Source: Candidatus Obscuribacterales bacterium (GTDB taxonomy: Bacteria; Cyanobacteriota; Vampirovibrionia; Obscuribacterales; Obscuribacteraceae). From it: a stretch of 64,000 nucleotides of DNA. The stretch spans positions 124,001 to 188,000 of the forward strand of contig JAIETZ010000005.1 in assembly GCA_019744775.1 (NCBI GenBank), in the 5' to 3' direction. Shown piece after piece: positions 1 to 64,000 of the stretch. The position numbers and the translations under genes were made by a program. Position 1 is the first letter of the stretch. Each line of letters starts with the position of its first letter. Below the pieces are notes generated by a model. That model saw nothing but the letters and a program-made list of their open reading frames with translations. It did no database searches and was not told the DNA's origin.

Positions 1-688
1 CAGTTCCGCCGGCAACAGTCAGAATTCCTGCCAATTTCAAAATCACATCTTTCGGTGATGTCCAGCCGTTTAATTTTCCCGTGAGTTTGACACCAATTAC
101 TTTTGGCCAACGCACTCCCCAAGGCTCGCCTGCCATCACATCGACAGCGTCAGCTCCGCCGACACCGATGGCGACCATTCCTAAACCACCGGCATTAGGA
201 GTGTGCGAGTCGGTACCAATCATCATGCCGCCAGGGAAAGCGTATTGTTCCAAAACTACTTGGTGAATAATACCTGCACCTGGCTTCCAGAAGCCGATAC
301 CATGTTTTTCAGAAGCTGTTCTAAGGAAGTTGTAGACTTCAGCGTTTTCCGAAAGAGCATTTTCCAAATCTTTGTCTGCACCAACACGAGCCAAGATAAG
401 GTGGTCGCAATGCACCGTTGTCGGCACAGCAACTCTTTTCAATTTGGCTTGCATGAATTGCAAGAGAGCCATTTGCGCTGTGGCATCTTGCATAGCAACG
501 CGGTCTGGACGTAAGAAAGTATATGTCTCACCACGCTTGAGACCTTCTTCGGGCCATCTATCAAGGTGAGCTGTAAGAATCTTCTCAGTGAGCGTTAAAG
601 GACGCTTCAAGCGCTTGCGAGCATCTTCATGCTTTGCAGGCAGGCTCTTGTACACATTTTTGATGTCATTGATATTGAAAAACGTCAT
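1..688 (-). CDS. acn: Aconitate hydratase, mitochondrial type (3' part outside window)
   Basis: Isomerises citrate and isocitrate through cis-aconitate in the TCA cycle, using a 4Fe-4S cluster. The 229 N-terminal residues visible here contain family blocks [58 protein letters not shown] and [14 protein letters not shown]. These match the mitochondrial (ACO2-type) subfamily rather than bacterial AcnA or AcnB; that subfamily is known in some bacteria. The ATG at 688 follows an AGAGAG stretch. The cluster cysteines lie beyond the window edge. It sits 76 bp downstream of the tyrosine phosphatase on the same strand. Confidence 0.93.
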
Positions 689-716
689 GATGATCTCTCT
701 ACTTACGGTGAGACGT

Positions 717-741
717 TGGAGCTGCCCAACCGGCAGTTCCA
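717..741 (-). terminator. Weak hairpin between phosphatase and aconitase genes
   Basis: An inverted repeat (GGAGCTGCC / GGCAGTTCC, one G-U-type mismatch, 5-nt loop) lies in the gap between the phosphatase stop and the aconitase start. There is no T-tract, so it may be an attenuating or mRNA-protecting hairpin rather than a full terminator. Confidence 0.3.
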
Positions 742-764
742 CAACAGGTCTATTTTACCGCTAA

Positions 765-1250
765 TTACTTGATCCAACCCTTGCGAATGAGCATTCCATA
801 GGCAGAAATAACGAATTCATAATGAAACATCCAGAGCTGATGCCAGCCTCCGGCGCGCATTTCAGCAAATGCATCGTTGACATCCCAGCCTTCCCTGAGC
901 ATGCGGAAAATGCCGCATAAGATGCCGGTCCTGTCCGCACCGTGCAAGCAATGCACAAAAATGGGTCTTTTCTCCGGATCATCGACAATTTCCAAAAAGC
1001 GCTTCACTTCTTTGTAGGTAGGGCTTTTCATATATGTCATCGGAATACTTTCAAACTGCATGCCGAGCTTTTCTACTATGGCTCTTTCCGTCTCTATTAG
1101 TCTTCTAGTTGAACGAAGGTTGATAACCGTCTTAATTCCACGGTCCGCCAGAGACTGGTACTGCGACTCAATAGGCTGCCCGCCTCGGAAGAGCCAGTCA
1201 TTTACTTGTTTGAAATTCCTGATGTCAATAGCCACTTTATTCGAAATCAT
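765..1250 (-). CDS. Tyrosine/dual-specificity phosphatase (Siw14-like)
   Basis: A 161-aa single-domain cysteine phosphatase. The P-loop signature HCLHGADRTG (C-x5-R, near residue 99) carries the catalytic Cys and Arg. The N-terminal block VNDWLFRGGQP is typical of the Siw14/DSP-like family that dephosphorylates phosphoproteins or inositol pyrophosphates. There is no signal peptide, so it is probably cytoplasmic. It lies upstream of the aconitase gene on the same strand. The in vivo substrate cannot be told from sequence. Confidence 0.85.
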   Translation of the reverse strand: MISNKVAIDIRNFKQVNDWLFRGGQPIESQYQSLADRGIKTVINLRSTRRLIETERAIVEKLGMQFESIPMTYMKSPTYKEVKRFLEIVDDPEKRPIFVHCLHGADRTGILCGIFRMLREGWDVNDAFAEMRAGGWHQLWMFHYEFVISAYGMLIRKGWIK

Positions 1251-1345
1251 GGAAACTCCTGCTTAGACCAACATTCCCAGATTCGGCAATGTCTATATAA
1301 AACCGACAAGATTTAAAACTTCCAGGCGCTGGGAAAATAAGACTT

Positions 1346-1768
1346 ATGACTGAAGCAACACTTTCAATTGAAGACAACCCAAGCCCAGCTGATTTGCAGC
1401 AAGTTTGGGACATGCTCATCTCCCACAACACAGCGCAAGCAGGTCCGGCTAATTTTCAAAAAATATGCATTTTGGCGCGTGACGCAAACAACCAAATTAT
1501 CGGTGGAATGAATGGCTATACGTTTTGGAATTGGCTCTTCGTTGAAAACTTGGCAGTTGCGGAAAATCAACGAGGACAAAATCTCGGCAGTAAAATCCTG
1601 AAAGCAGCTGAAGCAGAAGCAATACGACGTGGCTGCAAGGCGGCTTATCTGGACACTTTCAGCTTTCAAGCCTTACCATTCTATGAGAAGCAAGGCTATC
1701 GTGTCTTTGGCACGCTCTATGATTTTCCTAACGGTCATCACAAGTACTTTGTCACCAAGCAACTTTAG
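1346..1768 (+). CDS. GNAT family N-acetyltransferase
   Basis: A 140-aa single GNAT domain. The acetyl-CoA-binding segment is VENLAVAENQRGQNLGSKIL (motif A, Q/RxxG-type), followed by YLDTFSFQALPFYEKQGYRVFG (motif B) typical of small-molecule or protein N-acetyltransferases. The ATG is preceded only by a weak GGGAAAA stretch. It converges on the methyltransferase gene with a 3-bp gap. The substrate is unknown. Confidence 0.85.
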   Translation: MTEATLSIEDNPSPADLQQVWDMLISHNTAQAGPANFQKICILARDANNQIIGGMNGYTFWNWLFVENLAVAENQRGQNLGSKILKAAEAEAIRRGCKAAYLDTFSFQALPFYEKQGYRVFGTLYDFPNGHHKYFVTKQL

Positions 1769-1771
1769 TAA

Positions 1772-2560
1772 TTACTTTCTTTGTGCAAAATACACTGAAG
1801 TGATGTACTTCATAACGACTTGTCCGTCTTTCTGACTTTCGCCAAACAAAGCACTCAGGTCTTGATTCAATTTCAAAAAGAGTTCGCCGGCTTTTGGCAC
1901 GTATGATGCAGAAGCGGCGCGTCCCAATAATCCTGCCTCATCCATCTCTTGTTGATTTTCAAAATCAACCTTGCCTGCTGACTGAAAAAGACTGCTTTCC
2001 AGTAAATCAATTCCGGAGTAACCACGCTTCATTTCCACGGATCGAGCATCCGGGATTTGATGCAATACATTGGAATAAAGACGAGTAAATTCATCGCGAT
2101 CATCTCTTTCGTTCCATACAAGAAAACAAAAGCCCTTTGGTTTCAAGATGCGCACAAATTCCTTTAGCGTAGGTTCGGGTTGAAACCAGTGAAATGCTTG
2201 TGCAGCCAAAACAGCATCGGCAACTCCGTCTTCCAAACCCGTATGCTCCGACGATGCATTTATGTACGACAGCCATTCAAATTTGCTTTTGGAATTCTCC
2301 TCAATTGCTTGCTCACGCATATCATCGTTTGGATCAACTCCAATTGTCGGTATTTTCCGCTCGGCAAACAAACGCGATGAAATTCCTGTGCCGCAACCGA
2401 CATCAACCAGAAGAGACTTTTCATTCAAGTGGGACTTTTCAACAATAAAATCAATCGCTTCATCCGGATACGTCGGTCGTGCCTTGGCGTAAATTTGCCC
2501 AAGACCTGTAAAGCGTCCTTTGGGATCAAACTTTGAATTAGATAGCTTATCGTCAGACAT
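1772..2560 (-). CDS. Class I SAM-dependent methyltransferase
   Basis: A 262-aa methyltransferase. Motif I is LLVDVGCGTGISSRL, followed by an acidic post-I residue (VDPND), then ADAVLAAQAFHWF and a PKGFCFLVWNE strand typical of the Methyltransf_11/25 fold. The start at 2560 is preferred because GGGAG lies 6 nt upstream; a start at 2590 would add ten residues without a ribosome-binding site. The substrate is unknown; relatives include putative trans-aconitate-type and small-molecule methyltransferases. Confidence 0.82.
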   Translation of the reverse strand: MSDDKLSNSKFDPKGRFTGLGQIYAKARPTYPDEAIDFIVEKSHLNEKSLLVDVGCGTGISSRLFAERKIPTIGVDPNDDMREQAIEENSKSKFEWLSYINASSEHTGLEDGVADAVLAAQAFHWFQPEPTLKEFVRILKPKGFCFLVWNERDDRDEFTRLYSNVLHQIPDARSVEMKRGYSGIDLLESSLFQSAGKVDFENQQEMDEAGLLGRAASASYVPKAGELFLKLNQDLSALFGESQKDGQVVMKYITSVYFAQRK

Positions 2561-2605
2561 TGTCACTCCCGCCACAAAAATTGCTCTCACCAGTATTACA
2601 TATTT

Positions 2606-2628
2606 GCAGGGGCGCGCCGCACGCGCCT
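2606..2628 (+). repeat. Divergent REP-like hairpin copy
   Basis: GC-rich copy of the interspersed hairpin: GCAG foot, then GGGCGCG...CGCGCC arms. The centre is GCCGC instead of ATTGCAT. It lies upstream of the permease gene, between divergent genes. It is assigned by resemblance to the eight good copies and is the least certain. Confidence 0.45.
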
Positions 2629-2649
2629 TCTTCCTGTTAAGATGAGCGC

Positions 2650-3957
2650 GTGAAGGAAAGAAAGCCCAGCATTTATATACCGACTCTCTATCTTGCTGAA
2701 GGATTGCCCTACACGATAGTCAACAGCATGTCGGTTGTGTTTTTTAAAAATCTCGGCTTGTCCAATGAGCTAATTGGCTTGACAAGCTGGTTGGCATTGC
2801 CTTGGACAATCAAATTATTTTGGGGACCATTTGTTGATTTGATTGGCACTAAACGCAAATGGATTCTTACCTGCCAGCTTATGCTCACTGTACTAACCGG
2901 CTTCCTTGCGTCAGACGCATTGACGTCTAACGCAATTCCTTTGGCATTTTTTGTGTTTGCAGTGATGGCATTTGTCTCGGCGACGCAGGATATTGCCATC
3001 GATGGTTATTACATGGAGGCTCTGACAGGCAAAGAGCAAGCCTACTTCATAGGTATTCGTAGTGCTGCCTACAAAGTAGCCTGGCTTCTGGGCTCAGGCG
3101 GCTTGGTTTTTCTTGCTGGAAAACTCGGTGAATTTTTAGGCGTGCAAAACGGCTGGGCGATATCCTTTGCAACCAGCGCTGTTCTCTTTCTTGTGCTCTT
3201 AGCCTTTCACTCTTTCTATTTGCCTCACCCCAAGCAAAAATCAACTGAATCAATCGGCGTCACTCCAAGTGTTTTTGGTCGCGTGTTTTCCACCTACTTC
3301 CAACAGCCGGCAATTCTGCCGATAGTTTTGTACATACTTACATTTAGGCTGGGCGATGCGCTCATGTTGAAAATGGCGCAACCGTTTCTTCTTGACCCGA
3401 TAGAAAAAGGTGGACTGGCTATTTCCACAGCCGATGTCGGAATTATCTACGGCACTGTTGGAATGCTATTTCTAATTGCCGGTGGCATTCTTGGCGGATT
3501 TCTTGTTTCAAAAGACGGACTAAAAAAATGGCTGTGGCCGACAGCATTGATTCAAAACTCGGCAATACTTCTATATTGGTTACTTGCGCTCTACAAGCCG
3601 GGTTTGACAGGCGTAGCAGTTGTAAATTCAATTGAACAATTCTCTTACGGCCTGGGCGTGTCTGCTTATACGGTATTTTTGCTTACAACAGTGAAGCAAG
3701 AATTCAAAGCGGCACATTACGCAATTGCCACAGGCATGATGGCGCTGGGACTGCTCGTACCTCAGTCGATAAGTGGCTATTTGGTAACTTGGCTTGGTTA
3801 TACAAATTTCTTTTTATTGAGTTTTTGCGCGGCCATTCCTGGTATTATCACGATCTTCTTTTTGCCGCTAAACAAAATTCCGGAAACAACAACTCAATCT
3901 GTTGAAGGAGAATCTCATGGAATACAGGAAGTTAGGGAAGTGGGCCCTTCGTGTTAG
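2650..3957 (+). CDS. MFS/PAT-type permease (AmpG-like)
   Basis: A 435-aa polytopic inner-membrane protein with about 12 hydrophobic segments. The opening LYLAEGLPYTIVN and WGPFVDLIGTKRKW loop are characteristic of the PAT branch (AmpG muropeptide permease and acetyl-CoA transporter relatives) of the major facilitator superfamily. QDIAIDGYYME in helix 4 also fits that branch. Translation starts at a GTG. The last 41 bp overlap the aldo/keto reductase start, so the two are probably translationally coupled. The transported solute cannot be assigned from sequence. Confidence 0.85.
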   Translation: MKERKPSIYIPTLYLAEGLPYTIVNSMSVVFFKNLGLSNELIGLTSWLALPWTIKLFWGPFVDLIGTKRKWILTCQLMLTVLTGFLASDALTSNAIPLAFFVFAVMAFVSATQDIAIDGYYMEALTGKEQAYFIGIRSAAYKVAWLLGSGGLVFLAGKLGEFLGVQNGWAISFATSAVLFLVLLAFHSFYLPHPKQKSTESIGVTPSVFGRVFSTYFQQPAILPIVLYILTFRLGDALMLKMAQPFLLDPIEKGGLAISTADVGIIYGTVGMLFLIAGGILGGFLVSKDGLKKWLWPTALIQNSAILLYWLLALYKPGLTGVAVVNSIEQFSYGLGVSAYTVFLLTTVKQEFKAAHYAIATGMMALGLLVPQSISGYLVTWLGYTNFFLLSFCAAIPGIITIFFLPLNKIPETTTQSVEGESHGIQEVREVGPSC

Positions 3958-4891
3958 TGAAATAGGCATTGGCAGCTGGCTAACCTATGGCGGCAGCGTC
4001 GACAAAAAACAATCTATTCACTGTTTGCATCATGCCTTTGAGCAAGGCATCAACTTCTTTGACACCGCAAATGTGTACGCTCACGGTGAATCGGAAAAGG
4101 TTGTCGGTGAAGCAATAAAACATCTCGATCGCGACGACATTGTGCTTGCCACAAAAGTCTATTTCCCCATGGGCAATGGACCAAATGACGGCGGACTGTC
4201 GCGTAAGCATATTTTTGAGCAGTGTCATCACAGCTTGAAGCGTCTGGACACAAGCTACATTGATCTCTATCAGTGTCATCGCTTTGATCCAAACGTGTCG
4301 ATGGAAGAACTTGTGCGCACGATGGATGATTTAACACGACAAGGAAAAATACTTTACTGGGGAGTCAGTGAATGGCCCGCTGAAAAAATTGTCGAGGCAG
4401 TTGAAGTTGCATCGAAACTAAACGCACCGCCACCTGTTTCCAATCAACCTTTCTACAACATGCTGGGAAGATCTATAGAAGAATCAGTTATTCCAACGTG
4501 CGAAAAATTAGGTTTGGGACAAGTTGTTTTCTCCCCTCTGGCGCAAGGTGTTCTAACCGGCAAATACAAGCCTGGACACAAACACCCGACAGATAGCCGA
4601 GCGGCAGATCCCAGACAAAACGCGTTTATGGTAGGCCGTGACTTAATGTCTGATGCCACACTGGAAAAAGTCCAGCAATTGGCTCTAATTGCCAACCAAT
4701 TGGGTATTTCGAACGCCCAGTTGGCTCTTGCCTGGTGTTTGCGCCTAGGCAATATCAGCAGCTGCATCATTGGAGCGACAAAAACAAGCCAAATTGATGA
4801 TAATGTCAAAGCCAGCGGTATCAAATTGTCTCAAGATGTCCTCAAACGAATTGATGATATCGTGAGCGCCAACTATGCTGGAATTAGTTAA
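3917..4891 (+). CDS. Aldo/keto reductase (Kv-beta/YghZ type)
   Basis: A 324-aa NADPH-dependent carbonyl reductase with a TIM-barrel fold. The catalytic tetrad is visible as FDTANVY (Asp and Tyr), LATK (Lys) and YQCHR (His). The C-terminal IIGATKTSQIDDN binds the cofactor phosphate. The ATG at 3917 has AAGGAG 6 nt upstream. That site lies inside the end of the permease gene, giving a 41-bp overlap. Closest family resemblance is to potassium-channel beta subunits and YghZ-like reductases; the substrate is unknown. Confidence 0.9.
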   Translation: MEYRKLGKWALRVSEIGIGSWLTYGGSVDKKQSIHCLHHAFEQGINFFDTANVYAHGESEKVVGEAIKHLDRDDIVLATKVYFPMGNGPNDGGLSRKHIFEQCHHSLKRLDTSYIDLYQCHRFDPNVSMEELVRTMDDLTRQGKILYWGVSEWPAEKIVEAVEVASKLNAPPPVSNQPFYNMLGRSIEESVIPTCEKLGLGQVVFSPLAQGVLTGKYKPGHKHPTDSRAADPRQNAFMVGRDLMSDATLEKVQQLALIANQLGISNAQLALAWCLRLGNISSCIIGATKTSQIDDNVKASGIKLSQDVLKRIDDIVSANYAGIS

Positions 4892-4908
4892 CTCTTGGAG
4901 GAGAAATA

Positions 4909-5529
4909 ATGGCTGTAACAGTAAAACGAGCCTCTATGTGGCGTAAGGAGATAACCAATAAACCAGGAACTCTGGCAGACTCTCTAAAAACGCTATCCAA
5001 GTCAGGCGTCAATCTGCAAACAGTTATGGGTTATGTTTATCCAGGACAACCCAAGAAGGCTGCAGTTGAGGTTTACCCGGTTTCCGGTTCCAAGGCAGTG
5101 AAAGCGGCCAAATCTTCCCGCTTCAAGGCAGGCGAAGTGCACTGCCTATTAGTCGAAGGCGACGACAAGATTGGTCTTTGTCACAGAATGGCTGAAGCCA
5201 TCTCGGATGCAGGCATCAATTTGAATTTCGTTGTTATCCAAGTATTCGGCAGAAAATATTCCGGTTGGTTTGGCTTTAAGACAGAAGCAGATGCTGCCAA
5301 GGCAGTACCCATCATTAAAGCCATCAACATGGGCACATCTTTGCCAGGTACGAAAAAACCGGCTAAGAGAAAACCATCGAAAGTCAGAAAAGCTGCTAAA
5401 AGAGCTGGAGCTAAAGTTATCAAACTAAGTTCGGCTAAGAAGCGCAAAAAAGGTACTACCGCAAAAGCAGCTATGAGACGGACAGCCGGCAAGAAAAAGA
5501 CCAAGAAAAAGACCAGCAAGCGCAGATAA
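4909..5529 (+). CDS. Tandem ACT-domain protein with histone-H1-like lysine tail
   Basis: A 206-aa protein in two parts. Residues 1-145 resemble two ACT modules: KPGTLADSLKTLSKSGVNLQTVMGYV, then KIGLCHRMAEAISDAGINLNFVVIQVFG. ACT modules bind amino acids or similar ligands. Residues about 148-206 form a tail extremely rich in Lys, Arg and Ala (AKRKPSKVRKAAKR, KKKTKKKTSKRR), like the tails of bacterial H1-type nucleoid proteins. GGAGG lies just before the ATG. Role inferred: a ligand-sensing, DNA- or RNA-binding protein. No catalytic domain is present. Confidence 0.78.
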   Translation: MAVTVKRASMWRKEITNKPGTLADSLKTLSKSGVNLQTVMGYVYPGQPKKAAVEVYPVSGSKAVKAAKSSRFKAGEVHCLLVEGDDKIGLCHRMAEAISDAGINLNFVVIQVFGRKYSGWFGFKTEADAAKAVPIIKAINMGTSLPGTKKPAKRKPSKVRKAAKRAGAKVIKLSSAKKRKKGTTAKAAMRRTAGKKKTKKKTSKRR

Positions 5530-5547
5530 AGCCAGCTTAGACAATTA

Positions 5548-5593
5548 AACAAGGGGATGGTTTTGACGACAGCAAATAAATCATCCCCTTGTT
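5548..5593 (+). terminator. 12-bp inverted repeat, hairpin between ACT gene and GIN-type gene
   Basis: Perfect 12-bp arms (AACAAGGGGATG at 5548-5559 and its complement at 5582-5593) flank a 22-nt loop. The hairpin follows the ACT gene stop by 18 bp and ends 18 bp before the next ribosome-binding site. There is no T-run, so it may be a Rho-assisted terminator, an mRNA stabiliser or an operator. Confidence 0.5.
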
Positions 5594-5624
5594 ATCATTA
5601 AGGAAACAATTGGAGGCAGCGGCG

Positions 5625-6500
5625 ATGTTTCGAATTCTACTTATGATCTTAGCTTTCCAGCTATTTCTGCCGGCGTTTGCCGCCAAGTCTGGAATCATGA
5701 CCGAAACCGAGGCAAAGACAGATAATTTGTTTACTCCACCAGACTTTGTGACATTTGCTCAGATAAGCATGGACGCCCCAGAAATTATTCTGGCAGTCGA
5801 AGGGGTCAACGCAACTATCAAGCGCGTACCAAAATTGAGCCAGATAAATGTTTCCAGCAATTGTCCGGGACACTGGAATTGCACAAGAAATGTCATTCGC
5901 CAGGTAGCGGCCCTCAATATGCCGAAAGGGGTCGCCATTCGTGCTGACTCAGCAGGCGGCGTCGCCCTGGTTAACGGCAAAGTTTACGGACTTCCAAGCA
6001 GCGGTGGTCAGATAAAAGGGCTTAAAATTGAAAACGGACAAGTGATTATCAATGGCCAGCCTATGCAACCTCTACAAGGCTCGGACAAGGCAGGCAGCTG
6101 CACAGGACCCGATGTCCTTGAAGTACAAGTCCCTGACACCTATATGGGTGATTTGCGCCTTCTTATCAACGGCAATTCTCAGGTAGCAGTGGACGGGTGG
6201 AAAAACGGCGCTGTGCAGGCAAACGTGGCAACAAACGGCACTTTGTCGGCAAACAAATTGGACAAGGTCGCCAAACTGGTTATAGATGTGCAAGGCAAGG
6301 GAAAAGCACATGTAGGAAACATGACTGCAAAAACTCTTGTAGTCAATATCGTTGGAGACGGCAACATAACAATTGACCACGGAACGGCAGATGTAAGCAA
6401 TGCCACCATATCCGGTACCGGAACAATAAGTTTGCACGGCAAGTACAACAATATGCAGAAAGACGTTAAGGGTCAGGGCGTAATCGAAATTCTGGACTAA
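5625..6500 (+). CDS. Secreted GIN-domain (DUF2807-like) beta-rich protein
   Basis: A 291-aa exported protein. Residues 1-18 form a signal peptide (FRILLMILAFQLFLPAFA). The C-terminal half is a run of short beta strands with spaced Gly/Asn (INGNSQVAVDGW, VDVQGKGKAHVGN, VGDGNITIDHGTA, ISGTGTISLHGKY), the pattern of DUF2807 'head GIN' beta-helical domains. The ATG at 5625 has GGAGG 8 nt upstream. The stop overlaps the next gene's start (TAATG), so the two are coupled. The function of GIN domains is not established; surface adhesion is often suggested. Confidence 0.72.
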   Translation: MFRILLMILAFQLFLPAFAAKSGIMTETEAKTDNLFTPPDFVTFAQISMDAPEIILAVEGVNATIKRVPKLSQINVSSNCPGHWNCTRNVIRQVAALNMPKGVAIRADSAGGVALVNGKVYGLPSSGGQIKGLKIENGQVIINGQPMQPLQGSDKAGSCTGPDVLEVQVPDTYMGDLRLLINGNSQVAVDGWKNGAVQANVATNGTLSANKLDKVAKLVIDVQGKGKAHVGNMTAKTLVVNIVGDGNITIDHGTADVSNATISGTGTISLHGKYNNMQKDVKGQGVIEILD

Positions 6501-7006
6501 TGGATCTTAATAAACTCGCAGATCTAGTCGAACAAATGTCAATCGAGCATAGCTATCCCGGCTATGACGTTAGATCCACACATTTAGGTATGCCGGACTC
6601 GGTAACCAAATCACCTGCACGGTTATTTGGATTAGCTTTAGAACACGAAAGTGTCATGGTCAAATTAGTCGCTCTGCGCTGGTTCTATGACAGACCAGGC
6701 GATGCTAAGCGATATCAAAAGACTTTATTGGATCTTCTTGCCAGTCCCGATGAATGGGTACGTCTGGAAACAGCCAAGACAATAAGCCGCATCCACAACG
6801 TGGACGAGCAAGTTGCAATTGCCGTATCGAAATTGTTGTCCGATCCAAACATGGAAGTGCGCAAGCACGCAGCCAAAGCACTGGGCAAACTTGGACACAA
6901 GAATTCGGAGATTATCGAAAACTTGCAAAAAGCAAGTAGCGACTCTGATCGCGAAGTACGCTGGAAAGCAGAAAAAGCATTGCGCCTTTTAGGTGCTTAC
7001 CAATAG
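6500..7006 (+). CDS. HEAT-repeat protein
   Basis: A 168-aa soluble protein with no signal peptide. At least three HEAT/PBS-lyase-type helical repeats are visible: SPDEWVRLETAKTISRI, DPNMEVRKHAAKALGKLG and DSDREVRWKAEKALRLLG, each with the conserved VR dipeptide. Such repeats make scaffolds for protein binding. It is translationally coupled (TAATG) to the secreted GIN-type gene upstream. No catalytic residues are seen. Confidence 0.8.
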   Translation: MDLNKLADLVEQMSIEHSYPGYDVRSTHLGMPDSVTKSPARLFGLALEHESVMVKLVALRWFYDRPGDAKRYQKTLLDLLASPDEWVRLETAKTISRIHNVDEQVAIAVSKLLSDPNMEVRKHAAKALGKLGHKNSEIIENLQKASSDSDREVRWKAEKALRLLGAYQ

Positions 7007-7012
7007 ACTCTG

Positions 7013-7447
7013 CTAAAGTCCTGGAAATCGCTTAGCGATTTCTTTCAGACGTTCGGCGAATTTATGCTTCTCTTGCAAGCGATTAGCGTAGTCGTACTCG
7101 AAGTACTGCTCGAGAAAATTGAGATTGTATCTGACAATCTTCAATAATTCTTCAAGCGTTGAATCAACGTCGCTATTAAACATCTTGAGCTCAGGCAAAC
7201 AACCGTCAGGTCTGAGTTGTTTGCCTTGAGCCAAGAAGTTATGCGCCTTAGCGCAAAGCGTTGCGTATTCAGAGGCCAACAGATGGAAGTGATGACAAAT
7301 TATCTTCTCTTCCAGAGTCACTCGTTTGTCGGCCAGGAGCTGAATCACTTCACTTATCTTGTCGATAAGCTTATTGATTGTTCTCAGCTCAGCCAGCCAA
7401 GCAACATAGTCACCATCGGCGTATTGAATTTCAGAACTTGCGTTCAA
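7013..7447 (-). CDS. Unrecognised 144-aa helical protein downstream of an RHH regulator
   Basis: I do not recognise a family. The predicted protein is alpha-helical and charged, lacks a signal peptide and has two cysteines near the middle (IICHHFH and ATLCAKAH). It starts 15 bp after the stop of the ribbon-helix-helix gene, so the two are probably one operon, an arrangement also seen in toxin-antitoxin modules. Nothing in the sequence shows a known toxin active site, so that reading is only a possibility. It converges on the HEAT-repeat gene. Confidence 0.65.
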   Translation of the reverse strand: MNASSEIQYADGDYVAWLAELRTINKLIDKISEVIQLLADKRVTLEEKIICHHFHLLASEYATLCAKAHNFLAQGKQLRPDGCLPELKMFNSDVDSTLEELLKIVRYNLNFLEQYFEYDYANRLQEKHKFAERLKEIAKRFPGL

Positions 7448-7462
7448 GTCTCAGTAAGTCTT

Positions 7463-7672
7463 TTAGGAGACGGCTACTGGTTGCTCGGCAACAACGGTAA
7501 CGGACGATGGGGACATCGACTGTCCGCTGCCTTGCGTGCGTTTGAAATTATCCAAATAGCGACGTAATGCTTCTCTAATCAAATCGGATCTTGTACGGTG
7601 CTCACATTGGGCAATGTAGTCAGCCTGTTCGAGCATTGCTTGTGGAATTGCAATCAGCACCTTTTTTGGCAT
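7463..7672 (-). CDS. Ribbon-helix-helix (CopG/MetJ-type) DNA-binding protein
   Basis: A 69-aa protein. Residues 1-45 fit the RHH fold: an N-terminal beta strand KKVLIAIP, helix 1 MLEQADYIAQCEH, the turn RTRSDLI and helix 2 REALRRYLDNF. RHH proteins bind DNA as dimers and often act as autoregulating antitoxins or repressors. AGAGGA lies 7 nt before the ATG. The C-terminal 20 residues are low-complexity. It is upstream of, and close to, the 144-aa unknown gene. Confidence 0.85.
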   Translation of the reverse strand: MPKKVLIAIPQAMLEQADYIAQCEHRTRSDLIREALRRYLDNFKRTQGSGQSMSPSSVTVVAEQPVAVS

Positions 7673-8157
7673 TAGTTAGTCCTCTCAAATTCAAACGGTA
7701 AACCAGATCTAGATCCCCGATAGGCAGGAATCTAAAACAACTTATACGAAGGGGTTCCTCAGATAATTCTGATAAATTGCCGCCGCATGTACGATTTATA
7801 GTGGTCGGCAACAACAGCTATAAACTCTACACAACAGAATCGATATCGTAAAGGTCTAAAATGCCCCGTAATGTGTATTTGTGGTGTTCAAGACATAAAA
7901 AGGATTTCCTGAAACTTACGCGGTATATATGCTGGGTGTCTCTTTGTACAAACAGCCTCTATATTTCCTCGCATTATGAGAGTAGAAATGCATTATCACT
8001 CTATGTTTTTTCATTGTCGTTTGATACACGATCTCATTCTCATCTGTAGGGGCGCATTGCATGCGCCCGAATAAAATTTTGAACGCAGATAACGTAAGAT
8101 CGAAGCTGCTTAAATAACTGAGATTCTCGAGATAGAAAGAGAAAATCGAAAGTAAAT
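7673..8157. other. Intergenic region upstream of RHH and exonuclease III genes
   Basis: A 485-bp stretch between divergent genes. It must hold the promoters of both. One REP-like hairpin lies at 8046-8068. A 62-codon reading frame at 7861-8049 ends at the repeat and looks non-coding. I see no RNA gene or mobile element. Confidence 0.6.
8046..8068 (+). repeat. REP-like GTAG hairpin, copy 1
   Basis: GTAG foot followed by an 8-bp stem (GGGCGCAT / ATGCGCCC) and a TGC loop. Perfect match to the consensus of the family in this window. Confidence 0.9.
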
Positions 8158-8937
8158 GTGAACGACGTGATCATCTCAAGTTGGAATGTCAATTCAATCA
8201 ATGTACGCCTCCAGCACGTATTAGACTGGCTTGAAAAGACCAAACCAAATGTACTTTGCCTGCAAGAAATAAAGACTGTCGACGAGAAATTTCCGCGACA
8301 AGCATTTGAGGACGCAGGTTATCACTGCGAAATTTTCGGCGAAAAGACTTATAACGGAGTGGCGATAATCTCAACGAGCAAACCGGACTCCGTACAGAGG
8401 GGATTTCTCGGAGAGAAAGAACCATTTTCCAGACGTTTTCTCGAAGCAACTTTCGGAAATGTCCACGTACTTGATGTCTATATTCCAAATGGACAGGCTG
8501 TCGGCAGTGAAAAGTTCTTCTATAAGCTCAATTGGTTAAAAGCACTCAAGAATCATCTTGAGACTGAACACAAACCAAGTGATCTCCTGGCAATCTGCGG
8601 TGATTACAACATCGCGCCGGAAGACAGAGATGTCTACGACCCTGTTGAATTGAAAGACCAAATTCTTTTCAGTGGCGAAGAAAAAGATGCTTTGAAAGCT
8701 ATTCAAAATTGGGGATTAGTTGATTCATTTCGTTTGTTTAATGACGAAGCAGGACACTATTCGTGGTGGGACTATCGAATGAACGCATTTCGACGCAAGA
8801 TGGGTCTTAGAATTGACCATATTTGGGTCACAGAACCGCTCTCAAAGCGTTGTACGGCGTCTTGGATTGATATGGAGCCACGTAAGCTCGAAAAGCCTTC
8901 AGACCACGCTCCTATCGCGGCCACATTCGACCTTTAA
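8158..8937 (+). CDS. xthA: Exodeoxyribonuclease III / AP endonuclease
   Basis: A 259-aa Mg-dependent nuclease of base-excision repair that cuts DNA 5' to abasic sites and degrades 3' ends. Landmarks in order: ISSWNVNSINVR at the N-terminus, LQEIK (metal-binding Glu), YNGVAIIS, GDYNIAPEDRDVYDP (active-site Asp/Asn), IDHIWV and SDHAPI (catalytic Asp-His). Full family length. The start is a GTG without a strong ribosome-binding site, but the conserved strand begins at once after it. It is followed by a REP copy and a strong terminator. Confidence 0.95.
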   Translation: MNDVIISSWNVNSINVRLQHVLDWLEKTKPNVLCLQEIKTVDEKFPRQAFEDAGYHCEIFGEKTYNGVAIISTSKPDSVQRGFLGEKEPFSRRFLEATFGNVHVLDVYIPNGQAVGSEKFFYKLNWLKALKNHLETEHKPSDLLAICGDYNIAPEDRDVYDPVELKDQILFSGEEKDALKAIQNWGLVDSFRLFNDEAGHYSWWDYRMNAFRRKMGLRIDHIWVTEPLSKRCTASWIDMEPRKLEKPSDHAPIAATFDL

Positions 8938-8943
8938 GCAATT

Positions 8944-8966
8944 GGGCGCATGCAATGCGCCCCTAC
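8944..8966 (-). repeat. REP-like GTAG hairpin, copy 2
   Basis: Perfect copy in reverse orientation, 7 bp after the exonuclease III stop codon and 5 bp before the terminator hairpin. Confidence 0.9.
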
Positions 8967-8971
8967 AAAAC

Positions 8972-9001
8972 AAAAGGTCCAGGATTTCTCCTGGACCTTT
9001 T
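8972..9001. terminator. Strong bidirectional intrinsic terminator
   Basis: A 13-bp perfect stem (AAAAGGTCCAGGA / TCCTGGACCTTTT) with a TTTC loop. The A-run on one side and T-run on the other let it work on both strands, ending exonuclease III on + and the acyl-CoA dehydrogenase transcript on -. Confidence 0.9.
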
Positions 9002-9023
9002 CAACTTAACCATTCTCGGAAGC

Positions 9024-9046
9024 GGGCGCATGCAATGCGCCCCTAC
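9024..9046 (-). repeat. REP-like GTAG hairpin, copy 3
   Basis: Perfect copy in the same orientation as copy 2, on the other side of the terminator and 5 bp from the acyl-CoA dehydrogenase stop codon. Confidence 0.9.
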
Positions 9047-9051
9047 AAGTA

Positions 9052-10977
9052 CTACTTCTTCGGATATGGGAAGAGGATATCGAATTGGTGGATACCATTG
9101 ATGGAATCCATGCCGCCTTCAATAATCATGTCAGCCAACTTGTTGCACTTACGGAAGTAAGAGTCACTCGGTTGACCACCTTCGATTCTGCGCTTCATGT
9201 CTTCGCACAGGATGTCAGCAGCAGCGATTGTTACTTCGTTGCCCTGACGGCTTGCATACATGCTTGTCACGATCATGGTGATTGTGTCTTGAACATGCTG
9301 CGACATGAGAGCGATGCGGCACTGACGATCAGCAAGTTTCAATTGGTGTTTAACCATTGCACCGCTTAATTCAAGCGGCAGCTTGGTGAGCATTTCAAGC
9401 GCATATTCCACATGACCTTTGAGTGTCGAATTGACACTGCTCAAATCAGGCTTGTCTGGTGATGCCAATTCTGCGCCAACACGCCACATGGCGTAATTGG
9501 TCAATTCCGGGAAGAGCGCCAGAGCATGTGCCGGATTCATCGGGTTGAAATTCTTGATCTTGTGCTTCTGCAAAGCAAGACCAACTGGTTCAAAGTATTT
9601 TTGACCATGGTCTTTAGCCAGCGCTTTGAAGAAAGCCATGCCAAGCATTTCGCCTTCACCTTCAAAGATGCAAGGTGCCAAGAAGTCATGCACATTGTCC
9701 CCGAAGAGATGTCCACCCAAGAAGGAGCGTCCACCATGCGTCTTCATGAAGTACTCAATGGCTACTTCTTTTTGTGCTTCCGAACCAAATATCTTGGCAA
9801 TGATGCACTCGAGTTCACCACGATAGCCGTTATCTAACAGATAAGAGCCCCAGGTGTAGAGAGCATCAGCACCGGTGATAAGAGCAGCTGTACGAGCAAT
9901 TCTTCTCTTAACCAGTTCACGGGTGTCGATGGCAGCGCCGTAGGTCTCACGGAACTGAGCCCAAGGAAGCATATTACCTAACATGATACGCATCGAGCCG
10001 GCGGCTGTTGCGCACAAGGCCAAACGACCCAGGTTCAAGCCGTGATAGGCAACGGTTAGTCCATCACCAATCTTCGGTACCAAGCGATTTTCTTTCGGTA
10101 CAGCAAGCTTATTGAAGCGCAGTCCATTGTTGTGAATCCGTCTCAATGCCCAGATGTGATAAGGCACTACTTGGAATTGCTCATTTTCTTGAGCCGGCAA
10201 ATCAACAACCAGTGCTGAAGGCTTGTTATCAATCAAACAAACAACGCCTACTGTGTGTCCGGGGAGCGCATTGGTAATGAAGAGCTTTTCACCGGTCAAA
10301 AGATAATGGTCGCCATTGTCAACCGCAACTGTGCGTAAAGCTGTCAAATCCGATCCGGCATTTGGTTCAGTCAGGGCAAATCCCGATTGGGCTTGACCGG
10401 AAGCCAAACGCGGCAAGAATCTTTGCTTTTGCTCTTCGTTGCCGTATGTACGAACCGGGTCAACAGCACCGATACATCCGTGAACTGAAGCCAGCCCCGA
10501 TGTTGTCGGATCAATGGTGGCCATTTGACCCAAGAAGGTCATGAAGTGCTGCACTGAAGCACCTTGTCCGCCATATTGAGGTTCAATCAACATGCCGAAA
10601 TAGCCGTTAGTCGCCAGGTCTTTTCTAAACGCGGCGGACAGCTTGCCGTTGGCGTCATAAATAGTATTGGCATCACGATGTTTGGCAGCTGCTTCCAAGC
10701 AAGCTTTCATTGCCGGTACGCAAGCAGCTTGCGGGTTAATTGGAGCTGAAGAGAAGAGATCCAGAGCAACTTTCTTATCCCAAACAGCTTTGTGAATTGG
10801 GCTGTTGATAGTCTTATATTGAGCTGCGAAGCCAGCTTCGACCTGTTCATCAGCACGATCGACAGCACCTGTGCGTTGCGCTTCTTCCTTGCTCTTGCCG
10901 GCCAGCGTAAGCGCTGTTTCAGCAAACGTCACCTTGTTGTCGTCTTGAATTTTGTCTTTGTCTTGAGTCACTGTCAT
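9052..10977 (-). CDS. Acyl-CoA dehydrogenase family protein (long form, 641 aa)
   Basis: An FAD-dependent dehydrogenase, probably for the first step of fatty-acid beta-oxidation. Visible landmarks: GYFGMLIEPQYGGQG (N-terminal helical domain), FALTEPNAGSD (FAD/substrate loop), LTGEKLFITNA, GLNLGRLALCATAAGSMR and HGGRSFLGG with IFEGEGEMLG in the C-terminal domain, where the catalytic base region lies. At 641 aa it is much longer than the usual 380-400 aa and has an extra C-terminal helical region of about 150 aa, as in FadE-like long forms. The ATG at 10977 has GGAAG upstream and is preferred over the GTG at 10992. Confidence 0.88.
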   Translation of the reverse strand: MTVTQDKDKIQDDNKVTFAETALTLAGKSKEEAQRTGAVDRADEQVEAGFAAQYKTINSPIHKAVWDKKVALDLFSSAPINPQAACVPAMKACLEAAAKHRDANTIYDANGKLSAAFRKDLATNGYFGMLIEPQYGGQGASVQHFMTFLGQMATIDPTTSGLASVHGCIGAVDPVRTYGNEEQKQRFLPRLASGQAQSGFALTEPNAGSDLTALRTVAVDNGDHYLLTGEKLFITNALPGHTVGVVCLIDNKPSALVVDLPAQENEQFQVVPYHIWALRRIHNNGLRFNKLAVPKENRLVPKIGDGLTVAYHGLNLGRLALCATAAGSMRIMLGNMLPWAQFRETYGAAIDTRELVKRRIARTAALITGADALYTWGSYLLDNGYRGELECIIAKIFGSEAQKEVAIEYFMKTHGGRSFLGGHLFGDNVHDFLAPCIFEGEGEMLGMAFFKALAKDHGQKYFEPVGLALQKHKIKNFNPMNPAHALALFPELTNYAMWRVGAELASPDKPDLSSVNSTLKGHVEYALEMLTKLPLELSGAMVKHQLKLADRQCRIALMSQHVQDTITMIVTSMYASRQGNEVTIAAADILCEDMKRRIEGGQPSDSYFRKCNKLADMIIEGGMDSINGIHQFDILFPYPKK

Positions 10978-11154
10978 ATACCGATCTTCCACCGTACTAG
11001 GGTTCGAAATAAATCATAAACGATCTAAGTTCATAATTTATTAGTCAGACAGGTTTTATTGAACCTTGACATTGCAATCGGATGAAATGAACTAGAATGC
11101 AAGTTAGGATCTATATTGATGGTCGAACCAGGTCAACTACAAAGGACAACAGAT

Positions 11155-11550
11155 ATGCAATCGGATATGAAACAGCATAAGATTGCCATTGTCTTTGATG
11201 ACAGTTGTCAGTTTTGCCGAAACCAAATCAAAAAGATTAAAAGCATGGATCCGGCCAACCAATTTGATTATGTGCCTCGCTCGGCTCCTGATTTAGTAAG
11301 TCGCTTTCCCATTCTCAAAGAAATGAATTTCGACTCGGGCATGCGTCTAATTACAACCGACAATCATGTTTACGTCGGCGCTGACGCTATCCATCAAATA
11401 GCCAGGCATTTGCCGGCAACTAAGTCTTTTGCCTGGCTTTATCAACTACCGATTATCAATCAAGTCTGCAAATTGGTATATAAATGGATAGCGGCCAATA
11501 GAAAGAAGCTCGCTGGAAGTTGTGACACAGGAACCTGCCATTTTGAGTAA
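11155..11550 (+). CDS. DCC-family (DUF393) thiol-disulfide oxidoreductase-like protein
   Basis: About 131 aa. The motif FDDSCQFC (Asp followed by CxxC) near the N-terminus is the hallmark of DUF393/DCC proteins, which have a thioredoxin-like fold and are presumed redox-active. The rest (MRLITTDNHVYVGADAI, then W-rich helices LYQLPIINQVCKLVYKWIA) fits the family. The ATG at 11155 has AAAGGA 8 nt upstream; an upstream ATG at 11119 with TAGGA is an alternative. The last 29 bp overlap the next gene's GTG. Confidence 0.8.
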   Translation: MQSDMKQHKIAIVFDDSCQFCRNQIKKIKSMDPANQFDYVPRSAPDLVSRFPILKEMNFDSGMRLITTDNHVYVGADAIHQIARHLPATKSFAWLYQLPIINQVCKLVYKWIAANRKKLAGSCDTGTCHFE

Positions 11551-12385
11551 GAAGTTGAAATTAGCTTCGATAGTTGTAGCGGCATTACTTTGCTCTTCAA
11601 TTACTTGCTTACCTTCGGTGGACGCCGAAGTGCCGGGAGTTCGGGATCATATAAACCGTGGCAATATGTTTTTGTCACGCCGTGCTTATGAAGAGGCGAT
11701 AAAGGAATACGACGAAGCCCTCAAACTTGAGCCGACAAACTCAATAGCCAAGGGAAATATAGTCGTCGCGCACACCAACTGGGGCATAAGCCTTGCTAAT
11801 CGCAACCAATACAAAGAAGCGATGGAACAGTGGCAACTTTGTCTTACATTGAGTCCCGGCTACAAAGATGCCGTTCGTAATATGGCATTGTTGCGGTCGA
11901 AGCTTGAACGCTCTAATCAGCTGGACTTAATTGGCGAAGGCGACGAAGGCGGCGATGTTGTCTGGCAAGGCGACAAAATAAACAAATCCGACAAGGGCAA
12001 AAAGGAAAACGCTAAAGCGTCTGCTTCACCGGATAACGCCAATGCCCCATCGTCAATAAAAATCCTCACTCCAGGCATTAAACAAAATCCTGAGTCGGGT
12101 TTGCAAAGTTATGACATGAGCACGATGAGCAGCAGCTCGCCGACACCAAGCAAAACCACCGAAACCGTGATGCAAAGCCAATCTTCGCCGCCACCGTCTG
12201 CTTCATCAAGCGACACGATGGATGAGCAACTTGGTCAAATTGAAACGAAAGTCTACGGCAGCAGGCAGACAAACATGCCCGTCATTCAACGCTTGCAGAA
12301 GCTAGAAACCGACGCCGCCGGACACCCACGCACCGGCACGATAAAAGAACGCATCGACTTCCTACGCCAAACCTGGGGTTTGTAG
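11522..12385 (+). CDS. Secreted TPR protein
   Basis: A 287-aa exported protein. After a short lead, KKLKLASIVVAALLCSSITCL is a signal peptide. TPR units follow (NMFLSRRAYEEAIKEYDEALKLEP, then WGISLANRNQYKEAMEQWQLCLTLSP). Next comes a Ser/Pro/Lys low-complexity linker (about residues 145-235) and a C-terminal block with QIETKVYG...VIQRLQKLE, a motif that recurs in TPR proteins of this kind of organism. The start may be GTG 11522 (overlapping the DCC gene) or TTG 11543, which would begin directly at the signal peptide. Binding partner unknown. Confidence 0.78.
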   Translation: MTQEPAILSKKLKLASIVVAALLCSSITCLPSVDAEVPGVRDHINRGNMFLSRRAYEEAIKEYDEALKLEPTNSIAKGNIVVAHTNWGISLANRNQYKEAMEQWQLCLTLSPGYKDAVRNMALLRSKLERSNQLDLIGEGDEGGDVVWQGDKINKSDKGKKENAKASASPDNANAPSSIKILTPGIKQNPESGLQSYDMSTMSSSSPTPSKTTETVMQSQSSPPPSASSSDTMDEQLGQIETKVYGSRQTNMPVIQRLQKLETDAAGHPRTGTIKERIDFLRQTWGL

Positions 12386-12412
12386 GGCTGTCACTCTGAG
12401 TTCTTATTGTTT

Positions 12413-12435
12413 GTAGGGGCGCATTGCATGCGCCC
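12413..12435 (+). repeat. REP-like GTAG hairpin, copy 4
   Basis: Perfect copy between two convergent TPR genes. It may help to end both transcripts. Confidence 0.9.
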
Positions 12436-12458
12436 TTTGCCTCACAATGACAAACGTG

Positions 12459-13628
12459 TTACAACGACTGCTCGTTGTTCTTCATCAGCATCTGCCCGCG
12501 TGCTTCGTAGCTGTCGGCTTCGGCGTGCCAACCGAGTTCACGCAGCAGTGACGCGTAATAACAAAGCGGCACAGCAAGTTGCTGATCATCAGGACCCAGC
12601 CATACTTCTAACGCACTTATGCCGGACAAATACTGTTGCCTGGCTTCCATAAATTTGAGCAGAGCCTCTTCGCGATTACCCGCTTCCAAATGCTTGTAGC
12701 CTTCTTGCTCGTTAGCAATCGCCTGCGCAATCTGCAATTGCCCGCGCGCAGCACCAGCTTCTGTATATTGCGTGGCTTTGTCAACTTGCCCACATTCGAA
12801 ATAGAGTTTGGCCAAATACTGCCGAATCTTACTCGTATATCTGTGATCAGCTCCAAAAGCCTTTTCCAGAATGTTTATCGCCATCTGAAAACTAGCTTCG
12901 GCCCTTTCCGGCTGTCCTTGAGCCTGCACATCCATTGCTTGTTTCACCATAGCTTCTGCAGCAGTCAATGAACCAGCTTGTTTCATCATCTCTTCGAAGA
13001 CTTCTTTTAGCTTCAAATAATCAGGAATCATTTCCGGATCACTTTCCACAAAGAGTTTTGCGCGCTCGAAATTAAGCTTTGCTTCGTCATACTTTTCTTG
13101 ATAGCCCAACACAATAGCCAGACACATGCGACTTAGATTAACCTGTCCACTGTCTGAACCTAAGGCAGCTTCGGCAATCTTAATGGACTCTTTCATGTTT
13201 GATTCGGCGTGTTTATATCTGCCTAGTTTCATCTGGGCATGCGCTAAATTGAAAAGGTTTTCAAAAAGCCTATGGTCAGGAAAAGTAAACAACTGGCGTG
13301 CCTCTTCAAGCGTTTCTTCAAAAATATTGGCAGCCGATAAATAGTGTCTATCCTGCAAAAGCGCGCGACCTTCATCGTAACGCGCTTCCCACAACGAAAT
13401 CTTTTCAGGAGGCGGTACAGGCGGATTCGGCAGTGCCGACGGACCAAATGACGGTGCACTACGTATTACATTTAACAAACCAGTAATTGCTTGATTTACC
13501 TGCAATTGTTCACTGTCTGGTAAATCTCGGGCTTCAGCAAGTGCGACATTGCACTCCTGCTCCGCCTCGGCAAAATCGCGGCGGGACATTGCTGCAGTTG
13601 CTTTTGCTAAATGCTCATGCCAGCTCAC
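12459..13628 (-). CDS. Cytoplasmic TPR protein (389 aa)
   Basis: An all-helical tetratricopeptide protein without a signal peptide. Repeats run from residue 1 to the end, with clear units such as HYLSAANIFEETLEEARQ, RYKHAESNMKESIKIAEAALG, QPERAEASFQMAINILEKAFG and QVDKATQYTEAGAARGQ. The 'LG/FGADH' spacing resembles kinesin-light-chain-type TPRs (TPR_10/12). The start is taken at GTG 13628 because GGAGG lies 7 nt upstream; a longer frame to 13736 lacks a site and would overlap the divergent regulator. Role: protein scaffold, partner unknown. Confidence 0.78.
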   Translation of the reverse strand: MSWHEHLAKATAAMSRRDFAEAEQECNVALAEARDLPDSEQLQVNQAITGLLNVIRSAPSFGPSALPNPPVPPPEKISLWEARYDEGRALLQDRHYLSAANIFEETLEEARQLFTFPDHRLFENLFNLAHAQMKLGRYKHAESNMKESIKIAEAALGSDSGQVNLSRMCLAIVLGYQEKYDEAKLNFERAKLFVESDPEMIPDYLKLKEVFEEMMKQAGSLTAAEAMVKQAMDVQAQGQPERAEASFQMAINILEKAFGADHRYTSKIRQYLAKLYFECGQVDKATQYTEAGAARGQLQIAQAIANEQEGYKHLEAGNREEALLKFMEARQQYLSGISALEVWLGPDDQQLAVPLCYYASLLRELGWHAEADSYEARGQMLMKNNEQSL

Positions 13629-13734
13629 AACAATTCCTCCTCGTAAGCTATACCAAGATTGCCTACGAAATAAACTGCCAAACTCGCTCGGCAACGATTG
13701 TTTAACTTTACTGATAATGTAAAATGAAGCTCTC

Positions 13735-14616
13735 ATGAGTAAGCCGAAACCAACGCATCTAGGTCAGTTTTTGCGCAACCTGCGTGAACAGCGGGGTTAC
13801 GACAGTATTCAGGAATACGCTCGACAATATCAATTGCCCGTCAGTTACGTTTATTACACGGAAATTGAGTCAGGTAAAAAGAAAATTTCACTAGAGACAT
13901 CAAAAGAACTCTGCGAAGCCTTGGATGTGGATCTGATATCGTTCTACTATCACGTACTGAAGGATGTATTGCCGCAAGATATACAAGATGATTTCCTCAG
14001 CCTTGTCCCGCTGCACAAAGTAACCGACCCCGATGAATTAGCAGCCAAAGCGAATCAGATTCAACAAGCGTATCAAAATAATCAACTATCCAGACTTAGC
14101 TCAGCGACATCGTCCATGCCAGAAGCTGGGGACACATTTTTCTCCAAGCATCCGGAATTGCATTCATTAGTAGCCTCTATATACTGCGTATCGTGCACAA
14201 CAGATGTTGAATTAGAAAAAGTAGCTAAGCAAATAGGCATCACCATGCCGATTGAAGAGATTATTGATAAGTTCACAAATTTGGGCATTATCGATGTCAC
14301 AGAGGGCAAACCGCGGCTAATCAAAAAACTCTACGACATCATAGTCACGAATGACCAACGCGCACTGTCCAATATCGTTAGGACAGAAACCGATAGACTC
14401 ATCGAAAACAACGACATAAGCTGGACGGCAAGTGCCAACGAGGCTTCTTGCTTCTACGGAATTGTCGGCTTAACCAAAGAGAAACAAAAAGAATTTCGAG
14501 CATTGCTTGCCGATCTGGATGCTGAATTTGATTCTTACCATCAGAAAAACTCGGAAGCAGAGCCGCAGTTGATGACCGTAATATTTTCGCCTGCTAAGCA
14601 GTATATGCAAAGCTAA
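13735..14616 (+). CDS. XRE-family regulator with DUF4423-like C-terminal domain (copy 1)
   Basis: A 293-aa protein. Residues about 8-65 form an XRE-type helix-turn-helix (LGQFLRNLREQRGY, SVSYVYYTEIESGKKKISLET, KELCEALDVD). The rest is a long helical domain ending in a beta strand (EPQLMTVIFSP) that resembles DUF4423/TIGR02147-type proteins. A paralog is encoded at 21150-22055 (same layout, e.g. KELCEAL and ESGKKKIS/ESGNRKIS). It diverges from the TPR gene with about 106 bp between them. Targets unknown. Confidence 0.75.
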   Translation: MSKPKPTHLGQFLRNLREQRGYDSIQEYARQYQLPVSYVYYTEIESGKKKISLETSKELCEALDVDLISFYYHVLKDVLPQDIQDDFLSLVPLHKVTDPDELAAKANQIQQAYQNNQLSRLSSATSSMPEAGDTFFSKHPELHSLVASIYCVSCTTDVELEKVAKQIGITMPIEEIIDKFTNLGIIDVTEGKPRLIKKLYDIIVTNDQRALSNIVRTETDRLIENNDISWTASANEASCFYGIVGLTKEKQKEFRALLADLDAEFDSYHQKNSEAEPQLMTVIFSPAKQYMQS

Positions 14617-14735
14617 ACGACTTCTACCGGTTTGGCAGAATACTGTCCGCGTGGAGCAAAAACAACTGAATAGAACACCGGCTCACTTTCGTTTTCGCCT
14701 GCATGGAAAAAGACATCTGCAGACTCGCGTCAGCT
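14613..14735 (-). pseudogene. Relic of a third XRE/DUF4423 paralog (C-terminus only)
   Basis: Read on the minus strand this encodes ESADVFFHAGENESEP, then VFYSVVFAPRGQYSAKP and a stop. It is clearly homologous to the C-terminus of the 21150-22055 regulator (ESADVSFYANESESEP, VFYSIVFARCEQYSAKP). A one-base shift occurs near 14729 and similarity ends there. It is antisense to the first 30 codons of the DUF5615-like frame and abuts the stop of copy 1. Confidence 0.78.
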
Positions 14736-15070
14736 TAGAGACCGAGGAGGCAACCCTGCACATTCTTTTTGATCAAGGAACTCCAGTTCCACTGCGAACT
14801 AGACTGCTTTCTCATAAGGTATCAACAGCATTTGAATTAGGTTGGTCTGAGTTAAAAAATAGCGAGCTTTTACAAGCGGCAGAACAACAATTTGACGTTT
14901 TAGTAACTGCAGACAAACATTTGCAGTGCCAACAAAATTTTACTGATCGTAAAATCGCCATTCTCGTCTTACCATTTGAATGTTGTTCAAAACTACAGCA
15001 ATATCTACCGATAATAGTGTCAACTATTGATCAACTAAAGTTAGGCGACTATGTCGAGATTGAACTATGA
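14651..15070 (+). CDS. DUF5615-like PIN-fold toxin candidate with hybrid N-terminus
   Basis: From residue 36 the protein fits the DUF5615/Mut7-C-like PIN family: LHILFDQGTPVPLRTRLLSHKVSTAFELGW, LLQAAEQQFDVLVTADKHLQ, QNFTDRKIAILVLP. The acidic residues in FDQ and TADK would be metal ligands. The family is often the toxin half of DUF433/DUF5615 pairs. The first 30 or so codons from GTG 14651 read antisense through a relic of another gene, so the annotated N-terminus is suspect. GAGGAGG at 14744-14750 precedes the conserved part, but only CTG codons are in frame after it. It may be intact, or damaged at its 5' end. Confidence 0.6.
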   Translation: MEQKQLNRTPAHFRFRLHGKRHLQTRVSLETEEATLHILFDQGTPVPLRTRLLSHKVSTAFELGWSELKNSELLQAAEQQFDVLVTADKHLQCQQNFTDRKIAILVLPFECCSKLQQYLPIIVSTIDQLKLGDYVEIEL

Positions 15071-15086
15071 GCTAAAGCTTGAGCTA
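15069..15086 (-). pseudogene. Short match to the 3' end of the DUF6159 gene
   Basis: An almost exact match to the last codons (LAQALA) of the intact gene at 48013-49032. Very short, so it could be chance; it is listed because two further DUF6159 fragments lie nearby. Confidence 0.3.
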
Positions 15087-15258
15087 ATGCCTGCGTCATC
15101 AATGAACGTCGCAGTCCTAGACTCGGGCAGCCTTGCAGCGTCTTATATTCTCTTATATGCTCAAAGTATACTCATTTGAGGCGCCAATGACAGCATCAAA
15201 AGACTTCAAGTAGGAAAATTTTCACGTAAATCCTGAGCAAGAAGCTCAGATTGACTAT

Positions 15259-15708
15259 TTGCAGGACTTGCTACATGCACCTACGCGCAAGGATGCAGTG
15301 CTGCTCGCCGTAGATTTAGCAATTCAGCTTGTATGTGAAATTCAATCTGGAGGTCAACTGTATATTCAAAACGAGAAAAAAGCTGAGCCAGTACGGCTTC
15401 TTCTGCCCGGCATCGGCAAACCTGCCACGAACAAATGGAAATATCTTGTAGAAATACCTCATGCCTGGAAGCGCCAGTTATTTGTCAAAGGAAGGCGCCT
15501 TCCAGCCGCTAGTATTTGGACCAGATCACTCGTGAACAAACTCATGAGGCAAGAAGCAGCCGACAATTGGGATCTTCCATTGGAAGCCATAGAAGAAATC
15601 ATGGAGTACTGTGATGCCAATAAGGAATTTCTACAAATGGAAGCAGATGAGGAGCGACGATTACTTCTTCTCGAAGGGATAAAAGTTGAGCTTCAAACTT
15701 CTCCTTGA
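15259..15708 (+). CDS. DUF433-like antitoxin candidate, N-terminus broken by an amber codon
   Basis: A 149-aa protein whose C-terminal half (FVKGRRLPAASIWTRSLV, NWDLPLEAIEEIMEYCDANKEF) fits DUF433-type antitoxins with a winged-helix DNA-binding fold. The probable original start is ATG 15187, preceded by GAGG, but codon 9 is a TAG at 15211-15213 in the same frame. Reading resumes with ENFHVNPEQEAQIDYLQDLL, which looks like genuine protein. Today translation could only begin downstream, for example at TTG 15259. Its 3' end overlaps the decayed toxin gene, the usual antitoxin-toxin order. Confidence 0.55.
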   Translation: MQDLLHAPTRKDAVLLAVDLAIQLVCEIQSGGQLYIQNEKKAEPVRLLLPGIGKPATNKWKYLVEIPHAWKRQLFVKGRRLPAASIWTRSLVNKLMRQEAADNWDLPLEAIEEIMEYCDANKEFLQMEADEERRLLLLEGIKVELQTSP

Positions 15709-15962
15709 TGAAGACTCGCATGATCAAGGGAATTACAGAACGACGCATCCTTCTTACTTCCAACTGCAATGATTTCAGCAGCCTCTCCAAACAAATAGTT
15801 AAATCCGGCAAGCAACATTCAGGCATCCTTTTGGTGTACGAATACAACAATCCTATTAAGGACATGAGCTATGAGGACATATTCACAGCAATAAACAACC
15901 TTGAAAAAACAAAGCTGAACCTTCGCAATCAAGTGATACCACTCAACTCGTACAAGTATTGA
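15686..15962 (+). pseudogene. Decayed DUF5615 toxin gene
   Basis: The start reads LSFKLLLDEDSHD, the canonical DUF5615 opening. The frame then breaks and the family's second half (ERRILLTSNCNDFSSL, SGKQHSGILLVYEY) appears in another frame from 15705 on. In intact members about 40 residues separate these blocks; here only about 10 remain. An internal deletion with frameshift is the simplest explanation. Confidence 0.65.
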
Positions 15963-15982
15963 TTTCAAAGACCCCAGTCGGA

Positions 15983-16078
15983 CCGGCAAGCGTCCAGAAT
16001 ATTTCGATAACACCGTCAGTAACGCACCAGCCTGACTAATAACTGGAAGTTTTATCAGGATGGTCTTTAATGTGAAAT
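15983..16078. pseudogene. Junction of a DUF6159-gene fragment and an outer-membrane-protein fragment
   Basis: Bases about 15983-16011 read on the minus strand as GVIEIFWTLAG, nearly identical to part of the intact DUF6159 gene (48414-48440). Bases about 16016-16078 resemble the plus-strand tail of the outer-membrane-protein relic at 17645-17803. The region marks a rearrangement junction. Confidence 0.55.
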
Positions 16079-16207
16079 AGCCCTGTCCAGACTGACTTAA
16101 CACGTCATTGTTGCTAAAAGCTGTTAATCAAGGGGTATAATAGATCCCCTGCACCGCAGCATTTTGAAGGTAACGTCGATGAAAAATTACAGGTTATACC
16201 ATGGCAC
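16041..16207 (+). repeat. Duplicated promoter/leader block, copy 1
   Basis: About 165 bp that recur, with high identity, at 17766-17930. The block contains the promoter, the ribosome-binding site and the first ten or so codons (KNYRLYHG here, KKYRLYHG there) of two otherwise unrelated genes. Confidence 0.85.
16111..16141 (+). promoter_or_regulatory. Promoter of the subtilase gene
   Basis: TTGCTA (16111-16116), a 19-bp spacer and a perfect TATAAT (16136-16141), 37 bp before the ATG. The duplicated copy conserves both boxes. AGGGG before and CCCCT after the -10 box could pair over the start site. Confidence 0.6.
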
Positions 16208-17639
16208 ATTTTGTTTGATTCTTCTTCTGATGATGATACTCATGGCTCCTGCTGCAAGAAGCCAGAATCCCTGCAGATGCCAGGCTCTCAGTACATCGGC
16301 GTCATCGAGAATCGGTTCTTATGCACCCATTGTGGCAATCGTTAATGCAAATACGGACATGCAATTGGTCGAATCTAGACTTACAAAATTTGGTGCAAGT
16401 TATGAAGCAGGACCATGTGACGTAAAGGATTGCATAAGCTATAAGGTTTTAGGCATAAGAGTGCCTAAAGAGAAGATTCAGGACATGCTAAATGCTCTAT
16501 CAAAAGACTCGACATTTGCAGGTGCGCAATTAAATACACTCTCGTCGTACTATTTTTGCGCAGGTGCTGCTACGACAGCCACTGCCAATGACCCATACTA
16601 TCCTCAGCAATGGAATCTCAAATACATGAATATTCCCAAAGCTTGGGCGGCGCGTGCGCCGGTGAGTTTGTTTCCCTGTGATGTCGCTGTTCTGGATACT
16701 TTTGTTTTTCCTCAATTGAACTTGGAGTTGAAAAATAGTTTCGACCCAGCAGGCGATCATTTTAGGACCGCTGAGCTAAATAGCTACTCGGACAATCACT
16801 CGCTCTTTCATGGCACTCGAATTAGTAGTATCGTAGCGGCAGAAGCCAATAACCGTAATGGAATTGCCGGCGTAACCAAGCCAATATCGGGTGGAACAAA
16901 CTCCAAAGTACTGGCGATTAGTATTGGGAATTCTGACTTCTCGGTCATCGCTGGACTATGCAGGCTATTAGCCTCTGGGAAGAAGGTGGCTGTTATCGGG
17001 GTAGCACCAGAAGCTCCCAACACATTACTTTCTAGTCCAATTGTGGCTAAGCTCTTGAGGCAATACCGCAATCAAGGTGGATTGCTGTTTGCCCCCGCCG
17101 GAAACTGGGGACAGGCACTTGGTGGACAACTGGATAATTCACTTATCCTCGTTGCAGCTGTGGACAAATTAGGTAAACCGCTTTCTGTCAATAACGCTAA
17201 ATCAAACTATGGTGCCCCAGTCTGGTTTGCAGCGCCTGGAGAAGACGTTTTGGCCATTGGTAGTAACCCGGAAATTGCTGGAATGCGTGGCACTTCACCT
17301 GCTGCTGCCATGATGGCGGGAGTGGCTAGTTTAGTCTGGTCAGTCTATCCCACTTTGTCGAACTATGATGTTCTAGAAATACTTAGACGCTCAACTTCAG
17401 GACAAAATACTGGTGTGCTTGGGTTCGGTGTGCCTGACGCTAACAAAGCTATCGCAGAGACAGTTAAATTGCGTAAGGCGGCAACGAGTACTCTTAGGCA
17501 GGTAACTCCGCAAACCCAAGTGTCCCCTACCCTCAATGTGGCACCTATTCCCCAGAGATCGGCTCCTGTCCCAAAAGCGCCCGAATCTCTTATCCCGTCG
17601 CCATCTAGGACTCCTGTCGCACCGAATCCTACGAGATAG
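16179..17639 (+). CDS. Secreted subtilisin-like serine protease (S8)
   Basis: A 486-aa exported endopeptidase. A signal peptide (LILLLMMILMAPAARSQ, about residues 12-30) is followed by a pro-region and the S8 domain. The catalytic triad is Asp173 (VAVLDTF), His211 (HGT) and Ser373 (GTSPAAAM), with the oxyanion Asn in APAGNWG. The tail is rich in Pro and Thr. The ATG at 16179 is preferred: GAAGG lies 8 nt upstream and the same ATG is conserved in the duplicated leader. It may process surface proteins such as the giant proteins downstream; that is inference. Confidence 0.88.
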   Translation: MKNYRLYHGTFCLILLLMMILMAPAARSQNPCRCQALSTSASSRIGSYAPIVAIVNANTDMQLVESRLTKFGASYEAGPCDVKDCISYKVLGIRVPKEKIQDMLNALSKDSTFAGAQLNTLSSYYFCAGAATTATANDPYYPQQWNLKYMNIPKAWAARAPVSLFPCDVAVLDTFVFPQLNLELKNSFDPAGDHFRTAELNSYSDNHSLFHGTRISSIVAAEANNRNGIAGVTKPISGGTNSKVLAISIGNSDFSVIAGLCRLLASGKKVAVIGVAPEAPNTLLSSPIVAKLLRQYRNQGGLLFAPAGNWGQALGGQLDNSLILVAAVDKLGKPLSVNNAKSNYGAPVWFAAPGEDVLAIGSNPEIAGMRGTSPAAAMMAGVASLVWSVYPTLSNYDVLEILRRSTSGQNTGVLGFGVPDANKAIAETVKLRKAATSTLRQVTPQTQVSPTLNVAPIPQRSAPVPKAPESLIPSPSRTPVAPNPTR

Positions 17640-17644
17640 CCTCA

Positions 17645-17803
17645 CAATTACGCCGCACCTCCAACGAGCTGACCTATCGCCAACGATTAACTTAACGCGA
17701 ATCGTCAAGCCGAACTTACTTCTGTTCGCCACTGCCTGCTGCAGTTACGTCCTAGCTAAACTATCAACTGGAAGTTTTATCAGGATGGTCTTTAATGTGA
17801 AAT
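17645..17803 (+). pseudogene. Relic of an outer-membrane-like protein gene
   Basis: Encodes PHLQRADLSPTINLTRIVKPNLLLF, then a one-base shift, LQLRPS, a stop and FYQDG. The intact paralogs at 33070 and 35453 read PHLQQADLLPAINLTQIVKPN, LQLRSH and YYFQGA at the same place. It is a fragment of about 45 codons of a third family member, just before the second copy of the duplicated leader. Confidence 0.78.
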
Positions 17804-17930
17804 AGCTCTGTACAGACTGACTTAACACGTCATTGTTGTTAAAAGCCGTTAATCAAGGGGTATAAATCCCCTACACCGCAGCATTTTGAAGGCAACGTCG
17901 ATGAAAAAATACAGATTGTACCACGGTAAC
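17766..17930 (+). repeat. Duplicated promoter/leader block, copy 2
   Basis: Partner of 16041-16207. Substitutions are scattered and there is a small deletion next to the -10 box. Confidence 0.85.
17836..17866 (+). promoter_or_regulatory. Promoter of the TadG-like gene
   Basis: TTGTTA (17836-17841), a 19-bp spacer and TATAAA (17861-17866), in the same arrangement as the subtilase promoter. The -10 box lies between AGGGG and CCCCT. Confidence 0.55.
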
Positions 17931-20900
17931 ACCCTAGCGCTCACAGTCGCATTGGTCGGCATAGCTGTCGTAGCCGTAACTATTTTCATTTTGTACTACA
18001 TCCAGACGCTAGGAGCCCATAAACAGGCTCAAAATGCCATTGATGCCGCAGCTCTACAGGCGGCAAAAGACATCGGTGAAATTTATATAGATACAAATGA
18101 GGGTAGCCACTTCGGACCGGTAGGCGTTAGCGACAATTTGCCACCCGGTAACGACACCAATAAAAGACCCATCGTAGGCATCAATACCTTAATGGCAACA
18201 ATTAGATTGGATGCTCTCATCGCCGAGCAACTTGGAAGCTCAACAATGCTTGTTTTGGCAAGAGAAGACTACGAAAAGGCAAGAAGCACTTCATTTAAAT
18301 TGCAGCAAAAGATCATCCGTGCGTGCGCCGGTGAAGTCGCTAAAGATCGCAATGGACATGAGATAAACATTCAAGCAAATGCCACGAAAGTCTACGACGA
18401 CAACCCGGTAAAACTGGGAAAAGGGAAACGCTCAGGCAGTCTCATGATTCACCCAGGAATTCTACAGCCAAACAAAACCTACAATTCTACAGGCACTCCA
18501 ATTCCCCAACCCGCCAACCTTGCACGCCTAGCCTCCGGGCACAAATATTCTGCCAACGGCATAGATTTCTATGCGGCCGGAGTTGAAATAAAGGACAATT
18601 TTGCTAATGACGGCGGTAACGACTGGTCCTTTAAATTCGTACCACTATCTCAACAGTCGGCCACGTTAATTGAGTCCGATCTTTGGCAAGGCATTTCCGC
18701 AGCGGATAATTTGGTTCCAACGCTGGTAAAAGTAGAGGCAGACCAAGAGATTAATCCGATAGCTGACACCAGATCGGAAGAGGAAAAGAAGGAGAACAAG
18801 ACACAAAAGTTGCGCTCATCGGCCACGGCTCTGTGTGCTTTCTATGGCGCTCTACCATCTACTGACGGTGCCCTGAAGGTGTCCTTCCCTCAGACTAAGC
18901 CGCCATCCGGATACAACATAGACTTTACCTCTGTCCAATCAATAATGACCTCTGGTGGGTCAGGCGGTAAAACAAATCAAATTATGCTCAGAAAACTGGC
19001 AGCAGATCCCTCGTTTAATTCTGTGCATACAGCTAAAGATTTGGGTACTGCCAGTAACTATTTAGGCACCGCCGGTGGAGGTAAGGGGTGGAATGATGAG
19101 GATCACGGTTATTGGGTAACGGCAATTGGCGGAGCATTTCCTGATGAGCCTGGTTCCTCCATAGGTGAGCCCAAGCATTTTCACTCACGAACTGAAGATA
19201 ATCCCAGCGTTGTCTTATCATTTTTGGTCTATGACTGGCTGAAATGCATGTACGTCAAACCAAATATCAGCGAGGTGGTGAAAGCATTACAAACACCGCT
19301 TACAGGCTCCAGTGTCGCTACGAGTATGTTCAGCGATGGTTTTCCTCAACCCGCTTACGCTGAAATCAATACCAAGTTACCAGTTACTTTCGCCATAGCT
19401 AATGTGCCGAGTTCAGGGGAAGGCGACCCACGAAACTGGAATAACTATTCCAAAGACCCTGAAGGATATCGACGTCAGTTTGCCAATGTCTTTGGCTATG
19501 TCCCTGCCGATATCACCTTGCCGGCTTCGTCTCTCGTTGTCTCTATCGACAACAATAAGGTAGTTACAACCAACGGACAACCACCAGATACTCTTACGGA
19601 TCTGTACAATGCCGTCACAAGCATGAACGATTATTCCGCACAAACACTTCTGGCTTCAGAGAAAGTTCAACAACACTGTATCCTGGAAATTAATAGAACA
19701 GAAAAATTCATTGTAGACAACGTTGACAACAAAACCGGGCAGCCGCTCAATCCTAGCATGATACCGACACTGCAAGAGGCGGCTCGACAGCATGAGTCCG
19801 CAGTGATGATTTATGGAAGAGCCCTTATTGTTATGCAAAACGCTAAATTCGGACTGCAAATGTCGTATGCACTTTTAAATGACCGCAAGATGCTTACCAG
19901 TTTTGGGGCAACCAGAATAAGTGACCGAACATTTGAACTTATGCCGGGCTATCTTTACGTACCAACTCGGGCAGCAACCGAGATGGAGATTTCAGGAACC
20001 GGTAAAATCAGTACCGGGCAAGACACGTCCGCTGGTGTCTGTGACTGGGCTGCTGCACCGAGTGATGATGAAAAGGAGACCTTGCAGTTTTTTGTACAAG
20101 CAAAAAACACAAAGGTTAGCTACAATCGCGAAAGCTTCCAATTACTGGCACCGGCATTCGCTGCTTCAAGTATTCCACCTAAAGATGCCAACATTTATTC
20201 TTTTGCCTTACAAGCAGACGGAAAAATACATTTAGTGCATCAGACTGAGCCAACCGCCGGCGTCAATATTCTTGAAGGGCAGGTTGGCTATCAAAATACA
20301 GCCTCACTAATTACCAATGCCGGCAACAATGTCAAATTGAAATGGAATTGTGTAGCACGAGACAATGTGACCAATGTAAATGGAGACTATTTCCGAAATT
20401 TGGCGGCACCGGTAAATAATGTAGTTCCCCGCTTTTCGGATAAGCCCCTTGTTTGTGAGTGGTCATTACGTTGTCCGGCCCCGGATTGCCTTGATGAACT
20501 TGGAAAACCTAGGGTAATTCAGATAATTCATGGGTCTCCAACTGGATTCGCGACTGGCTCAACTTTTACTATGTCCAACATTAAGCACACTACTGATGCT
20601 GCCGGCAATGTTCGATTCACCTATGAGAAGGGAGCCGTAAAAGAGGAAATGAAATTCTTTGATAACCAGGCTGACTGGTCCGACGCTTGGAATAAAGCAA
20701 ATTACGGCAATATTTCCGGAACAACAACAAATACCTTGAAACAAAAAGGGAACGTGACTACAGTAGCGGGATTATCATCATTTTATCGCGCTGCCAACGG
20801 GTATATGACCGGCAACTTCACTGCCTACCTGGAGGATTCCACAAATAAATCAAACTATTTTGAAGCTTTTGCCAGAGGTATGGCTAGTTTAAACGTCAAC

Positions 20901-21053
20901 GACGGATACCTGAAGGAGGTCAATTCAACACTAGCAGAAAAAGGGATTACGTCATCGGAGGATATAGTTTTGAAGTCATTAGTCTACAGTGCGTGGGTAT
21001 TTTATACACAAGATGAAAATGGCTGTGTAAAGCTTTACAGTTTTGCCAGTTGA
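17901..21053 (+). CDS. Large TadG-like envelope protein (1050 aa)
   Basis: The N-terminus has one membrane segment (LALTVALVGIAVVAVTIFILYYI, residues about 12-35), then AHKQAQNAIDAAALQAAKDIG. That is the pattern of the TadG/TadE-like pilus-assembly family, in which the membrane helix is followed by QNAxDAAALAxA. The remaining 950 or so residues are extracytoplasmic, without a domain I can name. Cysteines (CDW, CPAPDCLDELG) occur late. It is far longer than a usual TadG. ATG 17901 is chosen by analogy with the duplicated leader. No other tad genes are in the window. Confidence 0.7.
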   Translation: MKKYRLYHGNTLALTVALVGIAVVAVTIFILYYIQTLGAHKQAQNAIDAAALQAAKDIGEIYIDTNEGSHFGPVGVSDNLPPGNDTNKRPIVGINTLMATIRLDALIAEQLGSSTMLVLAREDYEKARSTSFKLQQKIIRACAGEVAKDRNGHEINIQANATKVYDDNPVKLGKGKRSGSLMIHPGILQPNKTYNSTGTPIPQPANLARLASGHKYSANGIDFYAAGVEIKDNFANDGGNDWSFKFVPLSQQSATLIESDLWQGISAADNLVPTLVKVEADQEINPIADTRSEEEKKENKTQKLRSSATALCAFYGALPSTDGALKVSFPQTKPPSGYNIDFTSVQSIMTSGGSGGKTNQIMLRKLAADPSFNSVHTAKDLGTASNYLGTAGGGKGWNDEDHGYWVTAIGGAFPDEPGSSIGEPKHFHSRTEDNPSVVLSFLVYDWLKCMYVKPNISEVVKALQTPLTGSSVATSMFSDGFPQPAYAEINTKLPVTFAIANVPSSGEGDPRNWNNYSKDPEGYRRQFANVFGYVPADITLPASSLVVSIDNNKVVTTNGQPPDTLTDLYNAVTSMNDYSAQTLLASEKVQQHCILEINRTEKFIVDNVDNKTGQPLNPSMIPTLQEAARQHESAVMIYGRALIVMQNAKFGLQMSYALLNDRKMLTSFGATRISDRTFELMPGYLYVPTRAATEMEISGTGKISTGQDTSAGVCDWAAAPSDDEKETLQFFVQAKNTKVSYNRESFQLLAPAFAASSIPPKDANIYSFALQADGKIHLVHQTEPTAGVNILEGQVGYQNTASLITNAGNNVKLKWNCVARDNVTNVNGDYFRNLAAPVNNVVPRFSDKPLVCEWSLRCPAPDCLDELGKPRVIQIIHGSPTGFATGSTFTMSNIKHTTDAAGNVRFTYEKGAVKEEMKFFDNQADWSDAWNKANYGNISGTTTNTLKQKGNVTTVAGLSSFYRAANGYMTGNFTAYLEDSTNKSNYFEAFARGMASLNVNDGYLKEVNSTLAEKGITSSEDIVLKSLVYSAWVFYTQDENGCVKLYSFAS

Positions 21054-21078
21054 TTCACCTCACGACAAGTAATGAACT

Positions 21079-21140
21079 AAGCAAGAGCTTGAGCAAATGG
21101 ACCGATTGGACTTACACCAGCGCGATCAGCTTCTGCTACA
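21079..21140 (-). pseudogene. Relic of a DUF6159 gene C-terminus
   Basis: The minus strand reads VAEADRAGVSPIGPFAQALA and a stop; the intact gene at 48013-49032 ends VAEAERIRVRPPGPLAQALA. The fragment lies between the TadG-like gene and the second XRE regulator. Confidence 0.72.
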
Positions 21141-21149
21141 GATACCAGT

Positions 21150-22055
21150 CTAAATCGCAACGGCATCAACCGGTTTTGCTGAATACTGTTCGCACCGAGC
21201 AAAAACTATCGAGTAAAAGACCGGCTCGCTCTCGCTTTCATTGGCATAGAAAGAGACGTCTGCCGATTCACGTAGCTTTCTCATGAGATCCTGGATACGT
21301 CTGAATATGATTTTGCGTGATTCCGCCGACGCCGACATAACGCTCAGGATAAGGACAGAATCCTTGAGTTGAGGGTTACGTGGTTGTACATATTGCGCAA
21401 GACTCCGGTCGGTTTCATGCTTGAGTATTTTCAAGCCAAGCTCGTGATGACTGAAGCAGATAGACGGCTTCATTCTCACAATTGTACCTTCACCTTCCGT
21501 CTTCAATAAAGATATCCGAGAAAGCTGATCGACAACGCTTTGAGCAGAAACGGCAATTTTGTTTTTTTGAATTATCTTTTCAATATCGGCAAGATTTGCC
21601 TTCGCAACCGAATAGACAAACCAAATAATCGGCATCAATTCAAAATGCTCTGCCAAATATTCACAAGCTTCGTTGGAAGGAAAAAATACCTGTGAGTCCA
21701 AAGACCGCATCACAGCGGCTTGATATTGTTGTTTTAGTAACTTTCTTTCCTTATCGGTATGAGGACTCTCAAGACTAGAAAGCGTCACGAAAAAGTCCAT
21801 GAACTCTTCTGGAAGGTAGTCCCTGAGTAAATTGCAGTAAAACGCTCTGGCATCAGCTTGAAGCGCTTCGCAAAGTTCCTTAGCCGAATCAATGCTTATC
21901 TTGCGATTTCCGCTTTCTAAATGCCTGTAGTGGACATTGCTCATCGCCAGAGGGTATCTGCGCAAATACTCGTTGATATTCGAGAATCCTCTGGATAGCC
22001 TCAACTCCCGAAGGAAGTTCCCAAAAGAATTTTGTGCCGCCTCATTGGTACTCAT
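21150..22055 (-). CDS. XRE-family regulator with DUF4423-like C-terminal domain (copy 2)
   Basis: A 301-aa paralog of the 13735-14616 regulator. Residues about 10-70 form the helix-turn-helix (FGNFLRELRLSRGFSNINEYLRRYP, HYRHLESGNRKISIDSAKELCEAL). The C-terminal domain ends with RKLRESADVSFYANE and EPVFYSIVFA, a DUF4423-like ending also seen in the relic at 14613. It diverges from the first giant protein gene and could regulate it across the shared 244-bp gap; that is inference. Confidence 0.76.
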   Translation of the reverse strand: MSTNEAAQNSFGNFLRELRLSRGFSNINEYLRRYPLAMSNVHYRHLESGNRKISIDSAKELCEALQADARAFYCNLLRDYLPEEFMDFFVTLSSLESPHTDKERKLLKQQYQAAVMRSLDSQVFFPSNEACEYLAEHFELMPIIWFVYSVAKANLADIEKIIQKNKIAVSAQSVVDQLSRISLLKTEGEGTIVRMKPSICFSHHELGLKILKHETDRSLAQYVQPRNPQLKDSVLILSVMSASAESRKIIFRRIQDLMRKLRESADVSFYANESESEPVFYSIVFARCEQYSAKPVDAVAI

Positions 22056-22299
22056 GGCTCAATATTATAGACGCTAGACCTGGACTCGCTTTGTAAGCAA
22101 TTTGCATAGTCGTTAGCAAGCTGGTTACAAACTGACTTAATTGCCGAAAATACTAACCAGACAACATTTTTAATGATTATCATCGCGAATATCTTATAAA
22201 GTTAATGGGTATAAGAAGGTTGTAGTGGATGTGCGGCTTTAGCTGTAGGTTTCGGTTTGGCTGGCGAACTTGACCTTTTAGCCTCCAGGGGAGATTTCG
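22056..22299. promoter_or_regulatory. Divergent control region upstream of giant protein A
   Basis: A 244-bp A+T-rich gap between regulator copy 2 and giant A. It must hold both promoters. AGGGGAGA lies 6 nt before the giant A ATG. I see no clear -35/-10 pair that stands out from the A+T-rich background. Confidence 0.5.
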
Positions 22300-25200
22300 A
22301 TGCTTCGTCAGCGCTTTTTTGCGTCCTTATCGCTCATTCTATTTGCGTTTACTAGTTACGTGCCCATAGCACGGGCACAAGACGCTTCTGCGGCAGCACC
22401 AGCAGAAACTCAACACCATTGCCACGGCGGCGGTGGCTGGGGCGGCCAGACTAACGTCAATTTGGACTTGGGCTCAACGGCGGCAACCGTTACTGCGCCA
22501 GCTTGCGCCTCAACTCCTGTAAACATCAATATGGGCGGTGCAATGACAGCAATCGCCCCTGGTAGCCAGGTAACCCCGGCTCAAATGGTAGCTATTCAAC
22601 AAGTCATGCGGACAGGCAACCAGACCCTCATGCTCAACGCCATGGGCGCCGCCGAATCAGGCACCATGATGCTGGGCGCCAGAATGAGCCAGGTAATTAG
22701 CAGCCTGACAATTCCGCAAGGTGTTACTGTTTTGCAAAACGTAGCTCAATCAGGCGGTCTTAGCCTGGTAGGCAATTTGGTCAATTCCGGCAATCTATAT
22801 GCTTTTACATCCAACCCGGCAGTAACAGCTGCAACCTACGCAGCCCAAAACATCACCAATAACCAGAATGCTGTCTTGTCGACGCTGCTACCGGCTGCCT
22901 TACAGGCTAGTCTCAATCCAGCACTGACAAGTCTTACGCTCAATCTGACCGCAATAAACAATATCGTAAACGCAGGCACAATAACCAGCTCTGCCAACTT
23001 AAATCTCTACGCAGGTGGCTCAATTGTGAATGCCCTACCTGCAGGCGTTACTGGAATGAATCCAGTTATGCAGGCAATGCAGTCTTTGTCGCTAACTGCG
23101 CTATCCGGCTCAATTCAGAATGCCGGAGTTATGGCAGCTAATCTTGGCAATATCAATGTTCAAACAGCTCAAACTGCCAATCTTGCTTTGAACAACGTAA
23201 ACGGCGTTATGCAGGCAATGAACGGTGCGATTAACATCCGCGACAGCTTGTCATCAGCCAAGGTGAACAGTGAGTTGACTGGTGGTGATTTCATTGCGAA
23301 ACAACTAAATGTGTTTTCCGGCAATGGCATAGCCAATATATACGCAAACAATATAAGCGGGTTGGTAAATATTACCGCCGGCGAAGCTCATGTTAATACC
23401 GTTAGTGAAAATCTCGCTCTTGGTTCAATGAACCTCTCAGGTGATCCAACATTCTTCAACTCCGGCGATATCCAAATTACAGGCAACATCACAGTTGGCG
23501 AGAAGTTGGCAATCATTGCCGGTGGTGACATATATATCCCAAATGGATCAGTTGTAACGAAGATAGCTGCGCAAACCACGAATTCCGGCTTCGATATCAA
23601 TATTATTGCCGGAGCTAATATCACAAGCGGCAACGGTCCCAGCTCAACACTTTCCGGCACTCCGCCATCAGGAGGTGCGACAAGCATAGTCACTATTGAC
23701 GGTGCATCAGCCAGTGGCGGCGACATCGATTTTTCTGCGGCTCCAGGTCTTGAAATTAATACCCAGGGCGCTTCATTTGGTCCGGGCGGCAACATAACCT
23801 TGGCCGCTTATGAAGGCACTGGTGGGGGTGGCGGACACGTCATAGTACCTGGATGGCTACGTTCAAATGGCAGTACAACAGCTGGTGACATAACTGTAAT
23901 AGCCGGAACAACTTCAACTGCTCCAATTACTGTTCAGTCAGGAGCCAGCGTTAGCGATGCAGTTCTATTGGGCGCAATCAGCACCCAAAATTCAGGCGGT
24001 GGTGGCTTTGTGCTCATTGCGACCGGTCAGCCAGTTAGTTCAACAGGAGCTCCGATTCAATTCAACACAGATGGAAGCACAGTAAATAATGCCAGGATTA
24101 TGGCACCCACTGCGCATAACGCTACAAACATCCGCTTTCAAGGTTCCGTCGTACCTGAGTCTATACTGGCAGTCACGGGCGGAAATATAGTCATAACCAC
24201 ATCAGGCAGCATTTCCAATTTCAGTGCTTCGGCAATAGCTCTTGCTGCTGGAGGAAATATCAGTTTAGGTGGATATCTAGATACGCAGTCTTCTCCAATT
24301 ACCGTGGTCGCAGGCGGCAATATTCAAACTACCGCTCAAATTAGCATCGAAACAACACCCAACTCAGCTCCCGCTTCTCAGAATGGACATATAAGACTGA
24401 TTGCCGGGGCTAATTTCTTTACGGATAATTCAAACGCAATCAATATTACCGGCGGTTCGGGAACCGGCGGTAATATTACACTTCAAGTTGGCACTAGTCT
24501 TCTTACTGATCGCAACGGCTTCAGTGGGAATGCTGGAGACATTACTTTGATTGCATATTCCAATGGTGCCACCGGCGGGATAATTTCTCTTCCTGGATTT
24601 GGTTCACCAGCTTCGGTAATTTCCACAGGCGCTGCGGGCACTGGCATTAATGGTGACATCACTGTAATTGCCGGCTCCAACAGCACTTCGACAACAATCT
24701 CATCTTCACCTGGATGCGTCTTCTGCATTACCTACCCATCATTTTGGACAAGTGGAGGCACTGGTGGCAACGGTAACGTAACAGTAGCTTCCGCCGTTCC
24801 GGAAATTATTTGTCCTGGTTGCACGAACAACTATTACACAATTGCCGCTAATGGTGTAAGCACTGGATATTTCACGGCCGGTAATTTACTGGCGGGTGAC
24901 ATTGCAATCAACCCGATAACCACCGGCTCTAATAGTTTGGTTCAAATATACTCAACAGGATCAATAAATGTAGCAAGTGGTCCTGTAACTGCTTGTGCAG
25001 GATGCGCTCTTGTGGGTGGATCGCCAGCTTCGATAATCACGAATTGTTCAGGCTGCACAGTGGTTAACAACACCAACATCCCTTCATCGGCAATTGCAGC
25101 CATCAATGCCGCCGGTGCCTTTACGCTAACAATCATTAGCGCTGCAGACGGCAACATCACACTAGGTTCCGGCTCCGCTCTCAATATATTTGCACCAAAT

Positions 25201-28200
25201 GGCGCCACCCTAATTGCTAACGGAAGCGGAAATATAACACAATTCTCCACGTCAACCATCAACACAAGCAGCATCAATCTTGCTTCAGCTACAGGCAATA
25301 TAGGATCCTTAACGGAGCCAATCATCATCGGCAACAGCTCCGGAGACAATTTCAATATGCGCGCTTCTACTAGTGGTGGAGATGTCTACGTTCTTCCTTT
25401 GGGCATGGTAACTATTGGAGGAGGTACAGCGGGAAGTGGCAAGACATTTTGGGTACATACCATTCCCAACGGTAATGGCTACGGCCGAATTGCCTATACC
25501 GGACCAATTGTTGCGTCCGGCGGCACGATTGATTTCCAATCTACATCTATTAATCCAGGACTAGGCGGCATTATTGCTATCGGTCCAAATGCCTACTTAA
25601 GTGCATCAAATATTATTTTGAATGACATCGGCAACAGTACAACTGCCGGAGCCGCTGATATTAGTGGTGAGAACGGCACGCAAATGAATATCACTGCCGA
25701 TCAGTTAACCGTCAGCACAAGCGGCAAAGTAAATATCAACAATAGTGGTACAAATATCACAGTCAATCAATTAGATGGCTCAGAAACCAATTTAACAACC
25801 GATGGAGATATAAACCTAGCGGCACTAATTGCCACTAATGGAAGACCATTCTCACTTAGCTCAGCCGGTAATATCGGCTTATCCAATAGCATACTGACCA
25901 CAGGCGGATCGCTCTCGCTTATTTCCGGAGGTAGCATTCTTACGCAAACCGCAGGTGTATTCATTAGCACCAATAATGGAGCCACAGGTGACTCCGGCGA
26001 CATCATAATAATCGCCGGAGCTAACTTCACAACAGACGAAGATGGAGCAGTAATTGTCAACGGACAATCAGGCTCAGGCGGCAGCGTAAACCTGGATAAT
26101 GGCAATCCGTCGCTAGGAATTGACTCTTCTGCCACCGGGTCAGGAAACGCCGGCAATATCACGATACTTGCTTTTGGCGGAGCCGTAGTTCTTCCCAACA
26201 CTGTATCTATCACTGCCAATGGTGCAGGCGCTACAAAAACCAACGGCAATGTGCTAATTGCTGGAGCCGGCGGTGTTCAACTAGGTGATATTTCCGCTGT
26301 CGGCGGAGGCGGTGGCTACGGCAGCATAACAGTTGCTACTGCTCAACCTGCGATCTTGTGCCCATCGTGTTCAACCAATAGTGTCAAAATTGTTGATGCC
26401 AAAACCAATATCACCACGGGTATATTTACCGCCGGGGCGATAACTCTGTCACCACTGGATATCGGTGGCAATGTTTTCGGTAGTGGACTAGTTCAAATCA
26501 TAAGTGCCGACACAATTAATATTGGCGGAAATGTTATAGGAGGTTGCTCCAATTGTGCGTTCGCCGGCATTGGTCCGGTTAACTGTCCTGGATGCACCTC
26601 ATTAACGATCGTATCCAGTTCAAACATCTCCGTTAATGGCGGCGGTGGCAGTGGCGTGACTGTCGACCTTACAGGAGGCACGACAAAGAAACTCTGGATA
26701 CAAACTGTCGGATCAACCGCAACGTTAACCGTTGGTGGCGGCGTAACCTTTACAGATGAACTGACACTTGTCTCCAACGGGACAATGCAAATCAACAATG
26801 CTGTAACTGGTCCAGTAATAAATATGATTGCCGGCGATATTTTCACCAATGCCAGCAATATTCAAGGAACCGGTCTTGTAACAATAGGCAGCTTGGAAGC
26901 AGTAACTAATAATGCCAACATACAAGGAACTGGCGTCCATTTCCTTATTGGTAATCAAGGATTTGAAAATTCCGGCACGGTGACCGCAACAGGACCAGGT
27001 GGAACTATTGCAGTCATTTCAATGGCGGCGCCCAACCTTATCATCAACAACACCGGCAACTTAAATAGTGGTGCTAACGGTGATGTGTTCATCATGAACG
27101 GCTTCGGTCATGTCTCGTTGGTCTCAGATCTGACTTTAGGTGCCGGCAACGACTTAACCATATTTAGCGCAGGCAATATTGTGGCAACGGGCTCAGCCAG
27201 TCAACTTTCCGGAGGCAACATTCGCTTCTTTGCCGGTGCTGAATTACAAGTTCCGGATCTTACTCAAGTTGTGGTGCCAATCTTGAGCACCATTACCGGA
27301 AAATCAAGTACGACGGGTGGCAATATCGGTCTCGAGAACTTAAATACTGTCACTGCTGACTTCAGCTATTTTGCCGCTCGCGCATCACAAAATGGAGCCG
27401 GCGTAAATGGTTCTATAGCTATAGCGATAAATACAGGCACGATTATCTCCGGTGGATTCCATGTCTTGTCTGAATCCAACACCAACCCCGCTATTACAAC
27501 TGGCGGTGTAATCAACAATAATCAGTTTTCGCACAATATTTTCGCCAGCATGACTTTCAATAACACGCCAGGGGCACTACCCGTTGCTTCTGCATCAGCC
27601 TTTATTGCCAATCAAAAGGCAGGCAGTGTCACGACTGAAAACATGATCGGGACATATTTAGGTGTAGTCGATCACACAAATGGCGTTATCGACCACGGCG
27701 ATATTGTCGGCGCCCAGACAGTTACCGCAACCACTTTTAATAGCTTTGCCTCCAGCAAGATAGATTTAAAAACAAATGTAGGCGGTGTTACTACCCGCCT
27801 AACGATGTTCGGCAACACGGCCAACACCGGACCAATGACCAAAGACGGCGCTACCATGAACAACACTCAGGCTCAGAGTCCGCCAAACAATGTGTCGGTG
27901 ACGAATTTTAACAACGGCACACCGCCGCCACCACCACCTCCTCCTCCTCCTCCGCCGCCACCACCACCTCCTCCCCCGCCGCCACCACCGCCGCCGGGAC
28001 CAACGCCACCACCGTCTAATCCGGGAGCAACTCAAGACCAGACTCCAACTAAAAGCAACAATCCACCTACCGATACAACGGGTAATACCCGCAATACTGA
28101 TGCTGACGGAACTGATGGCAGAACTGCTCAAGACTTGACACCATTTGGTGATCAAGCAGATTTACCTGATGATTGGTGGGATTGGGCCAAAGATCTTGTC

Positions 28201-31200
28201 CCACGTGGCGACAACGAATCCTACGACGATTGGAAAGCTCGCGCTAAAAACATCGCTCAGACTTTAGTCAATGCCTTTAACGAGCCGGTCACTGCCGACT
28301 TGCCTGAAGACTGGTGGGACGACTGGAAAAACCGTGTTCCACGTGGAGATGGAGAATCTTACGACGCCTGGAAGACACGCGCCCAAGGATATGCGCAGCA
28401 ATACTACAGCGGCGATCTCAAAGGTCTCATGTCCAGCATGCGCAATGGTCAGCAACGCCTGAATCAAGCTGATGGTTCCTTTAACGACATGGGTAACATC
28501 GTCGACAATTTGAAAAATGCCATCGGCAAGGACACATGGAATGGTTTGACATCGCAAGAGAAAAACAATCTTATTGCTGGGGAGCAATATGAGCGATACA
28601 CAGATGCACTAGCCGATCAGGTTGTTCAGATGATGAACAACGGCAATCAGCAATCATCACCACCTGTTGATCGCAATCAGCTTTCTTGGAGAGATGCAAC
28701 CACCAAGACTTACGGAACCGACCAAGAAGTTGCCAACGCAAATAAACTCTTCAATCAAAAATCTAATGCACTGTCCGCAAATACTGGTGAATGGAAAGAT
28801 AGTGGCTTACCTGGCGGAGATGTCTTTGATCAAGGAGACATCATTCTTGGAGAAAATTCGTCCAATACAGTAAAGGATTCCGTTAAAAAAGGCGGAGTTC
28901 AGACTTTTGTCGATAAGGGCGGCTATCAGCAAGGACAAGCCCAGTTCGACACCTCACTAACTGGTTCGTCTCAAACACAAGCAGACGCAAATCAACTGAA
29001 ATACAACTCTAATACCGGTAACTTCAGTCCAGCCGAGGCAGAAAGACAGTTCACTGGAACAATGCAGGATCCGTCGCATTATGGAACTTATGGTCCTATC
29101 CAAAGCGGCACGCTAGGATCATTGTCGCAACAGTCCGGACTCAGCCTTAATGGAAACAACTCCGGATTCAACCTCTCTAATGCTCCGGCTCTAAGTGGCA
29201 ACACCACTAACATCAACGACTACGGTCCAACTGGTTATAACGCCCCGACAACCGGTATTATCAACAAATCAATTTTGCCGGAGAATGGTGTACCAAACAG
29301 CTGGCAGCCTGGTACTGGTCAATACGCAGGACAATTCGTCCAGACTACAAACAATCAGCATAATGCTGAGGGTCTGGCATTGAGCACAATGCAAAACATC
29401 CCCGGACTTGCGCAGTCAACCGGTTGGAGCAGCACCGTCCCAGTTGGTTGCCAGGCTAGCAATTGTCACTTGACCGGTCAGAGTGTTGTTACCGGACAAG
29501 ACTTGCACATGAACAGCGCTACCGACTTAAATGGAGCAATGCAGCAGCTAGGATTAGCAGCTCAGGGCATTGTCCAAGGTGGCATTGAGCAAGGCAATAA
29601 GGGTAATGCAACCTGGTACGCAGAGCACGGTTGGGTACAAACTCCGGTCAACCCCAACTCTCTATCCCAAGTAAACCACCTGGCATCAGTTGTCTATCAA
29701 AGTGGTGGCGATGCTAAGACTTCCCACACAGGCACACTAATTGTCGAAGGCAACAATTCAGGCGTTATTGAAAGAGCAGGTGTTGGTCAAACGCCACAAC
29801 TTATATCAACATCCGACTTCACCAACGTTCACTTAGTGGACAGCAATGGCAAGCAAGTCAGCATGAGCGACGCAATCAAGAATGGCGACCTCAAGTTCTA
29901 TGTGCCTGATCAGGCAACACAGAATATTCAAGATCCTCAAGCACAGCTTAATCAACAGCAGGCGATAATGGACAACGCTAGAGTCCAAGATCTTGGACAA
30001 GGACCATTAGGTCAAGTCACTCAAGACACAGCTAAGAATTTCTTTGATCCTAATCAAATAGGCAGCAACATCACCGAAGGTGCTCAATCACTAGCCAAGG
30101 ATTTGGGACTGGATACTTTCGCTCAGAACATGCAAAATGGTGCGCAAACCGTACAAAGCGGCGCTCAGCAATTGCTCGACAACTTCCAATCGGGCATGCA
30201 AAACATTATGCAAAATAATCCACTTGTTGGACACTTAGTTGCCAGCGAGGGCAGCGATGCGCAGGGAATGCAGCAGCCAAAACTCGATATGAGTAACGGC
30301 GGTGTCGGCAGTGAATCGCCAAACTTCGGAGAATCATTATTGCAAAGCCTCAGCAAGTCTATGGTTACAAATAAGATTGATCAAGGCACTCAAGCAATCA
30401 CCGATACCTTCATGGATACAGACAATCCACTTGTGATGGACGCAGCTAAACTCGGCGGCGCGGCTTTGGCGGTACCAGTCTCCGGTGGCATACATACTGC
30501 AGAAGCCTTTAACCCAATGGTTAAGCAATTGGACAATCTTTTGGGTGCAATAAATCAAGCAGGTAATGCCGGAGCAGATTTTGGCGAGCAAATTCACAAT
30601 AAAGGATTGGGAGCTGCTTTGCAGGACAGTTTCAACAGTCTTTCCCAGAACACTGACCTAAACACATTAGGCAATGCACTTAATCCGATGGAATTTGTCG
30701 ACAATACCAAAGCCGGATGGGATTCAATTGGCAATGCGGCTAACAATCTTGGTAGTGCTATTCAAAAGGATCCAGGCGGAGCCTTGGGTACCGTCATTGG
30801 AGAAACATCCAACATATTGCTTCCTGATCCGCTGATTTTGGGTGGCGCTAAGGTACTAGGCGCACTCAGCGATGCAGGAAAAGCAGCCACCGAAATTAAG
30901 GGAGCCGCAACCCTTGCAGACAATATGCCACAAGTCGTGAAGCAAACCGGAGGCAAAGTACCAGGTGACACTCATGCAATCACATTTTCCGATGGCAGTT
31001 CCGTTCTGCACGACAGGACAACAGGCAATCTGGTGCGAGATCTGGGCTCTGGAGAAAAGGTATCTCTTGAGGGAGGAGCCTGGAAAAACGAAGGGCTAGA
31101 CGATTCATCAAAATTCGCAACCAATCTCAAAGAATTACAATCCAACCCTAATGTGCCGATACCACTCATGGATTTGGCAAAGAGCTCATCATTTAAAGAA

Positions 31201-33006
31201 GTCGTGTCAAACATTCCTGACGGCTTTAAGATGTTCGATGCCGGTGGCGAAGCTCTGGTATTAAAGAATGCCAACAACGACATTTTGAGAATTAGCCCCA
31301 CCGATAAAGTAAACCGTCCAAATACTCCTTCCGTGCTTCAACCAACAGAAACCAAACAGGTTGGTGGGTACACCATGGAAGTATTACCGTATGCTCCAAG
31401 CGATGGTCTAGGAGCGGCCGATTTACAGCAGGTCACAAACCAACTAGCTAAAGAAGGATATCAATTCCAAAATGGACCAGGCAGGTTTGAAGGCATTGTA
31501 AGTAATATTGGTAAAACAGCAGACGGCAAACTCGTTGTAACAGATGCCAATGCAGTTGAACCAATCCCAGGATTCAAACCACCAACAAGTGCAGCCAATA
31601 AAGAACTTACGCTCGGAAATAATGGCGCAGTCCAAGCCAGCATGTCTGACATCATGAAGATGCTCAAACAAGAAGGAGTCTCGACCAATGATGTCGCCAA
31701 CGCTGGGCGTATTGGAGAATCAGATGCACAGCCATTTTTATCCGTTCTTCCAGGCAGTAAAAACGACACCGCCTTCATTCAGGGCGCAATGAAAGACGCT
31801 TCCCAGGGACAAGTACTCAGATATGACGGTAGCGGCAATCCCTATTCTTCGACTGGTGTTGAAATGGGATGGATTACACCTACAGCTGAACAACTCAAAG
31901 GACAAGGGACAAGTCTCACGGCAAAAGCACCAGATGGCGTAACTTCTATCGTGTCAGGCGGTGAAGACCGAATTGCTTTTGGTAGTGAAATCCCCTTGGA
32001 TATTGGCGGGCATACTCATACTCATGATGGGTTCGCTCCATCGTCATTCGACTGGCAGGCTCTTGCTACGATCAATCAAACCAGAGCTACTGTTGGGCTA
32101 CCTCCGATTACATCGTCTTTCGTATTGGATGTACCGACAGGATACACACATAATTTTGGAACGCAAACTATGTCGGTTACAGGTGGTACGCATCCTGTTG
32201 GAACAGGTTCTCTTTCTACTCAAGCCATTACGCAATCCGGTGCTTCAGGAGTGAATATCCCAACGCAACTGCCTTACGGCTCATTTGCTTTACCGTCAAC
32301 TTCGGGGACGGTTGATTTGTCGGTAAGCCCCGGCGTCAAGAATGTCAGCTTTGTTCCAGATAACGGACCGACTCCAGCTGCCCGAATGAATCAAAAAGCG
32401 TCAGCAAGTTGGGTCAATGAGCACCCTGATTTAAGCAATGATTGCGAGCCCGTTTACCTGGCGTCGGCGACTCCACCAGTGGTGGCACCACATGCAGCAG
32501 CCGACACAGTATCGGAAAATGCCGTAGCCGGAGTGGTTGCCGGCACTAAATGCGCATACAATGTTGCCGTATCCAATGGCACCTTGAGCGTTCCAAAGGG
32601 AGCTTGCGTATTCATTCGAGATAGAGGTAGAGATGTTGGTGTTTACGTTTTTGAAAGTAGCGGACGAGCAGATGTTATCTATCGTGGCGAGCAAGGACAC
32701 TTCACTACCCTTAAGCCCGGACGCTTCCTGATCATAACTTCCGGTCACGATATCGATGCAGCTGATGCGAATCCTGTAATGATCTTTGGACTGCGCGGCA
32801 TTGAAGAAATTCCTTTAGGTAAGGAATACAAAGCCTACACTGGCGACTTTTCAATATTCGCAGCTTGTGCAGAATTGCCCGATTTCAGAAATATGCTCAA
32901 GTCCAAGGATGCATCCGAACGTAGGATGGCTCGCGGCATCTTGAAAAACGTGGCAATCTTGGGTCAAATCACCGCAGGTGAAGGACCATTCAAACAAGTT
33001 CGGTAA
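22300..33006 (+). CDS. Giant modular exported protein A (3568 aa)
   Basis: Signal peptide at residues 1-26. Residues about 50-1870 are FHA-like beta-helical repeats (INNIVNAGTITSSANLNLYAGGSI, GGDIYIPNG, GNITLAAY) with recurring CxxC motifs. A 25-proline run (1875-1899) leads to twin DWW repeats (about 1955-2045: LPDDWWDWAKDLVPRGD, LPEDWWDDWKNRVPRGD). Then: a Cys/His segment (C2389, H2476) resembling NlpC/P60 or CHAP amidases; a kinase-like segment (K2989 in EALVLK, D3082 in VTDAN); a JAMM metalloprotease signature (E3188, H3238, H3240, S3248, D3251); and a FecR-like domain (about 3408-3568). ATG with AGGGGAGA upstream. Probably surface-located and co-transcribed with the outer-membrane-like gene 63 bp downstream. 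Domain names beyond the JAMM motif are inference. Confidence 0.85.
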   Translation: MLRQRFFASLSLILFAFTSYVPIARAQDASAAAPAETQHHCHGGGGWGGQTNVNLDLGSTAATVTAPACASTPVNINMGGAMTAIAPGSQVTPAQMVAIQQVMRTGNQTLMLNAMGAAESGTMMLGARMSQVISSLTIPQGVTVLQNVAQSGGLSLVGNLVNSGNLYAFTSNPAVTAATYAAQNITNNQNAVLSTLLPAALQASLNPALTSLTLNLTAINNIVNAGTITSSANLNLYAGGSIVNALPAGVTGMNPVMQAMQSLSLTALSGSIQNAGVMAANLGNINVQTAQTANLALNNVNGVMQAMNGAINIRDSLSSAKVNSELTGGDFIAKQLNVFSGNGIANIYANNISGLVNITAGEAHVNTVSENLALGSMNLSGDPTFFNSGDIQITGNITVGEKLAIIAGGDIYIPNGSVVTKIAAQTTNSGFDINIIAGANITSGNGPSSTLSGTPPSGGATSIVTIDGASASGGDIDFSAAPGLEINTQGASFGPGGNITLAAYEGTGGGGGHVIVPGWLRSNGSTTAGDITVIAGTTSTAPITVQSGASVSDAVLLGAISTQNSGGGGFVLIATGQPVSSTGAPIQFNTDGSTVNNARIMAPTAHNATNIRFQGSVVPESILAVTGGNIVITTSGSISNFSASAIALAAGGNISLGGYLDTQSSPITVVAGGNIQTTAQISIETTPNSAPASQNGHIRLIAGANFFTDNSNAINITGGSGTGGNITLQVGTSLLTDRNGFSGNAGDITLIAYSNGATGGIISLPGFGSPASVISTGAAGTGINGDITVIAGSNSTSTTISSSPGCVFCITYPSFWTSGGTGGNGNVTVASAVPEIICPGCTNNYYTIAANGVSTGYFTAGNLLAGDIAINPITTGSNSLVQIYSTGSINVASGPVTACAGCALVGGSPASIITNCSGCTVVNNTNIPSSAIAAINAAGAFTLTIISAADGNITLGSGSALNIFAPNGATLIANGSGNITQFSTSTINTSSINLASATGNIGSLTEPIIIGNSSGDNFNMRASTSGGDVYVLPLGMVTIGGGTAGSGKTFWVHTIPNGNGYGRIAYTGPIVASGGTIDFQSTSINPGLGGIIAIGPNAYLSASNIILNDIGNSTTAGAADISGENGTQMNITADQLTVSTSGKVNINNSGTNITVNQLDGSETNLTTDGDINLAALIATNGRPFSLSSAGNIGLSNSILTTGGSLSLISGGSILTQTAGVFISTNNGATGDSGDIIIIAGANFTTDEDGAVIVNGQSGSGGSVNLDNGNPSLGIDSSATGSGNAGNITILAFGGAVVLPNTVSITANGAGATKTNGNVLIAGAGGVQLGDISAVGGGGGYGSITVATAQPAILCPSCSTNSVKIVDAKTNITTGIFTAGAITLSPLDIGGNVFGSGLVQIISADTINIGGNVIGGCSNCAFAGIGPVNCPGCTSLTIVSSSNISVNGGGGSGVTVDLTGGTTKKLWIQTVGSTATLTVGGGVTFTDELTLVSNGTMQINNAVTGPVINMIAGDIFTNASNIQGTGLVTIGSLEAVTNNANIQGTGVHFLIGNQGFENSGTVTATGPGGTIAVISMAAPNLIINNTGNLNSGANGDVFIMNGFGHVSLVSDLTLGAGNDLTIFSAGNIVATGSASQLSGGNIRFFAGAELQVPDLTQVVVPILSTITGKSSTTGGNIGLENLNTVTADFSYFAARASQNGAGVNGSIAIAINTGTIISGGFHVLSESNTNPAITTGGVINNNQFSHNIFASMTFNNTPGALPVASASAFIANQKAGSVTTENMIGTYLGVVDHTNGVIDHGDIVGAQTVTATTFNSFASSKIDLKTNVGGVTTRLTMFGNTANTGPMTKDGATMNNTQAQSPPNNVSVTNFNNGTPPPPPPPPPPPPPPPPPPPPPPPPPGPTPPPSNPGATQDQTPTKSNNPPTDTTGNTRNTDADGTDGRTAQDLTPFGDQADLPDDWWDWAKDLVPRGDNESYDDWKARAKNIAQTLVNAFNEPVTADLPEDWWDDWKNRVPRGDGESYDAWKTRAQGYAQQYYSGDLKGLMSSMRNGQQRLNQADGSFNDMGNIVDNLKNAIGKDTWNGLTSQEKNNLIAGEQYERYTDALADQVVQMMNNGNQQSSPPVDRNQLSWRDATTKTYGTDQEVANANKLFNQKSNALSANTGEWKDSGLPGGDVFDQGDIILGENSSNTVKDSVKKGGVQTFVDKGGYQQGQAQFDTSLTGSSQTQADANQLKYNSNTGNFSPAEAERQFTGTMQDPSHYGTYGPIQSGTLGSLSQQSGLSLNGNNSGFNLSNAPALSGNTTNINDYGPTGYNAPTTGIINKSILPENGVPNSWQPGTGQYAGQFVQTTNNQHNAEGLALSTMQNIPGLAQSTGWSSTVPVGCQASNCHLTGQSVVTGQDLHMNSATDLNGAMQQLGLAAQGIVQGGIEQGNKGNATWYAEHGWVQTPVNPNSLSQVNHLASVVYQSGGDAKTSHTGTLIVEGNNSGVIERAGVGQTPQLISTSDFTNVHLVDSNGKQVSMSDAIKNGDLKFYVPDQATQNIQDPQAQLNQQQAIMDNARVQDLGQGPLGQVTQDTAKNFFDPNQIGSNITEGAQSLAKDLGLDTFAQNMQNGAQTVQSGAQQLLDNFQSGMQNIMQNNPLVGHLVASEGSDAQGMQQPKLDMSNGGVGSESPNFGESLLQSLSKSMVTNKIDQGTQAITDTFMDTDNPLVMDAAKLGGAALAVPVSGGIHTAEAFNPMVKQLDNLLGAINQAGNAGADFGEQIHNKGLGAALQDSFNSLSQNTDLNTLGNALNPMEFVDNTKAGWDSIGNAANNLGSAIQKDPGGALGTVIGETSNILLPDPLILGGAKVLGALSDAGKAATEIKGAATLADNMPQVVKQTGGKVPGDTHAITFSDGSSVLHDRTTGNLVRDLGSGEKVSLEGGAWKNEGLDDSSKFATNLKELQSNPNVPIPLMDLAKSSSFKEVVSNIPDGFKMFDAGGEALVLKNANNDILRISPTDKVNRPNTPSVLQPTETKQVGGYTMEVLPYAPSDGLGAADLQQVTNQLAKEGYQFQNGPGRFEGIVSNIGKTADGKLVVTDANAVEPIPGFKPPTSAANKELTLGNNGAVQASMSDIMKMLKQEGVSTNDVANAGRIGESDAQPFLSVLPGSKNDTAFIQGAMKDASQGQVLRYDGSGNPYSSTGVEMGWITPTAEQLKGQGTSLTAKAPDGVTSIVSGGEDRIAFGSEIPLDIGGHTHTHDGFAPSSFDWQALATINQTRATVGLPPITSSFVLDVPTGYTHNFGTQTMSVTGGTHPVGTGSLSTQAITQSGASGVNIPTQLPYGSFALPSTSGTVDLSVSPGVKNVSFVPDNGPTPAARMNQKASASWVNEHPDLSNDCEPVYLASATPPVVAPHAAADTVSENAVAGVVAGTKCAYNVAVSNGTLSVPKGACVFIRDRGRDVGVYVFESSGRADVIYRGEQGHFTTLKPGRFLIITSGHDIDAADANPVMIFGLRGIEEIPLGKEYKAYTGDFSIFAACAELPDFRNMLKSKDASERRMARGILKNVAILGQITAGEGPFKQVR

Positions 33007-33069
33007 ATATAGACTCAGACTGCTAAGGATAGCTAGACGCGGGCGTTCTATAAGTTATAAAATTCAACT

Positions 33070-34338
33070 GTGAACGGCATCCTTACTACGTCTCCCGTAA
33101 ATATTGGCAAATTTATTAGCTGTTTGTTGATTACTTCAACAGCTTTGCCTGCTTCGGCACAGACATTTACCAATCAGACTGCAGGACAAGGTTCTACGCA
33201 ACCCCAAGCCGTTGCCCAGCTGATTGCGCAACCCAGCCTGGATAGTGGCCGCTTTGCGCCTGTAAACCCGACTGTTCTTCCAACGGACATCAATCCACAA
33301 TTATTCTCATCCGAGCGCTCTATGGTCAATCGCGATTTGCAATTCGCCATATTGAAACGTCTGCCGGAACGCATGTGGTTCAACATGGTTACCGAAGCCA
33401 GTCAGCGCTTGGAAACCAACGTATTCTTCACCAACAGTCGCCCGAGACAAGACTACGTTTTCCGTATTTTGCCGAACGTATCTCTTGGATATAACATTTT
33501 CAGCAAGACTGCAGTCTACTGCAATTGGTTTTTGATCAAAGACGTCTTCGCCTCACATTGGCAACTCAGCAAGCCAGTGACTCAATCACTCTCACTTGGC
33601 TTTCGTCAGGACATCCCGATTTTTAGAAAGACAAACCTTCAATTTGATTTTCAAGCTCGTGAATTATGGCAAGCTCCACATTTGCAACAAGCGGATTTAC
33701 TGCCGGCAATCAATTTGACCCAAATAGTCAAGCCTAATATTGTTCTTTTCGGCAGCAGTCTTCTCCAGTTAAGAAGCCACTATTACTTCCAGGGCGCCAC
33801 TCGTGAAATAGATCCCTTCTGGTCAGGTGGACTTCTCTACCGTCGCGGCATGTGGAATTTCACAGCAACTGCAACTTATGTTGCTAACTTCCGCAACCGT
33901 AATGCAATTCCCCCTATCAACAACCAATCTATGATCTGCGATTTTGAATTATCACGTCCCGTATCTAAAAAGGTCCCCAGTGTCGTAAGCTTCATTCGTG
34001 CAGAACCAGTCTGGAACTGGGGAGCGCCGGGCAACCCACCAGGACTTAGCGGCTTCGATTTTCGTCTCTTTAGTGGCATTCGCGTGGCAATGAACAAGCC
34101 GGCATACAATGCCACCGTTGACCAATTGCGCAAGCAATTATTGGAGATGGAAGAAGCACCACCTGCCAATAATACTGAACCGAAAAAGACGAGTTACATG
34201 TCTCCTGAGCCTGTATACGATATGCATGGTCTCTTGCCGGGAAATGCAAACTCGGAAAATATGAATATTGCATGTTCCACAAATAGCGTCAATTCAGGTC
34301 GTACAGCTTGCGAATCGTCTCTCTATCACGTGAAGTGA
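33070..34338 (+). CDS. Putative outer-membrane beta-barrel-like protein 1
   Basis: A 422-aa protein with a signal peptide (ISCLLITSTALPASAQ). The core (residues about 75-360) has alternating aromatic/polar strands (DYVFRILPNVSLGYNIF, SLSLGFRQDIPIF, NLQFDFQARELWQ, SHYYFQGATREIDPFW) as in barrel proteins, with a soluble Gln/Glu-rich tail. I do not recognise a named family. It is very similar to the protein at 35453-36691, and both are next to a giant gene, which suggests a role in export or anchoring. GTG start. The last 50 bp overlap the convergent metzincin gene. Confidence 0.65.
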   Translation: MNGILTTSPVNIGKFISCLLITSTALPASAQTFTNQTAGQGSTQPQAVAQLIAQPSLDSGRFAPVNPTVLPTDINPQLFSSERSMVNRDLQFAILKRLPERMWFNMVTEASQRLETNVFFTNSRPRQDYVFRILPNVSLGYNIFSKTAVYCNWFLIKDVFASHWQLSKPVTQSLSLGFRQDIPIFRKTNLQFDFQARELWQAPHLQQADLLPAINLTQIVKPNIVLFGSSLLQLRSHYYFQGATREIDPFWSGGLLYRRGMWNFTATATYVANFRNRNAIPPINNQSMICDFELSRPVSKKVPSVVSFIRAEPVWNWGAPGNPPGLSGFDFRLFSGIRVAMNKPAYNATVDQLRKQLLEMEEAPPANNTEPKKTSYMSPEPVYDMHGLLPGNANSENMNIACSTNSVNSGRTACESSLYHVK

Positions 34339-35338
34339 GATGACTTTGTACTGTCGGAGATTCTATTAGATAGAACATTATGTCCGCATTGTTCGACGAG
34401 TGTCCATTTATTCCTAGAGCATGCCCGACTTCATGTAAACATGTCTTCCTCATAACTTCATCGCTTACTTCGCTGCCAATTAACGACGGCGCCGTCAAAA
34501 GTTTAATTGTAGCGTGATTAATTTGCCCTTGATACACCGTCAATGAAGCATTGCCCCGTTCGTTTAAAAGCAAGTCATCATGTCCAATTTTCGGTTGATA
34601 AATCCAACGACAAACCAAATCAGCATTACGTTCTAACAACGACTCAGAAAACTGTATCGTTCCATCAAGAGCACGACTCCAATCAGTAAGACTATCGCGC
34701 AACACGCCTATGAATTCGTCACGGAAGCCAGGCACTTTGGTATTCCTGTCAAAATAGACGGAGATTGTAGTCTTGTCCCTCGGCCAACGATTCTTTTCTA
34801 CTGCAATTGCTTCCCGCAAATAGTTGGACCCAAATTTATCACTCTGCGGCAACTTAGACTGCTTAACCACTGTCTCTAAAGTCTGCCGGACGGACAAATC
34901 ATTCGGACGCAGCTCTAAATATTTTTGATACCACTCAATAGACAAATCAAGTTTGTCTTGCAATCGATAACACTCAGCCAAATCAATCATCGCCTCAGTC
35001 ATGGTCGGTACAAGTTTTAGACTCAACTGAAACTCCGAAATAGCTTCATCTAAATTTGCTAATTGCATTTGAGAAAGTCCAAGATTGCAATGAATGCCTG
35101 CTGAGTCTGGTGCCAACTTACTTGCTTCCATCAACAATTCACGCGCTTCTGCGGGTTTGTTCTGCTTCAGCTTGGAAAGCGATGCATTGAATAGCTTATC
35201 GATGCGTTCGTTATTGCTTGACGACTCAATAGCGCCAACTCGTTCAGCACCAAATACAGGTACACAGCCAACACTGATACCGATAATTATCAATGCCAAG
35301 CATGACATATAGCGCATAGATATCTTTTGGTTATACAT
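34289..35338 (-). CDS. Exported TPR protein with metzincin metalloprotease domain
   Basis: 349 aa. Signal peptide at residues 8-30 (YMSCLALIIIGISVGC; a start at Met8 is possible). TPR units fill about residues 45-155 (ARELLMEASKLAPDSAGIHCNLG, AISEFQLSLKLVPTMTEAMIDLAECY). The C-terminal domain has WPRDKTTISVYF, then the zinc site HEVGHALGINGH (H302, E303, H306, H312) and a Met-turn-like ADIMF (M321), the matrixin/metzincin plan. Its gene lies between the two outer-membrane-like genes on the other strand and overlaps the first tail-to-tail by 50 bp. It may process the giant proteins; that is inference. Confidence 0.85.
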   Translation of the reverse strand: MYNQKISMRYMSCLALIIIGISVGCVPVFGAERVGAIESSSNNERIDKLFNASLSKLKQNKPAEARELLMEASKLAPDSAGIHCNLGLSQMQLANLDEAISEFQLSLKLVPTMTEAMIDLAECYRLQDKLDLSIEWYQKYLELRPNDLSVRQTLETVVKQSKLPQSDKFGSNYLREAIAVEKNRWPRDKTTISVYFDRNTKVPGFRDEFIGVLRDSLTDWSRALDGTIQFSESLLERNADLVCRWIYQPKIGHDDLLLNERGNASLTVYQGQINHATIKLLTAPSLIGSEVSDEVMRKTCLHEVGHALGINGHSSNNADIMFYLIESPTVQSHLTSRDRETIRKLYDLN

Positions 35339-35452
35339 TTCGATTACTAGATTGACTTAACGATCCATCAAATATACAATGCGACGGTGGTTGGTATCAA
35401 ATAGAAATACTAGTTGCATCATACTAGCTATTTTTCTAGAAAATGACAGTAA

Positions 35453-36691
35453 GTGCTCCGCCCCCGTCAACGAAGATTCAAATATCTTGCCTTGAGCACT
35501 CTACTTGCTTCGTTGAGTTTTAGCTCTGGCGCCTCTGCCCAGCCAGCGCCGCCCAACCAACAAAATAATACAAATCAGCAAAATTCAATTGCGCAACAAA
35601 ATCTTGATAAGGTTCTAGTTGCAGCAGCGCCTGCTGGTGATGTCGTTCCTTTTAACCCAACTGTACTTCCGACAGACGTCAACCCAGAGATGTTCACCGG
35701 CGAGCGCTCCATGATGAGCCGCGATTTGCAGTATGCTATTTTGAAGAGACTGCCGAGTCGCATGTGGTTCAACATGGTGACTGAAGCGAGTCAACGTCTT
35801 GAAACCAACGTCTTTTTCACAAGCAACAAACCAAGGCAAGACTATGTCTTTCGTATTCTGCCTAACTTATCCTTAGGCTACAACGTCTTTAGCAAGACTG
35901 CCGTCTATTGCAATTGGTTCCTCATCAAAGACGTCTTTGCCGATCACTGGCAGTTGAGCAAACCGGTTACACAGTCACTCTCACTAGGTTTCCGTCAAGA
36001 TATTCCACTTTTCAAAAAGACAAACTTACAATTCGACTTCCAAGCTCGTGAACTATGGCAAGCTCCACATTTCCAGCAAGCGGACTTATTGCCTGCCATC
36101 AACTTAACTCAAATAGTCAAACCAAATTTCGTCCTTTTCGGCAGCAGCTTAATGCAATTGCGCAGTCACTACTATTTTCAGGGTGCCAAAAGAGAAATAG
36201 ATCCATTCTGGTCATGGGGTTTCCTTTACCGCCGCGGGATGTGGAATTTCACTGCCACCAGCACTTACGTGGCTAACTTCAGAAATAAAACTGCTATTCC
36301 ACCAATCAATAACCAATCAATGATCTGCGACTTTGAATTATCGCGACCAGTGTCCAAGAAAACGCCCGGCATCGTAACCTTCATCCGCGCAGAACCAGTC
36401 TGGAACTGGGGCGCACCAGGCAATCCACCAGGACTAAGTGGTTTTGACTTTCGTTTATTTAGCGGCATTCGAGTAGCCGTCAACAAACCTGCCTATAACT
36501 CGACCGTCGAATTTCTGCGCAAACAAATAATGGAGCAAGAGGAAGCAGCACCACCAGAAAGCAAGCCAAAAGAAACAAGCCAGCAACCGGACGTCATCTA
36601 TCCGGCACCAGTAACAACTCCGCATGGTTTACTATCGCTTGCCACCTCAAAAGGTGACGCAATACATGCAAAATTGCTGCCTGAATCGTAG
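35453..36691 (+). CDS. Putative outer-membrane beta-barrel-like protein 2
   Basis: A 412-aa paralog of the protein at 33070-34338. The whole core, from NPTVLPTD through KPAYN, is nearly the same; the signal peptide (LALSTLLASLSFSSGASAQ), the Asn/Gln-rich spacer and the C-terminal tail differ. GTG start. It is 153 bp upstream of giant gene B, while its paralog is downstream of giant gene A. The strict core conservation beside diverged ends suggests strong constraint on the barrel-like part. Confidence 0.65.
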   Translation: MLRPRQRRFKYLALSTLLASLSFSSGASAQPAPPNQQNNTNQQNSIAQQNLDKVLVAAAPAGDVVPFNPTVLPTDVNPEMFTGERSMMSRDLQYAILKRLPSRMWFNMVTEASQRLETNVFFTSNKPRQDYVFRILPNLSLGYNVFSKTAVYCNWFLIKDVFADHWQLSKPVTQSLSLGFRQDIPLFKKTNLQFDFQARELWQAPHFQQADLLPAINLTQIVKPNFVLFGSSLMQLRSHYYFQGAKREIDPFWSWGFLYRRGMWNFTATSTYVANFRNKTAIPPINNQSMICDFELSRPVSKKTPGIVTFIRAEPVWNWGAPGNPPGLSGFDFRLFSGIRVAVNKPAYNSTVEFLRKQIMEQEEAAPPESKPKETSQQPDVIYPAPVTTPHGLLSLATSKGDAIHAKLLPES

Positions 36692-36740
36692 TATAGGCTT
36701 GCCCTAATTAATTAAAAATTTGATATGAACTTACTCTGAC

Positions 36741-36771
36741 AGGGTACGTTAATATTGGCGCGAGGGTACGT
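36741..36771 (+). promoter_or_regulatory. Direct repeat AGGGTACGT, spaced 22 bp, upstream of giant B
   Basis: AGGGTACGT at 36741-36749 and again at 36763-36771. The 22-bp period (two helical turns) suits two regulator molecules on one face of the DNA. It lies about 75 bp upstream of the giant B ATG. Confidence 0.4.
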
Positions 36772-36844
36772 GGTTTTAAGAACGCGGAATAACGCTGGCT
36801 AAGCCTTATTTTTGTCGTCTTCACATGTTGCATCGGGGAATTAT

Positions 36845-39800
36845 ATGAAACGTCTTTGTTTACAGCGGCTATTTGCCGGCGTTGCAGCTTCATTTCTACT
36901 ATTGACCACTTGCCTTCCGCCAGCCTTGGCTCAAGAAGCCGCCGCACAAGCAGCACAATCGGCTACCGCCGCAGCGGTTAATTTGGACCTATCCTCGACT
37001 GAAGCGAGCGTTATGGTCCAATCCGTGGGGCAAGCGGCTGCAGTGCATGTAGATATGGCCGGCACTATGGTCCCGATTACGGCCGGAGCCCAGGTAACGC
37101 CTGCCCAATTTGTAGCTCTACAGCAGATAATGCAAACGGGCACCCAGACCTTAATGTTAAATGCCATGGGGGCAGCCCAGTCTGGCACCTTCTCGATGAA
37201 TTCTGCCCTTACAAGTATGATGGGCAATTTGACCATTCCATCTGGTGTAACAGCTCTCCATGACGCTGCCGGTGCTTCAATGGTCAACCTCACCGGCAAC
37301 CTAGTAAACTCCGGCGCATATTACGCCTATACGTCTAATGCCGCGGTGACTGCAGCCACTTTGGCGGCACAAAACATAACCAACAATCAAAGCGCCATTA
37401 TCTCTACCATTCTGCCGGCGGCTCTGCAGGCAAGCTTAAATCCTGCCCTGACAAGCCTCAGTCTCAATTTGAGCGCCATCAACAACATTGTCAACGCCGG
37501 TACTATCAGCAGTGCCGCCAACTTAAATCTCTACGCCGGCGGCTCAATAATTAATTCACTCCCACCGGGTGCTACCGGCCCGTCACCAGTCATGATGGCC
37601 ATGCAAGCACTAAACATGACAGCCTTAAATGGTGCCATCCAAAACTCAGGCGTTATGGCTGCCATGCTGGGCAACATCAATGTACAGGCGGCACAAACAG
37701 CCAACATGACACTCAATAACGTCAATGGAGTCCTGCAAGCTTTGAATGGCTCGATAAACATTCGTGATAGTTTGATGACCACCAAGGTAAATACTTCGCT
37801 CTATGGAGGAGACTACATCGCCAAGCAACTGAATATTTACTCCGGCGAGGGAGCTGTTGATGTAAATGTTAGAGACATTAGTGGTGTCGCCAGAATCACA
37901 GCCGGAATAGCTCATGTGATGACTGCCAACCCAACACTAAAACTTGGTGAGATGAATTTGAGTGGTGATCCGACTTACTTCAACACTGGCGATATTCAAA
38001 TTACGGGAAACATTCTTGTCGGTGAGGCGCTCTCCATAGTGTCCGGAGGCAGCATCTATATTCCTAACGGCACTACAGTCAACAGAATTCAAGCCAACAG
38101 TGCGACAACCGGACAGGGCTTTGACGTCACTATCATTGCTGGTGCAAACATAACTGGCGGCACTGGTTCTACCGGAGCGATCTCTGGAAGCCCACCAAGT
38201 GGCGCAGCGACCAGTCCTGTGACCATAAGCGGGCCATCGTTAACCGGCGGAGACATCGACTTTTCCGCCAGTCCCAATATGCAAATCAGCTCCTGCTCCG
38301 GCTGCTCACCAGGTCCGGCATGTTTCGGTTGCGTTGGACGCAATATCACATTAGCTGCATATTCCGGCACAGGCGGCGGAGGTGGTCATGTAATAGCGCC
38401 AAATGTTTTTGTTGTGTCCGGTTCCAGCGGCAACGGAGATGTAAATGTTATTGCAGGCGCCAATACCGCAGCACCAATTGTCGATCAAACTGGTGCAACA
38501 GTAACTGATGCCATTGTATTTGGTAACTCCCTTACATTTGGCAGCAACAACACGGGAAATATTAATCTATACACCGCGCAACCAAGTACAAATCCAATCG
38601 TATTCGGAACCAATGGAGCAATTACATCCGGCAGTATCACCCCCCAAACGACACTTAAACCAACCAACATCCAATTCTCCAGATTCATATTTATCACTGG
38701 TGGACTCCGTGCTTATGCCGGAGGAAATCTTTCTGTAGCTAACGGTGCCGCTCTCCAAGTCAGCAATAACGGACCCTTGACACTTGCGGCAAAAGGTAAT
38801 GTCTTTCTCGATGCAAATCTAAGTTCCAGAAGAGGCGGGATGCTTTCCATAATCGCTGGACAAGACATTCAATCACTATCAGAAATCAGCATCGACACAG
38901 TTCCCACTACCTTTAGTGGCACACCAGTAAATGCTGGTGCGATGAATTTCATCGCGGGAGCCGACTTTTCAATAAGTCCGACATACGACATTGTCATAGC
39001 ACCTGGAGCATCAGCCACCGGCGGGAACATCTCTCTGTCAAGCGTAAGGAAAATTGACTCACACGATTCTACCAATTTTTTAGGTAGTGGTGGAGACATC
39101 AACTTTGTCGCGCTAGCTAACGGAGTGTCTGGCGGAACCATCACACTGCCGGGATTTGGTGGTAATACCGTCTTCAGTATTACGACGGGAGGCGATACAC
39201 CAGGACAAAACGGCAATGTCACAATAATCGCAGGATCACCAAGCACAGCAACAACAATAACCTCCCAACCTGGCTGTACCTTCTGCCTCCCAACCGCTTC
39301 AATTAACACGGCTGGTGGGACAGCCGGAAATGGCAACATAACGATAGCATCAGCGACTCCTGAAATTGTTTGTCCCGGCTGCCCAACAACAAATATAACT
39401 ATTAGCTTCAGTGGTGTTCAAACCGGATTCTATTCCGCTGGAGCATTGCAGCCCGGAGACATTCTGCTCAATGCGCTCACGACGCCATCGAAGAGCTTAG
39501 TTCAATTATTTACACAGGGTACAGTAACATCTGGAGCAGTGACGGCTTGTGCCGGCTGCGCGCTAGTCGGCGGCGATATTGGTTCGACAGTTGTCGGATG
39601 CGCCGGATGCACTGTTGTTGCTGACACCAATATTCCTTCTGCAACATTGGCCGCGATCAATGCAACAAACGTAGCCAACATCACCATCGCCACAGTTAAT
39701 AGCGGCGATATCATAATCGGCAATGGCTCACCGATTGCTTTGTCCGCCAGTAATAGCCTTAGGCTCATAGCAAATGGCTCAGGCGACATAACCCAATTCC

Positions 39801-42800
39801 TCACCTCGACGCTGTCGACAGCCAATTTCACGGCAGTTAGTGTCTCCGGCAATGTAGGAACTCCAGCAGCTCCTTTAGTGCTGCTGAGTCCTACTGCTCA
39901 ACCCATCAATATCTCTGCATCAGCTGGTGGAAATGTTTACCTAGCTCCCACCGGTTCGGTAAATCTAGCAAGTGGTTATGCAGGCGGTACAGGACAGACC
40001 TATTATGTCCACACAACAGCAAATGCGGGAGGCAATGGACGCATCTTCGTGGTTGGCTCTCTGACAGCGACAAATGGCACACTGGACCTGCAAGCGTCAT
40101 CATCAGGAACAGGACAAGGCGGAATAATTGGCGGTCCTTTATCACCGGTCCTCACAGCTAACAATATTTTGTTGTTTGACATTGGCACAAGCACAGCAGT
40201 TGGGGCAGGCAATATCAATGGACAGCAGCAAGTACAAGGTGGAACTATCACGTCGCCCCTTCTTATTGATGCTTCAGATCTTTCGATCAACACTTCCGGA
40301 GCAGTAATTATTGAGAACCTCAGCAGTTCTATAACTATCAATCAACTAGTATGTTCATCATTTGAATTTGTCGGAGCCGGGGATTTATTAGTCAATACAC
40401 CAGTGGACAGCGCAGGCGGTCCACTACTATTGTCCACTACAGGTAATTTAGGGTTGGGCGCAAATTTAACAAGCACAGGTGGCAACATTCTGCTAATAGC
40501 TGGTGGCGACATCTACACATTCCAACCTAACGTGTCTATTACTTCCACGCCGACAAGCCCTGGCTCGGGAGCACAAATCAACATTATTGCCGGCACTGTT
40601 TTCTTTAGAACTGGCAACCAATATGCAGTCGGTGGTGCTTCTGCAACAGGTGGCAATATCAACTTGAATAATGGCAATCCTGTTATTGCATTAAGCTCTG
40701 TCGCAAACGGCTCTGGTGACGGCGGCAATATCAACATAATTGCCTATGCATCTAGCGGCGGTTTAGGTGGCAGTATTGTATTGCCACCAACTCTGACCGT
40801 TACAGCAGACGCATCTGGTCCTGGATTTGCCAATGGAAATGTCCTCATAGTAGCCGGCGCACTCAGCACTGCCAGCAGCATTGGCAGTGTAAGCGCAGGA
40901 CTTGGTACCAACTATGGCAGTGTTACCTTTGCCTCAGCAACACCATCTTCGTTTTGTCCAATATGCGCGGGCAACTTTGTCACTATTTCGAACGGGGCAG
41001 TTTTTCCAAATAATGGCATCTTTGCGGCAACAACCTTGTTGGGCGCACCAATAACAGTCAGCGGTAACATATCATCCAGTGGAATTGTTCAATTGTTCTC
41101 TACCAATTCAGTGACAGTCACAGGCACCGTCACAGCCAATCCAAATTGTACCGGTTGCATTATCGCCGGCACCGGCACAGTTAATTGCCCCTCTTGCGGA
41201 GCTGCCGCATCGGGCACAAACCTTGCCATCAATGGACCAGGACCACTTTTAGGACCAGAAAACCTGATAACCTTTACCGGTAGTGTGCCTAGTCTATTCA
41301 TTCAAGCTGTAGGAGGATTGAACACCTATATCAGTGTTGATAGTCTTCCTGGATTGTCCATAAGCGGCAACCTTACTCTAGCTGCACCGATGGGCAGCAT
41401 TTTTCATTCCGGCGGCGGTACAACCAGTGCTCAGACAATTTCACTCTATGCACTAAATAATATTTTCAATGATGCCAGTACATTAACATCCACTGGCATG
41501 ATGACAATTGCGGCACAAAATGCTTTCGTCAATTCCAATTCTGCTACCGTGCAGGGCGACAATGTAGCAATTGTCACCGGACAGTTCTTTAATGACAGTT
41601 CAATAACTGCAACTGGAACTGGCCAGATTGCAGTTCTTACTCAAAGAGCGAGTAATTTAGTAATAAATCCAATCGGCGGCACGCTCACTGGCAATACCGT
41701 ATTTTTCATGAATGCCACTACTACAGGGCTCGGTGGAACAGTCGAATTATTTGGTGATCAACTATATACCGGTGATGCATTTTACGTATTTGCTAGTGGC
41801 GATATCAATGCTGATGCCAGTGTCACCCAAATTTCAGCATTCGGCCTAAATTTCTACGCAGGCGCGCAACTAAATATGCCAAGCTTGACTGGTTCTTCGA
41901 TTGATATTTTAGGTACGATCACCGGCAATTCGAGCTCTAGTGGTGGCAATATCAATTTAGGCAACGTATCAAGCATAACCTCTAACGGGTTTGGTGATTT
42001 CTTCGGTGCACGAGCCGGTGGTCCAAATGGCACAAAGGGCCGTATAACAATGGCTACAGCAGGGCTTATGACAGTTGATGACGCAAGACTCCTTGCTGAG
42101 GCAAATGGCGGACAAGGCATAACTATTGGTGATGCGGTTGTCACCAGTGACTCTTCATCGTTCAGGCTTATTACGATGGACTTTCCAACAACGGCAGGCA
42201 TTTTGCCGTCAGCTCCTATAGGACTTTTTAGTCCATTAATTAAGGATGCTGATGTTACGGCAGGCGACATTTCCGGTGGGTTAAACGTAATCGTAAATAG
42301 CAAAGGCAACAACGTAATTGCAAATATTCTTGGACCAGTACAACTTCTTGCTGCGACATTTAAGACTTTCAATGTAGACAACATCAATTTAGTTACAAAA
42401 TTTGGGATACCAACAAGAATAATTGCTTCCGGTACCACCGCGAACATCGGAGCCATCAGAAGCAATGGCATATATCAACCAAATCCACAAAGCACTCCAC
42501 CAAATCAAATTTCGATCACAAATTTGAATTATCCATCAGGACCAACACCGCCACCTCCACCTCCACCTCCACCATCTCCTCCAGCTCCGTTGCCACCTAC
42601 TCAGTCGAGACCAGACCCAAACACACCACGCCGAATAGAGACCACATTTCAACCACCGGTCTCTCAAACAAACAACGATAGAACGGGCACGGACGGCAAG
42701 ACTCCTTTAGACTTCACGCCATTTGGTGATGTCGCCGATATTCCACAAGACCTCATAGACTGGCTCAAAGACGTAATTCCCCGCGACCCGAACCAGACTT

Positions 42801-45800
42801 ATGACGACTGGGCAAAAGACGTAAGACAACTGGCACAAGCCCTAAACAATCTGAACAGTCAGCCGCCCAACGTAAATCTCCCTGAAGATTGGTGGGATGA
42901 CTGGAAAAATCGTGTGCCGCGTGAACATGACGAAACCTACGATGCCTGGAAAGACCGTGCACAAGGCATGGCTCAGCAATATTTCAATGGTGACATGAAA
43001 GGCTTGATGACAAGTCTGCGCAACGGCAAAGAAAGAATAGACGAAAGTAAGATGCCCTGGAATGACATGGGCAACATCATCGACAATCTCAAATCAGCTG
43101 TCGGTAAAGATGCCTGGGCAGGCATGTCATCACAGGAAAGAAATGGCTTAATTCAAGGCGAACAGGGTGCTCGATTTCAGCAATACCTGGCAAGTCAGCC
43201 ACAAACTCCCGTGTTTGACAGAACACAACAGAGCTGGAGAAATGCGACAACCAAGAGCTACTCGCCAGAGAAGATAAATGAGATGCTCCAGAAACAGGGT
43301 GTTAAGAGTATCGATCAGCTAAGAGATATCGAAAAAGCGAGAGCCAATTCGCCTGAGCAACATTCGACCTTTGAATTATGGAAAGACAGCTCAGGTACCC
43401 AGTTTAAAGTAGATCTCTTTTCTGGTGATATGACACCAGCCTTTTCCTTTGGTCAAGATGGAATTATTTATGGTATTGATACTGCCGGCACTGTGCGTGC
43501 GGATGATCCGAATGCAGGCAAATTCCAAGAACACGCCCAACGGTTCGATCTTAGTGTCAGTCATCAAGACTTTGCCAGAGCAGACATTAATGAGATGAAA
43601 GGCATAGGCAATGACTTCCGTGCGCAGGGACCGACTTCTGCGTTTGTCGGAAATCCAAATGCGGACGGCTCAGGCATCAACAAGTTTGGAAGCACTTATA
43701 ATCCAGCAGTTACAGGCAATGCAAACATTAACAACTACGGACCTGGTTATGCCGGATACAATCCACCAACGACTGGCAACGTAGGTAGCATTCTTCCAGG
43801 GAAATTATCGAACATCTATAACAAAACCGACGGTGGCGAATATCAATTAGACAACAAAGCTGGAAGCAATTCCGTCAAACAAGCTCTCGGGGTAATGGGT
43901 CAGATGCAAGGGACACAAGACTCAATTGGCTGGTCTAGTGCTCAAAGCTGGGGACAACAATGCAGCAATTGTCACCTAACTGCCCAATCAGTCGTCACAG
44001 GACAAGATTTGCATGCAGACAGCAAAGAAGCAGCTATAAATGCCAATGGCGGATTTGGGAAAGGCAATATGGCTTCCGCTACAGATATGGCTCAACATGG
44101 CTGGGTGCAAACACCAGTCAATTGGGACAACATGTCGCAAATCGATCATATTGGCTCGCTAACTTATCAGTATAAGAACGATGTTCAAACATCTCATAGC
44201 GCGACAATTATCAAAGAAGGACAGAACACCGGAATGCTCGAACGATCCGGTGCGGGTTACTCGCCGACGTTAATTAACAAGACGGACTTTGCCAATGTTC
44301 ACCTTGTCGATTCAAATAACAATCCTGTCTCTCCACAAGATGCACTCGCAAGCGGCATGATGAAAGTGTATGTTCCAGATACAAAGACATCTCAAATTCA
44401 AGATCCGGACGCTCGCGCTAGCCAGCAGCAAGCCATTATGGACCATGCGCGTATGACAGATGTTGGACAAGGCGGTATTGCCCAAGACAATCTGGTGAAG
44501 AGCTTCATCGATCCGAATACGTTCATTAGCAACAGCAAAGAAGGGCTAAATACAATCCAAAACGAATTCTCTAAGCTCGTCCAAGGAGCCCAACAGAATG
44601 CTCAAAATCTAGCCCAAGCCGGTAATCAGTCCGTTCAGCAAATTCAAAAGCAAATGGAACCCTTAGTCGGACATCTTGTTGCCAGCGATAAAACTGACGG
44701 TCAAGCTCAAGCAATGATGCAACCAAAATCGGCCCCTGATCCTAACGCTAAGCCGGATGCAATGGATGGACTAATTAAGAGCATGGTCACTGATCCAATT
44801 AGTGATCTGACAAAACTTGGCACCCAAGCATTTGCAAATACAAGTGATCCTGATGTTATGGCAGCCGCCAAACAATTCGGTACTATTGCTGGCGTAGCAA
44901 TGTCCGAGTATAAATTCGCTCAACCGATTATAGAGATGCATACAGATCCAGGCGCTGCTATTGGTCACAGCATTGAAAACACTATAAAAGCAACAGGCAA
45001 CACACTGTCTGAAATAAACAAAGCCGGTGGCATTGGTCCATACTTAGATACCAAAGTAGATGCTATGACAAACGCCGCACACAAAGGCGTTGACGCAGTC
45101 GCTGAAAATCCTGCATACACGCTTACCGAAGCTGCAGGAAAGGGACTCAACTTACTGCTGCCAATTCCAGGAGGCAAACTTGCTGCATCCGGAAAAATTG
45201 CCGAAGAAGTTGGCGGCGCAACCAAACTAGCAGGTGAGATTCAAGCCGCAGGTGAAACAACTGGGCTTATCGGCGAAGCTGCAGGAAATCAAATCAGCCA
45301 CGGAAATACAGGCGCAGTTCAAGCGAGCATGTCCGATATTAAGAAAGCGCTCGAGCAAGGAGGAGTATCGACTCAAGATATAGCAAATGCTGGAAGAATT
45401 GCTGATTCAGACGCACAACCATTTTTGTCAGTTCTGCCAGGAAATGAACACGATATGGCATTCGTACAAGGAGCAATGAAAGACGCCTCTCAAAATGGAG
45501 TATTAAGATATGACGCTTTTGGTAATCCATATACTGCCACAGGCGTCGAGATGGGATACATCACTCCAAGTGCTGCACAACTGAAGGGACAAGGCACGAG
45601 CCTAATGGCTTCTGCTCCTGAAGGCACTAAACTCGTTGTGTCTGGTGGACCAGATCGAATTAATTTCGGCAGCGAACAACCACTAAAACTCGACGGTCAC
45701 ACACATACCAATGACGGTTTTGCTCCGTCATCATTAGATTGGGATGCGCAAGCAACCACAAACCAAGTACGGGAATCGATGGGATTGCCACCATCCAATT

Positions 45801-47524
45801 CTCAATTCATTGTGGACGTGCCAACAGGATATACTCACACATTCGGCTCACAAACTATGACTGTGCCCGGAAGTCCAATACCAGTTGGACAAACATCGGA
45901 AGCTACAAAAGCAATTACACTCTCTGGCAATGCTTCAATTGAAGGTGCAGCTCAGGTACCGTATGGTTCTTTTACAGAAATTGCGTCTTCAGATGCTCAG
46001 AAAGCAATTGCAACACGTCCTGAAGCATTTTCATCTGCACAATATCCAACACTATCAGCAAATCCGTCGAGTCAAAACAGTGGTCTCAGTCTTGGGAATA
46101 GTTCCAACGATCGACGAACACCCATCAATCAAAATAGATTCGTTGGAAGAGGTCAGCAAGCAAGTACAGACGGACAAGCATCTAAATTTGTTGGAAATCG
46201 CCAAGGTCAAACTGTCCAGCCATCGACTCAATCGGCAAACAGTAATTCAATTCCAATGCAGGGAATTAATCAAGCAGCAATGCCGGATTTTCTGACAAAC
46301 CCCGAGACCTCCAAATATTGGGCGCCCCTCAAAAATAGTGTTGAGCAATTTGGCTCCGGACCAGCTGTAATTTCAAAACCTATTAGCGAACTTGTTGCAA
46401 GCGGTCAAGAAAAAGCGGTACTCAATTTGATAGAACAGGCTCCAGGAAACTATACCTACTACGCTTCCGGCACTGAGGGTATTGTATTCAAGAATGAAAC
46501 CAACGACATTATTAGAGTCGGTCCACGGGAGACTATAAATCGTCCGCAATCAGATCTTGTGTTGCAACCGAACAGGACGGCAAACGTGGGCAACTACACA
46601 TTGGAGCAGCTTCCTTTTGCTCCAAGTCAAGGTTTATCAACTTTTGACGTCAAAACCATGGCAAATGCATTAGCCGAGAAGGGATTGTCATTTAAGCCTC
46701 GTGAAGCCATACCCCAAAATATCGGACGAGTTCAATCTGGACCTTCTGCCGGAAAAATTGTAGTTACAGATCCCAACGCGGTTTATCAAATTCCAAAAGG
46801 TGCGGTTTACAATCCCGAATTGATGGCTTGGGAAAAACCAAGCACTGGTCCGATAGCTGTAGATTTCAGAGCAAATCCCAATTCTCAACATGCCGACAAA
46901 CTCCATCAAAGAGTTGCTCTAACCTGGAACGCTTCCGATGGTCAATCTGCACTTATGAATGACTTTGAACCAATTTATATTGCAACTGCAGATCTACCGG
47001 CCCCCAACATTAGTAGTGAAGACACCATATCTGAAAACGCAGTAGCTGGATTGATAGCAGCCTCCAATACCGAGTATTCCGTAACAGTGACAAGTGGAAA
47101 TGTGAAATGTCCAAAGGGCTCTTGTGTATTCATTCGTGACAGAGGACGTGATGTCGGAATTTACGTATTCGAGAAAAGTTCAAATGGCGATGTTGTATTC
47201 AAAGGACGAGATGGTCACTATACAAAATTGCAACCAGGTAGATTCCTTTTCATCAGTACCGGGCATAACGTCACGGCTGAAGATGTAAATCCTGTTTCTA
47301 TCATTGGTTTACGTGGCATCGAGGAAATTAAGCTAAGCAAGGAATTTAAAGCATTCACTGGTGACTTCTCCATAATGGCTGCATGCATGCAACTTCCACA
47401 TTTTAAGAATATGCTTTCATCAAAAACTGCAGCTGAGCGGAAAATGGCTGAAGGCATTCTCAAGAATGTCGCGATTCTTGGACAAATCACAGCAGGCGAT
47501 GGTCCGTTCAAACAACTCAGGTAG
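36845..47524 (+). CDS. Giant modular exported protein B (3559 aa)
   Basis: Paralog of giant A. Signal peptide at residues 1-30 (FAGVAASFLLLTTCLPPALAQ). FHA-like beta-helical repeats with CxxC motifs run to about 1890, followed by a proline-rich joint (about 1902-1922) and twin DWW repeats (about 1959-2040). The Cys/His segment has C2376 and H2451. Here the JAMM signature comes first (E2902, H2952, H2954, S2962, D2965), then a Gln/Ser/Asn-rich linker, then the kinase-like segment (K3216 in GIVFK, D3309 in VTDPN); this is the reverse of giant A. The FecR-like domain (about 3399-3559) ends it. ATG 36845 follows GGGGA; a TTG at 36812 is less likely. It converges on the 138-aa gene with 3 bp between. 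Confidence 0.85.
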   Translation: MKRLCLQRLFAGVAASFLLLTTCLPPALAQEAAAQAAQSATAAAVNLDLSSTEASVMVQSVGQAAAVHVDMAGTMVPITAGAQVTPAQFVALQQIMQTGTQTLMLNAMGAAQSGTFSMNSALTSMMGNLTIPSGVTALHDAAGASMVNLTGNLVNSGAYYAYTSNAAVTAATLAAQNITNNQSAIISTILPAALQASLNPALTSLSLNLSAINNIVNAGTISSAANLNLYAGGSIINSLPPGATGPSPVMMAMQALNMTALNGAIQNSGVMAAMLGNINVQAAQTANMTLNNVNGVLQALNGSINIRDSLMTTKVNTSLYGGDYIAKQLNIYSGEGAVDVNVRDISGVARITAGIAHVMTANPTLKLGEMNLSGDPTYFNTGDIQITGNILVGEALSIVSGGSIYIPNGTTVNRIQANSATTGQGFDVTIIAGANITGGTGSTGAISGSPPSGAATSPVTISGPSLTGGDIDFSASPNMQISSCSGCSPGPACFGCVGRNITLAAYSGTGGGGGHVIAPNVFVVSGSSGNGDVNVIAGANTAAPIVDQTGATVTDAIVFGNSLTFGSNNTGNINLYTAQPSTNPIVFGTNGAITSGSITPQTTLKPTNIQFSRFIFITGGLRAYAGGNLSVANGAALQVSNNGPLTLAAKGNVFLDANLSSRRGGMLSIIAGQDIQSLSEISIDTVPTTFSGTPVNAGAMNFIAGADFSISPTYDIVIAPGASATGGNISLSSVRKIDSHDSTNFLGSGGDINFVALANGVSGGTITLPGFGGNTVFSITTGGDTPGQNGNVTIIAGSPSTATTITSQPGCTFCLPTASINTAGGTAGNGNITIASATPEIVCPGCPTTNITISFSGVQTGFYSAGALQPGDILLNALTTPSKSLVQLFTQGTVTSGAVTACAGCALVGGDIGSTVVGCAGCTVVADTNIPSATLAAINATNVANITIATVNSGDIIIGNGSPIALSASNSLRLIANGSGDITQFLTSTLSTANFTAVSVSGNVGTPAAPLVLLSPTAQPINISASAGGNVYLAPTGSVNLASGYAGGTGQTYYVHTTANAGGNGRIFVVGSLTATNGTLDLQASSSGTGQGGIIGGPLSPVLTANNILLFDIGTSTAVGAGNINGQQQVQGGTITSPLLIDASDLSINTSGAVIIENLSSSITINQLVCSSFEFVGAGDLLVNTPVDSAGGPLLLSTTGNLGLGANLTSTGGNILLIAGGDIYTFQPNVSITSTPTSPGSGAQINIIAGTVFFRTGNQYAVGGASATGGNINLNNGNPVIALSSVANGSGDGGNINIIAYASSGGLGGSIVLPPTLTVTADASGPGFANGNVLIVAGALSTASSIGSVSAGLGTNYGSVTFASATPSSFCPICAGNFVTISNGAVFPNNGIFAATTLLGAPITVSGNISSSGIVQLFSTNSVTVTGTVTANPNCTGCIIAGTGTVNCPSCGAAASGTNLAINGPGPLLGPENLITFTGSVPSLFIQAVGGLNTYISVDSLPGLSISGNLTLAAPMGSIFHSGGGTTSAQTISLYALNNIFNDASTLTSTGMMTIAAQNAFVNSNSATVQGDNVAIVTGQFFNDSSITATGTGQIAVLTQRASNLVINPIGGTLTGNTVFFMNATTTGLGGTVELFGDQLYTGDAFYVFASGDINADASVTQISAFGLNFYAGAQLNMPSLTGSSIDILGTITGNSSSSGGNINLGNVSSITSNGFGDFFGARAGGPNGTKGRITMATAGLMTVDDARLLAEANGGQGITIGDAVVTSDSSSFRLITMDFPTTAGILPSAPIGLFSPLIKDADVTAGDISGGLNVIVNSKGNNVIANILGPVQLLAATFKTFNVDNINLVTKFGIPTRIIASGTTANIGAIRSNGIYQPNPQSTPPNQISITNLNYPSGPTPPPPPPPPPSPPAPLPPTQSRPDPNTPRRIETTFQPPVSQTNNDRTGTDGKTPLDFTPFGDVADIPQDLIDWLKDVIPRDPNQTYDDWAKDVRQLAQALNNLNSQPPNVNLPEDWWDDWKNRVPREHDETYDAWKDRAQGMAQQYFNGDMKGLMTSLRNGKERIDESKMPWNDMGNIIDNLKSAVGKDAWAGMSSQERNGLIQGEQGARFQQYLASQPQTPVFDRTQQSWRNATTKSYSPEKINEMLQKQGVKSIDQLRDIEKARANSPEQHSTFELWKDSSGTQFKVDLFSGDMTPAFSFGQDGIIYGIDTAGTVRADDPNAGKFQEHAQRFDLSVSHQDFARADINEMKGIGNDFRAQGPTSAFVGNPNADGSGINKFGSTYNPAVTGNANINNYGPGYAGYNPPTTGNVGSILPGKLSNIYNKTDGGEYQLDNKAGSNSVKQALGVMGQMQGTQDSIGWSSAQSWGQQCSNCHLTAQSVVTGQDLHADSKEAAINANGGFGKGNMASATDMAQHGWVQTPVNWDNMSQIDHIGSLTYQYKNDVQTSHSATIIKEGQNTGMLERSGAGYSPTLINKTDFANVHLVDSNNNPVSPQDALASGMMKVYVPDTKTSQIQDPDARASQQQAIMDHARMTDVGQGGIAQDNLVKSFIDPNTFISNSKEGLNTIQNEFSKLVQGAQQNAQNLAQAGNQSVQQIQKQMEPLVGHLVASDKTDGQAQAMMQPKSAPDPNAKPDAMDGLIKSMVTDPISDLTKLGTQAFANTSDPDVMAAAKQFGTIAGVAMSEYKFAQPIIEMHTDPGAAIGHSIENTIKATGNTLSEINKAGGIGPYLDTKVDAMTNAAHKGVDAVAENPAYTLTEAAGKGLNLLLPIPGGKLAASGKIAEEVGGATKLAGEIQAAGETTGLIGEAAGNQISHGNTGAVQASMSDIKKALEQGGVSTQDIANAGRIADSDAQPFLSVLPGNEHDMAFVQGAMKDASQNGVLRYDAFGNPYTATGVEMGYITPSAAQLKGQGTSLMASAPEGTKLVVSGGPDRINFGSEQPLKLDGHTHTNDGFAPSSLDWDAQATTNQVRESMGLPPSNSQFIVDVPTGYTHTFGSQTMTVPGSPIPVGQTSEATKAITLSGNASIEGAAQVPYGSFTEIASSDAQKAIATRPEAFSSAQYPTLSANPSSQNSGLSLGNSSNDRRTPINQNRFVGRGQQASTDGQASKFVGNRQGQTVQPSTQSANSNSIPMQGINQAAMPDFLTNPETSKYWAPLKNSVEQFGSGPAVISKPISELVASGQEKAVLNLIEQAPGNYTYYASGTEGIVFKNETNDIIRVGPRETINRPQSDLVLQPNRTANVGNYTLEQLPFAPSQGLSTFDVKTMANALAEKGLSFKPREAIPQNIGRVQSGPSAGKIVVTDPNAVYQIPKGAVYNPELMAWEKPSTGPIAVDFRANPNSQHADKLHQRVALTWNASDGQSALMNDFEPIYIATADLPAPNISSEDTISENAVAGLIAASNTEYSVTVTSGNVKCPKGSCVFIRDRGRDVGIYVFEKSSNGDVVFKGRDGHYTKLQPGRFLFISTGHNVTAEDVNPVSIIGLRGIEEIKLSKEFKAFTGDFSIMAACMQLPHFKNMLSSKTAAERKMAEGILKNVAILGQITAGDGPFKQLR

Positions 47525-47527
47525 CAT

Positions 47528-47944
47528 TCAATACCGCAACCTCGACAGAATCACACTGCCATCAATGTCAACGATGGAGAACAGTCCAACCTCTCCAGGA
47601 CCCATTTCATCCTTGAATCCACGAGATGCTGTATTGATTACAATGCGCATTTTGCTGCCTCGTTTCTCTAATTCGTCATTGACCTTTTTGGCATAGCCAA
47701 CCTGTCCTGACCAATTATCTCCTCGTAGTTGATAAGCCTCAAACAAATGCTCAGCTAGAGTGCTTACAGCTTCTCTATCCGGCGGATTTGATTTGGCAAT
47801 TGCCTCAGCATCTTTTCTGCTTTGAGCATCCCCAACATTATCGTTAGCCTGAGTTTGCTCAAGCAGCTTCTCTCTTGCTGATTGCGCCACCACAGACTCA
47901 GCCTGGTTGGTTCGACCCCAACCTGCTTCTATTGAATTCGACAT
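47528..47944 (-). CDS. Unrecognised 138-aa soluble protein next to giant B
   Basis: No signal peptide or membrane segment. The first half is helical and charged (SAREKLLEQTQANDN, DREAVSTLAEHLFEAYQLRG). The second half looks like a small alpha/beta unit (KMRIVINTASRGF, GLFSIVDIDGSVILSRLRY). I do not recognise a family. It ends 3 bp from the end of giant gene B on the other strand. A role linked to that gene, such as chaperone or immunity, is possible but unsupported. Confidence 0.6.
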   Translation of the reverse strand: MSNSIEAGWGRTNQAESVVAQSAREKLLEQTQANDNVGDAQSRKDAEAIAKSNPPDREAVSTLAEHLFEAYQLRGDNWSGQVGYAKKVNDELEKRGSKMRIVINTASRGFKDEMGPGEVGLFSIVDIDGSVILSRLRY

Positions 47945-48012
47945 AACCGTACCTCCACATCCACTACTTTATGGATGTGTATACACGCACGGTCAAAAAC
48001 TTAGACGTAACG

Positions 48013-49032
48013 TTAGGCTAAAGCTTGAGCTAAAGGACCTGGCGGACGAACACGAATGCGTTCGGCTTCTGCCACTGTTTCAGCATCAAGGGCCCACACA
48101 TATAAGCAAGTATAGAAAGCTGCGCGAATGTAAATTGAAAGTGCTGTCACGAAGACAACGGCAACAGCCCAGGTCAATGCGCCAAGCACAAACATCGGCG
48201 AAAGGAAATTGACGTGCTGATACCAGGCATAACCAAATCCAGCTAAACCACCGAGATAGACAATGTAAGAAGTGACGCGGCATATCAAATCAACACCAAC
48301 TTCACCCAAGCCTATCGTAAGCAAATTGCCTTGAGCAATTTTGTCGGCACGCTTCAAAGCACCCCAGAAAGACGTACCTTCAATAACAATTGCCGGCAAA
48401 ATTAAATGCCCGGCTAGCGTCCAGAATATTTCGATAACACCTGCGAGGAAATTGAAGCCAAAACCGAATATGCCGACAGAACGTCTGTTGCGCATCCAGC
48501 CTGTCAGGCGTCTGGCTACAAAAGTTACAAGCCCCAAAACAATAATTGCCGGCAGGCTTAAAAAGACTGCCTTAGTAGCATCAGAGAATTTGCCTGAGCC
48601 AGGACCTTCGGTTAGGTGCGTATAGACAAGACCAGTTGTAACCCCTTCCAGAAAGCGGTTGGTCAGCCACCAGACAGCCGAAATGCCGAAAAACATCAAT
48701 ACTGCTTGGGTATCTACATAGTGCGCTAATTGGCCAAAATCACTGCCAAAGCCGCTTGGATCAAGCGGTCCATTTAATCCGGTCAGCCCGGCAAGCCCCG
48801 AAGCACCCTGATGTTTGGCTCCTTCCAGCAAATTGGCTGCCTCGCCGGCTTTTTCCGGTATCAGGTGCTGCCCTTGCTTAAATTCGCCGACAGCGAAATA
48901 GCCCATTACGACGCCAAAAAAGATGTTGGTTAAAACGGTCAGAATAGACGGCAAAAGCAAACGCTTATCCTGCCAGCCCATCTTAATGCTGGCCATTACC
49001 ATTCTGTATCCACGCCCAAACGATTCGAACAT
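48013..49032 (-). CDS. DUF6159-type polytopic membrane protein
   Basis: 339 aa with about six membrane segments (LLLPSILTVLTNIFFGVVMGYF, AVFLSLPAIIVLGLVTFVA, FNFLAGVIEIFWTLAGHLILPAIVIEG, FVLGALTWAVAVVFVTALSIYI). The opening GRGYRMVMASIKMGWQDKRLLLPSIL is typical of DUF6159 proteins, whose function is unknown. Fragments of related genes occur at 15983-16011 and 21079-21140, and perhaps 15069-15086, so the family has been duplicated and lost here. Confidence 0.75.
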   Translation of the reverse strand: MFESFGRGYRMVMASIKMGWQDKRLLLPSILTVLTNIFFGVVMGYFAVGEFKQGQHLIPEKAGEAANLLEGAKHQGASGLAGLTGLNGPLDPSGFGSDFGQLAHYVDTQAVLMFFGISAVWWLTNRFLEGVTTGLVYTHLTEGPGSGKFSDATKAVFLSLPAIIVLGLVTFVARRLTGWMRNRRSVGIFGFGFNFLAGVIEIFWTLAGHLILPAIVIEGTSFWGALKRADKIAQGNLLTIGLGEVGVDLICRVTSYIVYLGGLAGFGYAWYQHVNFLSPMFVLGALTWAVAVVFVTALSIYIRAAFYTCLYVWALDAETVAEAERIRVRPPGPLAQALA

Positions 49033-49168
49033 ACTAAAAGCTTAGCTCCTGATAGGACAGGCTCGGAAGCGCTAGTAAGAGTATTAAAAGGGCGCTATCT
49101 GCCTGCCTGGCGCTATTTTAGCAGTTGCCAAGGTTTTGTCCAGCAGAATTTATCTTTATAAGGATAAC

Positions 49169-49191
49169 GGGCGCATGCAATGCGCCCCTAC
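49169..49191 (-). repeat. REP-like GTAG hairpin, copy 5
   Basis: Perfect copy. With copy 6 it forms an inverted pair about 110 bp apart in the 305-bp gap (49033-49337) between the DUF6159 and acyl-CoA ligase genes, a REPIN-like arrangement. The gap holds no other gene that I can support. Confidence 0.88.
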
Positions 49192-49220
49192 GAGGGCATT
49201 GCCCGGAGAAATGAAAGCAG

Positions 49221-49241
49221 GCAACTGCAATGCGTCCCTAC
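49221..49241 (-). repeat. Degenerate REP-like copy
   Basis: GCAACTGCAATGCGTCCCTAC matches the right arm and foot, but the left arm is eroded. It lies between copies 5 and 6. Confidence 0.5.
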
Positions 49242-49300
49242 GAAAACGCGAACCTGACCGCGAAGTTGCGCTGACGAACATATTTGCCGTACGGTTCTGT

Positions 49301-49323
49301 GTAGGGGCGCATTGTATGCGCCC
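49301..49323 (+). repeat. REP-like GTAG hairpin, copy 6
   Basis: One base differs from the consensus, in the loop (TGT for TGC), so the 8-bp stem stays intact. Confidence 0.88.
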
Positions 49324-49337
49324 TTGTCTTAAATGCC

Positions 49338-51206
49338 CTATCTAGTACCCTGCTCTATCTGCAGATCTTCGGTTTCATAAAGGCTGTCCAGCATGTCTTT
49401 GTACTTTTCAGTTACGACTTTGCGTTTTACCTTGAGTGTTGGTGTCAATTCGTTGCCTTCAATTGAGAAATCCTTATCGAGAATAAGGAACTTCTTCACT
49501 TGGGAGAAACTCGCCAAAGTCTGATTCTTGCGGGCGACAACTGCCTCTACTTCTCTTTGAACTAGAGGATGATTGATAAGCTCTTCAGGACTGGAATAAG
49601 TAATCTGGTTGTGTTTGGCAAATGCAGCCAGTCCGTCAGTACTTAGCGTGATAAGCGCCGTAATATATTTTCGACGATCGCCATAAGCCAAGACATGACT
49701 AATTAACGGCTCACCAACAAAGAGATTTTCCAGAGCTTGCGGAGCGACGTGCTTGCCACCGGCAGTGATGATAATGTCCTTCTTGCGATCAGTTATCTTC
49801 AAGCGTCCATCTGAATCAAATTCACCGATGTCGCCGGTCATAAACCAACCATCAACAACTGCTTTTTTGGTTGCTTCTTCGTCTTTGTAGTAACCAGCAA
49901 ATACTGAGGGTCCTTTTACAAGAATTTCGCCGTCTTCGGCAATTTTTATTTCAGCACCTGGCAGAGGACGTCCGACTGTGCCGCGTTCGTTATCTTGCGG
50001 ACGGTTACCGCAAATTGGCGCAGCAGTTTCAGTCAATCCCCATCCTTCGACAATTGGCAGACCAACCGTGTCAAAGAAAAGATGTACTTCCGGAGAAAGT
50101 GGTGCGGCTCCCGAACAGAAGAAGCGCAATCTTCCTCCAAAGCGGCGGCGTATACGAGAGAAGACAAGTCTGTCTGCTACACGTAATTCACCGCGATAGA
50201 TTTTGCGGATAATTTCCTGTGCACCTTCATTGGCATCAACGGCTTGCATCAAGTGTGACTTTTGCGCATAACGATCAGCGCGTTTGCCTAGTGCCAATGC
50301 CCAGCGAATGAGATACTGCTGAGCTTGAGGCATGTTGCGCACTTCAGTTTGAATGCGATTGTAGATTTTTTCAAAGAAGCGCGGCACGCCATTCATTACA
50401 GTTGGGCGTACTTCCATCATATTCTGCGCTACTGTCTCCATCGACTCGGCATACGCCATGACGAATCCCTCGTAAATGCAGACAAACTGTCCGCACATAC
50501 GCTCGTATACGTGAGCCAACGGTAAGAAAGACAATCCAACATCGTCTGCGTGGAATCCAACAAATACGCTGGCAGCCTGACAGACTGAGTAGATATTGCG
50601 ATGCAAGAGCATCACACCCTTTGGAACACCAGTGGTGCCGGATGTGTAGACAATGGTTGCCATGTCATCAGGAGCGATGAGGTCGATACGCTCTTTAAGA
50701 GCCTTGGGATTGTTCGGTAAATAAACCTCACCGTCTTTGACCAAATCATCAAACGTCATTAGTTTGACGCGTGGGTCATTGGTTTTGATATGACCATCCA
50801 TCAAGACTATAAAACGCAATTGTGGTGGCAAAGTATCAAGCGAAAGAAGCTTGTTCAATTGATTTTGGTTTTCAACGAAAATGCCGACCGAGTCGCTATG
50901 ACGGACCAAATATTCAACTTCAGGCGATTGCAAAGTCGGATAGATTGGGATAGTCACGCCACCGACTGTCAAAATAGCCATGTCCGCCCATGTCCATTGC
51001 GGGCGATTGCTCGACAAGATAGACACCTTGTCACCGCGATTGACGCCCAGTTTTAGCAGGGCTCCGGCAACGAGCTCAACCACTCGTCCGTGCTCTCGCC
51101 AGATGACGGGGCGATAGCTTCCTGCCACCTTGTGGAGAATTGCCGGGCGCTCGGCCATGGTTTTGACGCGTTCCCAGAATACATGCACTATTGTTTCGTG
51201 TTTCAA
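49338..51206 (-). CDS. Long-chain acyl-CoA synthetase (FAA1 type)
   Basis: 622 aa. It activates fatty acids to acyl-CoA through an acyl-adenylate. Visible ANL-superfamily motifs: TIVYTSGTTGVPKGVML (A3/P-loop), LPLAHVYER, FCSGAAPLSPE, EGWGLTETAAP (A5), GWFMTGDIGEFDSDGRLKITDRKKDII (A7-A8) and a C-terminal Lys in LTPTLKVKRK (A10). Full family length. The start is a TTG with AGGAG 11 nt upstream; the family-like opening ETIVHVFWERV supports it. With the acyl-CoA dehydrogenase it points to fatty-acid use. Confidence 0.92.
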   Translation of the reverse strand: MKHETIVHVFWERVKTMAERPAILHKVAGSYRPVIWREHGRVVELVAGALLKLGVNRGDKVSILSSNRPQWTWADMAILTVGGVTIPIYPTLQSPEVEYLVRHSDSVGIFVENQNQLNKLLSLDTLPPQLRFIVLMDGHIKTNDPRVKLMTFDDLVKDGEVYLPNNPKALKERIDLIAPDDMATIVYTSGTTGVPKGVMLLHRNIYSVCQAASVFVGFHADDVGLSFLPLAHVYERMCGQFVCIYEGFVMAYAESMETVAQNMMEVRPTVMNGVPRFFEKIYNRIQTEVRNMPQAQQYLIRWALALGKRADRYAQKSHLMQAVDANEGAQEIIRKIYRGELRVADRLVFSRIRRRFGGRLRFFCSGAAPLSPEVHLFFDTVGLPIVEGWGLTETAAPICGNRPQDNERGTVGRPLPGAEIKIAEDGEILVKGPSVFAGYYKDEEATKKAVVDGWFMTGDIGEFDSDGRLKITDRKKDIIITAGGKHVAPQALENLFVGEPLISHVLAYGDRRKYITALITLSTDGLAAFAKHNQITYSSPEELINHPLVQREVEAVVARKNQTLASFSQVKKFLILDKDFSIEGNELTPTLKVKRKVVTEKYKDMLDSLYETEDLQIEQGTR

Positions 51207-51270
51207 CTTTGCAAAACTCCTAGCTAAAGCTGCCGTACTTCTATGATCTTATCGCGATTTTATTAATAGT

Positions 51271-51603
51271 TTAAGTACTTTTCTTCGTCAAACAAGATTG
51301 ATTAATCCAATCAAGATATGGCTGGAAGCCATCTGTTATCGGCAGGCTAACTATTTCTGGAATATCGTAAGTATGTAGTTCCTTTACCCTTGCCATCAAT
51401 TGATTCCAAGAAGATTTTGTGGTCTTGATAAGCAGCAGGACCTCAGCTTCCTGACAAACCTTGCCTTCCCAAAAGAATATTGAAGTGACACCAGGGACGA
51501 TATTAACGCAAGCAGCCAGATGCTCAGCAACCACAGTCGTGGCCAGGCTTTCAGCTATGTCCTTTGGAGACGTAACCAGCACGATAATCTCGCCGTTGGA
51601 CAT
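51271..51603 (-). CDS. cutA: CutA1-type divalent-cation tolerance protein
   Basis: 110 aa, the usual CutA length. The family signature runs through IVLVTSPKDIAESLA, EHLAACVNIVPGVTSIFFWEGKV, EVLLLIKT and YDIPEIVSLPI. CutA forms trimers and binds divalent copper; its physiological role is debated. It starts 2 bp after the stop of the 357-aa fusion gene, so both are one operon. Confidence 0.93.
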   Translation of the reverse strand: MSNGEIIVLVTSPKDIAESLATTVVAEHLAACVNIVPGVTSIFFWEGKVCQEAEVLLLIKTTKSSWNQLMARVKELHTYDIPEIVSLPITDGFQPYLDWINQSCLTKKST

Positions 51604-51605
51604 TT

Positions 51606-52679
51606 TTACAGTCTGCCTCTAAGTAATTCGAGCCCGGTTTCACTAACAAGTTCCGTCAGTAAATTTACCAGTTTTAGAAACGGTTCGGGTTGCAATCGTG
51701 GCATACGATATCTTCTATGCACGCGTAATACCATTGTTGGAACCTTCAGCTCACCCAGACAATATTGCACAAAAGGCGTCATAAAAGTCTCCGGCTCTTC
51801 CGGTAATACAGGTTCTAAAGCTGACATGTGCAGTCTTGCTCTGCCGGCAAAGTCATCATAATTCGAGCCTTCAGGTCCTTGGACTGTTAGTTGCAAACCA
51901 GGTGTGTCATGCCAGGATGCACCAGAAAGGATGACTACCATGCCGATTTCACCGACTTTGGCGATATCCGTAAATGCCCGTCCCAAAGGTGTTTCCCAAT
52001 AATGCATAGGGTCTGCCACACAACAGTAGGAGCTAATTAGCGAGTGGCAGCGACTGAGTTTACTTAAGAGCGCAGCCAAAGAACCTGTATAAGCTTCTTG
52101 CTCTTGGAATTGCCCCTCGTGGAAAAATGCCGTTGCGTGTGGCGCCACCACCAAGAGTGGCAGCTCTCCTCCGAAAAATTCATAGTCCGCTTCGCCGTCA
52201 GGAGGCAATTGTTCATAGTGCTCAGATAGTAGTCTCTCGTATTGCAAAGCCCAATTTAAAGGATCTTGCTGCGGAGCTTCGCCAATCAAAAATTCCAAAG
52301 CACGGTCTACATCGTCAAACCGAGCTTTCGAATGAGAAAGAACCCAAGGAGAAAATGGAGATTGCCCGACAACTGTCACCATCTTGCCACGGCGATAGGC
52401 GTAAAACATCTCCATAGCAGTTCCATAACTTGGCTTGTTCAGATTAGCCAGGAGCGCATCACATTGATCAATAAGGTTAAGCGACTGGCGCACCCGTCTT
52501 TCAATTGCCAGGTTTTTCTCATCGGCAAAGAAGGCAAATTCCAACGGATTTAAAACTCTAAAACCACTCTGTTGCAAGCGTGTGGTTGCCTTCGAGCGCC
52601 AATCGGGCAAAAGTGCCGGATCTACCAAGAATTGCTCCGGGTCTATTGTGCTTCCACTTAAGTAAATTGATGAGATCAT
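51606..52679 (-). CDS. Two-domain protein: nucleoside 2-deoxyribosyltransferase-like plus unassigned hydrolase-like domain
   Basis: 357 aa, no signal peptide. Residues 1-140 resemble the nucleoside 2-deoxyribosyltransferase/DUF4406 fold: IYLSGSTI, SGFRVLNPLEF, CDALLANLNKPSYGTAMEMFYAYRRGKMV (the GTAxE region holds the likely catalytic Glu). Residues about 165-357 begin LPLLVVAPHATAFFHEG and contain ILSGAS. PHAT...HEG is faintly like the metal site of N-formylglutamate amidohydrolases, a weak match. It is 2 bp upstream of cutA. Role unknown. Confidence 0.6.
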   Translation of the reverse strand: MISSIYLSGSTIDPEQFLVDPALLPDWRSKATTRLQQSGFRVLNPLEFAFFADEKNLAIERRVRQSLNLIDQCDALLANLNKPSYGTAMEMFYAYRRGKMVTVVGQSPFSPWVLSHSKARFDDVDRALEFLIGEAPQQDPLNWALQYERLLSEHYEQLPPDGEADYEFFGGELPLLVVAPHATAFFHEGQFQEQEAYTGSLAALLSKLSRCHSLISSYCCVADPMHYWETPLGRAFTDIAKVGEIGMVVILSGASWHDTPGLQLTVQGPEGSNYDDFAGRARLHMSALEPVLPEEPETFMTPFVQYCLGELKVPTMVLRVHRRYRMPRLQPEPFLKLVNLLTELVSETGLELLRGRL

Positions 52680-52711
52680 GGTTTATCTATGATGTTATAA
52701 AATTGATAGTC

Positions 52712-53137
52712 ATGCAACTGGTAGCCTTCCTATTATCGATCTTTCTGACCATTTCGGCGGCTTCATGTTCCCTTAGAGGGGCTGAAACCCTGGAAGCTAG
52801 GGACTTAGACCAGGGTCAGGTTTTAGAGGCTCAAAGTCAACATTTAAGGCATGTGCAGGTCACTATCAGTGCTCCAGTCCTTAAAATCCTCCCCGATGAC
52901 ACCCAGGGCATACCACACGAGCGCTTCTTGATTGCCCTAAAAAACGGCACGTCAATATTAATAGCCCATGATACGCGTCTGGCTCCCCGAGTTCCCATAC
53001 AAGTGGGCGACAAGCTAAAAATTTGCGGTGAATACATATGGAACGAAAAAGGCGGCGTCATTCACTGGACGCATCATTCGATAGGCAATATCCATCCCGG
53101 CGGCTTTATAGAGCTAAACGGTCAGAGATACGAGTAA
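52712..53137 (+). CDS. DUF3465 exported protein
   Basis: 141 aa. A signal sequence (QLVAFLLSIFLTISAASC, perhaps a lipoprotein signal) is followed by the DUF3465 domain: VQVTISAPVLKILPDD, HERFLIALKNGTSILIAHD, GDKLKICGEYIWNEKGGVIHWTHH, which is the family signature. The fold is probably a small OB-like barrel; function is unknown. The ATG at 52712 is chosen because it begins directly with the signal sequence; in-frame codons upstream would place the start inside the divergent gene. Confidence 0.82.
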   Translation: MQLVAFLLSIFLTISAASCSLRGAETLEARDLDQGQVLEAQSQHLRHVQVTISAPVLKILPDDTQGIPHERFLIALKNGTSILIAHDTRLAPRVPIQVGDKLKICGEYIWNEKGGVIHWTHHSIGNIHPGGFIELNGQRYE

Positions 53138-53187
53138 AAATCGTCACCCTGAGGTCTCTCATGTTAACTCGTGATCCTTTGTCGCTC

Positions 53188-53210
53188 GTAGGGGCGCATT
53201 GCATGCGCCC
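53188..53210 (+). repeat. REP-like GTAG hairpin, copy 7
   Basis: Perfect copy between the convergent DUF3465 and sixA genes, 4 bp from the sixA stop. It is followed by TTTTTATTT, so here it could act as a terminator. Confidence 0.9.
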
Positions 53211-53214
53211 TTTT

Positions 53215-53721
53215 TTATTTACCCGCAATTGCCCCAGCAATTTTCGGCGTGATAAACCACTTAAGTGTGCCCGGCGCTGTCGGCGGAATACTTGTCACAT
53301 CAATTCTGCAAACACCGGCTTTTTTAAATGGAACATCCAATTCCGGACCAGCCCAAAGCATGGTGCCGGCCAATCGTCCCATATCCGGTTCGTGACCGAC
53401 TAAAAATACTTGCTGGACACTTTTGTGTTCGCGAAGGAACTTATACAGATCACTTGCCGTGCCACCAGGACACAACGCTTCGCAAACTTTCACATCACGC
53501 GTGACACCAAAAACTTCAGCAAGAATTTCAGCTGTTTGGCGCGCTCTTACTAAAGTGCTGCTTACAATCAAATCCGGTTTCACACCAAGACGCCGCAATC
53601 CCAAACCAACAATTTTGGTTTCTGTTCGCCCTTCATCCGTCAACGGACGCTGACTATCGTCAGTAATTTCTCCACCGATGCGGTTTCCGGCAATGCCATG
53701 TCGAATCAAATAAATTTTCAT
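53215..53721 (-). CDS. sixA: Phosphohistidine phosphatase SixA
   Basis: 168 aa of the histidine-phosphatase superfamily. The catalytic RHG motif is at residues 7-9 (IYLIRHGIAG), followed by RPLTDEGR, SSTLVRARQTAE and, near the middle, VFLVGHEPDMG with the second catalytic His. SixA removes phosphate from phosphohistidine, for example on HPt domains. Usual family length. Confidence 0.9.
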   Translation of the reverse strand: MKIYLIRHGIAGNRIGGEITDDSQRPLTDEGRTETKIVGLGLRRLGVKPDLIVSSTLVRARQTAEILAEVFGVTRDVKVCEALCPGGTASDLYKFLREHKSVQQVFLVGHEPDMGRLAGTMLWAGPELDVPFKKAGVCRIDVTSIPPTAPGTLKWFITPKIAGAIAGK

Positions 53722-53884
53722 AGGCGGATATTTTAGCTTATTTAGGCTCCGGCTTCATTTCATTTCGCCTTCGCTTGCCATGCGGCTAGCCACGCTCCAC
53801 TTCGCATTGCTCTGTCGCAATGCTTCGTTCTCGCTATTGCATGTTGACAATAAGACCAAGATGCACTTGTAGTATCATCATCTT

Positions 53885-54322
53885 ATGAGCAACGTTCCTC
53901 GCATTATGGGTCTTGACGTTGGCGACAGCCGCATTGGTATCGCCATTTCCGATCCACTTGGCATAACCGCCGCCGGCATTCAAACATTGGAGCGCAAGAA
54001 TATGCGCACAGATATCTTTGCGATATCGGAAATTGCCAAGCGCCATTGTGCCGTAGAAATTGTTGTTGGTCTGCCAAAAAATATGGACGGCTCTATTGGC
54101 GAGCAAGCCCAGAAAGTTCAAGCATTCGCGCGCAAATTGGCCCGTGCTACAGGTCTGCCAATTATCTACGAAGATGAGCGTCTTACAACAGTGTCTGCAA
54201 TCCGCACATTGACACTGCAAGGCGTGAAAACCGGTCACAACAAAGACATGATCGACCGCCAAGCAGCTGCCATCATCTTGCAAAAACATCTAGACCGCCG
54301 CGGACCAGCTCCGTCAGCGTAG
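53885..54322 (+). CDS. ruvX: RuvX/YqgF-type nuclease
   Basis: 145 aa, RNase H-like fold. Landmarks: IMGLDVGDSRIGIAISD (first catalytic Asp), VVGLPKNMDGSIG, YEDERLTTVSA (Glu/Asp) and DMIDRQAAAIIL (last Asp). The family is annotated as a Holliday-junction resolvase; in E. coli it takes part in 16S rRNA 5' processing. It converges on the GGDEF gene with 2 bp between. Confidence 0.93.
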   Translation: MSNVPRIMGLDVGDSRIGIAISDPLGITAAGIQTLERKNMRTDIFAISEIAKRHCAVEIVVGLPKNMDGSIGEQAQKVQAFARKLARATGLPIIYEDERLTTVSAIRTLTLQGVKTGHNKDMIDRQAAAIILQKHLDRRGPAPSA

Positions 54323-54324
54323 TT

Positions 54325-56904
54325 CTAAACTTTCGCAGCTAACGGACGCGTTTGCAGAAGTCCATGCTGCACAAGCAATGCCGCTGAGCGGAAAAGCAAG
54401 TGCGATGGCTTGGGTGGCAGGTCTTTAAATATCTGCGTCAACGAATGATTACCATCGGCGCGTTTGACTATCTCACCCATCATTTCAAATTCTTCCGGAC
54501 TTGGTGGATCTTCCAATCCTGCTAAGCCATTCCATTTATTTACAAATTCATCGCGTCCAATCGGCGTAACGATAACATCCGTTGTCGGAACAATTGCCAA
54601 AGAAGCATTGTAATTGTCCGTAGCCAACGCGCCATCCATCAAGCAGCGGTCTAAACCACGCGTGACATTGTACGAATCATCAAGTCGCGCTAAACGCATA
54701 TTCGATTCGCTCTGCACAACTTCACGGAAATTGAATTTACCTTCTTCGACTTCAAAGGTAACTAGAAATTCCGTAACCGAATTATTACCGGCGAGCTTGC
54801 CCATGCGAGCCTGCACAGGTTTGCCCACTTCAAAGAGCATCCAAAACTGTTGACCATCTTTTGCCTGCACAGTTAAGACGCCTGTTTTTTGACTCTGTGC
54901 AATCGACTGCAAAAGACCAGCCGCGTCGAATACGCCCAATTCACCTTCAATAGCCGCAGCCTTCTTCTTAGCCTTGTAAGTCTTCGGTACTTGCTGCACA
55001 TGGCATACCTTGTTGCGTCCAAGCTCTTCCTTGACGTAATACAAAGCAACGTCGGCTTTGGAAATTACGTCCTCTGCGTTCTTGCCGTCATACGGATACG
55101 TCGCAACACCAAGCGAGATTGTCCAACGTATAACACCACCTGGCCAATCATTTTTAGATTCCACTGCCTGGCGAATACGTTCAGCCACACTAAGAGCTCG
55201 CTGAGCTTCCGTTTTTTCCATGACAACAACGAATTCCTCTCCGCCGAAGCGCATAAGGAAATCACCAGGTGTGGCAGAGCGTATTGAATCCTGTGTACGA
55301 ACACAGAGTTTAATTGTTTTAGCCAACTCTTGCAGCATCTGGTCGCCCACCTGGTGTCCATACGTATCATTAATGGACTTAAAGTGGTCGCCGTCGATCA
55401 TTATTATGGATACAGGATTTTCTTCGGGCTTAGCAGAAGCCTGTTGAAACACCTGCGGAATAATTTCGTAGAAGAATTTTTTGTTGCGCAGACCAGTCAG
55501 AGGATCCGTACGCGCCGATTCTTGCTCTTCTTCGTACTGAATAACAGAGAAGAGGGTGCGTCCTGTGTGCTCAGCTACGTTTCTCAGAACACGCATAATT
55601 TCCAGAACAGTTTGTCCTTCCTGCATAAAGTAGAAGGACAACATGCCTAGATTACGTCCCTGGTGACGCACTGGGAAATAAACGATTGTTTTGATAGCGT
55701 TGTTTTGAGCAATAAGATTCAAGCCATATTCACGAATAGCCTGATCAGCAATAATCAATTGCTGCCCGCTCATTACTGTTTGACGCACAATTGGTGTATG
55801 GTCGACGGCTTTCAATGCACGTTCCGACTTATCGTCAAAACCAAGAGATGCTTCCATAGTGCATCCCATATTTTGATCTATTCTAAATGCCGCACCGTAA
55901 ATAATGCTGTTCGGGAATTTATCATTGAGTTTTTCCAAAACTCTTTGACAAACTTGATTACTTGCCTTCAAAGTACCAATTTCTTTGACGAGCGAACTTA
56001 TGAATTCTTCTTCCGCTTCCTTCGTCTTCAACTCAGAAAGCTTGTGCTGAGTCTGAGCTAACTGATCATTATATTGCTGCGAAATGAGCTGCTTTTCTTC
56101 GGCATGAGCAGAACGCTCTCGAACAATTTCTTGTTCCTTCGCTGCTTTGGCAGCAATTGCCTCATCGTATTGCCTGCGAATATCTTTCAGACCCTTGCTG
56201 ATGTTCCTAACTTCAGTAGCTGCTCCTGATACATCCAACCCGCCGCCTGTTACATGTGAATATGCATCGCGCGCTAGTAGCAACGAATAGCAAGCTCTCC
56301 CTAAATGAGCCAGAGGCTTGCTTATCCACAATTGCAAAAGAACCAAAGTCAAAAGCAAGAGCCCAAGCACGAGAATGCCTGCATAACCGGTTGTGATGCC
56401 GACGTTAAACAGCAATTGTCCCTGATTCAAGTTGGGCAAAACAGTCGGTCCGCAATAAAAGCCGACGTGCAAGACTTGCCCGTTGGAAATACTGGAAACT
56501 GCCTCGTAGTATCTTTGCTTGTTCCACTCGAGATGATGCGAAACAATTTCGTACTTAATTAGATTCGGCGCATATGGTTTGGTTGCCGCTGTTACTTTAT
56601 TATCCGAACCTGTTACGTAATACCAAGCCAGATTGTGTTTGTTCATCAGTTGCAGAATTTGCTGTCCGCCCGGTACGCCTTTTTCTGCTTGCTCACCCAG
56701 TTTTACGGTCAATTCGTTAGCAAAGCCAGCGAGAACTTGCGGATAGATCATGTCCGCTGCAGTCGCCATAATAATAGTGCCGATCAAAAATGTGACGATT
56801 AATCGAACGCCCAAACAATTGAGAAAATCACCAATTGCGCCAAATATCTTTTGCACTATCGAGGTTTTTTCCTCGGGTCCAATATGACTCGCCTGATAGC
56901 TCAC
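54325..56904 (-). CDS. Membrane diguanylate cyclase with GAF-like and DUF4388 domains
   Basis: 859 aa. Membrane helices at about 33-52 and 170-193 flank a periplasmic sensor region. Then a coiled coil (about 240-305), a GAF-like domain (about 305-455), a GGDEF domain (about 465-635) with DPLTGLRNKKFF and GGEEF at 554-558, and a DUF4388 domain (about 655-760). GGDEF domains make cyclic-di-GMP. The inhibitory I-site Arg is replaced (TPGD instead of RxxD), so feedback inhibition may be absent. The GTG start overlaps the TonB-like stop by 4 bp, so the two are coupled. Confidence 0.88.
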   Translation of the reverse strand: MSYQASHIGPEEKTSIVQKIFGAIGDFLNCLGVRLIVTFLIGTIIMATAADMIYPQVLAGFANELTVKLGEQAEKGVPGGQQILQLMNKHNLAWYYVTGSDNKVTAATKPYAPNLIKYEIVSHHLEWNKQRYYEAVSSISNGQVLHVGFYCGPTVLPNLNQGQLLFNVGITTGYAGILVLGLLLLTLVLLQLWISKPLAHLGRACYSLLLARDAYSHVTGGGLDVSGAATEVRNISKGLKDIRRQYDEAIAAKAAKEQEIVRERSAHAEEKQLISQQYNDQLAQTQHKLSELKTKEAEEEFISSLVKEIGTLKASNQVCQRVLEKLNDKFPNSIIYGAAFRIDQNMGCTMEASLGFDDKSERALKAVDHTPIVRQTVMSGQQLIIADQAIREYGLNLIAQNNAIKTIVYFPVRHQGRNLGMLSFYFMQEGQTVLEIMRVLRNVAEHTGRTLFSVIQYEEEQESARTDPLTGLRNKKFFYEIIPQVFQQASAKPEENPVSIIMIDGDHFKSINDTYGHQVGDQMLQELAKTIKLCVRTQDSIRSATPGDFLMRFGGEEFVVVMEKTEAQRALSVAERIRQAVESKNDWPGGVIRWTISLGVATYPYDGKNAEDVISKADVALYYVKEELGRNKVCHVQQVPKTYKAKKKAAAIEGELGVFDAAGLLQSIAQSQKTGVLTVQAKDGQQFWMLFEVGKPVQARMGKLAGNNSVTEFLVTFEVEEGKFNFREVVQSESNMRLARLDDSYNVTRGLDRCLMDGALATDNYNASLAIVPTTDVIVTPIGRDEFVNKWNGLAGLEDPPSPEEFEMMGEIVKRADGNHSLTQIFKDLPPKPSHLLFRSAALLVQHGLLQTRPLAAKV

Positions 56905-57908
56905 TGAGTTACGGCCTCCACCTTGCTTAATTCAATTTTGAAAGTTAGTTGCTTGCCTCTGTACCAGTCGGGTAGAGGCGCAAATTTTGTTTCCTCAACT
57001 GCTTTCAATGCTTCTTTGTAAGCCTTCTTGTTTGCATTGCTCTTCTCTTCGTCAATTGCTGAAGATAAGACGGTGCCATCAGGAGCAATCACGATAATCA
57101 CAAAAATATTTTGTCCAGGATTTTGCGGTTTCCAGTTTTGCGCTAAACGCATTAGCAAATCTTTACGGTATGGTCCGATATTTCCCATAGCTTTGGAAGC
57201 TAGCAGTTGCTGCGCATTAGTGGTAATTCCTCCGCCACCAGTACCGGCGCCGTTTCCTTGTCCCGCTCCAGTGCCAGCGCCTGTTCCTCCCGTCCCGGTA
57301 CCGCCCGTTCCAGTTCCTCCAGCTTCACCATCTTTCGCTCCGCCCGGAACAACTTGTCCGGAAGGTGCTGCAGTAGAAGTGGTGGGGGTAGTAACAGGAG
57401 GTGGAGTTGGGGTCTTTGCTGCTTTAATTGTCGGTAGTACAGCCATCTTGATGGGATTGCTCGTAGTTCTCATGACTGGAGCGGCAATATTGGTTTGTCT
57501 GGAGGGTACTGGTTTAGCAGGTATCGGCACAGGTTTAACTTGCTCGGTCGGAGCTTTGACTGAAGGCATTGCCAGCTGGTCTGTCTCAAGCGGCTTAGGC
57601 GCCGATGATCCACCAGAATTCGGTTGGTCTCCAGCGGACAATCCAATACCCTTAACACCCTCAATCGCCATCGGTGGCGGCTCTGGTGGCGGCGGGCTAA
57701 ATTCAAAAGCAACGTCTACGTCGTGAATGATACGCGGGTGCGCCTTTTCCATGCCGTAGCCCTTCCAAAAGGCGACCATCATCATCACGTGGACAATCAA
57801 AACAACCAGAAGGCACTGCTGGAGCTGACTCTGGCGATCAAGTGTGTCCGGATCGCTTGCATTGTAAAAGCGATCGGTAACCCGTAAAACTTCTTCCATT
57901 ATTGCCAT
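56901..57908 (-). CDS. TonB-like periplasm-spanning protein
   Basis: 335 aa. One membrane helix (QCLLVVLIVHVMMMVAFW, residues about 30-48), a Pro-rich stretch (FSPPPPEPPP), a Pro/Thr/Ala linker, a Gly/Thr-rich run (about 195-225) and a C-terminal TonB/TolA-like domain (YRKDLLMRLAQNWKP, FVIIVIAPDGTVLSSAI, FAPLPDWY). TonB proteins transmit proton-motive force to outer-membrane receptors; no ExbB or ExbD is in the window. It is coupled by a 4-bp overlap to the GGDEF gene. Divergent from secG. Confidence 0.83.
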   Translation of the reverse strand: MAIMEEVLRVTDRFYNASDPDTLDRQSQLQQCLLVVLIVHVMMMVAFWKGYGMEKAHPRIIHDVDVAFEFSPPPPEPPPMAIEGVKGIGLSAGDQPNSGGSSAPKPLETDQLAMPSVKAPTEQVKPVPIPAKPVPSRQTNIAAPVMRTTSNPIKMAVLPTIKAAKTPTPPPVTTPTTSTAAPSGQVVPGGAKDGEAGGTGTGGTGTGGTGAGTGAGQGNGAGTGGGGITTNAQQLLASKAMGNIGPYRKDLLMRLAQNWKPQNPGQNIFVIIVIAPDGTVLSSAIDEEKSNANKKAYKEALKAVEETKFAPLPDWYRGKQLTFKIELSKVEAVTQ

Positions 57909-58122
57909 ACGTCAGTTCCCTAGAACCACCGCCACAGCGGTTGCAAAGAGCCTCTATACACGGACACTAGCACTATTCCCGCCGTAATAGGTTTGTACCC
58001 AGCCAGCGTAAAGAATTTTCATGTAGTTAAACCGAATTACAAGTTAGTAAAAGCCTAATACAGCGGCTATTCCCGGCTTCGGTCGGCTAAAATGTTGGTC
58101 GGTCTTGCACAGGAGTATTTCG
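57909..58122. promoter_or_regulatory. Divergent promoter region between tonB-like gene and secG operon
   Basis: 214 bp between divergent operons. It must drive both. I see no unmistakable promoter boxes or hairpin. Confidence 0.5.
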
Positions 58123-58359
58123 ATGAACCCGGCATATATCGCCCTTTTAGTTTTGGAAGGTCTTTTGGGAGTCCTTCTGGTTGTTCTCATTCTTTTGCAC
58201 TCACCCAAGGGCGAAGGAATGGGCGGAATTGGCGGCACAGCAACATTGTTTACCGGCAAGCGCGGAGCAGAAGCAGGTCTGGATAGACTGACCTGGGGCA
58301 TTGCCTTTTCGTTCCTCCTGGTCTGCCTTGTTCTTGGTTTTGGATTCATCAAACCGTAA
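58123..58359 (+). CDS. secG: Preprotein translocase subunit SecG
   Basis: 78 aa with two membrane helices (YIALLVLEGLLGVLLVVLILLH and WGIAFSFLLVCLVLGFGFI) joined by a cytoplasmic loop that holds KGEGMGG and TATLFTGKRGAE, the SecG pattern. It assists SecYE in protein export. ATG 58123 has AGGAG 7 nt upstream; an upstream ATG at 58105 lacks one. TAATG overlap with ubiE. Confidence 0.9.
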   Translation: MNPAYIALLVLEGLLGVLLVVLILLHSPKGEGMGGIGGTATLFTGKRGAEAGLDRLTWGIAFSFLLVCLVLGFGFIKP

Positions 58360-59126
58360 TGTCATTTCAATTACCGACAACTGAAGAAAAATCCGATTAC
58401 GTTCTGAAACAATTCGACAGAATTGCCAAACGGTACGACCTGACCAATGACGTTATCAGCCTCGGCATGCACCGATTCTGGAAAGAAGTAGCCGTTAAAG
58501 AACTGGTCCAGGATCAGCGTAGGGGCGCATTGCATGCGCCCTCTTGCAACTCAAGAAGTTTTCTTGATGTTTGCACAGGCACCGGCGATTTAGCTCTGCT
58601 CATTGCAAAAAAACTGCGCAACGGCGACAAAGTCATAGGCGCTGATTTTTCACCTGAGATGCTGAAAATCGCAAATCAAAGAGCAAGCTCTGCCCAAAGA
58701 AAAGATCAGTCTCCTGCCATGATTGGCTTCAAGCAAGCTGATGCTCAGGCTCTGCCTTTTGACGACAACTCGTTTGACGGGGTGATTGTCAGTTTTGGTC
58801 TACGCAATTTGACTGACTTGCAAAAAGGCATCAACGAGATGACCCGCGTGACAAAGCCCGGTGGTCGTGTAATAAATCTTGATCTGGGACACACGGATAC
58901 ACCACTGTTTGCTCAACTCTTCAATTTTTACTTTGGTTCTGTAGTTCCTATCGTCGGCGACCTTTTGCAATCAGACCGTCAGGCATACACATATCTGCCC
59001 GAGTCATTGAAGACTTATCCCACTCCCGACAAAATTGCCAAAATGTTTGCGCAAGCAGGACTCACAAATATCAAATGGCGCAAACTAGCCATGGGGACAG
59101 TGGCTCTACACGTAGGTGAAAAGTGA
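58359..59126 (+). CDS. ubiE: Demethylmenaquinone/ubiquinone-type C-methyltransferase with REP-encoded insertion
   Basis: 255 aa. It C-methylates the quinone ring in menaquinone (or ubiquinone) synthesis. Landmarks: FDRIAKRYDLTNDVISLGMHRFW, SAM motif I FLDVCTGTGDLA (about 68-79), ADFSPEML, and the UbiE signature with DGVIVSFGLRNLTD and TKPGGRVINLDLG. Residues 54-61 (RRGALHAP) are encoded by a copy of the REP-like hairpin, just before motif I. The gene overlaps secG by 1 bp and lpxB by 4 bp. Confidence 0.93.
   Translation: MSFQLPTTEEKSDYVLKQFDRIAKRYDLTNDVISLGMHRFWKEVAVKELVQDQRRGALHAPSCNSRSFLDVCTGTGDLALLIAKKLRNGDKVIGADFSPEMLKIANQRASSAQRKDQSPAMIGFKQADAQALPFDDNSFDGVIVSFGLRNLTDLQKGINEMTRVTKPGGRVINLDLGHTDTPLFAQLFNFYFGSVVPIVGDLLQSDRQAYTYLPESLKTYPTPDKIAKMFAQAGLTNIKWRKLAMGTVALHVGEK
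58519..58541 (+). repeat. REP-like GTAG hairpin inside ubiE, copy 8
   Basis: Perfect copy of the consensus, read through in frame as part of codons 54-61 of ubiE. It is the only copy in a gene in this window. Confidence 0.92.
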
Positions 59127-60325
59127 CCTCGCTCTTTGTAATGGTTGGTGATTTGTCTGCCGACAAACATACGGCACACGTAATTGCCAACTTGAAGAAA
59201 GCAGTACCGGACATAAATGTCTGGGGTGTCGGCGGTCCTTCTCTTGCCGAACAAGGCATGGAGACTCTTTTCGATTGCCAGACCTTTTCTGTTATTGGAA
59301 TTTTCGGCACTATCAAGTATTTGCCGTACATTGCCAAAGTTCGCCAGACCGTTTTAGACGAAATTGAAAAACGTAAGCCTGATGCAATTCTCTTTGCTGA
59401 TTTCGGCGCGGTCAATTTGCGCTTGTGCAAAGAATTGCGTAATCGTTATCCTCAATTGCCAATCATTTACTTTATCTCGCCGCAAGTCTGGGGCTCAAGA
59501 CCCTGGCGTATCAAAACAGTTGATAAGACAGTTACAAAAATGCTGGTCATTTATCCATTCGAAGAGACTCTCTACAAAAGACGTGGCGTAGATGCTATGT
59601 TCGTAGGAAATCCTTTGACCATCGATTTGCCGAAACCGGAGTCCCTTTCCACTCGCAGCCAATTCTGTCAAAAGCACGGACTGAACGAGAACGATCCGGT
59701 AATAGGAATTTTTCCGGGCAGCCGCAAACAGGAAATTTTTGCGCATATGCCTGTTTTGGCTGATGCAATAAGATGGCTATTGGCTGAGCGTCCAAATTGC
59801 CAATTTGTCATTGCTGCCGCCAAGCCATTGATTAAAGAAGCCATCAACACTCGCATTGAGAAGTACAACCTCACAGAGTTGGTCGGCAAAAGACTCTTTT
59901 TCGCCGAACCAGGTGAAAACTATGACTTGATGGCTAACGCCGATATTCTGTGGGCCAAGTCAGGGACAACCACCCTGGAAGCAGCTCTCTTTGGTAAACC
60001 AATGCTCATCTATTACCGTGGTGACTGGCCCTCTTTCCTTATTCTGTTGGCATTCAAGACGATCAAGCGCATTGGCTGGCCCAACCTGCTTGCCGGCACG
60101 GGACTGGTTCCTGAACTAGTTATGCTGGATTGCCGCCCGGAAAAGCTTGTAAAATACACGCTCGATTGGCTGGATGTGCCTGCTTTCAGAGAAAATCTCT
60201 CGAAACAGCTTCAGTCATTGAGGTCGGAGCTTGGGCGCGGCAACTTCGCCGATAACGCGACAAAGCAGATTCTTTCAATACTCAAGTTAGGCGACAAGGC
60301 AGCTCTGGGAGGAACGCGACAGTGA
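59123..60325 (+). CDS. lpxB: Lipid-A-disaccharide synthase
   Basis: 400 aa, GT-B glycosyltransferase (family 19) that joins UDP-diacylglucosamine and lipid X in lipid A synthesis. Landmarks: VMVGDLSADKHTAHVI (usual GExSGD becomes GDLSAD), VWGVGGPSLAEQGM, DFGAVNLRL, YFISPQVWGSRPWR, FVGNPL, GIFPGSRKQEI and WAKSGTTTLEAALFGKPML. Membrane-surface enzyme. GTG start, 4-bp overlap with ubiE and with the downstream exporter gene, so translation is coupled. Confidence 0.94.
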   Translation: MTSLFVMVGDLSADKHTAHVIANLKKAVPDINVWGVGGPSLAEQGMETLFDCQTFSVIGIFGTIKYLPYIAKVRQTVLDEIEKRKPDAILFADFGAVNLRLCKELRNRYPQLPIIYFISPQVWGSRPWRIKTVDKTVTKMLVIYPFEETLYKRRGVDAMFVGNPLTIDLPKPESLSTRSQFCQKHGLNENDPVIGIFPGSRKQEIFAHMPVLADAIRWLLAERPNCQFVIAAAKPLIKEAINTRIEKYNLTELVGKRLFFAEPGENYDLMANADILWAKSGTTTLEAALFGKPMLIYYRGDWPSFLILLAFKTIKRIGWPNLLAGTGLVPELVMLDCRPEKLVKYTLDWLDVPAFRENLSKQLQSLRSELGRGNFADNATKQILSILKLGDKAALGGTRQ

Positions 60326-62112
60326 AGTCACAATCAATGGGACTGTCAGAACAATCTGCTTTGTATTTACGTATCCTCAAGTACATCAAACCCTATTGGC
60401 CGACATTTCTCATAGGTATTCTTGCCGCACTTCCTGCAGGTGGCTTGGAAGGTGCTGTTGCTTGGCTGGCAGGACAGGGTCTGCAGCGTATTTTTATTGA
60501 AGGGCAACAATGGCTCATTTATTTTGCCCCCATTGGTGTTCTTGTACTTATGGTTGTGCAAGGCACAGCACGCTTTGTTGAAGCTTACTGCGTGCGCACA
60601 GTCGGCGCTGCAGCCATTCGCGACTTGCGTAATGAGCTGTTCACTCATTTGCAAAAACAACCACTGCTCTATTTTCAGGGTCAATCATCAGGCGTTCTAA
60701 TAGGACGCATGATAAATGACGTAGCAGTTGTCGAAAATGCTATTGCCCAAACATTCCAAACAATGCTCTCGCGTATCGTCACTCTCATTTCACTTACCTG
60801 TGTTGTGTTATGGCAGAGCTGGCAACTGAGCATTATTGCCTTGTCCATACTTTCCTTGATTGTTTTCCCAGTAAGTATCCTATCCAAGAAAATCCGCAAA
60901 TCAGCTAAGAGCGGACAAGAGGCAATTGGTGATTTGACTGCTGTTCTTTCAGAATCAATTCAAGGCGCAAAGGTTGTGCAGTCTTTCAATCTTGAGACAT
61001 TCCAGACTTCCAGATTTATTTCCACCAATCAGAACGTCTTTCGCAACGTAACCAAAGCAGTACGCGCAGAAGCGTTGCTATCACCAATCTTAGGTCTAAT
61101 CGGCGCTGTAGGTGTAGCCACAGTTATGTGGGTTGCCGGCTATCAGGTTATTCATCACACTATGACGCTGGCTTCATTGACCTCATTCTTGATTGCCATG
61201 CTCCTACTCTACACGCCAATTAAGAACCTTGGACGCATTCAAGGGATTATTCAACCAGCTTTGGCTGCTGCAGTTCGCATTTTCGATATTCTTGATCATC
61301 CACCAGACTTGACCGACTCGCCAAACGCGGTCGAGCTTCCGTCGGGCGCCCACAACATAGAATTTAGACAAGTCTATTTCCGCTATCCGACAGTACCGGA
61401 GATGGTGCTACGCGACATCAATCTGTCAATTCCAGCAGGGCGCATGGTCGCTCTTGTTGGTCTATCCGGCTCCGGCAAATCAACAATGGCAAATTTGGTG
61501 CCGCGCTTCTTCGATGTCACATCCGGAGCAATTCACATCGACGGCAAACCTTTGCAAGACTACACTTTAGAGTCCCTGCGTAATCAGATAGCTATTGTTT
61601 CTCAAGACAATTTCCTCTTCAACATGACCGTTGAAGAAAACATCCGCTTGGGCAAACTGGATGCCACTCATGAAGAAATAGAAACAGCAGCTAAAGCGGC
61701 CTTCTGTCATGACTTCATCACGGATTTGCCTGACGGGTACAACTCACCAATTGGTGAGCGCGGTGCTCGCTTATCCGGTGGTCAGCAACAACGTCTGGCT
61801 ATTGCGCGTGCATTTCTAAAGGATGCTCCGATACTTATCCTTGATGAAGCAACAAGCGCTCTCGACAACGAATCGGAAGCCATGGTGCAAGCAGCGCTCA
61901 ACAAATTGATGCAGAACCGCACAGTTATTGTTATTGCGCACAGACTGTCCACCGTCCGTCACGCTGATCAGATAGTCGTCATGGACAATGGAGAAATTGT
62001 CGAATCCGGCACTCATGAATCGCTGGAATCGGCAAATGCAATGTACACCCGCTTACTACAGGCTCAATTCCACCGCCCGGTTAATACAACATCAATTGAA
62101 AGTAGCTCCTAG
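60322..62112 (+). CDS. msbA: MsbA-type lipid exporter ABC transporter
   Basis: 596 aa half-transporter. An N-terminal six-helix domain (residues about 20-310) and a C-terminal ATPase: Walker A GLSGSGKST, Q-loop VSQDNFLF, signature LSGGQQQRLAIARAF, Walker B ILILDEATSALD and switch His in VIAHRLST. Position directly after lpxB supports lipid A flipping to the periplasmic leaflet; the fold alone would also allow other substrates. GTG start, 4-bp overlap with lpxB. Confidence 0.88.
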   Translation: MKSQSMGLSEQSALYLRILKYIKPYWPTFLIGILAALPAGGLEGAVAWLAGQGLQRIFIEGQQWLIYFAPIGVLVLMVVQGTARFVEAYCVRTVGAAAIRDLRNELFTHLQKQPLLYFQGQSSGVLIGRMINDVAVVENAIAQTFQTMLSRIVTLISLTCVVLWQSWQLSIIALSILSLIVFPVSILSKKIRKSAKSGQEAIGDLTAVLSESIQGAKVVQSFNLETFQTSRFISTNQNVFRNVTKAVRAEALLSPILGLIGAVGVATVMWVAGYQVIHHTMTLASLTSFLIAMLLLYTPIKNLGRIQGIIQPALAAAVRIFDILDHPPDLTDSPNAVELPSGAHNIEFRQVYFRYPTVPEMVLRDINLSIPAGRMVALVGLSGSGKSTMANLVPRFFDVTSGAIHIDGKPLQDYTLESLRNQIAIVSQDNFLFNMTVEENIRLGKLDATHEEIETAAKAAFCHDFITDLPDGYNSPIGERGARLSGGQQQRLAIARAFLKDAPILILDEATSALDNESEAMVQAALNKLMQNRTVIVIAHRLSTVRHADQIVVMDNGEIVESGTHESLESANAMYTRLLQAQFHRPVNTTSIESSS

Positions 62113-62114
62113 AG

Positions 62115-63272
62115 TTACGGCAGAAACTTAATTACATTCTCGTCGTAGTCGATAGTAAACGGTCTATCCCGGAAAAACTCTTGCCCGAGCAACGGCATTT
62201 TATCGCCTGCCGACACCCAAACAGGCACATGCGCCTTGGTGATTGGACCCAATTGCATTCTATCGACATATACTAAAGCAGTCTCGGTTGACCCGCCGAT
62301 TCCACTACTATATCCGCGTGGCGCATCTGCTGGAATAGAGATACCAAGATAAGCAGCATGAGCTTGCGACATCGTAACTGTGTTAGCACCCGTATCGAAA
62401 ATCATCGGCAATTCTCTTCCATTGACTTGAATGTTGACCAACAGGTTGTTGCCCATTTTCTTGAATGGAACTTTTAGCACATCAGACGGTAGCGACTGAG
62501 ATGTACCTTTCTTTGTGAACCTAATAAATCCACCGGGATTATCAATTTGATAGTCAAACCCGCGAAACCAACTCTGTCCCAGAAGCGGCTCCACCCCACC
62601 CGGAGCAACCAACACTGGAACCAATCGTTTTATTGGCCCAACTTGTACTGTCATTGGCGCCACCAATCCATTAACTGTACCGACAGAACCTTGGATCTTA
62701 ATAGATCGTGCGTCGGACGGAACAGTTAGATTTAACTCTTGGAGCAACTCTGCACTCGCGAAACACTGTTCGGCTCCAGTGTCGAACATAAGTCTAGTTG
62801 CTTTGCCATTAATGTAACCATCAACATACAAGTGACGAGAACTGCCCCTAACAAAAGGTATCTTTATTTGATTTGGCAAATTTTTGAGCTCGTCATCACT
62901 ACCAGAAGCAGTCGCATTACTCCTGCTGGACGAAGGCTTGCCCCTACCGGATAGATTCTGCAATGCCTGAAGTGAATACTTACCAACTTCGGCTGATGGT
63001 CGCAATTCGTACGCTGAACGATAAGATGCCTCAGCGTCTTTCAGGTTATTCAGTCGCTGCTGACTCAATCCCGTGTAATAAAGCGCAGTAGCCTTGCTAT
63101 CTCCTGGTCTTTCGCCAAGAGCAGACTGTTGCAATATTTGGATCGCATCTTTATAGCGTCCTTGATTATATGCCTGCATGCCACGCTGCAAATTATCATC
63201 CGCTCTCGCCTCGAGAACAGCGTACAAGAGCAGGAGCATCACCACATTCACAACTAATCTTCTAAGGACCAT
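62115..63272 (-). CDS. Exported TPR protein with two retropepsin-like domains
   Basis: 385 aa. Signal peptide (VNVVMLLLLYAVLEARA, residues 8-24), TPR units (about 26-105), a Ser-rich linker, then two aspartic-protease domains in tandem. Domain 1 has LMFDTGAEQ at 162-169 and PLLGQSWFRGF; domain 2 has MIFDTGANT at 291-298 and PLLGQEFFRD. Each has the DTGA loop and a hydrophobic-hydrophobic-Gly strand. Retropepsins normally dimerise; two in one chain would make a complete pepsin-like active site. Overlaps the upstream TPR gene by 11 bp. The substrate is unknown. Confidence 0.82.
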   Translation of the reverse strand: MVLRRLVVNVVMLLLLYAVLEARADDNLQRGMQAYNQGRYKDAIQILQQSALGERPGDSKATALYYTGLSQQRLNNLKDAEASYRSAYELRPSAEVGKYSLQALQNLSGRGKPSSSRSNATASGSDDELKNLPNQIKIPFVRGSSRHLYVDGYINGKATRLMFDTGAEQCFASAELLQELNLTVPSDARSIKIQGSVGTVNGLVAPMTVQVGPIKRLVPVLVAPGGVEPLLGQSWFRGFDYQIDNPGGFIRFTKKGTSQSLPSDVLKVPFKKMGNNLLVNIQVNGRELPMIFDTGANTVTMSQAHAAYLGISIPADAPRGYSSGIGGSTETALVYVDRMQLGPITKAHVPVWVSAGDKMPLLGQEFFRDRPFTIDYDENVIKFLP

Positions 63273-64000
63273 TCGACTTCACCCCGGGCGTCGTGCCATG
63301 TATAAAGGAGATCTCGTTGGCTACTCTCTTTGCCTTCTGAGCAAGACTTGTTTGATTATGCTTTGTGAAATAGCGCTCTATGTCATTCAATCGAGTCAAA
63401 ACAAAATTCGGTTGTTTTTCAGTAACACCATCGTAGTAATCAATCAACCGCTTAAATATTTGTGTTGCTTCTTTGTCTTGATGGTTTCCTGCATATGCCA
63501 TACCAAGACAATAGCTTACTTCAGCCTTGCAATCTTCATAGTATTGGCTCTTGGGCTGACTTTGGAAATCCTCCAATGCAGCTTGAAACCAAACAATACT
63601 ATCTTTGTAATTCTTCTGCCGCAGAAGTACCAATCCATAGGTATGATTAACCTTTGCAACATCTGCCGTTAATCCATAATCTTCGTACAAAGGACCCGCC
63701 GCCGAAATACTGGCAGCAGCATCCTCATATTTTCCCAATTGCATTTGCATGCGACCAATCCAGTAATAACAATTTGCCGCTTCGACAGACTTTCCTTTAC
63801 CACTATCTTTCAGGATACCCAATGTGTCCTGATAATACTGGAGAGCCATGCTGTAATTCGAAGCACGATACTCAGCAGTACCCTTATCAAAAAGAATTTG
63901 AGCCTCGTCCATTTTGACTACTTGTCTTACAGGATAAGGTTCTGTCGTATTGAGCTTAGACAGCGGCCCGACGGCAAGCATGGCAGCAAAGATAACAGCC
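63262..64000 (-). CDS. TPR protein, 5' end probably beyond window
   Basis: At least 239 aa of TPR-like helices (ASNYSMALQYYQDTLG, KYEDAAASISAAGPLYEDYG, NYKDSIVWFQAALEDFQ). A Met at 63981 could be the start, but the frame stays open to the window edge and the upstream codons (AVIFAAMLAVG) look like the end of a signal peptide. The true start is therefore probably outside. It overlaps the retropepsin gene by 11 bp, so both are likely made together. Confidence 0.72.
   Translation of the reverse strand, partial: AVIFAAMLAVGPLSKLNTTEPYPVRQVVKMDEAQILFDKGTAEYRASNYSMALQYYQDTLGILKDSGKGKSVEAANCYYWIGRMQMQLGKYEDAAASISAAGPLYEDYGLTADVAKVNHTYGLVLLRQKNYKDSIVWFQAALEDFQSQPKSQYYEDCKAEVSYCLGMAYAGNHQDKEATQIFKRLIDYYDGVTEKQPNFVLTRLNDIERYFTKHNQTSLAQKAKRVANEISFIHGTTPGVKSNGP

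Follow-up and report, generated by a model that had tools for sequence, protein, structure and literature searches.

The window analysed here is a stretch of 64,000 nucleotides from an Obscuribacterales genome (Cyanobacteriota), and the gene considered below encodes a protein of 206 residues in which a tandem ACT core is followed by a polycationic tail. The gene, its upstream neighbours and the features around it are:

2650..3957, plus strand: gene for an MFS transporter, its end overlapping the reductase gene
3917..4891, plus strand: gene for an aldo/keto reductase, 17 bases upstream of the ACT gene
4897..4903, plus strand: Shine-Dalgarno-like GGAGGAG, 5 bases before the ATG (read directly)
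4909..5529, plus strand: ORF of 206 aa, tandem-ACT protein with polycationic tail (ORF read, Pfam match)
4909..5325, plus strand: tandem ACT core, residues 1-139 (Pfam, profile, aligned cores)
5326..5526, plus strand: Lys/Arg/Ala-rich tail, residues 140-206, with no acidic residue and a net charge of +29
5490..5515, plus strand: 12-base tandem repeat (2.2 copies) encoding KKKT units within the tail
5548..5593, plus strand: hairpin just 3′ of the stop, with 16-nt arms that are 94% complementary

The ORF begins with an ATG at 4909, behind a strong ribosome site, and its TAA stop ends at 5529. The stretch that holds the hairpin (5530-5600) folds at -23.1 kcal/mol (z -4.7) and lacks a U run; the hairpin is a possible 3′ end of the mRNA. 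A sequence-only reading of this DNA had placed a double ACT domain with a Lys/Arg/Ala tail at 4909-5529, and it was exact in coordinates, strand and start, with Pfam and profile matches in agreement. Several trivial or unrelated origins were considered and set aside. An artefact of frame or assembly is ruled out as the source of the tail, which six genera carry in frame, and stops interrupt the remaining two forward frames of the tail DNA. The minus-strand ORF at 5181-5552 is complementary to the Lys-rich stretch and was not counted as a gene, and a viral origin was rejected, viral contigs being without any relative.

Residues 1-139 read as a diverged pair of ACT domains, an assignment that is marginal by single sequence and better by family. 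First, the Pfam ACT model (PF01842) matches the core alone at E 3.6e-6 and 27.1 bits (the curated cut-off is 27), and the full protein with its tail at 25.6 bits, just under that cut-off. The match rests mainly on the second ACT domain: the first domain alone is weak (E 0.13), and among three relatives tried it scored E 0.0006 and E 0.0019 in two and gave no ACT match in the third. The Pfam family for an ACT domain pair (ACT_8, PF19571) reaches 15.5 bits, below its cut-off of 23.5. Second, PF01842 matches 11 of 11 related cores at E <= 0.01 (best E 1.2e-13), and PF19571 is matched by five of the 11 members of the core group at the same threshold. Third, in hhalign comparisons the family core profile extends across the two ACT domains of aspartokinase (E 1.7e-8, probability 95%). 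Its two halves also align with one another around the beta1-alpha1 loop and the helix, over 28 columns (E 1e-4) but at a probability of only 56%. P19-G20 and G89 are invariant in all 11 aligned cores, and G20 and G89 occupy the positions of the beta1-alpha1 loop glycines of the first and second ACT domain, respectively. Among solved structures the profile matches best to 2nyi (2.3e-5), with the GcvR-like 1u8s and aspartokinase ACT chains also found. Structure prediction, run twice and on three sequences, gave models of low confidence (mean pLDDT 48 and 52). Retention of the loop glycine, together with the amino-acid binding that is typical of ACT domains (PMC3173338 among the sources, as far as their available text goes), suggests that the pair binds a small molecule, with an amino acid as the likeliest ligand; the accessible part of PMC3173338 ties the loop glycine to the serine site of PGDH.

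The core can be set beside several known kinds of protein. The regulatory ACT pair of aspartokinase is covered across both domains by the core profile, but the window protein has no kinase domain. GcvR-type proteins (PDB 1u8s) are likewise non-enzymatic ACT pairs and match only weakly (by profile E 1.1e-4, by single sequence E 0.081), but 1u8s has 192 residues, the matches cover single ACT stretches only, and an NCBIfam scan of the window protein listed no GcvR model. Tandem-ACT proteins on Cupriavidus and Burkholderia plasmids also stand alone, and their cores can be aligned over the full length. They came from a plasmid search in which four of 72,556 records matched, all from Burkholderiaceae; identity is 30-32% over 94-96% of the query, and the core profile runs end to end along them (hhalign 99.6% over 140 columns). 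Unlike the window protein, the two of these four that were inspected have no tail. Elsewhere, 382 genomes of the class were scanned and gave the ACT pairs of the family and two aspartokinases (L028 called through Pfam, L029 judged from its sequence); from 386 genomes of the phylum came the window's gene and one of these aspartokinases. A contig scan beyond the phylum, which detects close relatives only, returned just two Obscuribacterales loci.

Within the family, the ACT pair occurs in 13 of 50 genomes, and its C-terminal end takes several forms. Long tails of 65-135 residues are present in six of the 13 (G000, G009, G010, G019, G020 and G023, representing six genera). Four copies are tail-less, ending at the core or a few residues beyond it (G004, G005, G016 and G022), and a fifth has a 13-residue basic stub in place of the long tail (G021). 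One copy is cut by the contig end after residue 54 (G001). The last (G017; L040 3302-3871) is divergent: it has lost the loop of the first ACT domain, matches no Pfam family at E <= 0.001 and may be decaying. The layout, as these searches define it, is a tandem ACT protein that stands alone and bears an H1-like tail, found in one bacterial family, and the earlier description of it as rare stands, with the pair itself uncommon and a long tail on fewer than half of its copies. In a literature search, no publication turned up that describes a histone-like tail on an ACT protein. Homologs lacking the tail, which the sequence-only reading had named as evidence against it, do exist in the family, as the four copies and one stub just described, and count partly against that reading. 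Because those five manage with little or nothing beyond the core, the tail is dispensable for whatever the core does in them. When 14 cores are placed on a tree, the family members without a tail, four in number, group together with support (97/96), and two changes of the tail label are required if the plasmid outgroup is counted (10 of 500 shuffles were as low). Given the long branch of the outgroup, this tree fits either a gain or a loss of the tail.

The H1-like feature of the window protein, a Lys/Ala-rich C-terminal tail free of acidic residues, consists of 67 residues that are 31% lysine, 12% arginine and 15% alanine. Over the last 55 residues its net charge is 0.49 per residue, and the next highest value was 0.25 among 385 greedily chosen ORFs from 464 kb of the same genome (the window and 20 stretches of 20 kb), a sample that was not random and that missed two HU proteins with similar tails. 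H1-like tails are therefore rare in this genome, not unique. A search of the genome with the tail alone returned only the protein itself and one weak match (E 0.24), and since it missed the tailed HU proteins, such a search is too insensitive to count tails. The two HU proteins belong to a set of four paralogues, of which they are the ones with K/A/P-rich H1-like C-terminal tails:

L075 1372-1800, minus strand: tailed HU paralogue
L077 1369-1821, minus strand: tailed HU paralogue

Their tails are clearly like one another (0 of 500 shuffles as good). Common ancestry of the ACT and HU tails is unsupported, as 78 of 500 and 89 of 500 shuffles match the two HU tails as well as the window tail does.

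What the family tails have in common is chemistry. Across the six there is one acidic residue in 484, compared with 82 in 838 in their cores (Fisher p 6e-16, a guide only, as residues are treated as independent). Order is another matter: among the 15 pairs of tails, two were clearly better than shuffles (G000-G010 and G019-G023, 0 of 500 as good in each case), two more were matched by one shuffle in 500 (G009-G020 and G010-G019), and the other 11 beat shuffled tails weakly or not at all. Beyond the closest pairs the tails share composition and not sequence, and a tail whose charge is kept while the order of its residues is not fits a disordered polycation. A conserved H1 motif was looked for, with inconsistent results. 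Motifs of the PAKK/KAAK type occur in three of the six tails and are absent from the other three; the window protein has two, and 65 of 1000 shuffles hold as many. The tail of G019 contains a 15-base unit repeated 9.9 times (L032 5451-5598) that encodes AAKKT-like pentamers, and these recall the lysine-rich pentamers described in the available account of chlamydial Hc2.

These observations bear on whether the tail does anything at all. It could be a low-complexity ornament, gained once and tolerated, on an ACT pair that works through a protein partner in the manner of GcvR. GcvR acts by binding a protein partner, GcvA. The existence of tail-less relatives, the range of tail lengths, order that persists only in close pairs and the repeat in G019, which points to repeat expansion, would all be expected of such an ornament. 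The near-absence of acidic residues over 484 positions in six genera would be unexpected if the tail were unselected, and the presence of the tail is clustered on the tree; we consider the ornament unlikely. The suspicion that the tail might prove to be variable low-complexity noise is borne out for residue order and yet not for composition.

A role for the tail is suggested instead by proteins that carry similar ones. HupB-type HU proteins have a K/A/P-rich basic C-terminal tail, as do the two HU copies of this genome, and the HupB tail is required for nucleoid association according to the part of the report available; the window protein differs in having an ACT pair in its N-terminal part, where they have a DNA-binding HU domain. 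AlgP and PhaF place an H1-like disordered tail on a non-HU domain. In the accessible portions of their descriptions these tails are reported or thought to bind DNA and the proteins organise granules, but the tails consist of KPAA repeats over about 150 residues, the N-terminal domains are helical or phasin, and no ACT domain is mentioned. By these precedents, and with tailed HU proteins and a bL21 homologue with a K/A/E-rich tail encoded in the same genome, the tail of the window protein would hold it on the nucleoid by charge. We give an even chance to the resulting picture: a non-catalytic tandem-ACT sensor of a small molecule (probably an amino acid), tethered to the nucleoid by an H1-like disordered polycation. 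The original suggestion of an amino-acid-sensing nucleoid or RNA-binding protein remains plausible on the composition of the tail and the analogy with HupB, AlgP, PhaF and HU. Should the tail prove to bind DNA and the ACT pair to bind a metabolite, the protein would be a minimal chromosome-borne metabolite sensor assembled from a pair of known modules, in a non-photosynthetic cyanobacterial order that has been little studied. H1-like tails would then also be shown to have been put on a domain that does not itself bind DNA, in a genome whose HU paralogues have the same kind of tail.

The chemistry of the tail fits RNA as well as it does DNA, and the protein could instead be an ACT sensor at the translation machinery, bound through its tail to RNA or the ribosome. 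The bL21 homologue of the same genome has a K/A/E-rich tail, and in two relatives (G019 and G023) a gene for a SpoU-type RNA methylase, on the opposite strand, adjoins the ACT gene. That neighbour is confined to those two genomes, however, and a Pfam search of the window protein gave no RNA-binding domain; RNA or the ribosome is a rather unlikely target. AlgP offers another precedent, in which the tail would direct a metabolite sensor to polyphosphate granules: the H1-like tail of AlgP acts at such granules, and Obscuribacter phosphatis has polyphosphate genes (both from partial accounts). The window's own genome encodes a polyphosphate kinase, but so do 7 of 14 control genomes, the enzyme being common; no gene next to the ACT gene was recognised as a granule gene, and AlgP itself is described, in the text available, as moving to the nucleoid when polyphosphate kinases are absent. 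Granule targeting is correspondingly improbable.

If tethering to the nucleoid is taken as the working model, the ligand could do more than occupy the ACT pair. Its binding might shift the oligomeric state and with it the number of tails per particle, and that number might then tune how the protein binds DNA or presents a partner. DNA binding by the ACT protein BCARR increases with branched-chain amino acids; the ACT domain of BCARR is proposed to control DNA binding, and no CodY-type HTH motif was found in the protein, as far as the available account goes. By analogy, BCARR suggests that an ACT domain is able to raise DNA affinity in response to branched-chain amino acids. It differs from the window protein in having a CBS domain and a single ACT domain, and the same account mentions no polycation tail. 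Ligand gating of the predicted DNA binding is accordingly a guess, and its full form, a ligand-gated H1-like nucleoid protein in which an amino acid alters assembly so that the tails coat or release the chromosome, seems doubtful to us. Were it true, amino-acid status would be linked directly to the nucleoid with neither a helix-turn-helix nor an enzyme in between.

The neighbourhood of the gene agrees with the earlier claim that it has no enzyme partner, to the extent that the gene stands alone and the enzyme next to it is not obligate. The ACT gene lies behind the reductase gene in G000, G010, G020 and G023. G019 has the transporter and the downstream genes, but no reductase was found in its genome at E <= 1e-60, and the SpoU-type gene lies between, as it does in G023. 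The reductase was considered as an obligate operon partner and is ruled out in that role: it occurs in 33 of 50 family genomes (E <= 1e-60), the ACT pair in 13 of those 50, and the ACT gene adjoins it in none of 12 reductase loci examined from other genomes (these include G004, G009 and G016, whose ACT gene sits elsewhere). The reductase is best described as a frequent neighbour of the tailed form. Among the neighbours that could be identified, none is an amino-acid metabolism gene, a point against the favoured picture. The surrounding genes form a block conserved in the family (window 2650-7447; L030-L073) that comprises the MFS transporter, the aldo/keto reductase, in some cases a DUF2807 protein, a HEAT-repeat protein and a small unnamed protein; it also holds an unnamed protein of 300-500 aa that was not seen in the window. 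In G009, a single case, the tailed ACT gene lies near genes for Ku and LigD (L031 999-6165).

Follow-up and report, generated by a model that had tools for sequence, protein, structure and literature searches.

Giant exoproteins of Obscuribacterales share terminal domains, and their C-terminal domain is genetically linked to a predicted outer-membrane barrel

How giant exported proteins leave the cell, and which neighbouring gene products hold them, is the question raised by a locus in a 64,000-nucleotide stretch of Candidatus Obscuribacterales bacterium DNA (contig JAIETZ010000005.1; hereafter the window), taken from a genome of 4.1 Mb. A preliminary description had proposed that two outer-membrane-like proteins (OMP1, OMP2) export or anchor two adjacent giants. 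The open reading frames (ORFs) confirmed its five genes and their order: giant A, OMP1, a metzincin on the opposite strand, OMP2 and giant B. The features are listed below in window coordinates, with N-terminal and C-terminal domains abbreviated as NTD and CTD.

22300..33006, +, giant exoprotein A, ORF of 3,568 aa
22456..23532, +, NTD of giant A, residues 53-411, predicted beta-helix (HMM match 9e-141)
27934..27996, +, proline joint of giant A, seen in the sequence
28042..28821, +, DWW repeat module of giant A, from sequence and A/B comparison
29350..29925, +, module of giant A with conserved Cys and His, papain/CHAP-like by eye only
30964..31575, +, kinase-like module of giant A (by eye), order differs in giant B
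31597..32268, +, JAMM-motif module of giant A, HTHx7SxxD at about 32011-32052
32551..32970, +, CTD of giant A, about 140 aa, followed by the 11-residue tail TAGEGPFKQVR
33070..34338, +, OMP1, 422 aa, predicted 12-strand outer-membrane barrel, 63 bp after giant A
34289..35338, -, secreted metzincin, TPR and matrixin-type, 349 aa (HEVGHALGINGHS)
35453..36691, +, OMP2, 412 aa, predicted 12-strand outer-membrane barrel, upstream of giant B
36812..47524, +, giant exoprotein B, ORF of 3,570 aa, ATG at 36845 the likelier start
36977..38056, +, NTD of giant B, the domain used for the AlphaFold model
42656..43270, +, DWW module of giant B, preceded by a Pro-rich joint at 42546-42588
45290..45940, +, JAMM-motif module of giant B, sequence motif
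46343..46795, +, kinase-like module of giant B, by eye and A/B comparison
47069..47488, +, CTD of giant B, followed by the tail TAGDGPFKQLR

Sequence comparison of giants A and B, both of which carry signal peptides, showed colinear paralogues with one moved module, in agreement with the earlier account of two related proteins of about 3,560 aa with a shared architecture. Their identity is 42% over residues 1-2884 and 66% and 53% in the last modules. Giant A is built, in this order, of signal peptide, NTD, beta-helical stalk, proline joint, DWW repeats, Cys/His, kinase-like and JAMM-motif modules and CTD; the DWW repeats and proline joints noted before are present in both giants. Of the peptidase-like modules, one could be substantiated and the others received no assignment. 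This module satisfies the JAMM/MPN motif E-xn-H[ST]H-x7-S-x2-D in A and B, and HTHx7SxxD and an upstream Glu are invariant in 4/4 homologues, which supports a JAMM metallopeptidase motif at the sequence level. The kinase-like and CHAP-like calls were made by eye and have no database support. None of the JAMM, Cys/His and kinase-like modules matched Pfam, and the kinase-like module had no PDB relative either. Among the loci searched these three modules are limited to A, B and same-genus relatives. Matches of the JAMM piece in phmmer to designed repeat proteins and to cytokinin dehydrogenase were short or of low complexity and were discarded. The metzincin call was verified by a PF00413 match (E 9e-9) located behind the TPR repeats; a 349-aa protein, thus of the same size, lies at the corresponding position of a same-genus locus (L053). 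The enzyme may process the giant/OMP pair.

The two OMPs had been called near-identical, which is too strong for an identity of 78%. Their barrel-like character was confirmed by structure prediction: the AlphaFold model shows 12 strands over residues 104-345, mostly with pLDDT above 90, and predicts a closed outer-membrane barrel with no POTRA domain. Foldseek searches with this model detected outer-membrane barrels (E down to 1.7e-7, identity 6-11%), namely the generic barrels OmpG, KdgM-like VhGalP, PcoB and FadL, and also FapF, NalP and EstA with low TM-scores (TMt about 0.5 for FapF). The family is conserved across 37 aligned proteins; searches of Pfam and NCBIfam with each of these in turn, accepting E up to 1, gave no family beyond weak barrel hints, Phenol_MetA_deg and FomA porin. 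A tree of the OMPs splits into two clades, and OMP1 and OMP2 belong to the main one.

Both giants begin and end with domains of their own kind. The NTD of giant B was modelled by AlphaFold as a beta-helix with pLDDT 93.5; the NTD has no match in Pfam, TPS domains included, and no significant PDB neighbour, its weak, non-significant structural matches being beta-helix proteins such as the HxuA and EtpA TPS domains. No family of C-terminal autotransporter barrels was found in A or B by the family scan, as already described, and both giants end in the CTD. Judged from its sequence, this domain of about 140 aa is rich in strands in its N-terminal part and helical in its C-terminal part. Scans of 40 CTDs against Pfam and NCBIfam gave scattered chance matches only, and the type IX sorting models were unmatched, also when giants A and B were searched against NCBIfam. 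A helical GGA_N-GAT model weakly matches the C-terminal half of 7/40 CTDs (best E 1.6e-4), which suggests a helical bundle behind a strand-rich portion. CTD matches to designed proteins were discarded as short or of low complexity. The end of the giants had been described as FecR-like; this kinship was rejected, with a profile-profile probability of 1.3% and a single FecR (PF04773) match genome-wide, which lies outside the window and at no CTD position. OMP, NTD and CTD are thus new families without a Pfam, NCBIfam or PDB family match.

The same terminal domains, not considered in the preliminary description beyond A and B, recur in 20 giants of this genome. The NTD profile gave 29 matches, which correspond to 18 complete giants and two cut by contig ends; together these comprise 125,837 residues, take up 9.2% of the genome and range in length from 1,727 to 25,007 aa. 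Whatever its length, each of the 18 complete giants has the NTD at its N-terminal end and the CTD 8-44 residues from its C-terminal end, followed by a short tail that mostly contains G-x-[YF]. As the ends are constant and the middle varies more than tenfold in length, we read the ends as export and sorting modules. The longest giant, with NTD and CTD, is a single ORF of 25,007 aa that spans 75 kb (G000:C2:174643-249666, minus strand, loci L208-L211). An assembly artefact is unlikely here, because the ORF contains no N and every 31-mer is unique. On another contig, four giants of 5,765, 7,405, 3,942 and 10,865 aa lie head to tail within 85 kb (G000:C6:20935-105525, L188-L192). Some relatives have more NTD matches than this genome, for example 41 in G010, and their open frames reach up to 14,495 aa. 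Uncultured Omnitrophota likewise encode proteins tens of thousands of residues long in one ORF, with adhesion as a suspected role, one of 39,678 aa among them (PMC10066038). What sets the Obscuribacterales giants apart is that they form one defined family, with N- and C-terminal modules in common and a candidate partner in the outer membrane. The CTD is not restricted to giants. Small secreted proteins of about 150-490 aa have it too, in some cases twice.

The three families are confined to the order Obscuribacterales. OMPs were detected in 24/27 genomes of the order and in 0/13 genomes from elsewhere in the class, neither OMP nor CTD turned up in 385 further genomes sampled from the phylum, and a scan of a genome collection returned almost only Obscuribacterales/Melainabacteria records. 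Some bins that carry genes of this order are recorded as Chloroflexi or Proteobacteria (L111-L113, L118, L121, L130). The preliminary description had recognised no TPS domain in the giants; indeed PF05860 has no match in the present genome and matches 0/21 genomes of the order, and it gave clear matches in five genomes that belong to other families of this class. Four genomes of such families (G027, G030, G032, G035) have classical TPS domains and 2-3 POTRA_2 matches. The sole POTRA_2 protein of the present genome is BamA, encoded in a bamA-skp-lpxD-lpxC operon. With PF05860 absent and POTRA_2 restricted to BamA, both a TPS domain and a TpsB partner were rejected. The giants resemble TpsA/TpsB systems such as FHA/FhaC in their signal peptide, N-terminal beta-helix domain, long beta-helical stalk and adjacent outer-membrane partner gene; they differ in lacking PF05860, in a 12-strand partner instead of an Omp85 protein with POTRA domains, and in a pairing that follows the C-terminal domain. 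Unlike classical autotransporters, they have no C-terminal translocator barrel in the same polypeptide.

The preliminary description had suggested a survey for co-occurrence of OMPs and giants. Linkage proved to be non-random, but the OMPs track the CTD, which they also accompany in small proteins and in a genome without giants. In the main OMP clade 32 genes are linked to a CTD or NTD gene within two genes, 8 are unlinked and 2 lie at contig edges (32/40 testable). In the second clade, linked genes number 9, unlinked ones 30 and those at contig edges 3; one subclade of five rows is linked throughout. OMP homologs widespread without a giant neighbour had been named as an observation that would speak against the pairing; 38/85 OMP genes (about 45%) have no CTD or NTD gene nearby, so this observation was made in part, mostly in the second clade. 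CTD genes, giant or small, were found at offset -1 in 22/52 clade I loci and at +1 in 7/56, against a background of 7 matches among the 284 positions that lie 3-6 genes from the OMP, counts that rest on a rough clade split. OMP-adjacent small CTD proteins are as common as giants. In the present genome 4/7 OMPs have a CTD neighbour (P about 3e-6 under a simple independence model) and 17/20 giants have no OMP next door; with 20 giants and 7 OMP genes, the idea that every giant has its own OMP is ruled out. Pairs of OMP and CTD genes occur in three orientations (upstream, downstream, divergent), their adjacency is kept across more than 20 genomes, and in several (L142, L137, L138, L133, L140, L184) the two genes touch or share a few bases. 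The distance matrices of OMP and CTD correlate across 36 pairs (r 0.67), a value reached in 0/2000 full shuffles and in 2/2000 shuffles among paralogues within one genome; except for the within-genome shuffle, the linkage statistics count related loci as separate. The latter result speaks against species history as the sole cause of the correlation, and joint duplication of pairs is compatible with it. One genome (G009) has 5 OMP and 11 CTD matches and zero NTD giants, all three families are missing from G005 and G014, and the incomplete genome G003 gave 2 CTD matches and none for the OMP. The small CTD partners and the pattern in G009 show that the OMP tracks the CTD and not the giant as such. 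The constant unit is therefore OMP and CTD, rather than giant and OMP.

A comparable arrangement is known from type IX secretion, where the CTD of a giant type B adhesin is bound by an adjacent SprF barrel; the gene for the cognate barrel commonly follows immediately downstream, and orphan substrates rely on a shared barrel from another locus (PMC12618676, PMC9143113). SprB-SprF and PG1035-PorP-PorE have in common with the present families a giant exported protein, a conserved C-terminal domain and an adjoining barrel gene. What is shared is the placement of the barrel gene beside the gene for the CTD protein, a likeness of organisation only that does not imply kinship. The Obscuribacterales OMP is unmatched by the Pfam and NCBIfam PorP/SprF models, the CTD is unmatched by sorting models, and the phylum differs. 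By the models tested, OMP and CTD are thus not members of PorP/SprF or type IX. SprA_N (PF14349) was found in 0/26 genomes, and no control genome matched either.

We consider the chances about even that these proteins form a lineage-specific outer-membrane display system of Obscuribacterales that would operate along the lines of the type B CTD/SprF pair of type IX secretion. The giants would leave the cytoplasm via Sec, the NTD would start the long beta-helical stalk, and the CTD would dock at the OMP, whose barrel would hold the giant by its C-terminal end in the outer membrane and may, in addition, pass the giant across it. Docking is favoured since the C-terminal module is paired with a barrel of its own, in the manner of the type B pair. 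Giants whose gene has no OMP next to it would draw on shared OMPs from other loci. With the CTD docked at the OMP, the C-terminal end would be the anchored one and the beta-helical N-terminal part distal; in A and B the JAMM-motif module would then lie near the anchored end, with the stalk reaching outward. This is the reverse of the arrangement proposed before, in which the stalk presents enzymatic C-termini outward and which now appears doubtful. We infer the physical contact of CTD and OMP, the surface location, the translocation step and the enzyme activity. More tentatively, and with the odds somewhat against it, the families could make up a self-contained, previously undescribed secretion and display system that replaces two-partner secretion and handles polypeptides of up to 25,007 residues; its members would be NTD- and CTD-bearing cargo, the OMP barrel and possibly a Skp-like helper. 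No earlier description of the system was found in the literature searched, which includes only a minority of subscription journals.

The correlated divergence of OMP and CTD can also be produced by paired duplication, which counts against the display system, as do the OMP genes with no CTD or NTD gene nearby, the 17/20 giants that have no adjoining OMP and the CTD matches in G003. Linkage might be merely inherited from an ancestral giant-OMP pair that was duplicated repeatedly without functional coupling. Tandem duplication is obvious in A/B and OMP1/OMP2, and duplication as a gene unit predicts the matrix correlation; however, adjacency has been kept in more than 20 genomes despite three orientations and non-giant CTD partners, and the pairs often abut or overlap, which makes this explanation improbable. 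The OMP could be the secretion pore itself, in a new two-partner pathway independent of Omp85, with the barrel threading the giant and the CTD serving as recognition or stop signal. Twelve strands is the size of autotransporter translocators, and FapF, NalP and EstA are among the structural matches at low TM-scores. FapF, which secretes a surface polymer (amyloid), is a barrel of 12 strands that carries an N-terminal extension. The OMP likewise has 12 strands and an N-terminal extension; it has no sequence kinship to FapF, and its cargo is beta-helical giants and not amyloid. A pore of this kind would fit an order without the TPS domain, which the class does have in five genomes from other families, and gene coupling that resembles TpsA/TpsB. 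The generic nature of the closest barrels, the 17/20 giants without an adjoining OMP and the lack of a POTRA-like targeting domain point the other way, and we regard a pore as unlikely, if worth keeping in view.

Alternatively, the OMP could be an ordinary solute porin that is tethered or regulated by periplasmic CTD proteins, the giants having borrowed the CTD for this attachment and crossing by another machine. The nearest folds are oligogalacturonate and copper channels, there are weak matches to Phenol_MetA_deg and FomA porin, many OMPs stand beside no CTD, and small CTD neighbours are as common as giants. Such a porin would not lead one to expect the preference of clade I OMPs for CTD proteins of very different length, giants included, nor the correlated divergence of OMP and CTD, and we think it rather unlikely.

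The three alignable domain families, the 20 giants and the defined gene pairs offer a genome-wide handle on how surfaces are built in a little-known lineage of uncultured, non-photosynthetic relatives of cyanobacteria. If the CTD docks at the OMP, a giant adhesin with a C-terminal signal and a cognate barrel, the type B logic of type IX secretion, would recur in a second phylum with unrelated components. How proteins of 10,000-25,000 residues could be taken across two membranes is also a physical question about export.

Scans for promoters and terminators in the intergenic gaps of the locus stayed at chance level, and matches to plasmids and to phage families gave nothing useful. OmpH/Skp-like chaperone genes (PF03938 above cut-off) adjoin many OMPs, mainly of the second clade (L164, L173, L154, L177, L135, L043 and others), a neighbourhood in keeping with the proposed display system; another such gene of the present genome lies inside the bamA operon. 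Some second-clade OMPs also have a response-regulator-like gene of about 275 aa at offset -1 on the opposite strand (L144, L146, L147, L149, L152, L157, L169, L187). Upstream of giant A, the window contains an OMP gene relic (17641-17802, +; 63% identity across 32 residues, then stops) directly after a subtilase gene (16164-17639). Between this relic and giant A lies a gene (17886-21053, +) for a 1,055-aa protein with a weakly TadE/G-like N-terminal end (PF13400, E 0.0036).

Follow-up and report, generated by a model that had tools for sequence, protein, structure and literature searches.

The question raised by this locus is whether two giant exported proteins, A and B, carry a zinc site of the JAMM type, and what such a site would do on proteins of this kind. 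In prokaryotes, the JAMM enzymes described so far are for the most part intracellular or form the C-terminal domains of toxins. The window, by which we mean the whole stretch of DNA analysed, comprises 64,000 nucleotides from an uncultured Candidatus Obscuribacterales bacterium (GCA_019744775.1 JAIETZ010000005.1:124001-188000), and its relevant features are collected in Table 1. As read from the sequence, the N-termini of both giants are signal-peptide-like and lead into glycine/asparagine-rich repeats resembling those of filamentous haemagglutinin, ~1900 residues in all, then a proline stretch and finally the modules. BLAST comparison of the two paralogues gave 66% identity for the JAMM-like module, 52% for the C-terminus and 41% for the long N-terminal part, making the JAMM-like module the best-conserved stretch between them.

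Table 1 Features of giants A and B and of the adjacent genes, with positions counted from the first letter of the window
Feature	Nucleotides	Residues	Strand	Description
Giant exported protein A	22300..33006	3568 aa	+	Signal peptide, FHA-like repeats, proline linker, enzyme-like modules, conserved C-terminal domain
Neighbouring module of A	31102..31569	2935-3090	+	Precedes JAMM-like module; 39% identity to B counterpart
JAMM-like module of A	31591..32286	3098-3329	+	66% identity to B module
GVEMG of A	31861..31863 (Glu3188)	starts 3186	+	Candidate general base (JAMM Glu)
HTHTHDGFAPSSFD of A	32011..32052	3238	+	Candidate Zn ligands His3238, His3240, Asp3251; conserved Ser3248
C-terminal domain of A	32572..33003		+	Common to >100 giant ORFs of the order
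Exported strand-rich barrel-like protein next to A	33070..34338		+	80% identity to 35453-36691; candidate surface partner
Exported barrel-like paralogue next to B	35453..36691		+	80% identity to 33070-34338
Giant exported protein B	36812..47524	3570 aa	+	Paralogue of A
JAMM-like module of B	45278..45973	2823-3054	+	Sequence comparison with A (BLAST)
GVEMG of B	45548..45550 (Glu2913)	starts 2911	+	JAMM Glu counterpart
HTHTNDGFAPSSLD of B	45698..45739	2963	+	Candidate Zn ligands His2963, His2965, Asp2976; conserved Ser2973
Neighbouring module of B	46304..46795	3165-3328	+	After JAMM-like module (BLAST)
C-terminal domain of B	47090..47521		+	Counterpart of A domain

The signature itself is unambiguous. 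The pattern E-x49-H-T-H-x7-S-x2-D is present in both giants where the original prediction placed it, with the H-x-H-x7-S-x2-D spacing exact and the first His lying 50 residues after the Glu of GVEMG in A and B alike, so that the predicted motif and the predicted upstream Glu were both borne out. The published MPN+ signature is ExnHxHx7Sx2D (PMC9313428), and both modules match it in full. Glu3188 of A is invariant among the four module homologues and 17 aligned sequences of the JAMM superfamily.

The pattern is also rare. HxHx7SxxD arose in none of 2000 shuffled versions of A and in about 2 of 2000 shuffled versions of B, figures that are descriptive because the pattern was first chosen by eye in a long protein, although its specificity is high. 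When the complete 4.1 Mb genome was scanned at the DNA level with a degenerate pattern, 23 sites emerged, which on translation gave H[ST]Hx7SxxD in only three frames of more than 30 codons: A, B and an amidohydrolase-like ORF carrying HTHILPAELPSFKD without the upstream Glu. The signature including this Glu is therefore confined to A and B in the genome. Among ~277,000 residues of ORFs compared, a set in which Prok-JAB loci had been included deliberately, the motif was restricted to Prok-JAB proteins and the four module homologues.

These homologues comprise two copies of the module (228 aa) in the source genome and two in another genome of the same genus. No further copies were found in 382 genomes of the class, 50 of the family and 386 of the phylum, or in IMG/VR viral contigs, phages and plasmids; within the genomes searched, the module is known from one genus of Candidatus Obscuribacterales only. 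A different family of the class gave weak matches (L085 and others, E 0.001-0.05), as did other cyanobacteria; none of these has HxH..S..D, and they were discarded as chance. Conservation of the signature, as sampled from four homologues only, is complete: all five signature residues are kept at 78% identity (L005), and Glu, both His, Ser and Asp are likewise all kept in the most distant copy (L006, 39-48% identity, 39% over the module), which has V-T-G-G after HTH where T-H-D-G stands otherwise. Module pairs show dN of 0.16-0.64 with dS saturated in nearly all of them, indicating that the module is under purifying selection. In L082, a JAMM-bearing giant encoded on the minus strand, the JAMM-like module is followed by an additional HEAKGH stretch, perhaps a second metal site.

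Whether the module is a JAMM domain in more than its signature was addressed by alignment, profile searches and structure prediction. Related genomes supplied eight Prok-JAB and five DUF4329 proteins for a free MAFFT alignment with the module, in which exactly E, H, H and D were invariant and S nearly so, and the module Glu is followed by x-G, as in the E-x-G-G of Prok-JAB. Secondary structure prediction, at low confidence, placed a strand running into HxH, a helix starting from SxxD and strands thereafter, which is the JAMM order. A hairpin-like stretch, VLRYDGSGNPYSS, intervenes before the module Glu, whereas in Prok-JAB and DUF4329 a helix runs almost directly into it. Searches with the whole proteins and with the module against Pfam, NCBIfam, PHROGs and PDB sequences, as well as profile-profile searches, returned no JAMM match; the module showed no similarity to JAMM-family profiles (PF01398, PF14464, PF14220 and others), and hhalign gave no match between it and DUF4329. 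With a home-made Prok-JAB profile the module cores scored only about 6 bits; when the sequences were shuffled with the motif kept in place, 24-34 of 500 shuffles (5-7%) reached this level for A, B and L005, and 164 of 500 (33%) did so for L006. At the level of sequence, likeness of the module to Prok-JAB and DUF4329 beyond the motif is thus weak or absent.

The structure models were of low confidence. AlphaFold with the four real homologues reached a pLDDT of 33; adding 13 JAMM-superfamily rows raised this to 47, with local improvement around HxH and the next helix, but such rows bias the model, so that it amounts to threading and not to independent evidence. For this biased model, Foldseek produced a weak list (E 0.78 or worse) headed by RadC and including PfJAMM1, AMSH, Rpn11 and BRCC36, and VIA-align produced nothing at a Z of 2 or more. 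The model built without JAMM rows had no JAMM match.

One reading of these results is that the module is some other metal-binding or structural unit, whose HTH..S..D and GVEMG have been kept for reasons unrelated to a JAMM site. The missing profile and fold support agrees with this, as does the recurrence of the HTH..S..D spacing in the unrelated amidohydrolase-like ORF of the same genome, yet the exact spacing, together with a Glu at a JAMM-like distance, is kept in a homologue of ~40% identity, and no search returned a competing fold; we regard this reading as unlikely. A complete and specific signature retained at such divergence instead favours a real JAMM-type metal site. The original prediction of a complete JAB1/MPN+ zinc site accordingly stands as far as the signature goes, which is present, specific and kept at ~40% identity, and falls short on profile support: it had named a lack of profile similarity to MPN domains as evidence against itself, and nominally that is what the searches against MPN-type families returned. 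We consider a JAMM-type site likely and the MPN fold putative. The module is probably a variant that works like a JAMM site, and we set it beside the JAMM enzymes as an unproven member.

The position of the module within the giants bears on its function. In A the neighbouring module precedes the JAMM-like one, whereas in B it follows, and this swap in order indicates that the modules are shuffled as units. With its swapped order and its highest conservation, the JAMM-like module behaves as a passenger. The neighbouring module appears kinase-like by eye (EVLPYAPSDGL, LVVTDANAV) and has no Pfam match. Further upstream, at ~29430-29800 (A residues ~2380-2500) and in the matching part of B, lies a Cys/His segment (SNCHLTGQSVVTGQDLH ... 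SHTGTLIVEG) that on visual inspection resembles papain. An amidase-like segment beside the JAMM site had been proposed, and it is indeed visible by eye; no profile, however, supports likeness to amidases or papain, the NlpC/P60 profile does not match, and BLAST found no counterpart of this stretch of A or B in L082, the third JAMM-bearing giant.

Downstream of the modules, the last ~145 residues of A and B form a domain that recurs across the family and order, in more than 100 ORFs and with up to 24 of them per genome. ORFs with this domain (L043-L082 among them) are often 1000-6500 residues long, one frame reaching ~12,500. Pfam has no family for the domain; it gives no support for a FecR-like domain either, and we dropped that name. 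The domain follows the JAMM-like module in every copy, so that the ‘enzymatic tip’ first envisaged does not fit exactly, the module being internal and a conserved C-terminal domain lying beyond it. Most of the sister giants that we read have repeats right up to this domain. Four of them (L047, L054, L056, L059) carry a GH17-like glucanase module just before it, in which the acidic catalytic motifs GNE and GETGW are intact and NEPWK is also present; a PDB profile search with this module returned a single match, a GH17 enzyme (E 0.005). Because these GH17-like modules precede the same domain, carrying an enzyme passenger at this place is a theme that recurs, with the JAMM-like module as this genus's version of it.

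Location between stalk and conserved C-terminal domain would also suit a processing enzyme, raising the idea that the module is a peptidase acting on its own giant, which it would cleave or trim during or after export, much as built-in peptidases such as HINT release polymorphic toxins (PMC3482391). Among the other giants that end in this C-terminal domain, however, almost none has the JAMM signature, which implies that processing does not need the module. Nor are JAMM enzymes known to act as autoproteases on their own chain, a further point against self-processing, and we judge this to be the least probable of the readings considered here.

The adjacent genes point to a partner at the cell surface. 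Directly downstream of A, 64 bases on, lies an exported barrel-like protein, and a close paralogue of it lies next to B, whose own downstream neighbour is a gene on the other strand. Relatives of the barrel-like protein occur in 44 of 50 family genomes; of the 29 closest that were compared, at least 16 have a giant bearing the C-terminal domain no more than 15 kb away, and for at least 10 of these the distance is at most 1 kb. Relatives also lie beside the giants on both JAMM-bearing contigs of the other genome. No family model in our search names this protein, and from its recurrent adjacency we infer that it is a surface or export partner of the giants. Between the two giants, 34289-35338 on the minus strand encodes a TPR protein with a matrixin-type (M10) metalloprotease domain. 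Elsewhere in the window, the products of 16164-17639 (subtilase-like by eye) and 17886-21053 (a Tad-like pilus-assembly protein) have in common an odd N-terminus, L-K-x-T-S-M-K-x-Y-R-L-Y-H-G.

The same gene order bears on whether the module could be a toxin, that is, a Tox-JAB-like or nuclease-type JAB domain delivered to competitors by a giant resembling a polymorphic toxin. FHA-like stalks are in use among polymorphic toxins, DUF4329 proteins exist in related genomes of the family, and Tox-JAB-2 (DUF4329) has the residues E, H[ST]H, S and D and a suggested nuclease activity (PMC3482391). The DUF4329 profile, however, does not match the module, PADLOC returned no match, and neither the barrel-like gene after A nor the opposite-strand gene after B is immunity-like. 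We found neither a variable toxin domain at the extreme C-terminus nor an immunity gene directly downstream; with the module internal and the C-terminus conserved, a polymorphic toxin is improbable.

We therefore favour, with reasonable though not high confidence, the reading that A and B are giant exported surface fibres in which a JAMM-type zinc hydrolase module of divergent sequence precedes the conserved C-terminal domain. Each giant would be exported, would probably either be anchored at the outer membrane or cross it together with the barrel-like partner, and would present its modules to the exterior at the stalk's far end. If the chemistry follows that of JAMM enzymes, Zn2+ would be bound by the two His and the Asp, the upstream Glu would activate a metal-bound water, and a peptide, isopeptide or similar bond could be cut outside the cell. 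The source genome contains no Prok-JAB protein and so suggests no ubiquitin-like pathway; rather than ubiquitin, the simplest candidate substrate is a polymer or protein on the surface of neighbouring cells or in the biofilm. More tentative, and in our estimation rather doubtful, is the wider proposal of a new extracellular JAMM family in one Obscuribacterales genus, serving as an exchangeable passenger on barrel-paired giant fibres and cutting a bond in other cells or the matrix.

If the favoured reading is true, exported fibres of giant size can carry a JAMM zinc site as a passenger, in a form too diverged for any family model. The locus also points to an extensive system of giants whose enzyme modules can be exchanged; the family libraries that we searched do not contain it, and its hosts are a non-photosynthetic sister group of the cyanobacteria. 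The analysis provides a clear list of residues to test.

Set against known systems, the module shares its signature with Prok-JAB/MPN+, Tox-JAB-2 and the phage tail protein K, and in sequence and gene order showed no other membership feature among those tested. With Prok-JAB (PF14464) and MPN+/JAMM enzymes such as AMSH, it has in common ExnHxHx7Sx2D, E-x-G at the Glu and a helix predicted from SxxD; it differs from them in an extra N-terminal segment, in T or V after HxH where they have Pro, and in lacking profile similarity. The H-[ST]-H form of the motif is that of DUF4329/Tox-JAB-2 (PF14220) (PMC3482391), which likewise combines E, H[ST]H, S and D at the end of secreted stalk proteins; that family, however, occupies a C-terminal toxin position and comes with an immunity gene, neither of which applies to the module, whose His-to-Ser spacing also differs from local DUF4329 relatives and which has no PF14220 match. 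No DUF4329 protein was found in the source genome. JAB combined with NlpC/P60 is known from the phage tail protein K (PMC1779556), and A and B resemble such lambda-type proteins in joining a JAMM signature and a Cys/His segment in one chain. They are not tail proteins, however: the profile search with that segment gave no NlpC/P60 support, and PHROGs gave no match. With FHA-like giants and polymorphic toxins, A and B share a signal peptide, a long repetitive stalk and an enzyme module near the C-terminus, but in A and B the C-terminal domain is conserved, variation lies inside the chain and an immunity gene is missing downstream. Prokaryotic JAB domains have been described as intracellular, except for those in polymorphic toxins and secreted viral versions (PMC3482391). 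Whereas prokaryotic Prok-JAB/JAMM proteins are mostly small and intracellular, the signature described here belongs to an internal module of a 3500-residue exported protein.
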